From: a virus
IMG/VR virus record: IMGVR_UViG_3300046321_000323
Span: 1 to 34,732 of that record
Strand: one strand, 5' to 3'
Length of the DNA: 34,732 nt
Both the position numbers and the translations under genes were made by a program. The notes beneath the pieces are model-generated. The model ran no database searches and had not been told where the DNA came from. It saw only the letters and a list, made by a program, of their open reading frames with translations. Shown piece by piece: positions 1-34,732 of this stretch (its first letter is position 1; each line of letters starts with the position of its first letter).

Positions 1-231
1 GCTTGTACTACTATAATTGTTGCTGTTTGGTCAATTGCAGCTAAAATGCCAATGAATAATGCACCTACTCTTATGTCAAATGAAGATATGTTAAAATCAG
101 TAGGTCGCCAACCTCGTTCAATGATGAGACGCCCAAAATTAGAAACTGAGGAGGAATTTTATACTGGTGAAAAATTTGACATTCCACAAGGAATTAGACC
201 AAATCCAACAGCAACAAATAGCGGAATGTAA
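1..231 (+). CDS. 3' part of a small hypothetical protein, cut by the left edge
   Basis: The frame is open from the first base to a TAA at 229-231, so the start lies outside the window; an internal ATG at 46 is possible but not needed. The visible 76 residues begin with a short hydrophobic stretch (TTIIVAVWSIAA) and continue as a polar, Met- and Pro-rich tail with no motif I recognise. It lies directly upstream of the spanin genes. The right edge of the window ends inside another open frame at a codon boundary, and the two would fuse into one 118-residue protein if the sequence is circular. That protein would have one possible membrane segment in the middle. The function is unknown; a lysis-associated or virion membrane protein is only a guess. 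Confidence 0.6.
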   Translation, partial: ACTTIIVAVWSIAAKMPMNNAPTLMSNEDMLKSVGRQPRSMMRRPKLETEEEFYTGEKFDIPQGIRPNPTATNSGM

Positions 232-247
232 TTGAAAGAATAACCAA

Positions 248-535
248 ATGTTTAAAATTTGGATAACATTTGTTGTCACACTAGGGTTAGCTCTGCTAAC
301 CCTTTTTTTCGTTAATAAGAATTATAATAATGGAAAAATTTCTGGTGAAAATAAAATTAAATTAGAAAATATAGTTAGTATAAATTCAGCAACTCAATCT
401 GAAATTGATGATATAATGAAAATTTATTTAGATAATGATAAAAGGATTAAGCATAATGAAAACGTTAAAGCTCCTACTATTACCAATTGTATTGTTGATG
501 TTGAATGGTTGCGTAAGCTCAAAACTCTCAAATGA
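248..535 (+). CDS. Inner-membrane spanin (Rz-like)
   Basis: This 95-residue protein has one N-terminal membrane segment (about residues 4-22, IWITFVVTLGLALLTLFFV) followed by a charged, mostly helical domain. That is the layout of i-spanins, which sit in the inner membrane and reach into the periplasm. The identification rests mainly on the neighbour: a lipoprotein gene starts inside it in another frame, the classic nested Rz/Rz1 arrangement. I-spanin and o-spanin together fuse the inner and outer membranes at the last step of lysis in Gram-negative hosts. The start at 248 has a weak ribosome site (GAAAGA). The codons for the membrane segment also form a strong terminator hairpin at 283-309, which is unusual. 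No sequence-level family match can be claimed by eye. Confidence 0.7.
   Translation: MFKIWITFVVTLGLALLTLFFVNKNYNNGKISGENKIKLENIVSINSATQSEIDDIMKIYLDNDKRIKHNENVKAPTITNCIVDVEWLRKLKTLK
283..309 (+). terminator. Strong intrinsic terminator inside the i-spanin gene
   Basis: AGGGTTAG (283-290) and CTAACCCT (296-303) form a perfect 8-bp stem with a 5-nt loop, followed by a run of seven T (303-309). This is a textbook rho-independent terminator reading rightward. It lies 12 codons into the i-spanin gene and encodes part of its membrane segment, so the same bases serve protein and RNA. It would end transcription arriving from upstream genes and could limit lysis gene expression. Confidence 0.8.
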
Positions 536-740
536 AGTTAAATTAATTTTAATTCCAGCCACAATTAAAGCTGAAAATAAAAAAGGTCCAATTAAATTGC
601 CAAATAAACCGATTAGTTCAGAGCAATTAACGTTAGACTTACGTAAATCAGAATTAAATAAATCATCAGCATTGAATGTTTGTATTAAACAAACAAATAA
701 ATCAAATAAATTAATGCTTATGCGAGGCGGGTTACAATGA
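456..740 (+). CDS. Outer-membrane spanin lipoprotein (Rz1-like)
   Basis: From the ATG at 456 the 94-residue product starts with a lipoprotein signal: basic MKTLK, a hydrophobic core LLLLPIVLLM, then lipobox LNGC with the lipidated Cys at residue 19. I chose 456 rather than the in-frame ATG at 435 because AAAGGA at 441-446 is well placed and because the signal peptide then has a normal length. The first 80 bases overlap the i-spanin gene in a different frame. The mature part is about 76 residues, polar and Lys/Asn-rich. As an o-spanin it would be anchored in the inner leaflet of the outer membrane and bind the i-spanin across the periplasm. Its stop overlaps the next start (ATGA). Confidence 0.82.
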   Translation: MKTLKLLLLPIVLLMLNGCVSSKLSNEVKLILIPATIKAENKKGPIKLPNKPISSEQLTLDLRKSELNKSSALNVCIKQTNKSNKLMLMRGGLQ

Positions 741-1006
741 CACCTGAATTGACAACCATCATAGGTTTCGGCTTTACTATCTTTAGCTTGATCGGTGCTC
801 TTATTCAAAGAGATAGGGCTCTCATGCGTCAAATAGCAGACGACAAAGAAAAAATGAATGGTGAAATTGCTAAAATTAGAGAAACGTTTCTATTGCGTCA
901 AGAATTTTTAGCTTATATTGAAAAATCAGAAAAGATGTTAGATAAACAATTTGAACGTTTAAATGGGCGTTTAGATAAATTAATTGAACAAAGAGAAAGA
1001 GTTTAA
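737..1006 (+). CDS. Single-TM coiled-coil protein in the lysis cassette; possible holin or regulator
   Basis: This 89-residue protein has one predicted membrane segment near its N-terminus (about residues 6-24, TTIIGFGFTIFSLIGALIQ). A long charged helix follows (about residues 28-86) with heptad-like hydrophobic spacing and Glu/Lys/Arg richness, probably a coiled coil. It overlaps the o-spanin stop by ATGA and lies just before the terminase genes. Its position beside the spanins suggests a lysis role, and some holins and antiholins have a single TM and a charged tail. Small coiled-coil membrane proteins of unknown role also occur there in phages, so holin is an inference, not a recognised family. 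Confidence 0.55.
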   Translation: MTPELTTIIGFGFTIFSLIGALIQRDRALMRQIADDKEKMNGEIAKIRETFLLRQEFLAYIEKSEKMLDKQFERLNGRLDKLIEQRERV

Positions 1007-1009
1007 GTT

Positions 1010-1582
1010 ATGTTTGATTTGGTGCCAGATGATGAATTAAACGCTAAAAAGCGTGAATTCGCTAGGCATTTAATTAAACGTCCAAATGAAGCTTTTAAAG
1101 CAGCTGCTTTTATTTATCCTGATAAAGCTAACACAGGCAATCGATTAATTGTTGCCCATGATTGGCCTGATGACCCAATTGTTATAATGGAAATGGATAG
1201 ATTAGTTTGGGATGATGACGCAAGTAAAGTATTACCCACAAAATCGCAACTTGCATTTGAGGTCTATTCTGTGGGTATGAAAACTTACGATGATGAAGTT
1301 AAAATTAAAGCATTTAAATTATATGCTGATATTCAGGCAATAACACAAGCTGGTCCCGGAATTAATATTAACAACAATAATGGTGTCAAATTAACAACTC
1401 AAAATACAGTAATGCTAGTTAAAGATCATGGCTCTGATAAAGAATGGGAAAATAAATTATCAATTCAACAGCAAAAGTTACTTAATACTGATGTTGATAA
1501 GCCTTTTGAAGATGCTGTAGTTATTGATAACAAACAAGAAGTTATAAAAGAACGAATTAGAGAATTAACAGTTAGAAAATAA
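1010..1582 (+). CDS. terS: Terminase small subunit (probable)
   Basis: This 190-residue protein ends with a TAATG overlap onto the large terminase gene, the standard place for the small subunit. The N-terminal half is helical and resembles TerS DNA-binding regions: a segment around residues 14-40 (FARHLIKRPNEAFKAAAFIY) precedes a helix-turn-helix-like stretch. The C-terminal half has a Gly/Asn-rich patch (GPGININNNNG, near residue 120) followed by charged helices that could serve oligomerisation and large-subunit contact. The small subunit recognises the packaging start on phage DNA and regulates the motor. The call rests on gene order plus general resemblance; no catalytic motif is expected in this family. 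Confidence 0.75.
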   Translation: MFDLVPDDELNAKKREFARHLIKRPNEAFKAAAFIYPDKANTGNRLIVAHDWPDDPIVIMEMDRLVWDDDASKVLPTKSQLAFEVYSVGMKTYDDEVKIKAFKLYADIQAITQAGPGININNNNGVKLTTQNTVMLVKDHGSDKEWENKLSIQQQKLLNTDVDKPFEDAVVIDNKQEVIKERIRELTVRK

Positions 1583-3174
1583 TGCAGCTACTTTCAAGTG
1601 ATCATAAAGTAATATGGAAGCCAATTCCTAATAGTTCTCAAGAGCTAGCTGTAGATACACGTGCACATCACACGCTTTATTGTGGCTCACGTGGCCCTGG
1701 TAAGACTGATACACAGCTAATGCGTTTCCGTAGGCACGTAGGGCAAGGGTACGGCTCTTTCTGGCGTGGTGTTATTTTTGACCGTGAATATAAAAATCTT
1801 GATGACTTGATTGCAAAGTCTAAACGTTGGTTTTATGCTTTTAATGATGGTGCTAAATTTAAAGCTTCTAAAGGTGATTTAACTTGGACTTGGCCAACTG
1901 GTGAAGAATTATTATTCCGTGTTTGTAAATCACCAGATGATTATTTTAATTATCATGGTCAGGAATTCCCATTTATTGGATGGAATGAATTAACTAAATA
2001 CCCAACTTCTGAATTATATGAACAAATGATGAGCACTAACCGTTCATCATTTACACCTGAAAAAGATACACCTGTTAGAAAAATTAAAGGTTGGAATGGT
2101 GGGCCACCAACAATTGATTATGGTTTAGAGCCTGGTTATGAATATGATACTATTGACGGTAAACCTTTAAAATCAATTCCCTTAATGGTATTTTCAACAA
2201 CTAACCCATATGGCGCTGGCCATATTTGGGTTAAACGTCGTTTTATTGATCCGGCACCATATGGCACTATTATTAAATTAGTAACTAATATTCTTAATCC
2301 TAAAACTGGAAAACACGAAGACGTTATAACAACTCAAGTTGCAATATTTGGTGCATTTTTTGAAAATCCATATCTCGATCCTGTTTATGTTGCTGGCTTG
2401 TATAATACTAAAGATGCAAACTTAAGAAAAGCTTGGTTAAAAGGCGATTGGAATGTTGTAGCTGGTGGTATGTTTGACGATTTGTGGAACCAACAAATAC
2501 ACGCCATATTACCACAATTCAAAATACCTAAAACTTGGCATATTGATAGATCGTTTGATTGGGGGTCAACACATCCGTTTAGTGTAGGGTGGTGGGCTGA
2601 AGCAAATGGTGAGGAAGCAATATTACCAGATGGCACTAAATTTTGTCCACCAAAAGGAACTTTAATACAATTCGCCGAATGGTATGGAACTAAAGAATTA
2701 GGTACAAATAAAGGTTTAAGATTATCAGCAAAAGATATTGCTTTGGGAATTCGTGAACGAGAAGATAAACTAATAAAACACGGAATTATAGATAGATACC
2801 CTTCAAGTGGTCCTGCTGATAATCAAATAAGTAATGTTATGGAAATTGAAGTTGATACTATTGAAAAGAAAATGTCAGATCACAAAGTTAATTGGACTAA
2901 ATCGGACAAATCAGCAGGTTCGAGAAAAATAGGAGTTCAATTATTTAGAGATAGGTTGCAAGCATCAGTTGAATTTGAAAATCCTGCTATTTTCTTTACT
3001 AATAATTGTGTAGCTTCAATTTCAACAATACCTATTTTACCAAATGATCCTGTTAAATTAGACGATGTTGACACTACAGCAGAAGACCACCCTTGGGATA
3101 TGGTTAGATATCGTGTATTAGCTTCAAGTAATAGAACTGCGAAAACTATAAAAATAGGTATGCCCACAAGATGA
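1582..3174 (+). CDS. terL: Terminase large subunit (packaging ATPase and nuclease)
   Basis: This 530-residue protein drives DNA into the prohead and cuts the concatemer. The N-terminal ATPase domain has a P-loop GSRGPGKT (residues 35-42, Lys41) and a Walker B-like segment PFIGWNELT (around residues 130-138). The catalytic Glu136 is present, but Asn135 stands where Asp is common. The C-terminal RNase H-like nuclease domain starts with the metal-binding Asp in RSFDWGSTHPF (Asp326) and ends with an acidic DHPWDMVRYR near the C-terminus. Length is normal for the family. It overlaps both neighbours (TAATG from the small subunit, ATGA into the portal gene), indicating a coupled packaging operon. 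Confidence 0.93.
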   Translation: MQLLSSDHKVIWKPIPNSSQELAVDTRAHHTLYCGSRGPGKTDTQLMRFRRHVGQGYGSFWRGVIFDREYKNLDDLIAKSKRWFYAFNDGAKFKASKGDLTWTWPTGEELLFRVCKSPDDYFNYHGQEFPFIGWNELTKYPTSELYEQMMSTNRSSFTPEKDTPVRKIKGWNGGPPTIDYGLEPGYEYDTIDGKPLKSIPLMVFSTTNPYGAGHIWVKRRFIDPAPYGTIIKLVTNILNPKTGKHEDVITTQVAIFGAFFENPYLDPVYVAGLYNTKDANLRKAWLKGDWNVVAGGMFDDLWNQQIHAILPQFKIPKTWHIDRSFDWGSTHPFSVGWWAEANGEEAILPDGTKFCPPKGTLIQFAEWYGTKELGTNKGLRLSAKDIALGIREREDKLIKHGIIDRYPSSGPADNQISNVMEIEVDTIEKKMSDHKVNWTKSDKSAGSRKIGVQLFRDRLQASVEFENPAIFFTNNCVASISTIPILPNDPVKLDDVDTTAEDHPWDMVRYRVLASSNRTAKTIKIGMPTR

Positions 3175-4649
3175 CAAAATCAAATGATGTAAGACATATA
3201 AGAAATGAATTAGTTGTTGTAATACCACAATATAAATTAATTGAAGATTGTTTGCAAGGCGATCATGCAATTAAAGCTAAAACTACAACTTACCTACCTA
3301 AACCAAATGCTACTGATACAAGCGTTGAAAATGAACAACGTTATGCTGATTATCTAAAACGAGCTTTGTTTTATAATGCTACCGGTCAAACTTTTGCTGG
3401 GTTAATGGGTCAAGTTTTTACGAAAGAACCTCTAATTGAAGTTCCTGACGGATTAAATGTTGTTATTAATGATGTTGATGGTTCTAATATTAGTTTAAAA
3501 CAATTAGCTCGCGTATCTGTGGGCAAAGCTTTGCCCTATGGTCGCTGTGGATTATTAACTGATTATTCTAATTCCAGTGGAACAATTAGTTTGGCTGATT
3601 TAAAATTAGGTAAAGCTAGACCTATAATAAAAGCTTATGCGCCTTGGGATATTATTAATTGGCGTTATGAAAATGATGATAATAACAAGCGCGTTCTTAG
3701 CTTAGTTGTATTAAAAGAACAGCATATAATTAACGATAATGGTTTTAGTTATGAAACTATTGATCAGTATCGAGAATTACGTTTAATTAATGGTGTTTAT
3801 AACGTAAAAATTTGGCGTTTATTAGATAAAGATTCTTTACAATCTAGCGACTATACACAACCTACTGATAGTAAAGGTAATAACTTTGACTCAATTTTGT
3901 TTGAATTTATTGGTGCTGAAAATAACACAGCTGATGTTGATAAACCGCCAATGTATGATCAAGCTGTAATTAATATCGGTCATTATATTAATAGCGCTGA
4001 TTATGAAGAAAGTGTCTTCTTAATTGGACAACCAACACCTTATGTTACAGGATTAAGTGAAAATTGGGCTAATGATATTTTAAAAGGTGGGTTTAATTTA
4101 GGCTCTCGTTCTGCAATTCCTTTGCCTGTTGGTGCTACAGCTGGTATTCTTGTTGCAGCTGGAAACGGTTTGGTCAAAGAAGCAATGGACCATAAAGAAC
4201 GTCAAATGGTTGCTTTTGGTGCAAAACTTGTTGAACAACGAAGCGTGCAAAGAACTGCAACTGAGGCTGGATTAGAAGCAAGTGCCGAAAATTCAACTTT
4301 GGTATCTGTTGTTAGAAATGCGGCAAGTGCAATTATTAAATCACTTGAACATTGTTGTAGATTTCTAGGAATTGAGCCAATTGGTATTAAATTTGAATTA
4401 AATACTGATTTTGCTATTAGTAAATTGTCACCTGAAGAACAAAAAGTTGTTATTTTTAATTATCAAAATGGCGCAATTAGTTGGGATGAAATGCGTATGG
4501 CATTGCGTAAAGGTAACGTTTCTTTAACTGATGATAAAATTGCAAAAGCCGCAATTGATGCAGAACAAGCAAAGAAACAATCAGATGCAATTGAATTAAA
4601 CAACTATAAACCTAAAGATAAAAATTCCAATTTTACACCTACTAACTAA
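3171..4649 (+). CDS. Portal protein (DUF4055 family)
   Basis: This 492-residue protein follows the terminase with an ATGA overlap, the usual portal position. Its N-terminus matches what I know of the DUF4055 phage family: a Tyr-Leu-Pro-Lys-Pro motif near residue 40, then a helical block with YLKRALFYNATGQTFAGLMG (about residues 63-82). The central part contains PWDIINWRYE. The C-terminal part is helical, with an EAGLEASAENSTL segment typical of the portal stem and crown. Portals form the dodecameric ring through which DNA enters and to which the head-tail connectors bind. DUF4055 proteins are assigned as portals by synteny, so the family is recognised more firmly than the role. Confidence 0.85.
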   Translation: MTKSNDVRHIRNELVVVIPQYKLIEDCLQGDHAIKAKTTTYLPKPNATDTSVENEQRYADYLKRALFYNATGQTFAGLMGQVFTKEPLIEVPDGLNVVINDVDGSNISLKQLARVSVGKALPYGRCGLLTDYSNSSGTISLADLKLGKARPIIKAYAPWDIINWRYENDDNNKRVLSLVVLKEQHIINDNGFSYETIDQYRELRLINGVYNVKIWRLLDKDSLQSSDYTQPTDSKGNNFDSILFEFIGAENNTADVDKPPMYDQAVINIGHYINSADYEESVFLIGQPTPYVTGLSENWANDILKGGFNLGSRSAIPLPVGATAGILVAAGNGLVKEAMDHKERQMVAFGAKLVEQRSVQRTATEAGLEASAENSTLVSVVRNAASAIIKSLEHCCRFLGIEPIGIKFELNTDFAISKLSPEEQKVVIFNYQNGAISWDEMRMALRKGNVSLTDDKIAKAAIDAEQAKKQSDAIELNNYKPKDKNSNFTPTN

Positions 4650-4661
4650 GGATTTATTTAA

Positions 4662-5375
4662 ATGGCTATGAAGAAAAAAATTACTAAAGCTGAATTTGAT
4701 AAACTTGCGGATCATTTTAAATCAGAATATAATGAAATTGACGGCAATTACATTTTAGATGTTACTGGTGAAGAGGATACTGGCGCATTAAAACGAGCTA
4801 AAGATCGTGAAAAAGCAGCACGTATTGCCGCTGAAAATAAACTTAGTGAAATTGAAGGTGAATTGGATACTTTAAAAAATGATCCTAAAGCACGAGATGT
4901 AAAAAGTCTTGAAGCATCATGGCTTGAAAAACATAAAAAAGAAATTGATTTGAAAGATGCTTCTATTGCTAAGCTTAGTGATTTTGCTAAAGCAACTTTA
5001 GCTGATAGTGTAGCTTTGTCTTTAGCAAAAGAAATTAGCACATCACCTGAATTATTATTACCGCATATTAAAGCACGTATCGTTGCTGATTTAAATGGCG
5101 ACAAACCTGTTACTAAAATTTTAGATAAAGAAGGAAAAGTTTCAGCATTTAGCTTGGAAGATTTTAAAAAAGAAGTATTGGAAACTCCCGCTTACGCTGC
5201 TATCTTGATTGGATCGAAGGCCAAGGGTGGCAGTGCCACAACGCCCGCTATGACACCTGCTAGCAGTGCTAGCGACAAACACCAAAATACATCTGTTGAC
5301 CTACGCACAATGCCAGTCGGTGACATGGTATCGCGCATTGAAGCACGTATTGCAGCTAAAGCACAGAAAGGCTAA
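4662..5375 (+). CDS. Capsid scaffolding protein
   Basis: This 237-residue acidic protein lies between the portal and the major capsid genes. It has a long charged coiled-coil region (about residues 42-105, rich in Ala, Lys, Glu) and a flexible Ala/Ser/Thr/Pro-rich linker near residues 188-208. A basic helical C-terminus follows (RIEARIAAKAQKG), where scaffolds usually bind the coat protein. These are family-typical features of internal scaffolds that template prohead assembly and then leave. No protease motif is seen. The start at 4662 has AAGGA nine bases upstream; the second ATG at 4668 fits less well. The codons of the linker are noticeably richer in G+C than the surrounding gene. Confidence 0.8.
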   Translation: MAMKKKITKAEFDKLADHFKSEYNEIDGNYILDVTGEEDTGALKRAKDREKAARIAAENKLSEIEGELDTLKNDPKARDVKSLEASWLEKHKKEIDLKDASIAKLSDFAKATLADSVALSLAKEISTSPELLLPHIKARIVADLNGDKPVTKILDKEGKVSAFSLEDFKKEVLETPAYAAILIGSKAKGGSATTPAMTPASSASDKHQNTSVDLRTMPVGDMVSRIEARIAAKAQKG

Positions 5376-5380
5376 TTTAA

Positions 5381-6343
5381 ATGGCACTATCAGATTTAAA
5401 AATCTTTGATGAATTCGCTTATGAAACAATGATTGAAGTTCAATCACAACAAATTGATCTATTTAATTCTTCTGTTGAAGGTACTATTGTTTTAAATTCA
5501 GGTGGTACTAATTTAGGTAATTATACAGAAGCCGCTAGTTTTAAATTGTTAGGCAATATGATTCGTGATCGTGACCCTAACGACAATACTACTAACTTAG
5601 TGCCGCGTAAACTTGAACATATTTTGAAAAATACTGTTAAAGTTGGTCTAGGTAGCGATTTAATTGATTTAAGCCCTGCTCAATTCGCTTGGATCAAAAT
5701 AGACCCAAAGGCCGCTGGTGCTGCTGTTGGTCAATCAATTGCTGCTGGTCAATTAGAACGTTATTTAAATACTGCAATTGGTATTTGTGCAAATGTAATT
5801 GGTGCAAATTCTGCGTTAGTTCACGATGCATCAACAGCAACTATGGTTCCTGGTAATTTTATTAAAGGTGCAAAAAAGTTTGGTGATCGTTCTAACTCAA
5901 TTCGCGCATGGGTTACTCATTCAGGACCAATGCACGATATGTGGTCGAATAACATTGCTAATGCTCAGAATTTGTTTGTATATGGTAATGTTATTGTTAT
6001 GCGCGATCCACTTGGTAAACTTGTTATTATGACTGATAGCCCTGATTTAGAAGTAGCGGGTGCTCCAATTAAATTTCTTACATTAGGTTTAGTTGAAGGT
6101 GCAATTACTGTTGAGCAGAACGCTGATTTTACTTCATTGGTTGATGAGCGTAACGGCAAAGTTAATATTCAACGTACTATGCAATCTGAATGGTCTTGCA
6201 ATATTGGTATGAAAGGTTATTCATGGGATATTGCTAATGGTGGTGCTGCCCCAACTACAGTAGAATTAAAAACTGCTACTAATTGGGATCAATATGTAAC
6301 CAGCATTAAAGATACCGCCGGCGTTATGATTAAAACTCTTTAA
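5381..6343 (+). CDS. Major capsid protein (Gp13-like family)
   Basis: This 320-residue protein starts MALSDLKIFDEFAYETMIEV and continues with a segment around QQIDLFNSSVEGTIVL. Together with AWVTHSGPMHDMWSNN and RDPLGKLVIMTDSPDL, this is a pattern I recognise from the Gp13-like major capsid family found in many proteobacterial siphoviruses. It has no N-terminal delta domain, consistent with a separate scaffold gene upstream. AAAGG sits just upstream of the start. Several hundred copies would build the icosahedral shell. The family has the HK97 fold by inference. This gene probably needs the highest expression in the operon. Confidence 0.9.
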   Translation: MALSDLKIFDEFAYETMIEVQSQQIDLFNSSVEGTIVLNSGGTNLGNYTEAASFKLLGNMIRDRDPNDNTTNLVPRKLEHILKNTVKVGLGSDLIDLSPAQFAWIKIDPKAAGAAVGQSIAAGQLERYLNTAIGICANVIGANSALVHDASTATMVPGNFIKGAKKFGDRSNSIRAWVTHSGPMHDMWSNNIANAQNLFVYGNVIVMRDPLGKLVIMTDSPDLEVAGAPIKFLTLGLVEGAITVEQNADFTSLVDERNGKVNIQRTMQSEWSCNIGMKGYSWDIANGGAAPTTVELKTATNWDQYVTSIKDTAGVMIKTL

Positions 6344-6357
6344 TATCGGAATATAAA

Positions 6358-6870
6358 ATGCTCATTATCGAAGATGGTAGTTTAGTTGTTAATGCTAATA
6401 GCTATGTTACTGTTTTAGAAATGAAAGATTATGCATCAGCAAGAGGTTTTACTTTACCTTCTGCTGATGCAGAAATTGAAATTGCTTTGATAAAAGCAAT
6501 AGATTATTTAGAAACAATAGCTAATTTTAAAGGTGAAATTGTTCAATTAAATCAAGAATTAAAATGGCCTAGGTCTGGTGCAAATGTTGGATTATCAATT
6601 ATTGCTGATAATGCAATTCCGACTCAAATTAAAAAAGCCCAAATGCAATTAGCCATTCATTCTATTGATGGTATAGATTTAATTCCGACTGTCACAGGAC
6701 CATTTGTTATTAAAGATAAAATTGGACCTTTAGAAACAACATTCAGTGAAAAAATTAACACATCTAATGAACCAACTTTACCACTAGTTGACGCTTTACT
6801 TAATATTTTAGTTTCCCCATTTAAGTCTAAACATGGTGGTTTTGGTTATTTGCCTGTAAAAAGGATTTAA
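6358..6870 (+). CDS. Head-tail adaptor (family often labelled DnaT-like ssDNA-binding)
   Basis: This 170-residue protein contains NANSYVTVLEMKDYASARGF near the N-terminus, ALIKAIDYLETIANFKGE in the middle, and a WPRSGA motif near residue 77. This combination marks the family that databases call putative DnaT-like ssDNA-binding protein. In phage genomes that family sits directly after the capsid gene and is best understood as a head-tail connector adaptor. Here it occupies exactly that place, so I prefer the connector reading over any role in replication. It would bind the portal ring and receive the head-closure protein. Confidence 0.8.
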   Translation: MLIIEDGSLVVNANSYVTVLEMKDYASARGFTLPSADAEIEIALIKAIDYLETIANFKGEIVQLNQELKWPRSGANVGLSIIADNAIPTQIKKAQMQLAIHSIDGIDLIPTVTGPFVIKDKIGPLETTFSEKINTSNEPTLPLVDALLNILVSPFKSKHGGFGYLPVKRI

Positions 6871-6873
6871 TTT

Positions 6874-7134
6874 ATGGCGCAAGATAATTTTGAATTTGAA
6901 GACACTAATTTAGAAAGTCCCGCTAAAAGCTTCGAACTTGTAACTAAAGCTTCAACTGACTTACCTAATGGTGTTTGCCGCTGTTTATTAGTTGGTGTGT
7001 CTGGAACTGCTAATTTAGTTGATGCATCCGGTATTACTAGAACTAATGTACCTTTACAGCAAGGTTATAATCCATTGCGTGTAATTAAAGTTTTAGATGG
7101 TGGCACAGCTAGAGATATTTGGGCTTTATATTAA
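6874..7134 (+). CDS. Small virion protein resembling the RCAP_rcc01079 spike-base family
   Basis: This 86-residue protein ends with a recognisable pattern, SGTANLVDASG followed by NVPLQQGYNPLRVIKVLDGG and IWALY. I associate that pattern with a small phage and gene-transfer-agent family annotated as spike-base or head-decoration protein. Its location between the adaptor and the head-closure gene supports a capsid surface role. AAGGA lies ahead of the ATG. It has no signal peptide and no catalytic motif. The precise function is inferred from family and position. Confidence 0.65.
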   Translation: MAQDNFEFEDTNLESPAKSFELVTKASTDLPNGVCRCLLVGVSGTANLVDASGITRTNVPLQQGYNPLRVIKVLDGGTARDIWALY

Positions 7135-7145
7135 TAGGTGCTTTC

Positions 7146-7292
7146 ATGCTTAATTTTTCAATTAATACTTATATTAATGTCAAAACTGTAAGTGTTATTA
7201 CAGAAGCTGTTAGTATTGTTAATGATTTAGGTTCAAACGCATTATTAATTTTACAAGCAATTCAACCTGTAGTTAATGGATTGCCAAGATGA
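7146..7292 (+). CDS. Small hypothetical protein (48 aa) in the connector cluster
   Basis: An ATG at 7146, preceded by AGGTG at 7136-7140, opens a 48-codon frame that ends in TGA at 7290-7292, overlapping the ATG of the next gene by ATGA. The product is mildly hydrophobic, rich in Ile, Val, Asn and Leu, with a central segment VKTVSVITEAVSIVNDLGSN and no clear transmembrane helix or motif. Ribosome site, tight packing and stop-start overlap all favour a real gene. Function unknown; similar tiny frames between connector genes occur in many siphoviruses. Confidence 0.6.
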   Translation: MLNFSINTYINVKTVSVITEAVSIVNDLGSNALLILQAIQPVVNGLPR

Positions 7293-7660
7293 GTATTTAC
7301 GATAGACAAATTGAAAATGCTAAAAGATTAATTAAAGCTAAAGGTCAGCTTGTAATTTGGTCACAAACCAATATTGCTATTGGCGCTAAGCCTTGGTTAA
7401 GCTCAATTCCAACAAGTGTTAACCATAATGTTTCGATTGTATTTTTACCGCAATCTCGAACTATGATGGAATTTTTCAGATATTTAAAAGGAACTGATAT
7501 TCCAATCGGTTCTATGATCGGCTTAATGGGTGCTGTTAATTTTGAACCTAAACTTTCAGATATTATAATTCGCCCAAACGACGAACTTAAAATTAAATCA
7601 ATATCACCTTTGGCACCGAATGGCGATATTATATTTTATCAACTTGAGATTGAAAATTGA
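7289..7660 (+). CDS. Head-closure (head-tail stopper) protein, probable
   Basis: This 123-residue protein opens with YDRQIENAKRLIKAKGQLVI. This Tyr-Asp-Arg plus 'a.rLI...G' start is common in head-closure proteins that plug the connector after packaging. The rest is beta-rich with an extended loop around residues 55-75. It overlaps its neighbours by ATGA upstream and TGATG downstream and lies between adaptor and tail-terminator genes, the expected order. The identification is by position and weak resemblance. Confidence 0.65.
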   Translation: MSIYDRQIENAKRLIKAKGQLVIWSQTNIAIGAKPWLSSIPTSVNHNVSIVFLPQSRTMMEFFRYLKGTDIPIGSMIGLMGAVNFEPKLSDIIIRPNDELKIKSISPLAPNGDIIFYQLEIEN

Positions 7661-8112
7661 TGATATTATCACCATTAGAAGCTCGCGATAATATGTTTCA
7701 AATGGTAAACGATATTTTACCTACAATTAACGCTTTATTGACATACAATATTGACGTTCGTTGGCAAAATGTAGCTAATTCAAATAAATTACCAGTTGAT
7801 AAATTATGGTTGCGAGTTTTAAAACAAGAACTAAATGAAGATCGAAAATACGTTTCAACTGCTGACAACACAAATAGAGTTTATACCCACACTGGTATTT
7901 TATCCATAGAAATATTTGGCCCAATTGGTTCACAGACTTCATGGGATTTAATGCAATCATGTGGGCAGTTATTAAGAAATAAATTTAGAGTTCCTAGCTC
8001 AATTGGAATTAAATTTAATAATGTTCGTATTGTTGAAGTTCCTAACGATAGCATTTGGTATAAGCTTAATGTTATTATAAATTATGAATATGATGAACAT
8101 GGAGTTATTTAA
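7660..8112 (+). CDS. Tail terminator (tail completion) protein, probable
   Basis: This 150-residue protein directly precedes the tail tube gene, the standard place for the tail terminator, which caps the tube and joins it to the head. The middle has LWLRVLKQELNEDRKYVSTA and a strand-rich GILSIEIFGPIGSQTSWDLM segment, in keeping with the mixed fold of this group. I chose the ATG at 7660, which overlaps the previous stop (TGATG), rather than the TTG three bases upstream. No motif gives certainty. Confidence 0.65.
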   Translation: MILSPLEARDNMFQMVNDILPTINALLTYNIDVRWQNVANSNKLPVDKLWLRVLKQELNEDRKYVSTADNTNRVYTHTGILSIEIFGPIGSQTSWDLMQSCGQLLRNKFRVPSSIGIKFNNVRIVEVPNDSIWYKLNVIINYEYDEHGVI

Positions 8113-8114
8113 AT

Positions 8115-9665
8115 ATGCCAGCGCCAAATAAAATTGATAGTAATTTAAGTACTTTTGCTTTTGCAGAAGAAATTTCTTTACAAGTATTACCAGGATCGCC
8201 AATTTGGTATGGTATGGATGTGAATTCATATTCTGATTTTGGTTCTGACGTTACTAAAATTTCACGTGAGCCGATTAACGGAACTCGCCAGCGGCTTAAA
8301 GGTTCAGTTTCTTATATTTCAGCAAATGCTGGTTTTAATATTGATTTAACGCGTTCTTCAATTTCTCGTTTAATGCAAGGTTTTATGTTTAACAATGCAA
8401 TTGAAAATACAACAACAGCTTCTCTTAATGCTGCTCAAATTTTGTTAACTGCTGTTGCTTCTGGTACTGGTGTTTATAGTGCCGTTGCTGGTTTAGGTTC
8501 ATTTGTTGCAAATCAATTAGTAAACTGCACTGGATTTACTAATGCAGCTAATAACGGTATTTTTAAAGTTATTTCTGCAACAGCTACAACTTTAACACTT
8601 GCAAATCCAGCTAGTGTAGCAGAGGTTCCAACAACAAGTTCAGTTATTGAGGCGGTAGGTTTTGAATTTGCCGCTGGTGCCCTTGCGTTGACTGTTTCTG
8701 CTGCATCTATGGTTTTAACTGCAACTGCCGGTGGGTCTAATCTTCAATCCTTGAAAGTTGGTTCTTGGGTTTTCATTGGTGGCGATCTTGGTGTTAATCA
8801 ATTTTCATTAGATAATTGTGGATTTGCCCGTGTTTTATCAACTACAGCAACTAGTGCGACATTTGATAAAACCACATTTACACCAACAGCAAATGTTGGT
8901 GCAGCAAAAAATGTACGTGTTTATTTTTCTAATTTTTATGCAAACGCTACTACTTCTAGCGGCATTATTACTAAATCTTATCAGCTAGAACGTCAAGTTG
9001 GTAATGATGGTACAGGTATTCAATCGCAATATGTTAATGGCGCAGTTGCCAATGAATTTAATATAGCATTCAAAAATAAAGATAAAATTTCTGCTGATCT
9101 TACTTTCGTTGGTTTAAATTCTGAGGAACGTGACGGTATTCAAGGTATTAAAGCTGGAACTAGAACTACAATTGCAACTAACGAAGCATGTTATAATAGT
9201 TCGTTAGATGTTTATCGTGCCGCTTTAGCACCTTCTATTGTTGGTGTATTAAATTCTCCTAAATCAGTTGGATTTGTTACTGATCTTAAATTTAGTATCA
9301 AAAATAACGTAACTGCACTTGAAGCAATTGGCGAAGTTACTGGATTTGATGTTAATATTGGTTCGTTTGATGTTATGGGTGATTTAGAAGCGTACTTCAC
9401 TACTTTTCAAGCTGTTAAAGCAATAAAAGCTAATACTAGTATGACTTTAGATCTTATTATAAGTTCGCCAAATGAAGATGGATTTAGTTATCACGGTAAG
9501 GTTATCGATATTCCACTTATTGAGATTGACGGTGGTAAATTGAACGTAGTAAAGGACCAGTCGGTTAAAATGCCAATTGCAACTAAGGGTTTACGTGGTT
9601 CAGCTGGTTACACTTGTAGTTGGTCTGAGTTTAAAGCGCTACCGATGCTTGCAGCACCACTATAA
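8115..9665 (+). CDS. Major tail tube protein (Phage_tube_2-like)
   Basis: This 516-residue protein begins with a segment like the tail-tube family found next to Gp13-like capsids (AFAEEISLQVLPGSPIWYGM). It has long Ala/Thr/Ser-rich beta regions, and its C-terminal half contains AIGEVTGFDVNIGSFDVMGD. The size is large for a tube protein: residues of about 120-290 look like inserted immunoglobulin-like or decoration domains with repeated 'ITATATTLTLA'-type strands. GGAG lies ahead of the ATG. It ends just before the terminator at 9687-9718, which would favour high tube and capsid output over downstream tail genes. Confidence 0.82.
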   Translation: MPAPNKIDSNLSTFAFAEEISLQVLPGSPIWYGMDVNSYSDFGSDVTKISREPINGTRQRLKGSVSYISANAGFNIDLTRSSISRLMQGFMFNNAIENTTTASLNAAQILLTAVASGTGVYSAVAGLGSFVANQLVNCTGFTNAANNGIFKVISATATTLTLANPASVAEVPTTSSVIEAVGFEFAAGALALTVSAASMVLTATAGGSNLQSLKVGSWVFIGGDLGVNQFSLDNCGFARVLSTTATSATFDKTTFTPTANVGAAKNVRVYFSNFYANATTSSGIITKSYQLERQVGNDGTGIQSQYVNGAVANEFNIAFKNKDKISADLTFVGLNSEERDGIQGIKAGTRTTIATNEACYNSSLDVYRAALAPSIVGVLNSPKSVGFVTDLKFSIKNNVTALEAIGEVTGFDVNIGSFDVMGDLEAYFTTFQAVKAIKANTSMTLDLIISSPNEDGFSYHGKVIDIPLIEIDGGKLNVVKDQSVKMPIATKGLRGSAGYTCSWSEFKALPMLAAPL

Positions 9666-9686
9666 AACTGCTATGCTTCGAACTAT

Positions 9687-9718
9687 AAGCCATGCTCATT
9701 CTGTGGGCATGGCTTTTT
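9687..9718 (+). terminator. Intrinsic terminator or attenuator after the tail tube gene
   Basis: AAGCCATGC (9687-9695) and GCATGGCTT (9707-9715) form a perfect 9-bp stem with an 11-nt loop, followed by TTTTT up to 9718. It lies 21 bases after the tube protein stop. A partial terminator here is common in siphovirus late operons because tube and capsid proteins are needed in larger amounts. One forward TGTGGGCA copy (9702-9709) runs through the loop into the 3' arm. Confidence 0.75.
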
Positions 9719-9719
9719 C

Positions 9720-9743
9720 TTTAACTTTAACTTTAACTTTAAC
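9720..9743 (+). repeat. Four perfect TTTAAC hexamers
   Basis: TTTAAC occurs four times head to tail right after the terminator T-run. A partial unit and the AGGG ribosome site of the tail chaperone gene follow. It occupies most of the 92-base gap, so its length sets the distance between the terminator and that ribosome site. Its function, if any, is not known. Confidence 0.8.
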
Positions 9744-9757
9744 TTAGGGTAAATAAA

Positions 9758-10177
9758 ATGGGACTTTATAAAACTTTCGGAACTGATGCTAAAGCTGAAA
9801 ATACTGGTGTTTGGATTGATGTTGACACAACTGACGACGGTAAGCCAATTCGTTTTTTAATTTCACGTCAGAGCAGAGCAAATAAAAAATATTCCGAAAC
9901 CCTAGCAAGGGTTATTGGTCCTTATCGTCAACAGCTGGTTAACGAACAACTTTCAGAATCTCTTTCACGAAAACTTAACATTCAAGTTTTTTGTGAAAGT
10001 ATTTTACTTGGTTGGGAAAATGTTCAAGACCGCGATGGTAACGACATTGCATATAATATTGGTAATTCAGTTAAATTGATGACTGATTTACATGATCTTT
10101 ATGAACTACTTAATTCTAAGTCAACTAGTTTAGTATTATTCAAAGATAAAAGTTTGGAACTAGTTGTAAAAAACTAA
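9758..10177 (+). CDS. Tail assembly chaperone, short form (lambda G-like)
   Basis: This 139-residue protein lies between the tail tube and tape measure genes, the place of the tail chaperones. Its start (MGLYKTFGTDAKAENTGVWI) and the following RFLISRQSRANKKYSETLAR are like the family of short chaperones in siphoviruses. The gene ends GTA AAA AAC TAA: a slippery heptamer A AAA AAC lies immediately before the stop and a hairpin follows, so some ribosomes shift to -1 and make a longer G-T fusion. The short form coats the tape measure protein, and the fusion recruits tube subunits, by analogy with lambda gpG and gpGT. The ribosome site is AGGG. Confidence 0.88.
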   Translation: MGLYKTFGTDAKAENTGVWIDVDTTDDGKPIRFLISRQSRANKKYSETLARVIGPYRQQLVNEQLSESLSRKLNIQVFCESILLGWENVQDRDGNDIAYNIGNSVKLMTDLHDLYELLNSKSTSLVLFKDKSLELVVKN

Positions 10178-10211
10178 TAAAGGTCTTAATTTATCAACAT
10201 GAATTAGGACC
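10168..10211 (+). promoter_or_regulatory. Programmed -1 ribosomal frameshift signal
   Basis: The slippery heptamer A AAA AAC (10168-10174) is in the correct phase of the chaperone frame and abuts the stop TAA (10175-10177). A 7-nt spacer leads to a stem of GGTCTTAATT (10182-10191) with AATTAGGACC (10202-10211), ten pairs including one G-U, and a 10-nt loop. Heptamer, spacer length and hairpin together match the canonical bacterial and phage -1 signal. After slippage the frame stays open from 10174 to 10479. Confidence 0.9.
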
Positions 10212-10479
10212 AAAAGAAGAATTTCTAATTAGAATGTCAATTCGATCCGGGCAAGATATACCGGATCGAATTAAAAATGCTCCTAAATTACTTATAGGCT
10301 CTGATATATTTTTAGATGCTTTTATTGCTTTATACTCAAGTGAAATAAATTGGTTAATGATTGTAAATTATGGTAATTTTTATAATTTAGATTTAGAAAC
10401 AATCGAAGATTTAGTTTTTGTATTAATGAGAACAAATACTGATTTTTTAAATCATATAAACAAAAAACCGGATGAATAG
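10174..10479 (+). CDS. T-part of the tail assembly chaperone, made by -1 frameshift
   Basis: Read from the shift point, this frame adds 101 residues to the 139-residue short chaperone, giving a fusion of 240. The 20 codons before the first ATG (10234) are open and contain YQHELGPKEEFLIRM, so the region is coding without its own start. The ATG at 10234 lacks a ribosome site, supporting translation only as a fusion. The C-terminal part has RIKNAPKLLIG and a helical acidic stretch LETIEDLVFVLMR. In lambda the T-domain binds tail tube monomers and brings them to the tape measure-chaperone complex. The next gene starts two bases after its stop. Confidence 0.85.
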   Translation, partial: LIKVLIYQHELGPKEEFLIRMSIRSGQDIPDRIKNAPKLLIGSDIFLDAFIALYSSEINWLMIVNYGNFYNLDLETIEDLVFVLMRTNTDFLNHINKKPDE

Positions 10480-10481
10480 TT

Positions 10482-10979
10482 ATGGCAAAAAACACATTGT
10501 TGAGCCTAGCTAATAAAATAGAAAAATTAGTAGCTAACCCTGAATATAAACGTGATATTTTAGAATATTCTAAATTACTAGTTACTAATTTAATTGATAA
10601 AAGTCCTGTTGATACTGGTGAATTAGTAAGTAATTGGACTATAGGATTAAGTAATAAAAAAGTTAAATCTAAGAAAAAAAGAGATTATTTAGGTTTAGAT
10701 TTAACTTCTGATAAATCTAAAACAGTAAGCTCATATTATATTGGCCGTAAAGGTTCTAATGCTGCAATTGCTAAAGCAGCATCGCTTGAAATAGCATTAG
10801 ATGCATTAAGCAGGCGACAAAATGCAGATGACATTATTATATCAAACCCTGCTCCTCAAACTGTTTGGGTGAATTATGGAACTGCTAATATTACACCACG
10901 TTATTTCATAGAAGCTGCAAAAAATAAAACAAATATTGAATTTAAAGCTTTCCTAAAAAGGAAACGTAATGGAAAATGA
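10482..10979 (+). CDS. HK97 gp10-like structural protein
   Basis: This 165-residue protein has DKSPVDTGELVSNWTIG (about residues 38-54), the hallmark 'sPvdTGeL..nW' segment of the HK97 gp10-like group. A C-terminal VNYGTANITPRYFIEAA, where these proteins carry an 'n.g...p...f...a' motif, agrees. The group supplies neck and tail-completion components. Here the gene sits after the chaperones and before the tape measure rather than in the connector cluster, an order seen in some siphoviruses. It overlaps the tape measure start by 11 bases. A region of Lys repeats (KKVKSKKKRDY) makes the middle basic. Confidence 0.7.
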   Translation: MAKNTLLSLANKIEKLVANPEYKRDILEYSKLLVTNLIDKSPVDTGELVSNWTIGLSNKKVKSKKKRDYLGLDLTSDKSKTVSSYYIGRKGSNAAIAKAASLEIALDALSRRQNADDIIISNPAPQTVWVNYGTANITPRYFIEAAKNKTNIEFKAFLKRKRNGK

Positions 10980-13900
10980 TATTATTGAAATTGAAGTAAC
11001 TGATAAAATTGCATCTACAATTGACCCTAAATTAATTGCCATAACAAAATCAGCACGATCTGCCCACACGGAAGTTGAAAAGTTAACCGATTTATTTAAA
11101 ACATCACCCTCAAATCAACTTTTAAATCAGCTTAATTCACTTTCAATTTCGGAATTAAAATTAGTTACTTCACAGCAACGTTTACAAACTGAATTAGCAA
11201 AAACTAATTTACTTCATACAAAATCAGAATTGCTTATTTATAAAGAATTATCAGCTTTAGATAAATTAGCAGAAAAAGCCAAATCAATCAAGATTGAAGC
11301 TCCAACTAATAATTTAGCTGCTAGTTTGAATAATCAATTTGGTCTGAACTCAGGTGACCCTAGCAAGAGCGCTAAGGATAGCGCGTACGTGTTTACAGAG
11401 CAAGCCCGCGCGGCATCCCAGGCGGCAAAGGAACTCAAGGGGTACCAGACACAAGCCACCGAACTAAAAGGACGCCTAGACCCACTAGCAGGGGCACAAC
11501 GGGCCTACTCAAATCAAGTAGCGCTTGCCGACACACTGTTGCGTAAAAATTTGATCACTGTTGACGAACATTCAAAAGCTAACATTGCTGCTAAAAATAC
11601 ATTGCTTGGCTCGGAGCGGCAAATTAAATCAATGGGTAGTCAATCGCAATTATCAAGTTTTCAATTGCAGAATCTTAGCTATCAGATTAATGATATTGGC
11701 GTTTCTCTATATTCTGGCCAAAAGCCAATGACGGTATTCATTCAACAAGGTTCACAGATTGCGCAAATATTTAGTGGTCAAGGCTTAATTGGTGGATTAA
11801 AAGGTACTGCTAATTATTTAATGTCATTTCTTTCTGTGGGTAAAGTCGCTTTCGGTGGTGTTGCCATTGCTGCAACTAGCACTGCTATTGCTATGTATAA
11901 TTTTTATGAAACACAAAGAACAGTTAATAACACTTTAGGCGGTATCGGCGCTTATGCTGGTATTACAATTCAAAATTTTAATAAAATTGCAGAAAGTGCT
12001 TCTAATGCAGGTAAAGTTTCAAAATCATTCGCCATTGAATTGGGGGATTCTTTAATTCGTGCTGGCAATGCAAGCTCGGCTAACATTGCTGCTAGTATAG
12101 GAATCGTTAAAAATTTAAGTGAAACATTAAAAATAACTAAATCAGAAGGAAGTAAGTTATTATCAGATTTATTTGCCAATCCGACAAATAAAGTTAAAGA
12201 ATTAAATAACCAACTTAATTTTCTTGATGCATCAAGTATGCGTCAGATTAATAATTTAATTGAACAGGGTAATAAACAAGAAGCAATTTCCATTATTCTT
12301 GATAAATTGAATTCTAAAACTTTAGATGCTAGTAAAAGCATGTCTGTATTTTCTCGTTGGTGGGATAATATTAAATTAGGTGCTGATAAGGCAATTCAAG
12401 ATTATTCCAAATTTTTTGATACTGTAATTACTAAAGTTGAAAAAATTAATCGCTTTGATGGTGGTGGTTTACAAAATTTGAGTGTTAATTCTAAAGCAAC
12501 TGAGGCTAATTTTAATAAATTATCAATTGAAGCTCAAGAATTAGTTTCTAAATTTGATACGTTTAATACTTCAGTTAGTGAAAGTAAAAATGGATTAATT
12601 AAATTAGCAGAAGCTACAGAATCACTTAAATCTAAAATTTCTCGTACAAGCGATCCTGCTGAATTACAGCGTTTAAATAATCAACTGGTTAGATTAGGTG
12701 AAACCTCTAAAATATTTGAAAATATGGAAGCTAGTTTAAATAAATACGGTAATGCTGAAAGTCGTTTAAGTGCTACGCAAGATTTAGCAATTAAATCTAT
12801 TAATGCACGTACAACTACTGAACGTGCAAGTTTAGCTATGCAACAATCATTGATTAATTCTGCTGGTCAAAATATTACTGCAACACAAGCACAATCTGCT
12901 GCAATGCATGAAGCTAATAAAATTAGACTTGAAGCTGCAAAAACACGCTCTGATGAATTATATGCAATAGATAGGGAAATTGCGTTAATTGGGATTGTAG
13001 GAACAAAAAGACAAATCGAAGAACAAGTTTTGCAGAAAGAATTAGCCGCTAGAAGTTCAGGTAATGCATTATCTGAAAAGGAAATTGCTTTAGATCGTGC
13101 TAAAATTACAATTAAAGAACAGGGAGTTTTAGCCGATGCTGCTAGAAATACTATTTACAATGAAACTATAGGTAAGGTACAATCTTTAAATTATCAACTT
13201 TTAGCAACTAATGAAGCTTATTCCAAAGGTATTTTGAATGCAGAAAACTATGGAATTAGTTTAAATAAACTTGGTTTAGAAACTGCTAATTTAAAATTAC
13301 AATATGGTAATGGAAATTTTGTTGATATTGCTAATACTTCATTAGGTAAATTAGTTTCAAATTATCAAGGTGTTTTACCTGGTTTATCTTCTAGTTTTGG
13401 TAATTTCTTTCAAACTGTAAGTGACGGATTTGCTAATAGTATAGGAGACGCTATTGTTAAAGCTAAAGATTTAAAAACCGCATTACATGATGTTGCACAA
13501 ACTGCAATTTCAGGTTTAATAAGTTCTTTGGTTAAGCTTGGTATTCAATATTTAGTTAATACTGCGTTAGGTCAAACAATGGCAGCAGCTGCAAACGCGT
13601 CAACAATAGCGCAAGCTTCTGCGGTAGCCGCCGCATGGGCACCAGCGGCGGCGGGTGCTTCACTCGCAACGTCTGGTACAAACAGCGTACCGGCAACAGC
13701 TGGCATGACTGCTGCTTACGCTGCTAGTGCTGCTTTAGCTGCTGCAAAACCATTCGCTACAGGTGGTTTAGTAACTGGTCCTGGTACCAGCACTAGCGAT
13801 AGCATTCTAGCCAAATTGAGTAATGGTGAATTTGTTATAAACGCAAAAGCTGCTAATGATAATAAAGGTTTATTGAGTGCCTTGAATGCTGGTCAAAATA

Positions 13901-14166
13901 TAAATAACTTTGTACCAACAAATAAAATTAGCGGTAATTCGTCTAACGGAAATAGTAAAATAAACGTAACTGTTATTAATAACACAGGTGCTAATATAGA
14001 AATTCAGCAATTGTCGGAAACTGATATTCGCATAATTGCAAATCAAGAAGCTAAATTAGCAGTAGCTAAGCATTCAGAAAGTCACGTTGCTAGTGCACTT
14101 AATGATCCTAACAGTAGGATATCTAAAGCAATAGGAAATAACGTTGCTGCTAGTAGGAGACGTTAA
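10969..14166 (+). CDS. Tail tape measure protein
   Basis: At 1065 residues this is the longest gene, and it is helical for most of its length. A family-typical segment lies near residues 235-270: SSFQLQNLSYQINDIGVSLY, then SGQKPMTVFIQQGSQIAQIF. It is followed by hydrophobic stretches (about residues 275-305) that could insert in the host membrane during DNA entry. The C-terminal part has an Ala-rich membrane-like region and the conserved FATGGLVTGPGTSTSDSILA and LSNGEFVI motifs. At about 1.5 angstrom per residue it would set a tail near 160 nm, an estimate only. No lysozyme or peptidase motif is visible. Residues of about 125-185 are encoded by unusually G+C-rich DNA. Confidence 0.92.
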   Translation: MENDIIEIEVTDKIASTIDPKLIAITKSARSAHTEVEKLTDLFKTSPSNQLLNQLNSLSISELKLVTSQQRLQTELAKTNLLHTKSELLIYKELSALDKLAEKAKSIKIEAPTNNLAASLNNQFGLNSGDPSKSAKDSAYVFTEQARAASQAAKELKGYQTQATELKGRLDPLAGAQRAYSNQVALADTLLRKNLITVDEHSKANIAAKNTLLGSERQIKSMGSQSQLSSFQLQNLSYQINDIGVSLYSGQKPMTVFIQQGSQIAQIFSGQGLIGGLKGTANYLMSFLSVGKVAFGGVAIAATSTAIAMYNFYETQRTVNNTLGGIGAYAGITIQNFNKIAESASNAGKVSKSFAIELGDSLIRAGNASSANIAASIGIVKNLSETLKITKSEGSKLLSDLFANPTNKVKELNNQLNFLDASSMRQINNLIEQGNKQEAISIILDKLNSKTLDASKSMSVFSRWWDNIKLGADKAIQDYSKFFDTVITKVEKINRFDGGGLQNLSVNSKATEANFNKLSIEAQELVSKFDTFNTSVSESKNGLIKLAEATESLKSKISRTSDPAELQRLNNQLVRLGETSKIFENMEASLNKYGNAESRLSATQDLAIKSINARTTTERASLAMQQSLINSAGQNITATQAQSAAMHEANKIRLEAAKTRSDELYAIDREIALIGIVGTKRQIEEQVLQKELAARSSGNALSEKEIALDRAKITIKEQGVLADAARNTIYNETIGKVQSLNYQLLATNEAYSKGILNAENYGISLNKLGLETANLKLQYGNGNFVDIANTSLGKLVSNYQGVLPGLSSSFGNFFQTVSDGFANSIGDAIVKAKDLKTALHDVAQTAISGLISSLVKLGIQYLVNTALGQTMAAAANASTIAQASAVAAAWAPAAAGASLATSGTNSVPATAGMTAAYAASAALAAAKPFATGGLVTGPGTSTSDSILAKLSNGEFVINAKAANDNKGLLSALNAGQNINNFVPTNKISGNSSNGNSKINVTVINNTGANIEIQQLSETDIRIIANQEAKLAVAKHSESHVASALNDPNSRISKAIGNNVAASRRR

Positions 14167-14504
14167 TGGAAACTTGTGTAATTAAAGTTACTAATATTAA
14201 TTATAATGTTAGTTTACAAACAAATAATATTTCAACAATATTAGATGGTGCACAATCAAGATTTAGAGCTTCATTAAGCTCTAAATCTAAACTAGCAAAT
14301 GTAACGTGGTATGTTAATTCGGCAGATTTTGATTATTTAATTGCATTTTACTACTTAACTATTGGGCTTGCTTTTAATGTAAATTTAATTGATGAATTAG
14401 GAATAATAACAAATAGAATTTGTAGAATATATCCAAATTCATTTAACTTTTCAGTTAAATCAGCTTCATATGAAGTTAAATGTATTTTGGAGATATTGCA
14501 ATGA
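14166..14504 (+). CDS. Small distal tail protein, paralogue of the next gene
   Basis: This 112-residue protein starts at the ATG overlapping the tape measure stop (TAATG), with AGGAG at 14156-14160. Its middle, VTWYVNSADFDYLIAFYYLT, then a hydrophobic NVNLIDE and the end YEVKCILEIL, align with the product of the next gene, so the pair looks like a tandem duplication. Position after the tape measure corresponds to lambda genes M and L, whose products build the tail tip. I do not recognise a named family with certainty. Confidence 0.65.
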   Translation: METCVIKVTNINYNVSLQTNNISTILDGAQSRFRASLSSKSKLANVTWYVNSADFDYLIAFYYLTIGLAFNVNLIDELGIITNRICRIYPNSFNFSVKSASYEVKCILEILQ

Positions 14505-14950
14505 ATAAATTGTTAATACTTCCAGACATTGATGGTTATGAAGTTACATTTAAAGAAACTTTAGTTTCAAATCAAGCAATTTATGGTAATTCAAGACAAC
14601 GTAAAGATTTTGATCAAACTTCAGTGATTTTAAATTGTAAATGGACAGTTAATAAATCAGATTATTTGTCTTTAATTGCATTTTTTAAAATAAATCAAAG
14701 TTTTAATATAGATTTAATATTACTACAATCAGATTTATTAGAATATGTTGCTAATATAATACCAAATAGTTTATCATTAGCGTCTCAAAATGGAGATGTT
14801 TATGTTTTAAAAATATCGTTAGAAATTTTGCCAGACTTATCTTTAATTACTTTTAGAATGGAATTAATAAAAATAACTAGCGAACTTGGTTTAGATACAT
14901 TTAATGTTTTATTAAATATACAACCTACGGTAGAGAGATTTAAATTATGA
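14501..14950 (+). CDS. Small distal tail protein, paralogue of the previous gene
   Basis: The chosen ATG at 14501 overlaps the previous stop (ATGA) and has GGAG at 14488-14491; the ATG at 14480 has no such site. The 149-residue product shares the pattern of its upstream neighbour: CKWTVNKSDYLSLIAFFKIN, a short FNIDLI strand, NIIPNSLSL and YVLKISLEILP. It is longer by a C-terminal helical tail. Two related small tail-tip subunits in tandem suggest a heteromeric ring between tube and tip. The function is inferred from position. Confidence 0.65.
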   Translation: MNKLLILPDIDGYEVTFKETLVSNQAIYGNSRQRKDFDQTSVILNCKWTVNKSDYLSLIAFFKINQSFNIDLILLQSDLLEYVANIIPNSLSLASQNGDVYVLKISLEILPDLSLITFRMELIKITSELGLDTFNVLLNIQPTVERFKL

Positions 14951-15447
14951 GTAAGCTATCTGATTTTTTTCTAAATAGTAAATCTACAATTATTCAATAT
15001 GAAACTTTAGAAATATCACACCCTAATTTTTCTAAAGTTTACAGGTTAATAAGAAATGCCAGCAGAGGTTTAACTGCTACATTAGAAAATGCCGTTCAAG
15101 TTACTTTTGATTACTACCCTTTAAATATAACACCCACTGGTAGTTATGATAATTTAGATAATGCTATAAGAATTGAATTAGGTGATTTAGGAACTACTAT
15201 ACCTCAAGAATTAGATTTAATTACGACAGCTAACGGATTTAATATAAAACCAATTGTAAAATATAGAGTTTTTAGAAGCGATGATTTAACTTCACCTTTA
15301 GATGGGCCTTTTATTTATGAAATAAACACATTTACATTTAATGAAAAAGGTTGTTTATTTGAAGCTAAAGCCCCATCTTTAAATATAAATAAAACAGGTG
15401 AAATTTACACAATAAGCAGATTTCCAGGATTAGCAGCATTCAGATGA
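14947..15447 (+). CDS. DUF1833-family minor tail protein
   Basis: This 166-residue protein has the DUF1833 start, TLEISHPNFSKVYRLIRNAS (about residues 22-41). It continues with beta-rich segments, LENAVQVTFDYYPLNI and a C-terminal FEAKAPSLNINKTGEIYTIS. DUF1833 proteins lie next to the NlpC/P60-like and J-like tip genes in many siphoviruses and are taken as equivalents of lambda gpL. It overlaps both neighbours (ATGA), placing it firmly in the tail-tip operon. Unlike some gpL proteins, I see no cluster of four cysteines for an iron-sulfur site. Confidence 0.75.
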   Translation: MSKLSDFFLNSKSTIIQYETLEISHPNFSKVYRLIRNASRGLTATLENAVQVTFDYYPLNITPTGSYDNLDNAIRIELGDLGTTIPQELDLITTANGFNIKPIVKYRVFRSDDLTSPLDGPFIYEINTFTFNEKGCLFEAKAPSLNINKTGEIYTISRFPGLAAFR

Positions 15448-15782
15448 AATTAGATAAATATTTTAGCAAACAATATGACGAACAAAATTATAATTGTTTG
15501 CATTTTGCCGCTGATGTTTGGAAAGATTTAACCGGAACTGATATTATTGACAATATAAATAAAATACTGAATAGTCATTTAACTAAAAATGAAATGCGAC
15601 TATTTAAAAAATTAAATTGCCCACAATCACCATGTATAGTACTAATGCAAAGGCGCAACTGCCGCCCTCATGTGGGCATTTATATTGATAATTACGTTTT
15701 TCATTTAACCGAAAATGGGCCACACTACCTTAAATTAGAAATTGCAACACGCGGTTTTACAAAATTGAGATATATAAAATGA
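15444..15782 (+). CDS. Tail-tip NlpC/P60-like cysteine peptidase (lambda K-like)
   Basis: This 112-residue protein has the NlpC/P60 hallmarks: the nucleophile Cys18 in YNCLHFAADVW and a His76 in RPHVGIY. Strands follow, VFHLTENGPHYLKL. It lies between the DUF1833 gene and the J-like gene, where lambda has gene K. Such tail-tip peptidases cleave cell-wall peptide stems to help the tail pass the periplasm, or act in tail assembly. It is shorter than gpK and has no JAB domain. It is the only candidate peptidoglycan hydrolase I see in the window. Confidence 0.75.
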   Translation: MKLDKYFSKQYDEQNYNCLHFAADVWKDLTGTDIIDNINKILNSHLTKNEMRLFKKLNCPQSPCIVLMQRRNCRPHVGIYIDNYVFHLTENGPHYLKLEIATRGFTKLRYIK

Positions 15783-18355
15783 AAATTGTAATTATTGATA
15801 ATGTTTTTGATAAAATGTCATTTGAAGAATTTGAAACAGAGAACTTAATTGATTTTCTTAGTAATAAATATGAAAAATTTCCAAATGGCAGCCGCATTTA
15901 TCATAATTCAGTTGCAATTTCTAATGATGTTACACCTAATTCAGAAAATGATATTATAAAATTATCTGAATTAAAAGGTGATTTTTTTATTGTAAATTAC
16001 CCAGGCGATCCTATAACCGTCGTAGTTGCAGTTATTGCAATCATAGCAGTTGCAGCAACTGCATTTTTACTACGCCCAAAGGTTCCAAATACAATATCTC
16101 AAGATTTAAATAGTCAAAGTGTTCAATCACCAAATAATAAAACATTATCTGAACGTCAAAATACAGCTAGATTGAATGCCAGAATTCCAGATATTTACGG
16201 TAAAGTTAGGTCAATTCCCGATTTAATTTCTTTACCTTATACATTTTTTGATGCAAATGGTAATGAATTTGAATTATCTTATATGTGTATTGGCAGGGGT
16301 AGCTATTTAATTGAAGATGTTAAAGAAGGTTCTTCTTTAGTCACGGATTTTGCAAATAACGGTTATTGTTTCTATGAACCTTATCAATCTCCGAATAATA
16401 CAATAAAAGATAGCGAATTTGGTACTAATATTGCTCATTCTTTAGTTGCTTATCAAAAACTAAATGCTATTAATAATCAAGTTGTATTAGCTCCAAATGC
16501 TAGTGCATTGCTATCTACTACTGGTTATTTTGCTTTCAATGGTTTAGTTCCTAATTCAGCCAATCAAACAGCCTCTATTACTTCTCAAGTTTGTCGATTA
16601 ATTAGCGGTATTGATTTTTCTGTTATTTTTTCAGTTAGTGATAATATAACTTTAAATTCAACAACTAACCCAAATATTAATGGTAATTATACGATATTAG
16701 GCTTTTCAAGAAGCAATACTGGAATAGGTCTTTATTATTCAATGTCATTATCACCAAGGAACGGTAGTTTTACAGATAACTCTCATACTTATATAACTTC
16801 ATATCCATCTCACTGGCAATTTAATTTACAAAATTATAGTAATCGGAATTTATCTATAAGTAAAGTTGGAACTTCAACAATATTAGGTCCATATAATTTA
16901 ACAGGTAATTCAATTACAAAATTATTATTTAATTTTATCGCACCTAACGGTCAATATAAATTAATAACACCAGTAAATATAAAAATAACTGTAATAGATT
17001 TAACCAATAATACAACAACGGTAACTAATAAATCTTTGTCTGCTGTTAATAAATATGCAAGCCAAAAAGGTTATAGTTTATTTTTAGATATTCCATCTTC
17101 GAATTCATTATCAATAACAATAGAAAGAACTACTAATTTAATAACAGATGTTGCCAATGGAGCAGGGCAAGATGAAATAAGAATAAGAGATTTATATTAT
17201 GGATCACTTATAACACAATCAGATTTTGGAGACGTTACTACTGTATATGCTTTATCATCAACTTCCAATTCAGACAATGAGCGTAAATTTAACTGTTTGG
17301 TTACAAGAAAATTACCCACAAGAATAGCCAACACATATACATTTAATAATAATTTATTAGCAGCTACACAAAGTGCTGATGATATAATTAGTGCTATTTG
17401 TTTAGATAGTAGAATTGGAAAACGTTCTTTAGCTGAAATTGACTTTGAAAATATTTATTCAACAGTGGCTTCAATTAAGAGTTATTTTGGCACATCTGGT
17501 TTAATTACCTGTGGGCAATTTAATTACACATTTGATAAATCAGATTTATCATTTGAAGAAACTATAGCATCTATAGCAGCAAGTTTACATTGCGTAGCTT
17601 ATCGACAAGGTTATCTGATAAAGCTTAAATTTGAAAAAGAAAATACAATTAGTACTCTAATGTTTAATCATCGTAACATAATACCAAACACTCAACAGCG
17701 CGCTGTTAGTTTTGGAATAAGCAATGATTATGATGGCGTTAGTTTTAAATATATTGATCCATTGACTGATTTAGAAGATATTATTTATATTCCAAATAAT
17801 ACAATTGTTAATCCTAAAGAGATTCAATTAATTGGAATTAGAGATAAAAAACAAGCTTATTACCTTGCTTGGCGAGCTTGGAATAAACTTAAATATCAAC
17901 GCATTGCGATTGATATGGAAACAATGCAAGAAAGCAACTTACTTGTAATAAGTGATAAGTTTTTAATATCAGATCAAACTAGATTTGAAACACAAGATGG
18001 TGATATAATTAATCAAGTTGGTTTGACATTAACTCTTAGTGTGAATGTGATTGTTGGAAATGGAGATACTATTTTCTTGCAAAATTATGACGGTACTATA
18101 TCAACTAGAACTATTATTTCACAACCAAACCCAAATGAAGTTATAATAAATTCAGCCCCAACATTGCCTATAATTTTAGATATTGACAGTTATGCTAGAA
18201 CTACATTTATTATATCAAGAGTTGGATCATTAGTCAACTTACCATTTATTTTGACTGAAAAACAACCTGCAAATAAATTTACAAATACATTAAAAGCAAT
18301 TAATTATTCAGATAACTATTATTTGAACGATCATGTTGACCCTAACCTAATATAA
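15779..18355 (+). CDS. Tail tip attachment protein (J-like)
   Basis: This 858-residue protein overlaps the K-like gene by four bases. The N-terminal part (about residues 1-75) resembles lambda gpI: a beta-grasp-like start, then a hydrophobic segment TVVVAVIAIIAVAATAFLL near residue 80. It then has the J-family start, NTARLNARIPDIYGKVRSIP. The rest is beta-rich, with domains expected for baseplate hub and fibronectin-like modules. The I and J functions therefore appear fused. The protein would form the trimeric hub at the tail end, and its C-terminus would contribute to receptor binding. It is shorter than lambda J, consistent with a separate spike gene downstream. Confidence 0.83.
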   Translation: MKIVIIDNVFDKMSFEEFETENLIDFLSNKYEKFPNGSRIYHNSVAISNDVTPNSENDIIKLSELKGDFFIVNYPGDPITVVVAVIAIIAVAATAFLLRPKVPNTISQDLNSQSVQSPNNKTLSERQNTARLNARIPDIYGKVRSIPDLISLPYTFFDANGNEFELSYMCIGRGSYLIEDVKEGSSLVTDFANNGYCFYEPYQSPNNTIKDSEFGTNIAHSLVAYQKLNAINNQVVLAPNASALLSTTGYFAFNGLVPNSANQTASITSQVCRLISGIDFSVIFSVSDNITLNSTTNPNINGNYTILGFSRSNTGIGLYYSMSLSPRNGSFTDNSHTYITSYPSHWQFNLQNYSNRNLSISKVGTSTILGPYNLTGNSITKLLFNFIAPNGQYKLITPVNIKITVIDLTNNTTTVTNKSLSAVNKYASQKGYSLFLDIPSSNSLSITIERTTNLITDVANGAGQDEIRIRDLYYGSLITQSDFGDVTTVYALSSTSNSDNERKFNCLVTRKLPTRIANTYTFNNNLLAATQSADDIISAICLDSRIGKRSLAEIDFENIYSTVASIKSYFGTSGLITCGQFNYTFDKSDLSFEETIASIAASLHCVAYRQGYLIKLKFEKENTISTLMFNHRNIIPNTQQRAVSFGISNDYDGVSFKYIDPLTDLEDIIYIPNNTIVNPKEIQLIGIRDKKQAYYLAWRAWNKLKYQRIAIDMETMQESNLLVISDKFLISDQTRFETQDGDIINQVGLTLTLSVNVIVGNGDTIFLQNYDGTISTRTIISQPNPNEVIINSAPTLPIILDIDSYARTTFIISRVGSLVNLPFILTEKQPANKFTNTLKAINYSDNYYLNDHVDPNLI

Positions 18356-18366
18356 GGAATTTAATA

Positions 18367-20217
18367 ATGCCAGCAATTACACTTACTGATTTGACAAATG
18401 CTAAACGAGACGCTGATGATTTATCTTTGATTGTAAATGGTCTAGCAACAGCACCTGATGTTGTTACCAGACTTGGAACCACAACAAAAACAATAGCTAA
18501 AGCTGTTGCAAGTGCTCAAGTTGGCCCTGTTGGCCCTGTTGGCCCTATAGGTCAAACTGGAACGGTAATAGGCCAAGATGCCCAAATAACCACCGTTAAC
18601 GTTGGTGTAGAACCAGTTCAGTCAGGTTTATCGGGTGCTAATGGATTTGGTAATGCTTATTGCATAAGAACGGAACCGTCAACAATAACAGGTTCTATTA
18701 GACAAATTAAAGTTGCTGCTGAAGTTGCTCAAACAGGAAACGTATTTGTAGTAACTTTAAATGGTGATGGTACTTTAACCACAACAGCTATTAAACCAAT
18801 AACTTTAGCAGCTGGAATAAATACTATTGATATTTTATTACCAATTCAAGCTAGCCAATATGTTGGTATTCAGATGTCAATTGGTCCATATGCTCTTGCA
18901 GGCGGTACTTTTCCAGTATGGTATAGACAAAGTTTAATTACAACAAATTCAACCAAAACAATAGGTGGTAATTATACACTTCAATTTAAAGCTACTATTG
19001 TCGGTCAAGTTTTATCAGATATTTTAAATATTAATAATTCTTTAATTAATATGGATACTTTATTAGATACAAATATTAATGGATCGTTAAGCGGTGATTT
19101 GATAATAGAAGGTGTTGGATCGGTAAACCCATCTATATTCAGAACATCTTCTTTAGCTAACGGCGTAACTTATAAATATTCAGTTGAAGCAAAAGCAAAA
19201 GAAAGATCAGTTTTTAATATCTTTTCTAATAACACAGCCCCTAATATAAATTGCAGTTATGATTTATTGAACGGTACGTCATCTGGTGTAGGTTCGTCAA
19301 TTATAAATTTAGGTAATGGTTGGTATAGATGCGTTGTTCAATTTACATCAACACAAACAGCAATAAGCATAATTCAAAATAGAATTTTTTTACAAACTGG
19401 AACGCAACCTTATATTGGAAATGGTGTTTCAGGTTTATATTTTAATGAAACTAGTCTTTTAGTATTAAATACTAAAAATAACTTATTAACATCATCAAAT
19501 GACTATTCAAATTCAGTTTGGACTAAACAAAACGTAACTGTAAGTTCAAACGTTGCGCAATTTGGTGGGCCAATTATTCCAATTATTAATCAACCTTGGT
19601 TAAATTCAAGTCATGCTGCTTTAGGAACTTCCATAACAATTCAAAATAATTATATTACAAAACTATCATTAACATTAGGAACAATTTTAACTAATCTAGG
19701 TGTAAGTGGTGGTTCTTTAGGTTTATCTCAAACAGGGCATGGAGGTTCATTAGCAATTTACAATCAAATTGTAAATATATCATCCACTACTAAATTAGTA
19801 ACAATGGAAATTGGCACTAATGATTTTGGTGACGGTGCTGTTTCGTTAGGTGTTTTTGGTGATACAACAACAGCAACTTTTTACGGGGCATTATATGCAG
19901 CATTAATTGCAATTAAAACACAAGCTCCAAATTGCTTTATTGTTTTAATGACGCCTTATAGTTCTGATAATAGAACTCCTAATAATATTTATTCAAGAGT
20001 TCGAGCAGACGGCAAAAAATTACTTGATTTTCAAAAAGCAATTATTGAAACTGGCGAATATTTTGGATGGCCAGTTGCTAATTTTGGTCAAGAGGGTGGC
20101 GTTAACTTTTTTACTGCAAATGCATTAACATCAGATGGATTGCATATAAATGCTAAAGGTGGTGGTTTAATGGCATCTTATTTAGCATCTTATATTAATA
20201 AGTTCTCTCCATTATAA
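18367..20217 (+). CDS. Tail fibre or spike with C-terminal SGNH esterase domain
   Basis: This 616-residue protein has three parts. The N-terminal attachment region ends in a short collagen-like GPVGPVGPIGQTG near residues 52-64. The middle is beta-rich and resembles carbohydrate-binding modules, with NGWYRCVVQF and a WTKQNVTVSS segment. The C-terminal 200 residues form an SGNH hydrolase: block I ALGTSIT with Ser422 (Thr instead of the usual Asp before it), block II LGVSGGS, block III EIGTNDFG with Asn485, and block V Asp590-x-x-His593. Such tail spikes remove O-acetyl groups from surface polysaccharide. It is the last gene of the rightward late operon and probably sets host range. Confidence 0.85.
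   Translation: MPAITLTDLTNAKRDADDLSLIVNGLATAPDVVTRLGTTTKTIAKAVASAQVGPVGPVGPIGQTGTVIGQDAQITTVNVGVEPVQSGLSGANGFGNAYCIRTEPSTITGSIRQIKVAAEVAQTGNVFVVTLNGDGTLTTTAIKPITLAAGINTIDILLPIQASQYVGIQMSIGPYALAGGTFPVWYRQSLITTNSTKTIGGNYTLQFKATIVGQVLSDILNINNSLINMDTLLDTNINGSLSGDLIIEGVGSVNPSIFRTSSLANGVTYKYSVEAKAKERSVFNIFSNNTAPNINCSYDLLNGTSSGVGSSIINLGNGWYRCVVQFTSTQTAISIIQNRIFLQTGTQPYIGNGVSGLYFNETSLLVLNTKNNLLTSSNDYSNSVWTKQNVTVSSNVAQFGGPIIPIINQPWLNSSHAALGTSITIQNNYITKLSLTLGTILTNLGVSGGSLGLSQTGHGGSLAIYNQIVNISSTTKLVTMEIGTNDFGDGAVSLGVFGDTTTATFYGALYAALIAIKTQAPNCFIVLMTPYSSDNRTPNNIYSRVRADGKKLLDFQKAIIETGEYFGWPVANFGQEGGVNFFTANALTSDGLHINAKGGGLMASYLASYINKFSPL
18520..18546 (+). repeat. Three GTTGGCCCT units encoding collagen-like triplets
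   Basis: GTTGGCCCT occurs three times in tandem without mismatch, encoding Val-Gly-Pro triplets, followed by GPIGQTG. Gly-X-Y triplets form trimeric stalks in phage fibres. Identical DNA units could expand or contract by slippage and change stalk length. Confidence 0.8.
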
Positions 20218-20628
20218 AATTGATTTATAATAAATAGAGTAAGCTCTCATAAAATCATCAATAGAAATATCGGAAGCGGAATAAACCCCGCTTCCAGCAA
20301 TAGCTACATAAGTCATTGTTCGCACTCGCCATGGTTGACGACTAGCACGATAAATCAGAACTGGCATTAGGCCATGCTTGGCTTGCGCAAGAGTTTGTTG
20401 CCACCAAGGCCCTAGCTGCACAACCTCTTGACGCTTAATCTCAATGGCTAAGCCCGGTATGCCCACAAGATCATATCCGCCTCTGTCACTCTGCAACGTG
20501 TTCCGCTTCACTTCCTCAGAATGACCTTTTTTCCAAAGCTCTTTTTCAATCGCAGACATTAAATCAATAAACATATCTGCGATTTCACGTTCGCCGCGTT
20601 TTCCTTTATTTCTTGCAGTCTTTGACAT
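20212..20628 (-). CDS. PD-(D/E)XK endonuclease, resolvase-like
   Basis: This 138-residue protein has the small resolvase-type PD-(D/E)XK layout: GKRGEREIADMF near the N-terminus with the first acidic residue, GGYDLVGIPGLAIEIKRQ with Asp and the Glu-x-Lys pair around residues 51-66, then QTLAQAKHGLMPVLIYR. It resembles Holliday-junction resolvase or RecU/VRR-like phage nucleases that resolve branched DNA before packaging. It is the last gene of the leftward operon. Its stop shares the palindrome TTATAA with the stop of the convergent tail spike gene. AGGA precedes the ATG. The gene is visibly richer in G+C than its neighbours. Confidence 0.82.
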   Translation of the reverse strand: MSKTARNKGKRGEREIADMFIDLMSAIEKELWKKGHSEEVKRNTLQSDRGGYDLVGIPGLAIEIKRQEVVQLGPWWQQTLAQAKHGLMPVLIYRASRQPWRVRTMTYVAIAGSGVYSASDISIDDFMRAYSIYYKSIL

Positions 20629-20773
20629 TTAAAATTTCCTCTTTATTACACGAACAACATTCGAATTCACCGTGAGTTTCATCAATTGCAAGAAAATCCC
20701 AATCCGGGCAAAAATGTTTATATTTACCTTTTAATTTATCATAAATTATTTTTTCGTTGTCTTTAATTTTCAT
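20606..20773 (-). CDS. Small protein (55 aa) with possible zinc-binding cysteines
   Basis: The ATG at 20773-20771 overlaps the upstream stop (TAATG) and has GAGG ten bases before it. The frame runs 55 codons and overlaps the start of the nuclease gene by 23 bases. The product contains HFCPDWDF and, 16 residues later, ECCSC, so four cysteines and a histidine could bind a zinc ion as a ribbon. No family is recognised. Ribosome site, overlap and cysteine pattern support a real gene in this compact operon. Confidence 0.65.
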   Translation of the reverse strand: MKIKDNEKIIYDKLKGKYKHFCPDWDFLAIDETHGEFECCSCNKEEILNVKDCKK

Positions 20774-21009
20774 TATTCATTCCTCAAAACTTCAACTTTA
20801 ACTGGTGGATGTAAAATACCAATAACAATCAACATAACAAACCCATCGTTATTTAAAACTTCAAGTTCTTCTGGTGTTGGTTTCCAAACGCTTTGCATTT
20901 GATTGCATTGCATTTCATTATTGTAACTATCGCGAATATGTAAAGGATAAACACTTTTTTGATCAATTCCTATGGTTCTAGTCTTACCTTCAAATCTTAG
21001 TGCTTGCAT
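20773..21009 (-). CDS. Conserved small phage protein of unknown function
   Basis: I set the start at the ATG 21009, which has GAGGAG seven bases upstream, instead of a TTG at 21024 that is part of that ribosome site. The 78-residue product begins MQALRFEGKTRTIG and ends with MLIVIGILHPPVKVEV, with WKPTPEELEVLNNDG between. I have seen this arrangement (EGKTRT, then 'w.PtpeEl..l..gg', then 'hPPv') in small phage proteins encoded next to DNA polymerases. Their function is not established. No metal-binding or DNA-binding motif is apparent. Confidence 0.7.
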   Translation of the reverse strand: MQALRFEGKTRTIGIDQKSVYPLHIRDSYNNEMQCNQMQSVWKPTPEELEVLNNDGFVMLIVIGILHPPVKVEVLRNE

Positions 21010-21020
21010 TTTTTTACTCC

Positions 21021-22967
21021 TCAAAATAGTTTTAGTTTTTTGTAATAGCCGATATCTTCTAATATTTTTAATGAAATAGATATATAACGATCATAATCAA
21101 TAGATAAATCAGCCAACGATTTTGGTAAATCCATAAGCGGTAATGCCCCATCTGATTTAGGAACTTTGTTGCCAGATAAAACATAATTAATTTCTCCAAA
21201 CTCATTGTGGGCATAATACCAACGTACAACTTTTCCTAAGTATTGTCCATTTTTTTCACCGCCACCTTTAACATTGCGAACACAAACAAATTTAGTAATA
21301 TCTTGGCAATTTTTTATAGTTTTTTCAATTGGAATTTGTTTAGTTAAAAACTCACATACTGCTTCAACGCATATAGTAGCGTCAGGGTTTTTATGAAATC
21401 TAAAACTTGCTAATTTTTTATCATTCCATGGATTAGAATATGCACCTTTTGTTTTACATGATCCATCCAATTTAACAGCAATATAATTGTTAACATCACG
21501 ACTATAAACAGCTTTATACTGTGTTTCTTCAGTTTTGAAATTTGTTTCATATTCCCATTGTCTAATAATTGCATTCAAATCATCAACTCTAAGTTTAGGA
21601 CATTTAATAACTATACCATCTGTGTTTGCACTAACAACTTGAATTCCTGCAATTTCAATTCTTTCAATCAACATCAAAAGTGAAAGTTGGCCGGTAATAG
21701 TCACTTGCAATAGTAATTGCGGTGAATACAAACTAGAATACATTGAACCAAATTTACCAAAGCTCCCATTAATCGTAATTTTTAAGCTATCTGCAACAAC
21801 AGTGTTTTTAGCTGCTTTAGCCGCAATTCGACGTTCTGTAATTGCATTAAAAACTGTCAAAAATGAATTACTCAAATGTGCAGGGTATAAACCTTGATTA
21901 ATAATAATGCGAGGATAGTAGCTTTCTACATCCCTATCAATTAAAACAAAATTGTCGTCAGCTATATGTGAAACGCATTCTTCACTAGAATGCAAACCCC
22001 CAATACCCAAACGGTATATACTAGAGCCGATCCTAATATCCAAATCTTTAATTTGCTGTGGTAATATTGGCGATCCGTTGTTCTCAAGTGTAAACGCATT
22101 TCTTGATATGATATCCAAAGCATTGCATAAGATGGGATGTGTGAAACTAACGTAATTAGGAACATTATAATGGTAAGTTTCATTAAAATTTACTTTCGGC
22201 TTCTTAGGTCTAAAACCACGAATTTTAGCAATTTCTGATATGATCACTGTTTCTGCAATCTGTGCATCTGATTTAGAGCGTAAATCTTGCCCATAATCAT
22301 CAGACATAGTTGTTCGTAATGCAATTTGATCTTTAAGATTATCATAAATGAGTTGTGTATTTGAAAGATCATTGCAACAATAATAACGAATTTGTGTTTT
22401 TTGCTCTTCTGTTAATAATGCATCAGGCTCAATAGGTAAATCTTGCATACGTTTAGCGTGTAATCGTCCTGCATATGTCTTTAGTGATGCTGATAATGGG
22501 CATACTTCAATCAAATCAATATGATTGAAAGAAATTAATTTAACTTCAAGTTCTTTTGCAATGTCGCGATGTTTTTCACTAAACTTAATTAATCGATCTG
22601 AAATTATTTTTAAATCATTTGTTGAATACATTTCTAATGCACAAGAAATCATTAAATGATCGTAATTAATTGAATTAAATCCAATCAAACAAAATTTATT
22701 TAATATCCACAGTAATTTATTAATTTGAAAATCTAATTTATAATCTTCTAATTCAAAACTAATTATTTTACCTGTATCAATATGTCTAAACCCAATAAAC
22801 CAAAAATTAAAATAACATTCAGTGTCAAATACAAACTTATCACCATAAGGCAATGTTAATAATTCCGCATCTGACATAAAGTCAATTGGATCAAAAACAG
22901 CATGTTCAACATGCTGTTTAAGTTTAATTACCTTAGTTCTTTTTTTCTTCACATCGTCAAAAAACAT
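21021..22967 (-). CDS. Family B DNA polymerase with 3'-5' exonuclease
   Basis: This 648-residue protein is the phage replicative polymerase. The exonuclease domain has Exo I FVFDTE (Asp48, Glu50), Exo II GFNSINYD (Asn98, Asp103) and Exo III YCCND (Tyr196, Asp200). The polymerase domain has motif A DVESYYPR (Asp346), motif B KITINGSFGKFG (Lys396, Asn400) and motif C SANTDG (Asp450). In motif C the first Asp of the usual DTD is Asn448, while the essential second Asp is kept. The length is short for the family. It lies with a clamp gene and two small genes, in overlap with the upstream frame (TAATG). No sign of terminal-protein priming is seen. Confidence 0.9.
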   Translation of the reverse strand: MFFDDVKKKRTKVIKLKQHVEHAVFDPIDFMSDAELLTLPYGDKFVFDTECYFNFWFIGFRHIDTGKIISFELEDYKLDFQINKLLWILNKFCLIGFNSINYDHLMISCALEMYSTNDLKIISDRLIKFSEKHRDIAKELEVKLISFNHIDLIEVCPLSASLKTYAGRLHAKRMQDLPIEPDALLTEEQKTQIRYYCCNDLSNTQLIYDNLKDQIALRTTMSDDYGQDLRSKSDAQIAETVIISEIAKIRGFRPKKPKVNFNETYHYNVPNYVSFTHPILCNALDIISRNAFTLENNGSPILPQQIKDLDIRIGSSIYRLGIGGLHSSEECVSHIADDNFVLIDRDVESYYPRIIINQGLYPAHLSNSFLTVFNAITERRIAAKAAKNTVVADSLKITINGSFGKFGSMYSSLYSPQLLLQVTITGQLSLLMLIERIEIAGIQVVSANTDGIVIKCPKLRVDDLNAIIRQWEYETNFKTEETQYKAVYSRDVNNYIAVKLDGSCKTKGAYSNPWNDKKLASFRFHKNPDATICVEAVCEFLTKQIPIEKTIKNCQDITKFVCVRNVKGGGEKNGQYLGKVVRWYYAHNEFGEINYVLSGNKVPKSDGALPLMDLPKSLADLSIDYDRYISISLKILEDIGYYKKLKLF

Positions 22968-23149
22968 TATGATTTTCCAACCAATGGTTCCGATATTTCA
23001 GAATAAACTTGACCTTTACTATAAGTTAATTTTTCAGTCTCAATAAAAATTAAACGTTGATGGTCATAACAATCTTTAATGGTATAATCAAAACCATTTA
23101 GTGCCTTATAAACTACTTTAGCTTTAACCTTTAATTTATCGATTGACAT
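22967..23149 (-). CDS. Small hypothetical protein (60 aa) between clamp and polymerase
   Basis: It starts inside the end of the clamp gene (19-base overlap) with GAGGT seven bases ahead of the ATG, and stops in a TAATG overlap with the polymerase. The 60-residue product starts MSIDKLKVKAKVVYKALNGF and looks like a small beta-barrel or hairpin protein with charged surface. No motif is recognised. Its translation is probably coupled to both neighbours, so a polymerase-associated role is possible but unproven. Confidence 0.6.
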   Translation of the reverse strand: MSIDKLKVKAKVVYKALNGFDYTIKDCYDHQRLIFIETEKLTYSKGQVYSEISEPLVGKS

Positions 23150-24120
23150 ATAATACCTCTTATGTTTTTTCCATAAAACAAAGCTACTTTATTTGTGTCA
23201 CTACAAAAATCAATTGTTTCAATGTAAGGTAGAACAGATGCTAATTTAGCTGAATTAAATATACCAGTTTGGTCGCATTTTATATCAAAACTTGCAGATA
23301 ATTCGGCTTTCTTGTGGGTATTAATTGCTTCATTGCCAACAATGATATTTATTTCTGCAAATTCAAATAAATTATTAATAGCTTCTTTAAAACCAATAGG
23401 TAATTGTTTTTGTTCAGTTTGTCTATCAAACATTGGAATTAAGTTAGGCCATTTGTCTTGGTATAGTTGCGTTTTAATCCAAGCTTTGTTTTCAAAGTGA
23501 ATTGTTAATGAATTATCACTAAAGCCAAATGCAACAATGCCAAATTTGATTTTACTAAGCAAAGTAATAAATGTTTTAGGAATTACAAGCTCAGGAAAAT
23601 TAATTCCATGCCAATATTCAACTGCAACAATTCTATCGGTTGAAAATACGCTTTGACCTTTGCATAATACACTAGACATTTCGACGCTTGAGCCTGTTTC
23701 TACTGCCCATTGCCCGACAAAATCAAGTGCAGTCCGAAAGTCATTGCTCAGTAAGCCACAAATGGGGTCAGGTTGGCCGCTGGCGAGCAAATCCAAAGGA
23801 TAGCAGGCAATTGGCACTTTGAGCTTGCCGCCCTGTACAGTCAATTTTGAACCGTCCTGCGCTATGCTGTATGCACCATCGATCCTATGTAGCGCGGCAA
23901 GCAAGCGCTTACTCTGCACACATGCTGACAAATCCCCTTGCACTGGATGACCTAAAGTTACAATTCCATTAAACGTGGTCACTTGTTGATCTTCAAATAA
24001 ACAAGCAACTTCTAATGGTGTCCCTGTATCTTTTTGATTTAGACAAACAAATTCAAGAGCTTGAATTAGATCAGATTTTGCTTCAAGTTCTTTTTTTGCA
24101 ACTTTAGGTTTACGTGCCAT
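23131..24120 (-). CDS. DNA polymerase sliding clamp, DnaN-like
   Basis: This 329-residue protein resembles phage beta-clamp homologues. It has GIVTLGHPVQGDLSACVQSK near residues 52-71, followed by LLAALHRIDG and LTVQGGKLKVPIACYP, typical of the first clamp domain. The C-terminal part repeats strand-rich patterns and ends with VALFYGKNIRGII. The clamp would encircle DNA and tether the polymerase encoded just downstream. I take MARKPKVAKKE (ATG at 24120) as the start; an ATG at 24144 is in frame, and neither has a clear ribosome site, so coupling to the upstream gene is likely. The segment near 23760-23940 is about half G+C against one third in the flanks. Confidence 0.72.
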   Translation of the reverse strand: MARKPKVAKKELEAKSDLIQALEFVCLNQKDTGTPLEVACLFEDQQVTTFNGIVTLGHPVQGDLSACVQSKRLLAALHRIDGAYSIAQDGSKLTVQGGKLKVPIACYPLDLLASGQPDPICGLLSNDFRTALDFVGQWAVETGSSVEMSSVLCKGQSVFSTDRIVAVEYWHGINFPELVIPKTFITLLSKIKFGIVAFGFSDNSLTIHFENKAWIKTQLYQDKWPNLIPMFDRQTEQKQLPIGFKEAINNLFEFAEINIIVGNEAINTHKKAELSASFDIKCDQTGIFNSAKLASVLPYIETIDFCSDTNKVALFYGKNIRGIICQSIN

Positions 24121-24295
24121 TATTAATTTGCTTTTTAATATCATCTAAACTATTTGTTATAGCAAAAGCTATACCGTCATTTGTTATGATGGTAACGTTA
24201 CTAACGATATCAATACTAAAAAGTTTTATAGAATTAATATTTACATAAACATCACCAATCTCATTTATAAGCTGTACGCAAATAAAACTTTTCAT
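24110..24295 (-). CDS. Small hypothetical protein (61 aa), FlbD-like pattern
   Basis: AAAGGA lies seven bases before the ATG and the stop overlaps the clamp start. The 61-residue product is a series of short strands ending in a helix: IGDVYVNINSIKLFSID, then VTIITNDGIAFAITNSLDDI. The order 'v.vN...I..i......i...dG..f.v..sl..i' recalls small FlbD-type proteins, also found in phages, but this is a weak resemblance. The function is unknown. Confidence 0.6.
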   Translation of the reverse strand: MKSFICVQLINEIGDVYVNINSIKLFSIDIVSNVTIITNDGIAFAITNSLDDIKKQINNGT

Positions 24296-24306
24296 TTAAT
24301 ATCCTT

Positions 24307-24525
24307 TCAAAATGGTATCATATCAACATGATTATCACAACCTAAAGCAATAATTCTAGCAGGCGGCCTTGCTTTATGAATTTTGCACATTTCTGATTTT
24401 TCATCAAATTCAGAACAATTAATGCAAGTGCGAGTTGCGCTAAGCAAATGATGCTTAATAATTGCTGAAATTTCTTGTGTCATGCCATGAACAGTTGCAA
24501 CTCTATCATTAATTTTAGTACTCAT
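24307..24525 (-). CDS. Small cysteine-rich protein, possible zinc binder
   Basis: The gene starts inside the end of the helicase gene (11-base overlap) with GGAG about eleven bases ahead. The 72-residue product has a helical N-terminus and then CINC, EMCKIH and ALGCD, four cysteines spaced C-x2-C-x9-C-x16-C that could hold a zinc ion. The C-terminal tail HVDMIPF is hydrophobic. Similar small zinc-ribbon proteins accompany phage replication genes. The role is not known. Confidence 0.65.
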   Translation of the reverse strand: MSTKINDRVATVHGMTQEISAIIKHHLLSATRTCINCSEFDEKSEMCKIHKARPPARIIALGCDNHVDMIPF

Positions 24526-26119
24526 AAGACAAAATCTCCGGATATTTTTTATTTAACCAAACTTTAATTCTAGTTGGTGTTAGTAATTCATTTATTTTAT
24601 TCATTGCTTTATCTGTTGCTGTTCCAAATTCATCAGGTTCAGGTGGTGTATAGCCGTGACGCGTTCGCCACCAATTATTAGCCTTATGTTTAGGATAACC
24701 AGAATGATCTAAACAAACCCATTCAACAAATTGTCTAACGCCACACATATATGTAACTTTAATCATAGGTTTTTTATTTTCATTACCTTCTTGTTTATTA
24801 TAAATTACTCGCGTAACATCAAACATTTCCGTAACTGGTATTTCTTCAACCATTAAAGGTTGTGTTGATGCCGTGTCTTGAATTTTAACTTCAAAAGTAA
24901 ATTCATTTCCACATTTAATACAATGAGTTGCTTTAGTGTGATTGTAAGTATTGCAAGCTAAACATAATTTAGCAGGTGCAACACCTTTAGCTTTACCTTT
25001 AGCTTTTGGAATTCTAGGGTCATTAATTGGACCCAATGACATTGTATTTCCTGCAAAATCTAACACCAAACAATCGTTTTTACCTTCACATGGCCTTGTG
25101 CCACGTCCTAACATCTGCACCCATAAACCCGGTGAAGTTGTAGGACGTAACATAACAATTAAATCAATTGGTGGATGATCAAATCCAGTTGTTAAAATAT
25201 TATTGTTAACTAAACAACGCAACTTGCCGAATTTAAAATCTTTAATATATCTATCGCGTTGCTCATTAGTGCAGCGTTTTGTGTCACCATGAACTGCAGC
25301 TGTTGCAATTCCCATTGCGTTTAATTGTTCTGATATATGTTCAGCATGATCAACACCAGACGCAAATACTAACCACGAACGTCTATCGTAACCAGCTTCT
25401 AAAACTTCCTTTAATGCAGCTTGTGTTACTTCGTTTTTGTCAACAGCAGCTTGCAATTCACCAAGATTATATTCACCACCTGTTATCTTAACATCACTAA
25501 TATCTAATTTAGTTTTAGTTGGTTTTGGATATAATGGCGATAAATAACCTTCACGAATTAGTCGATTAAATGCTTCAATACCTGTAATATCATAGCAAGT
25601 ATGAGTAAAAACACCGTCGTTTGTAATTAAACCTTGACCCATTCGAAATTGCGTTGCAGTTAATGCAACAAATCGAATGTTAGGATTAATTTGTTTTAAC
25701 ACTTTAAAACTTTTAACGTAACTTGTATTTTCTTTAGGGCTAACTCTATGTGCCTCATCAATAAAACAAACATCGCGATGGCCAAATTCTTCAATATTAT
25801 TAACTGAACTTCCGATGCTGCCAAAAATAATAGGGTGCATTGTATCGCGACGCTTTAAACCGGCACAATTAATACCTAATGGAGCACCTGCCCACATATC
25901 AGTTAATTTATTCGCATTTTGTTCTACAAGTTCTTTAACATGCGTTAACATTGCAAAACGCGTTCTCGGATAATATCTAATGCATTGGGTAATTGCACCT
26001 GCAATAACAACTGATTTTCCTGTTCCTGTGGGCATGGCTACTACTGGATGACCACTAGTGTTCATCAAGTCATTAAAGATACTATCAATAGCATCTTGTT
26101 GATAGTATCTCGGGGTCAT
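24515..26119 (-). CDS. Superfamily 2 DNA helicase, RadD-like
   Basis: This 534-residue protein has all main SF2 motifs: motif I MPTGTGKS (Lys35), motif II IDEAHR (Asp121-His124), motif III LTAT, and motif VI QMLGRGTRP. A zinc-ribbon insert, CLACNTYNHTKATHCIKCG, sits after the second RecA fold, followed by a C-terminal domain with WWRTRHGYTPPEP. This order of helicase core, zinc ribbon and WW-type tail fits RadD/YejH-like enzymes, which act in double-strand break and replication fork repair. It could unwind or remodel replication intermediates together with the phage polymerase. Cys spacing of the ribbon is 2-9-2. Confidence 0.88.
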   Translation of the reverse strand: MTPRYYQQDAIDSIFNDLMNTSGHPVVAMPTGTGKSVVIAGAITQCIRYYPRTRFAMLTHVKELVEQNANKLTDMWAGAPLGINCAGLKRRDTMHPIIFGSIGSSVNNIEEFGHRDVCFIDEAHRVSPKENTSYVKSFKVLKQINPNIRFVALTATQFRMGQGLITNDGVFTHTCYDITGIEAFNRLIREGYLSPLYPKPTKTKLDISDVKITGGEYNLGELQAAVDKNEVTQAALKEVLEAGYDRRSWLVFASGVDHAEHISEQLNAMGIATAAVHGDTKRCTNEQRDRYIKDFKFGKLRCLVNNNILTTGFDHPPIDLIVMLRPTTSPGLWVQMLGRGTRPCEGKNDCLVLDFAGNTMSLGPINDPRIPKAKGKAKGVAPAKLCLACNTYNHTKATHCIKCGNEFTFEVKIQDTASTQPLMVEEIPVTEMFDVTRVIYNKQEGNENKKPMIKVTYMCGVRQFVEWVCLDHSGYPKHKANNWWRTRHGYTPPEPDEFGTATDKAMNKINELLTPTRIKVWLNKKYPEILSYEY

Positions 26120-26134
26120 TTAATTCTCATAAAT

Positions 26135-26308
26135 TTAAATTAATTTTTTAAAATGATGTATTCCGCCAAAACAAATAAGTTTTAATTCACCATCTTTATA
26201 AACAATCCAAAATTCAAGATCGTTTTTGGCTTCTTTTAAAATTGTAACTGTTTCTATTTCATCTGCGACATACCAAGTCCCATAACCAATAATTGGTAAT
26301 TTTATCAT
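26135..26308 (-). CDS. Small hypothetical protein (57 aa) between nuclease and helicase
   Basis: Its ATG (26308-26306) overlaps the stop of the upstream nuclease gene (ATGA) and its frame fills most of the gap before the helicase gene. The 57-residue product begins MIKLPIIGYGTWYVADEIET and ends GGIHHFKKLI, with an alternating hydrophobic pattern and one Cys. No family recognised. The stop-start overlap and lack of any other explanation for the gap support a real gene. Confidence 0.6.
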   Translation of the reverse strand: MIKLPIIGYGTWYVADEIETVTILKEAKNDLEFWIVYKDGELKLICFGGIHHFKKLI

Positions 26309-27156
26309 TTAACAGGTTCCCATTTATCACAACCATTTTTAATAAATTCGTTCGGAATAACTGAATTATATTCTTCACAGAACCATTGTTTATCTTCAAT
26401 AGGTTTTGCTTTCCAGCAAGAGCGGCAATTTTTCTCAGGCGGTACATTGTCCCAACAAACACCAGACATATCGCACATTTTACAAGCTAAGTAGTTTTTG
26501 CTACTTGCTACTCGATTTGGAGCTTGCCTTGACCTAATAATCTTTTCAGCAAGTTCAATTTTTCTATCAGCTAAAGCATGATCAAGTTTAACAATTTCAA
26601 TATGCATATCGTCATTATTTTTATTAACTACAATGTAAATAGCATATTGAATATCATAAAATCGCCCATAGACACACATTTGATCATAATGAACAGGTTC
26701 TTCAAACTTAACGCCATTTTTTACAATATTATTAAAATCAGCGCCATGTTTTTTAGTTTTAAACTCACATAGTAGTTTTTCATTAACATTTAGATCAGGC
26801 GGCAAAAATGCAGTTCCATCAAGAGAACCGCCAAAATGTCCCATAACTGCCGATAAACGCTGTTGCTTACCGTTTTCTAAAACATCAGTTACATTAAAAC
26901 CAATACCACGTAAATATTCAAGAAATTTAGCTTCCTCACGATGACCGCGATTAAATAGTCTATATTGCTTTCCACTAAATACTTTATTATAAACCCAACG
27001 ATAATGGTACCAAATATAACGATGGCATTCATTACCAATAATAGATGCACCTAAGTGATTTCTTGGGCCTTCTGAATATATTTTAACACAATAAGCATCA
27101 ATTCTTTTTTGAATTTCTTCTGCCAATTGCTTTCTAAATAATGGATTATCTAACAT
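26305..27156 (-). CDS. Cas4/RecB-like PD-(D/E)XK nuclease with probable Fe-S cluster
   Basis: The start MLDNPLF at 27156 has GAGGTT just upstream; longer frames would run back through the terminator at 27170-27200. The 283-residue protein has HLGASIIGNECHRYIWYHYR near the N-terminus, GGSLDGTAFLPP with the first Asp, and LLCEFKTKKH with the Glu-x-Lys pair. HYDQMCVYGRFY follows, typical of the RecB/Cas4 family. One Cys in the N-terminal part and ACKMCDMSGVC (C-x2-C-x5-C) near the end match the cysteines that hold a 4Fe-4S cluster in Cas4 and AddB. Four further cysteines follow at the C-terminus. It probably resects DNA ends for annealing by the adjacent recombination proteins. No CRISPR genes or arrays accompany it. 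Confidence 0.85.
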   Translation of the reverse strand: MLDNPLFRKQLAEEIQKRIDAYCVKIYSEGPRNHLGASIIGNECHRYIWYHYRWVYNKVFSGKQYRLFNRGHREEAKFLEYLRGIGFNVTDVLENGKQQRLSAVMGHFGGSLDGTAFLPPDLNVNEKLLCEFKTKKHGADFNNIVKNGVKFEEPVHYDQMCVYGRFYDIQYAIYIVVNKNNDDMHIEIVKLDHALADRKIELAEKIIRSRQAPNRVASSKNYLACKMCDMSGVCWDNVPPEKNCRSCWKAKPIEDKQWFCEEYNSVIPNEFIKNGCDKWEPVK

Positions 27157-27169
27157 TATAACCTCAATA

Positions 27170-27200
27170 TTAAAACAGGGGCAATTTGCCCCTGTTTTAA
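27170..27200. terminator. Long hairpin terminator, functional on either strand
   Basis: TTAAAACAGGGGCAA (27170-27184) and TTGCCCCTGTTTTAA (27186-27200) form an almost uninterrupted inverted repeat. The stem is flanked by A-runs on one side and T-runs on the other, so it can act as an intrinsic terminator in both directions. It lies between the ssDNA-binding-type gene and the nuclease gene in the leftward operon and would reduce expression of the genes below. Confidence 0.8.
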
Positions 27201-27208
27201 TAATACGT

Positions 27209-27913
27209 TTATTTAGATTGTGCCCACGGTGGTCGCTGATCGGCACTTGGCTGTTGAACCCATGCCTGCACGGGTGCTGCTGCTACTGGCTGTTGTGGAG
27301 CCTGTGGCCATGCCTGCACGGGTGCTGCTGCTACTGGCTGTTGTGGAGCCTGTGGCCATGCCTGCACGGGTGCTGCTGCTACTGGCTGTTGTGGAGCCTG
27401 TGGCCATGCCTGCACGGGTGCTGCTGCTACTGGCTGTTGTGGAGCAAACCCACTAACACCAGAATTAATTGATGATCCGGTCTGCCCCAAAGACTGTGAA
27501 CCGTCGTCTTTAGTAATTAATTTAATTTCATTACTAACAATGTCACCCTTATCACCTTTATCAGTTTTAATAACAAGTTTAACAACAAAAGGAATATTGC
27601 GGAAGTTATTAAAATCAGCAAGCGAACTCAAAATAAATACGCCTGTTGCATGGCAAATGGACGAAAGTTGCTTTTGTGCAATTTCAACAGCTTTTTCATT
27701 TGGATTCCAAAGATTGAGACGATAAAAAATTGAACGTCCTTTAAATTCACCCTCTGCAATATTAATTTTTAGTGCAACAAAACCACCGTCACCTTTAGCG
27801 GTAGGTTTAATTTCATGACTTTCAATAATAGCTTTATAAAAACCTTCAGGGATTGGCTCATAAGCAGTCATTGGTGCAATATTGTGAGCATTAAAAGAAA
27901 AATTAACATTCAT
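27209..27913 (-). CDS. DUF669-type ssDNA-binding protein with repeat tail
   Basis: The N-terminal domain (about residues 1-135) has the DUF669 pattern: PIPEGFYKAIIESHEIKPTA, then GGFVALKINIAEGEFKGR and FYRLNLWNPN. That fits phage proteins placed next to Sak4-type recombinases and thought to bind single-stranded DNA. The C-terminal third is a low-complexity tail of four near-identical 16-residue repeats (PQQPVAAAPVQAWPQA) and an end QRPPWAQSK. A flexible tail with a conserved tip is usual for single-strand binding proteins, where it recruits partners. The tail is encoded by a 48-bp minisatellite with G+C far above the genome. AAGGA lies nine bases before the ATG. Confidence 0.78.
   Translation of the reverse strand: MNVNFSFNAHNIAPMTAYEPIPEGFYKAIIESHEIKPTAKGDGGFVALKINIAEGEFKGRSIFYRLNLWNPNEKAVEIAQKQLSSICHATGVFILSSLADFNNFRNIPFVVKLVIKTDKGDKGDIVSNEIKLITKDDGSQSLGQTGSSINSGVSGFAPQQPVAAAPVQAWPQAPQQPVAAAPVQAWPQAPQQPVAAAPVQAWPQAPQQPVAAAPVQAWVQQPSADQRPPWAQSK
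27261..27444 (-). repeat. 48-bp minisatellite, about four copies, in the ssDNA-binding-type gene
   Basis: Units start at 27261, 27309, 27357 and 27405. The 40-base core is identical in all four, and the complete 48-bp unit is identical in the inner copies. Each unit encodes 16 residues rich in Pro, Gln, Ala and one Trp. All six reading frames stay unusually open because the unit is free of stops in several of them, so short frames on the plus strand here are shadows. Identical copies in a phage imply recent or ongoing expansion. Confidence 0.93.
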
Positions 27914-27919
27914 ACCAGA

Positions 27920-28579
27920 TTATCCTTTAGCGATTTTGTTGATTATATTTGCAATATTAGGTTCTTCTAATTCATTTAGCGCACCTGATCTATCCTTTGC
28001 TTCTATCGTATTAGTCATTTGTGTACGCAAAGCAATAATTTCTTTACCGTCCGCAACTTTTACCTTATGAGAATACAAAATCTCATCGAAAATATAAGGT
28101 GATGATTTAGAAAGATGTTTGCCTGGGAATTGAGGACCGAACATTACCGCTCCCATTTCATCTTGGTACGTGTCAAGATGAGCAGTAATATAAAAATGTT
28201 TTTCTTGTGATCTTTGAATTTGCCACATTAAAGCTTCAATACGTTCTGCAATTTCCCCATAAGCCTGCATTTTATTTTTATAACTAGGCATAATTCGCGC
28301 TAATTCGCGAGTTGCGCTTGCTGATAAACTGTCAATACAAATAGTAGAAAATTGACTAGACATTAATTGTTTAATATAAGTTTCAACGTCAGTTAATGTT
28401 TGAGCTTCAACAAAAGGTAAGTTAAATTGTCTTAGTGAAAGCAATCCACTTTCTGTTGAAATAATGACGGGGTTAGGTGCTGTTGCGCACATACGAGTTT
28501 TTTGTGAACCAGTTTTTCCGTAAACAAATAATTTAACCCCGCCTTTAGAACTAATGCTGTTGGTTGATTGAAGGTTCAT
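27920..28579 (-). CDS. Sak4-like RecA-fold ATPase (AAA_24), recombination
   Basis: This 219-residue protein has VKLFVYGKTGSQKTR near the N-terminus, a P-loop with Lys27 and Thr28 but Gln where Gly normally stands before the Lys. TICIDSLSAS follows as Walker B around residue 80, and HFYITAHLDT near residue 150. This is the layout of the phage nucleotide-binding family that includes Sak4, a RecA-like single-strand annealing ATPase. Its neighbour, the DUF669 protein, often occurs with it. It overlaps the upstream gene by 29 bases. No strong ribosome site is seen, so it probably depends on translational coupling. Confidence 0.82.
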   Translation of the reverse strand: MNLQSTNSISSKGGVKLFVYGKTGSQKTRMCATAPNPVIISTESGLLSLRQFNLPFVEAQTLTDVETYIKQLMSSQFSTICIDSLSASATRELARIMPSYKNKMQAYGEIAERIEALMWQIQRSQEKHFYITAHLDTYQDEMGAVMFGPQFPGKHLSKSSPYIFDEILYSHKVKVADGKEIIALRTQMTNTIEAKDRSGALNELEEPNIANIINKIAKG

Positions 28580-29039
28580 GTTTTATGGATTTTCTATAAG
28601 TTTTAACTGCAACTTTTTTACGCGTGATGCCTATTTTATTCATACCAATTTTAATTTGTTCGTAACTGGAAGTGGCAAAACTTTCCATAATAGTTTCTTT
28701 ATCAGTTTCACAACCAATTAAATGCATTAGACGTTTTAATCTAAGTGGTGTCCAATCAACAATATTATGATCAATTATAGAATCAAATTTATTACGTTGA
28801 TTATAAGCATCTTTCTGTGATTTTTTTTCTCTTGCTTTTAAGTAAAGAGGCTGCCCATTTTTTGCTAGTTTTCTAAACCAACTATTGTTGTTTCCAGCAA
28901 AACTTTTAATAATCCATTTATTTTTTACAAAGTAAGAATAAGACGTATCCCAAGATAAATCATTATTATTATTAAATACTACAGCTTCATAATCATTATT
29001 TTGTAAATATCTAACATTAAAATTTGTATAATCTAACAT
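28551..29039 (-). CDS. Hypothetical protein with a possible HTH or SANT-like domain
   Basis: This 162-residue protein is not recognised. The N-terminal half is Asn- and Tyr-rich. The C-terminal half contains DWTPLRLKRLMHLIGCETDK followed by an ATSSYEQIKIGMNKIGITRK segment. A Trp-led three-helix pattern like this occurs in GcrA-type and SANT-like DNA-binding domains, so a regulatory role is possible. The basic end (VKTYRKSIKHE) would suit nucleic-acid binding. It lies 17 bases downstream of the tRNA gene on the same strand, so both are probably on one transcript. Confidence 0.6.
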   Translation of the reverse strand: MLDYTNFNVRYLQNNDYEAVVFNNNNDLSWDTSYSYFVKNKWIIKSFAGNNNSWFRKLAKNGQPLYLKAREKKSQKDAYNQRNKFDSIIDHNIVDWTPLRLKRLMHLIGCETDKETIMESFATSSYEQIKIGMNKIGITRKKVAVKTYRKSIKHEPSINQQH

Positions 29040-29056
29040 GGCATACTCGTTATTAA

Positions 29057-29139
29057 TGGTGTCCGTAGTCGGACTTGAACCGACAAGCCATAAGCAAAAG
29101 ATTTTAAGTCTTTCGTGTTTACCATTTCACCATACGGAC
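29057..29139 (-). tRNA. tRNA-Leu (anticodon UAA)
   Basis: The minus strand folds into a full cloverleaf of 83 nt. It has acceptor GTCCGTA/TACGGAC, D stem GTG/CAC, anticodon stem AAAGA/TCTTT with loop CTTAAAA (anticodon TAA), a 12-nt variable arm, and T stem GTCGG/CCGAC with loop TTCAAGT. The discriminator is A, as leucine tRNAs need, and CCA is encoded. It decodes UUA, a codon that this AT-rich genome uses very often. It is embedded in the leftward operon between protein genes. Confidence 0.95.
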
Positions 29140-29143
29140 TAAT

Positions 29144-29269
29144 TTAAAATTCAAATTCTAATTGTTCAGGTAATTGTTCAAGTAATTTTTGTTCAGGTAA
29201 TTCATAAGATATTTTAACTAAGATGTTAAATGCCAATGCACTTAACAGCCATTTTATATTTTTGAGCAT
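29144..29269 (-). CDS. Small membrane protein (41 aa)
   Basis: A 41-codon frame starts at 29269 with AGGAG about seven bases upstream. The product has a hydrophobic segment, IKWLLSALAFNILVKI, followed by a polar tail with two LPEQ repeats (YELPEQ, EQLPEQ). It ends five bases before the tRNA gene. The ribosome site and TM segment favour a real gene; no family is recognised. Confidence 0.55.
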   Translation of the reverse strand: MLKNIKWLLSALAFNILVKISYELPEQKLLEQLPEQLEFEF

Positions 29270-29346
29270 TAAATACTCCTATTTTAAAGGTTTACCGTCT
29301 ACATATACCTTTTGAATGCTCTTTTAAATCGACGTGAGCAAATAAA

Positions 29347-29778
29347 TTATTTCTTTTTTGGTTCTACAATTTCTAGTGTTGGCATGGCAGGAACAATCGT
29401 AACAACATTATCTATTATTGCTTTAACTGTAGAAGGACAAAGCTTATATTCTGTTAATGACAGTTCAGCTTTCCATTTAATTAAACGCCCTGCAATAAAT
29501 TGTCCTTCATTACCAAGCTTTTGAATTTCAGCTAATGCAGCATTGACACTTTTTTGGTCAACATTATAATTTACTTTTTTAACACATTTAAGAACAAAAC
29601 CTTTAGGTAATTCAATATTAGTTGTTCCTGTTGGTGCTTCTGCAAAACTTCTTTTAACAATTTCAGTCCGTAATTCAGTTTCTTTTTGTTTATAAGTTTG
29701 TAAAATAGCTTGTGTTTTAGACCAAAGAGCATACAATTCTAAATCATTTATATTTGCTGTTTCGGATGAGGCATTCAT
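29347..29778 (-). CDS. Conserved phage protein, DUF7173-like, function unknown
   Basis: I place the start at the ATG 29778, seven bases after AAGGA; an in-frame ATG two codons upstream is too close to that site. The 143-residue product begins with a coiled-coil-like helix (LYALWSKTQAILQTYKQKET). It then has GTTNIELPKGFVLKCVKKVN, NYNVDQKSVNAALAEIQKLG and RLIKWKAELSLTEYKLC. This order of features matches a small phage family I know as DUF7173. It is the first gene of the leftward operon, next to the control region, so it is likely expressed early. Its function is not established. Confidence 0.7.
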   Translation of the reverse strand: MNASSETANINDLELYALWSKTQAILQTYKQKETELRTEIVKRSFAEAPTGTTNIELPKGFVLKCVKKVNYNVDQKSVNAALAEIQKLGNEGQFIAGRLIKWKAELSLTEYKLCPSTVKAIIDNVVTIVPAMPTLEIVEPKKK

Positions 29779-30108
29779 AGCCATTTCCTTTAAGTTAAAG
29801 TTTCTAGTGGTAAATTTTATAAAATAGAAAGTAAAATTAATGTTCTCTGAATTTTAGATAGTAGAAATGAAATATCAGTTGGGTGATTAAATGTACAAGT
29901 CGTTTGCTTTTACCGTAACCGGCTTAGCATCAGCAGTTAGGCTAGGCCGTTGCTGATGAGAATGAAGGTATCTCAAGATCATGTTGAAGTCAATGCGTTT
30001 TCTGCAAAAGCCTACAAGAAAAATAGCATTGACTGCTAGTCTACTCTCACACTATATAGAGTGACCGCACGCGTGAATGGTAGGCAGCAAGCCGAAAGTG
30101 AGTAGGTT
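29779..30108. promoter_or_regulatory. Divergent control region between the leftward and rightward early operons
   Basis: About 330 bases without a large gene separate the two operons, which diverge from here. It holds a good sigma70-type promoter reading right (30029-30058) and an 8-bp hairpin CATCAGCA/TGCTGATG (29928-29935 with 29951-29958). It also holds two overlapping micro-frames reading right (29891-29956 and 29956-30039). A leftward promoter must lie here too, but no candidate is clear: a TTGTAC with TATTTC at 18-base spacing on the minus strand is weak. The middle of the region is less AT-rich than its flanks. Confidence 0.6.
30029..30058 (+). promoter_or_regulatory. Sigma70-type promoter for the rightward early operon
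   Basis: TTGACT (30029-30034) and TATATA (30053-30058) are separated by 18 bases, close to the consensus TTGACA-17-TATAAT. Transcription would begin near 30065, about 45 bases before the first gene at 30109. The -10 box is in the AT-rich part of a short dyad, ACTCT...AGAGT, that could be an operator. Confidence 0.65.
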
Positions 30109-30348
30109 ATGCAACGATTAACAAAGATTAAGAAAAGGTTAAGGAAACCAAGACAAGGTTCTGCTATGAAAGATATTGCTTTAAAATTATTAATTGATAG
30201 ACCTAGAAATATTACTTATTTAGACATAGCTAATGAAACCGGAATAACAGTTTCTTGGCTTAGATTATTTGCTAGAAATAAAATTGATGAACCTGGTCTT
30301 TCAAAAATAGAAAGGCTTACGAATTATTTGAAAGCAGTTACAAAATGA
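30109..30348 (+). CDS. Small helix-turn-helix protein
   Basis: The 79-residue product has an N-terminal basic arm (about residues 1-15, RLTKIKKRLRKPRQG). A Cro-like HTH follows: IALKLLIDRPRNITYLDIAN, then ETGITVSWLRLFARNK and a final helix LSKIERLTNYLKAV. The arm is optional: the ATG at 30166 has AAGG eight bases upstream and would give 60 residues. It is the first gene after the early promoter and may regulate the divergent control region. Its stop overlaps the primase-helicase start (ATGA). The target sites are unknown. Confidence 0.75.
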   Translation: MQRLTKIKKRLRKPRQGSAMKDIALKLLIDRPRNITYLDIANETGITVSWLRLFARNKIDEPGLSKIERLTNYLKAVTK

Positions 30349-32633
30349 TTAATAATATTCCAGATGAATTAAAAGCTTTCAATCAATTTGTATGCTGGAA
30401 GTTAGAAGAACGGGACAACTCTAATAAGCCAACAAAAATCCCATATTGCCCACATACAGGACGCATGGCTAGCGTGACTGACCCTAATACATGGGGCAGT
30501 TTTGATGATGCATTAGCATCGTGTGAACTAATCGAGTATTCTGGAATTGGATTTGTATTAACGGAAAAAGACCCTTTTACATTTATTGATTTGGACACAA
30601 CTTCAAACCAAATTGATTATCAACGTCAAATAGATATTTTTAATAAATTTGATAGTTATTCTGAAATTAGCCCTAGCGGTAAAGGTCTGCATATTATTGT
30701 TAAGGGGTTAGTAAAAAGTGGTCGACGTAGAAGTTCTGTTGAAATTTACTCATCAGAACGCTATATGACTATGACAGGTAACATTTATAATAATAAACCA
30801 ATATCTGCAAAGCAAGAGTTATTAGATATTCTGTGGGCAGAAATGGGTAAAGGCTCTAAATATATAGCTTATGATGGTAATGCAGAGCAAAAACATTCAG
30901 ATATTGAAATTATTGAAATGGCATGTAATGCAGTAAATGGTGATAAATTTAAATTACTTTTAACAGAAGAATGGAAAACGTTATATAATTCAGATCAATC
31001 TGCTGCTGATTTTGCATTTATTGATATTATTGCCTTTTATACTCAAAATAAAGAACAAATAATAAGAATATTTCACTCTAGCATTTTAGGTAAAAGACCT
31101 AAAGCAAAACGAATTGATTATTTAAATACTATGGTTAATAAAGCTTTTGATAAGCAATTACCTATGGTTAATTTAGATATGATTAATAATGAAATTAAAC
31201 AAATGGAAGCTGTAACTAAAGTTAAAAAAATAAAAGTTGATCGTGTTGTTTCTAATGAAATTGATGTAGGTTATAAGGTCACATTTCCAAAAGGATTAGT
31301 TGGTGACATTGCTAATTATATTTATAGCTCAAGTTATCGCCCTGTTCCAGAAATAGCCCTAGCTGGTGCCCTTGCAATGATGGCAGGTATAACGGGGCGT
31401 GCCTATAATGTAAGTGATCAAGGTTTAAATCTTTATATTCTTTTGCTTGCTAAAACTGGTCGCGGTAAAGAAGCGATGGCCAATAAAACAACAGAATTAA
31501 TGAATTATATTTCTAAATCTATTCCATCAGCAAGGGACTTTATTGGTCCTGGTGATTATGCATCTGGTCAAGGTTTGACTCGTTATATGAGTAATAACCC
31601 ACTTGGTTGTGCATTCTCAATTGCTGGTGAATTTGGTTTAAAAATGCAAGCTTTATCTGATCCAAGGGCAAGCCCTGCTGATTTAGGTATAAAAAGAATG
31701 CTTTTAGATTTGTTTCATAAAAGTGGTAAAAATAATTCATATAAACCCGTTGCTTATTCAGATAAAGAAAAAAATACTAAAGAACTTATATCTCCAGCAT
31801 TAACAATACTAGGCGAAAGTACACCAAGTTCTCTTTATGATAATCTTAGTGAAGAAAGTGTAACTAGCGGTTTATTGCCTCGATTTTTAACAATCGAATA
31901 TCTTGGTGATAGAGTCGATCCTAATTTAAATCATCAGTTGATAAAGCCAAGTCCTGAATTATTACAACACTTATTATCAGTAGTAAGTTGCTCATTAACA
32001 TTAACTCATGGTAATATTGTTAATGATGTTAGATTATCACCGGAAGCAAATGATCTAAGTGTGAAATTCGATGCTTTTTGTACTAAAAATATTAATGAAA
32101 GTAATAACGATGCAATAGGGGAACTTTGGAATCGTTCGCATATTAAAGCATTGCGGGTAGCTGCTTTAGTTGCTGTTGGTGTAAATGAAAATTTCCCAAT
32201 TATTGACCAAGAAGCAATGCAATGGGCAATTGATTTAATAACTGCCGATACCAAACGCGTTTGTTGGAGATTTGAAAAGGGCAAAATTGGTCGCCCTAAT
32301 GACGATAATGCTCAAATTGATACAATGAGCAAGGCAATTAAAGATTATATTATAAAGCCATATAAAGACTGCGCATATAAATATGATAAAAGTAAAAGTG
32401 GTGAAGACTTATATAATAATAAATTGTTAACGTATGTATATTTATCTAGAAAATTAATTTCTACCGCTGCATTTAAAAATGATAAGCTTGGGGCAACTGT
32501 TGCGATTAAACGTTGTCTTCAATCTATGATTGATATTGGTTTAATTGCAGAAGTTCCTAAACATCAATGTAAAATTTTAGGTACATCTGGACGCTTATTT
32601 ACATTATTGGATCATGAGCTGTTGGGGAATTAG
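30345..32633 (+). CDS. Primase-helicase: AEP-type N-terminus and DUF3987-type ATPase
   Basis: This 762-residue protein appears to join two activities. The N-terminal 150 residues have AEP primase-polymerase features: FTFIDLDTT with the Asp82-x-Asp84 pair, SPSGKGLHIIVKG with the conserved His116, and RSSVEIYSSERYMTMTGN with Glu133. The C-terminal region has VGDIANYIYSSSYRPVPEIA, then a P-loop-like AKTGRGKEA (Lys375) where Glu replaces Ser/Thr, as is usual in DUF3987 proteins. It probably primes replication and unwinds DNA at the fork with the phage polymerase and clamp. It is the central replication gene of the rightward operon and starts in an ATGA overlap with the HTH gene. Confidence 0.8.
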   Translation: MINNIPDELKAFNQFVCWKLEERDNSNKPTKIPYCPHTGRMASVTDPNTWGSFDDALASCELIEYSGIGFVLTEKDPFTFIDLDTTSNQIDYQRQIDIFNKFDSYSEISPSGKGLHIIVKGLVKSGRRRSSVEIYSSERYMTMTGNIYNNKPISAKQELLDILWAEMGKGSKYIAYDGNAEQKHSDIEIIEMACNAVNGDKFKLLLTEEWKTLYNSDQSAADFAFIDIIAFYTQNKEQIIRIFHSSILGKRPKAKRIDYLNTMVNKAFDKQLPMVNLDMINNEIKQMEAVTKVKKIKVDRVVSNEIDVGYKVTFPKGLVGDIANYIYSSSYRPVPEIALAGALAMMAGITGRAYNVSDQGLNLYILLLAKTGRGKEAMANKTTELMNYISKSIPSARDFIGPGDYASGQGLTRYMSNNPLGCAFSIAGEFGLKMQALSDPRASPADLGIKRMLLDLFHKSGKNNSYKPVAYSDKEKNTKELISPALTILGESTPSSLYDNLSEESVTSGLLPRFLTIEYLGDRVDPNLNHQLIKPSPELLQHLLSVVSCSLTLTHGNIVNDVRLSPEANDLSVKFDAFCTKNINESNNDAIGELWNRSHIKALRVAALVAVGVNENFPIIDQEAMQWAIDLITADTKRVCWRFEKGKIGRPNDDNAQIDTMSKAIKDYIIKPYKDCAYKYDKSKSGEDLYNNKLLTYVYLSRKLISTAAFKNDKLGATVAIKRCLQSMIDIGLIAEVPKHQCKILGTSGRLFTLLDHELLGN

Positions 32634-32634
32634 A

Positions 32635-32856
32635 ATGACAAGTGAATATAAATATAAAGAACGTAAAATTGTTCTTAGTTGGCATATTGCAATAAATGAT
32701 TGGTGCGCGTATTTTTACGATACTGCCGATGAAGGTATGAAAGCCGGTTGGTCTGATACTGAAATTGGAGCCATTAAAGAACTGTTTGAGCTTGAAGGAT
32801 TAGACTTAAATGATAGTAACGGAATTTCACAACTTACCAAAATTTATAAACCCTGA
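32635..32856 (+). CDS. Small hypothetical protein (73 aa) upstream of the ligase
   Basis: I chose the ATG at 32635, with GGGGA seven bases ahead and directly after the primase-helicase stop; an ATG at 32614 lies inside that gene. The product begins MTSEYKYKERKIVLSWHIAI and has an acidic helical middle (GWSDTEIGAIKELFELEG). It overlaps the ligase start by 47 bases in another frame. No family is recognised. Confidence 0.6.
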   Translation: MTSEYKYKERKIVLSWHIAINDWCAYFYDTADEGMKAGWSDTEIGAIKELFELEGLDLNDSNGISQLTKIYKP

Positions 32857-33856
32857 TTATGCATATTCAGCTTACTTTACTGAGAATGATATTTATTACT
32901 GTCATGGTAAAACTAAAGAAATAGCAATAGAAAACTTAATAGTAAAATACGGTGCCCACAGAATGACTAAGAAACTTGAAGTTATGCTATCTGGTAAATG
33001 CCCTAAAAATTTAAATGCTATTAAGTACCCCGTTCTAGTTTCACCAAAACTTGATGGTATTAGATGTATTATTTTAAATGGAAAAGCTTATTCTAGAACA
33101 CTTAAATTAATTCCTAATCTTTTTGTTCAAAATTTTATGCAATCAATGCCTAATGGTTTAGATGGTGAACTTATTGTAGGCGATCCTGTTAATTCTGATG
33201 TTTTTAACATTACTCAATCTGGAATTATGACTATTTCTGGTGAGCCTAATTTTAAATTTTATGTATTTGATAAACAAGGTTGTGGGTCAGGTTTTGAAAG
33301 CAGATTTCATCAAGCAAATTTATCTGTAAATACCCATACTACAACTTATCGTGAGTTTAACAGAGTTGAAATCGTTCGTCATTTTAGAATAGATAACGCT
33401 GAACAATTACAGGAATGCGCTAATTATTATGTTGGTTTAGGTTATGAGGGGGTTATGGTAAGGTCATTAAATGGGCCTTACAAATTTGGTCGCTCAACTG
33501 AAAAAGAAGGTTATTTGCTTAAATATAAACCTTTTCAGGATGCAGACGCAATTATTATTGGAGTTGAAGAACTTATGCACAATAATAATGAAGCGATTAA
33601 AGATGAGTTTGGGCGAACTAAGCGAAGTTCACATAAAGCCAATTTAATTTCAACTAATACTATGGGTGCTTTAAATTGCCAGCTTGAAAATGGAATTGAA
33701 TTTGATATTGGAACTGGATTTACTGATAAAATGCGGGCTGATCTGTGGGCAGACAAAACTAATTTAATTGGGCAAAAAATTAAATTTAAATATCAAAATC
33801 TAACTGCAAAAAGTAAACCTAGATTGCCTGTATTTTTAGGTTTTAGAAAAGATTAA
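32810..33856 (+). CDS. ATP-dependent DNA ligase
   Basis: This 348-residue protein has ligase motif I SPKLDGIRC with the adenylated Lys80, motif III FKFYVFDK, motif IV GYEGVMVRS and motif V LLKYKPF. A C-terminal OB-like region follows, with FDIGTGFTDKMRADLW and IGQKIKFKYQN. It seals nicks and Okazaki fragments for phage replication. The first 50 residues (NPDYAYSAYFTENDIYYCHG) are not part of the ligase core. A second ATG at 32964 would remove them, so the start is uncertain although the upstream ATG has AGGA about 12 bases ahead. It is the last gene of the rightward early operon. Confidence 0.9.
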   Translation: MIVTEFHNLPKFINPDYAYSAYFTENDIYYCHGKTKEIAIENLIVKYGAHRMTKKLEVMLSGKCPKNLNAIKYPVLVSPKLDGIRCIILNGKAYSRTLKLIPNLFVQNFMQSMPNGLDGELIVGDPVNSDVFNITQSGIMTISGEPNFKFYVFDKQGCGSGFESRFHQANLSVNTHTTTYREFNRVEIVRHFRIDNAEQLQECANYYVGLGYEGVMVRSLNGPYKFGRSTEKEGYLLKYKPFQDADAIIIGVEELMHNNNEAIKDEFGRTKRSSHKANLISTNTMGALNCQLENGIEFDIGTGFTDKMRADLWADKTNLIGQKIKFKYQNLTAKSKPRLPVFLGFRKD

Positions 33857-33897
33857 ATTTTTTCAAAATGTTTAAAATTTTTCAAAACATTAAGCGT

Positions 33898-33929
33898 ACA
33901 CAGGGGTATTAATAATTTACCCCCTGTGT
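33898..33929. terminator. Hairpin after the ligase gene, possible terminator
   Basis: ACACAGGGG (33898-33906) pairs with CCCCTGTGT (33921-33929), nine base pairs with a 14-base loop. It has no clear T-run on the plus strand, so it is a weak intrinsic terminator at best. A less stable AATGTTT/AAACATT repeat lies just before it. It may end the early rightward transcripts or act with other factors. Confidence 0.45.
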
Positions 33930-33975
33930 TGCGAGCCTTCATAAACTCAAAATGCATATACAATAGTTAATTTTC

Positions 33976-34013
33976 GTTAATATTAAGTTGTATATAAAAG
34001 AATTAATATTAAC
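33976..34013. repeat. AT-rich 11-bp inverted repeat
   Basis: GTTAATATTAA (33976-33986) and TTAATATTAAC (34003-34013) are perfect reverse complements around a 16-nt loop that contains TATATAAAAG. The dyad could be an operator around a promoter -10 or a DNA unwinding element of an origin. Sequence alone cannot decide. Confidence 0.7.
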
Positions 34014-34062
34014 TGTTGATAGTGCAACTTAAACTGAACAGATTTTAGCATGATTGGACGGC

Positions 34063-34086
34063 ATCGGACACATACAGAGTGTCGAT
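34063..34086 (+). other. Bulged hairpin ATCGGACAC/GTGTCGAT
   Basis: ATCGGACAC (34063-34071) and GTGTCGAT (34079-34086) pair over eight positions with one bulged G and a 7-base loop ATACAGA. The nine bases CATACAGAG recur at 34194-34202 at the end of the next structured block. Possibly part of one RNA or protein-binding structure. Confidence 0.5.
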
Positions 34087-34125
34087 TGCGGTTCATTTGG
34101 TGTGATTTGGTGGGGTTTATAAGGG

Positions 34126-34195
34126 TGCCGGTCACAGAGCGCTAGGCGATATCACCACGCGGGACTAGAGGGACTGCGCTAGATGGTGACCGGCA
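34126..34195 (+). ncRNA. GC-rich structured block, possible small RNA or cis element
   Basis: TGCCGGTCAC (34126-34135) pairs perfectly with GTGACCGGCA (34186-34195), a 10-bp stem closing a 50-nt domain. Inside are two GCGCTAG copies (34139, 34176), two GGGACT copies (34161, 34170) and the near-palindrome GGCGATATCACC. The block is clearly richer in G+C than the surrounding AT-rich DNA. It does not fit a tRNA because it has no T-loop pattern. It could be a structured RNA, an origin, or a packaging element. Confidence 0.4.
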
Positions 34196-34375
34196 TACAG
34201 AGCATTGCACATCTAATGTATGCGTGTCAATAATGTTACATTCATGTTTTGATAATCAGTTGTATTACGAATTATCACTAAATAATTTATTTGAAATAGT
34301 TTTGATTTTAACTAAATTTTAATAGATCAGACGCATATTGATTATCATGAACAATGCAAACAGTGAGACACGCCA

Positions 34376-34531
34376 ATGACCAAATCACAAAAAATTCGCA
34401 AGCTTAAAGCTGAACTTGACCAAATTCTCAATAACGATTTAACGCTTGAATTAGTTGCTAAAGGGTTTCAAATTCGCGCCGAATTAGCAAAGCTTGGTGT
34501 ATCAACTACCGACGGAATAAAACGAAAATAA
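34376..34531 (+). CDS. Small hypothetical protein (51 aa)
   Basis: ATG at 34376 follows a weak GTGAG site and opens 51 codons to TAA. The product is mostly helical and basic: KSQKIRKLKAELDQILNN, then LELVAKGFQIRAELAKLG, ending STTDGIKRK. Two amphipathic helices with charged faces could be a small DNA-binding or protein-binding unit. A 10-codon leader (34347-34379) ends in an ATGA overlap with its start, which may mean coupled translation. No family recognised. Confidence 0.55.
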   Translation: MTKSQKIRKLKAELDQILNNDLTLELVAKGFQIRAELAKLGVSTTDGIKRK

Positions 34532-34562
34532 ATTGAAAGAGTAACTAATCTTTAACCCATTT

Positions 34563-34604
34563 GAGTTATTCTTTAAATAACAGAAACGAACTAAGGAATA
34601 ACTC
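34563..34604 (+). promoter_or_regulatory. Hairpin that can cover the ribosome site of the last gene
   Basis: GAGTTATTC (34563-34571) and GAATAACTC (34596-34604) form a perfect 9-bp stem around a 24-base loop. The ribosome site AAGGA (34593-34597) of the gene at 34607 overlaps the 3' arm, so folding would hide it. This suggests translational control. No T-run follows, so it is not a terminator. Confidence 0.55.
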
Positions 34605-34606
34605 AG

Positions 34607-34732
34607 ATGATTAAAGATGTAAAAATTGACTGTGAGTTGAAAGGTAAAGTCATCAATGGTTCAGCTTTTGGTGAATTTGAATGCAATGAGATTGTAATGC
34701 TATACAATTCACGCAATCGCCCATTACGTCGC
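34607..34732 (+). CDS. 5' part of a small hypothetical protein, cut by the right edge
   Basis: ATG at 34607 with AAGGA nine bases upstream opens 42 codons that run off the window exactly at a codon boundary. The visible part starts MIKDVKIDCELKGKVINGSA and ends with NSRNRPLRR, a basic stretch. If the window is circular, it continues in frame into the partial gene at 1-231 to give 118 residues. The basic stretch would then precede the hydrophobic segment there, a layout fitting a small membrane protein. Its translation is probably controlled by the hairpin upstream. Function unknown. Confidence 0.6.
   Translation, partial: MIKDVKIDCELKGKVINGSAFGEFECNEIVMLYNSRNRPLRR

Follow-up and report, generated by a model that had tools for sequence, protein, structure and literature searches.

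Strand-specific, evenly spaced TGTGGGYA words as probable priming sites of a phage NrS-1-type primase-polymerase

What reads an eight-base word that recurs in both orientations along a viral DNA? The window, by which we mean the whole 34,732-nucleotide stretch of IMG/VR record IMGVR_UViG_3300046321_000323 analyzed here, carries 22 exact copies of TGTGGGYA between positions 1233 and 33751 (12 forward and 10 reverse), as counted in the initial annotation. The window DNA gave no match to phages in a megablast search.

Enrichment of the word in the window

Base composition had been said to predict about one copy, and dinucleotide shuffles of the window agree, with a mean of 1.30 and a maximum of 5 (n = 100). 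Codon bias, already set aside in the initial annotation, is ruled out as the source of the copies by synonymous-codon shuffles, which yielded a mean of 3.3 and a maximum of 9 (n = 500) against the 22 observed. The copies do lie in different genes and frames: 21 of the 22 are intragenic and between them use every reading frame and both gene strands, with 10 on the coding and 11 on the template strand. TGTGGGCA accounts for 16 of the 22 and is the most over-represented 8-mer in the window. Within the motif, TGTGGG is near-invariant, while the final two bases are relaxed. Recognition of the copies by some factor, as proposed earlier, is a supported reading. The sites are as follows:

1233..1240, minus strand, TGTGGGTA
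1270..1277, plus strand, TGTGGGTA
3161..3168, minus strand, TGTGGGCA, missing in relative L009
3518..3525, plus strand, TGTGGGCA, kept in L009 although flanks differ
7884..7891, minus strand, TGTGGGTA, kept in L009
7960..7967, plus strand, TGTGGGCA, kept in L009 although flanks differ
9702..9709, plus strand, TGTGGGCA, intergenic, within a terminator-like hairpin
11061..11068, minus strand, TGTGGGCA
11835..11842, plus strand, TGTGGGTA
15618..15625, minus strand, TGTGGGCA
15671..15678, plus strand, TGTGGGCA
17313..17320, minus strand, TGTGGGTA
17510..17517, plus strand, TGTGGGCA
20460..20467, minus strand, TGTGGGCA
21206..21213, plus strand, TGTGGGCA
23313..23320, plus strand, TGTGGGTA
25889..25896, minus strand, TGTGGGCA
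26027..26034, plus strand, TGTGGGCA
30447..30454, minus strand, TGTGGGCA, within the PrimPol gene
30832..30839, plus strand, TGTGGGCA, within the PrimPol gene
32953..32960, minus strand, TGTGGGCA
33744..33751, plus strand, TGTGGGCA

Spacing and orientation of the sites

The order of orientations and the pair distances of 37 to 791 bases were reproduced as described, and the chance of 1 in 10,000 given for that order under random arrangement is arithmetically correct (66/646,646). In the close relatives, where a lack of enrichment or alternation would have counted against the initial annotation, we found enrichment in all and alternation above an orientation-permutation null in most. The spacing statistics nevertheless point to another origin of the alternating order. 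Across 20 related genomes, same-strand copies less than 1 kb apart form 29 pairs versus 186 expected, indicating mutual avoidance, while opposite-strand copies at the same distance form 178 pairs versus 178 expected and are independent. A second set of 12 genomes gave 25 versus 128 same-strand and 126 versus 122 opposite-strand pairs; other enriched 8-mers in the second-set analysis instead cluster on the same strand (6219 versus 2273). The strand of the late genes is richer in sites (343:223, p 5e-7).

Each strand therefore bears its own near-evenly spaced series of sites, placed independently of the other strand, and the alternation arises because two evenly spaced single-strand series are overlaid. 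When one strand of the window was slid with the spacing per strand kept, the 19 alternations observed compared with a null mean of 16.6 (p 0.145). Alternation of orientation is not the primary feature of the sites, and facing inverted pairs, the arrangement put forward in the initial annotation, are ruled out as a general rule by this rotation null and by the opposite-strand counts. That the facing minus/plus pairs are functional, as also proposed there, is highly improbable. The minus/plus gaps of the window are short, averaging 355 bp versus 1350 expected (p 0.001, one of the 20 genomes tested), those of contig G013 give a p value of 0.010, and the 7884/7960 pair is kept in L009; yet the effect is absent from the eighteen other genomes, several of which, such as phage 73 and NP1, lean the opposite way. 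Such p values are weak, since 20 genomes and two gap types were tested.

The same counts bear on sites read as double-stranded DNA. Among the roles listed in the initial annotation, primase signals are favored, while operator, stoperator and modification-type sites find no support, because double-strand sites should keep their distance whatever their orientation. A double-strand binder, be it a repressor at stoperators, a DNA organizer or the product of the small HTH-like gene, could draw on the position of that gene directly upstream of PrimPol in many relatives. The exclusion it predicts would ignore orientation, contrary to the pair counts, and the intragenic sites on both gene strands also speak against it, so that we give this reading very little credence. 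The stoperators of mycobacteriophage L5 are likewise numerous asymmetric sites scattered through a single phage genome. They are bound by a repressor, lie mostly in short intergenic stretches and are oriented with transcription, whereas the window sites are intragenic, occur in both orientations and have no identified repressor.

Association with PrimPol and variation of the word

The candidate readers and the neighboring replication genes of the window are:

21021..22967, minus strand, family B type DNA polymerase, same replication module as PrimPol, PHROG 1252
23131..24144, minus strand, polymerase processivity factor, clamp-like, PHROG 947
24515..26119, minus strand, RadD-like SF2 helicase
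26305..27246, minus strand, Cas4-domain exonuclease, PHROG 1990
27209..27913, minus strand, single-strand DNA-binding protein (SSB), PHROG 6015
30109..30348, plus strand, small HTH-like protein directly upstream of PrimPol, weak Pfam HTH matches below cut-off
30345..32633, plus strand, PrimPol (NrS-1-type primase-polymerase with MCM-like AAA+ helicase), PHROG 3022, proposed site reader
32810..33856, plus strand, ATP-dependent DNA ligase, PHROG 114

Homologues of the small HTH-like protein in relatives are annotated as HTH DNA-binding proteins.

To assess the link to PrimPol, we took 65 contigs with a length of at least 12 kb, picked solely for encoding the PrimPol of the window. TGTGGGCA is the rank-1 8-mer in 28 of the 65 and among the top 10 in most. 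Where a PrimPol contig lacks TGTGGGCA, its top 8-mer or one close to the top is mostly a different TGTGG word (TTGTGGGG, TGTGGTCA or TGTGGCCA) or TGTAGGCA. Conversely, several motif-rich contigs of the scattered type found by the motif only (G012, G013, G015 and L041) prove to encode PrimPol. PrimPol and motif occur together in the window, AH03, FtMidnight, phage 73, KL1, R3, Kmi2C, Loki, IMEAB3, ctUnS216 and others, and most genomes tested carry about 15-56 sites along both strands. Phages with just structural genes or just the polymerase in common (Axy06, PMBT14, VLCpiS6a, STP03, TheodorHerzl and Vibrio 1.094) lack the motif. At the cut-offs used, no clear motif emerges in about one third of the PrimPol records, which are mainly short contigs; a clear comb of sites is also lacking for the divergent homologues 9NA and JCL1032, and contig G040, a possibly incomplete record in which PrimPol was not found, has 28 copies of TGTGGTCA.

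The word itself differs by phage clade (TGTGGTCA/TGTGGTTA, TGTAGGCA or TTGTGGGG), with TGTGGTCA/TGTGGTTA as the rank-1 8-mer in Queuovirinae relatives. Three words occur among E. coli phages alone: TGTGGGCA in FtMidnight, TGTGGTTA in Greed and TGTGGTCA in JenP2. The motif is also common to phages of alpha-, beta- and gammaproteobacterial hosts. The factor is phage-encoded, given that phages infecting a single host carry different words, and a host factor is ruled out as reader by this variation and by the span across proteobacterial classes. The phage polymerase was rejected as the determinant as well: Vibrio 1.094 has the polymerase with neither PrimPol nor motif, and R3 has 26 copies of TGTGGGCA without a match to the window polymerase.

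In most contigs PrimPol is accompanied by Cas4, SSB, a Sak4-like ATPase and the HTH gene, and because these travel with it, gene association alone fails to single out PrimPol. Some of these companions could instead favor a Chi-like role, that is, an oriented signal for a phage recombination or resection enzyme made up of the Cas4 exonuclease and the SF2 helicase. Chi sites, read by RecBCD or AddAB, are short, strand-oriented words that occur in excess along a genome and function in one orientation. Even spacing on each strand is compatible with such a role and would let a broken end meet a site from either side. The likeness lies in the oriented short words, while the reader of Chi is a recombination enzyme. 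Most motif-bearing contigs do encode Cas4, helicase, SSB and the Sak4-like ATPase, but the window helicase is RadD-like, the proteins searched included no RecBCD/AddAB-like one, G013 bears the motif without a detected helicase, SSB or Sak4 homologue, and the motif core agrees with published PrimPol recognition sequences. A host enzyme of the RecBCD/AddAB type is an unlikely reader, given that the word tracks phage clade and not host. We regard the Chi-like role, and with it this account of the even spacing, as improbable. An enzyme that nicks or modifies a single DNA strand at specific sequences would be strand-specific by nature, and a DNA ligase is encoded in the window. Neither a nickase nor a methyltransferase candidate common to the motif-bearing phages was found, however, and the ligase is missing from most relatives tested, including most of those bearing the motif, which leaves this explanation barely credible.

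PrimPol and the proposed priming sites

In the PrimPol of the window, a primase-polymerase with helix bundle (residues ~1-273) is followed in the same chain by an MCM-like AAA+ helicase (316-647). Its N-terminus matches NrS-1 PrimPol in sequence (E 4e-29), and the model of residues 1..273 aligns with NrS-1 N300 at Z 21.5 and 36% identity over 241 residues. The C-terminus (316-647) has a predicted AAA+ MCM-like fold (Z 17.7); the NrS-1 C-terminal structure is absent among the fold matches listed for the model. AEP motif I (DxD) and motif II (SxGxGxH) are present, with D82, D84, S111, G114 and H116 invariant in 19 homologues. P110, G112 and L115 are likewise invariant in 28 closer homologues, as is the Ser-Pro-Ser loop S109-P110-S111; the Queuovirinae homologues mostly have R at its middle position. 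In NrS-1 PrimPol, the corresponding loop S108-P109-S110 replaces the zinc motif (PMC8718748). The helix-bundle domain scores 27.5 bits against Pfam NrS1-1_pol-like_HBD, slightly under the 27.9 cut-off, and a search of its residues for ones explaining TGTGGG versus TGTGGT versus TGTAGG gave no convincing column.

The primase-polymerase of phage NrS-1 and the sites it recognizes were reportedly the subject of work by Zhu in 2017. NrS-1 PrimPol recognizes 5'-TTTGGTTA and, more strongly, 5'-GTGG/GTGA, and starts just upstream (PMC8718748). The core GTGG of the window motif is this recognition core, the window word and the NrS-1 recognition sequence are equal in length and nearly the same in letters, and TGTGGTTA is one base from TTTGGTTA. 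Both phages have a homologous PrimPol with a helix bundle, followed by a ring-type AAA+ C-terminus in NrS-1 and by a predicted AAA+ fold, putatively of that type, in the window. They differ in that NrS-1 has one or two long sites, the proposed origin, and window-type genomes have many on both strands; the replication module of the window further includes a family B polymerase, encoded apart from PrimPol, and a clamp. The NrS-1 authors count two TTTGGTTA in the phage genome (PMC7102993), and we found one exact TTTGGTTA in the NrS-1 record and no site series like that of the window.

We therefore consider it very likely that the TGTGGGYA words serve as template sites on single-stranded DNA, where primers are started by the NrS-1-type PrimPol that the phage itself encodes; they probably act genome-wide and strand-specifically as lagging-strand start points. 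Sites read as single-strand template imply that each strand needs its own series every few kilobases. The word 5'-TGTGGGYA-3' would be exposed as single strand mainly in the lagging-strand template, and its GTGG core would be read by the helix-bundle domain. The start of synthesis would fall on the conserved T before GTG or just 5' of it, synthesis would run toward the 5' side of the template, and the primer would then be extended by the phage polymerase and clamp. The ATP-dependent DNA ligase could join the lagging-strand pieces. From these comparisons we infer that PrimPol itself reads the word, at which base it starts, and that the sites set Okazaki starts and not events such as replication restart. 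The close minus/plus pairs of the window are left unexplained by priming sites.

The points at which DNA copying restarts thus appear to be written into the genome, with their spacing preserved by selection. It is rather likely that a broad group of lytic phages has preset, even and strand-specific lagging-strand starts, with Okazaki boundaries fixed by sequence, kept by selection over 30-60 kb and re-specified when the primase word changes. We found no earlier description of the motif or of a phage primase-site series in the part of the literature searched. If the reading is true, NrS-1-type PrimPols, known but poorly understood, gain a readable genome-wide site map, and the sequences of uncultured phages, hundreds of them, would allow primase specificity to be predicted. 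Lagging-strand initiation would become testable at defined positions, each site predicting a nascent-strand start. The strand-exclusion statistic is a simple finder of other primase or strand-acting signals.

The PrimPol of pRN1 recognizes GTG in the template (PMC8718748). This archaeal plasmid protein, ORF904, is also a PrimPol with helix bundle, and 3m1m is among the fold matches of the window model; it differs in its three-base motif and distant sequence, and no genome-wide spaced site series is reported for it in the portions of the literature consulted. Like the window PrimPol, T7 gp4 joins a primase to a helicase, and it uses short template signals for lagging-strand primers. Its primase is of the TOPRIM type, unrelated to PrimPol, and its signal is much shorter and very frequent.

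TGTGGGYA sites in the window phage and its relatives

The window phage is lytic and siphovirus-like; its late genes lie on the + strand, its replication module lies at 20-34 kb, and its 34,732-base IMG/VR record is probably incomplete at the ends. Among named phages in the collection, its closest relatives, at approximately 48-54% identity in the portal or polymerase, are Septimatrevirus (Pseudomonas phage 73), Erwinia AH03, E. coli FtMidnight, Klebsiella Kmi2C, Paracoccus R3 and Variovorax BAPIC_0004. Phage 73 has a head-morphogenesis gene separating portal from scaffold, which the window apparently lacks (4649-5381).

All 22 TGTGGGYA copies counted in the initial annotation were recovered, and dinucleotide and codon shuffles both fall far short of this number, excluding codon use as the cause, as had been argued. 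The leading form, TGTGGGCA, is the top over-represented 8-mer (order-2 Markov) in AH03, FtMidnight, phage 73, R3 and BAPIC, and likewise in PSV3, KL1, IMEAB3, ctUnS216 and others, spanning 33% to 56% G+C and hosts in three classes of Proteobacteria. TGTGGGYA enrichment is a family trait; that of TGTGGGCA is absent from phages sharing with the window either the portal alone or the polymerase alone. In more distant relatives (Queuovirinae NP1, JenP2 and Greed; Vid5; Vibrio 2.117), TGTGGTCA or TGTGGTTA fills the same role, the leading word reaching 23-48 copies, and one contig encoding the primase-polymerase PrimPol carries 22 copies of TGTAGGCA. The word changes with phage clade, not host, and these variants indicate that its 5' part is kept while mainly the 3' part changes. 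Two PrimPol contigs, binned with Verrucomicrobiales (L330, 17 TGTGGTCA) and Rhodospirillales (L323, 8 TGTGGCCA), suggest that the system reaches other bacterial groups.

The 12-mer CACCCGTGCAGG is also enriched in the window because the C-terminal part of the SSB gene contains, at 27218-27472, four tandem repeats (about AAPVQAWPQAPQQPV).

Spacing along each strand

In most genomes, per-strand gaps (same-strand median ~2.5 kb) are much more regular than chance would give, with coefficients of variation mostly 0.27-0.58 against about 0.9 for random positions; PSV3, shaaii, VCLv21 and the motif-bearing contig G013 are exceptions. Pooled over 20 genomes, with expectations assuming uniform placement, same-strand pairs number 0 versus 37 expected within 200 bp and 29 versus 186 within 1 kb, and opposite-strand pairs within 1 kb number 178 versus 178. 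Twelve further genomes, in which the word was picked by enrichment, gave 25 versus 128 for same-strand and 126 versus 122 for opposite-strand pairs within 1 kb. In these genomes, further over-represented 8-mers show the opposite pattern, clustering on one strand.

The -+-+ order described initially as ordered inverted pairs is present, but pairing is not needed to explain it: the alternation reappears when the sites of one strand are shifted relative to those of the other, and is therefore that of two independent even series overlaid. The window's tight -/+ pairs have p 0.001 under this rotation and recur only in G013. Sites on the late-gene strand outnumber those on the other (343 vs 223), the local coding strand also being slightly favoured and the two effects not separated.

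Between the window and L009, a contig with 74% DNA identity, 3/4 sites are conserved, two with diverged flanks, and another two occur in L009 but not in the window; conservation of random 8-mers is 13%. Sites thus turn over while spacing persists. Site 9702 lies in the 3' arm of a terminator-like hairpin (window 9690-9720, AAGCCATGC...GCATGGCTTTTT).

PrimPol as candidate reader

Window feature encoding the candidate reader
30345-32633: PrimPol; residues 1-273, NrS-1 PrimPol plus helix-bundle fold; residues 316-647, MCM-like AAA+

In the structural model, residues 1-273 match NrS-1 PrimPol (36% identity, Z 21.5) with an rmsd of 10-17 Å, the large value suggesting a different domain arrangement, and residues 316-647 match an MCM-like AAA+ domain (Z 17.7). 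Among 65 contigs, 12 kb or longer and selected solely for their PrimPol protein, not all independent (the L277 and L279 PrimPols, for example, are identical), TGTGGGCA ranks first among all 8-mers in 28; of the PrimPol contigs lacking it, examined whole, most have a different TGTGG word in first place or close to it. In the reverse direction, the scattered-type motif-pair matches G012, G013, G015 and L041 encode PrimPol. Cas4, SSB, Sak4 and an HTH gene co-travel with PrimPol; G013 has the motif with PrimPol, Cas4 and an HTH protein, and no polymerase, clamp, helicase, SSB or Sak4 homologue was detected in it.

NrS-1 PrimPol requires the 8-nt template word 5'-TTTGGTTA, also uses 5'-GTGG/GTGA and starts mainly at the first upstream base, and pRN1 PrimPol requires GTG (PMC8718748, PMC7102993). 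The phage motif contains GTGG, one of these NrS-1 words; its TGTGGG hardly tolerates change, and its last two bases are tolerant. Association, homology and this published specificity of a relative point to the primase as the probable reader of the sites, which would then serve for priming. If sites were read on single-stranded template, each strand would be spaced on its own, and such a signal would thus predict the observed per-strand spacing without strand interaction. Selection would need only enough sites per strand, and we infer that decay of redundant close copies would give the same-strand exclusion. No earlier description of such a spaced series was found in the part of the literature searched.

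In the relatives G031, G032, G034, G036, G048 and G055, the PrimPol query aligns to two neighbouring segments of a single open frame, and the linker between them does not align. Bacterial genome contigs carry the helicase half (L325, L326, L329, L335, L337) and primase half (L331-L334, L338) apart, a pattern suggestive of domain swapping; TGTGGGCA is mildly enriched in both sets.

Clustered copies in other contigs

Five to 11 TGTGGGCA copies lie in one few-hundred-base cluster in L196 (15644-16013), L197 (15353-15735), L034, L091, L109, L116, L136, L026, L062, L084, L106, L111 and L042, contigs in which a window-like PrimPol was not detected. The copies, frequently spaced by 9 bp and arranged in mirrored groups, are possibly an origin or regulatory array; the L196 cluster lies near a clamp-like gene and terminase.
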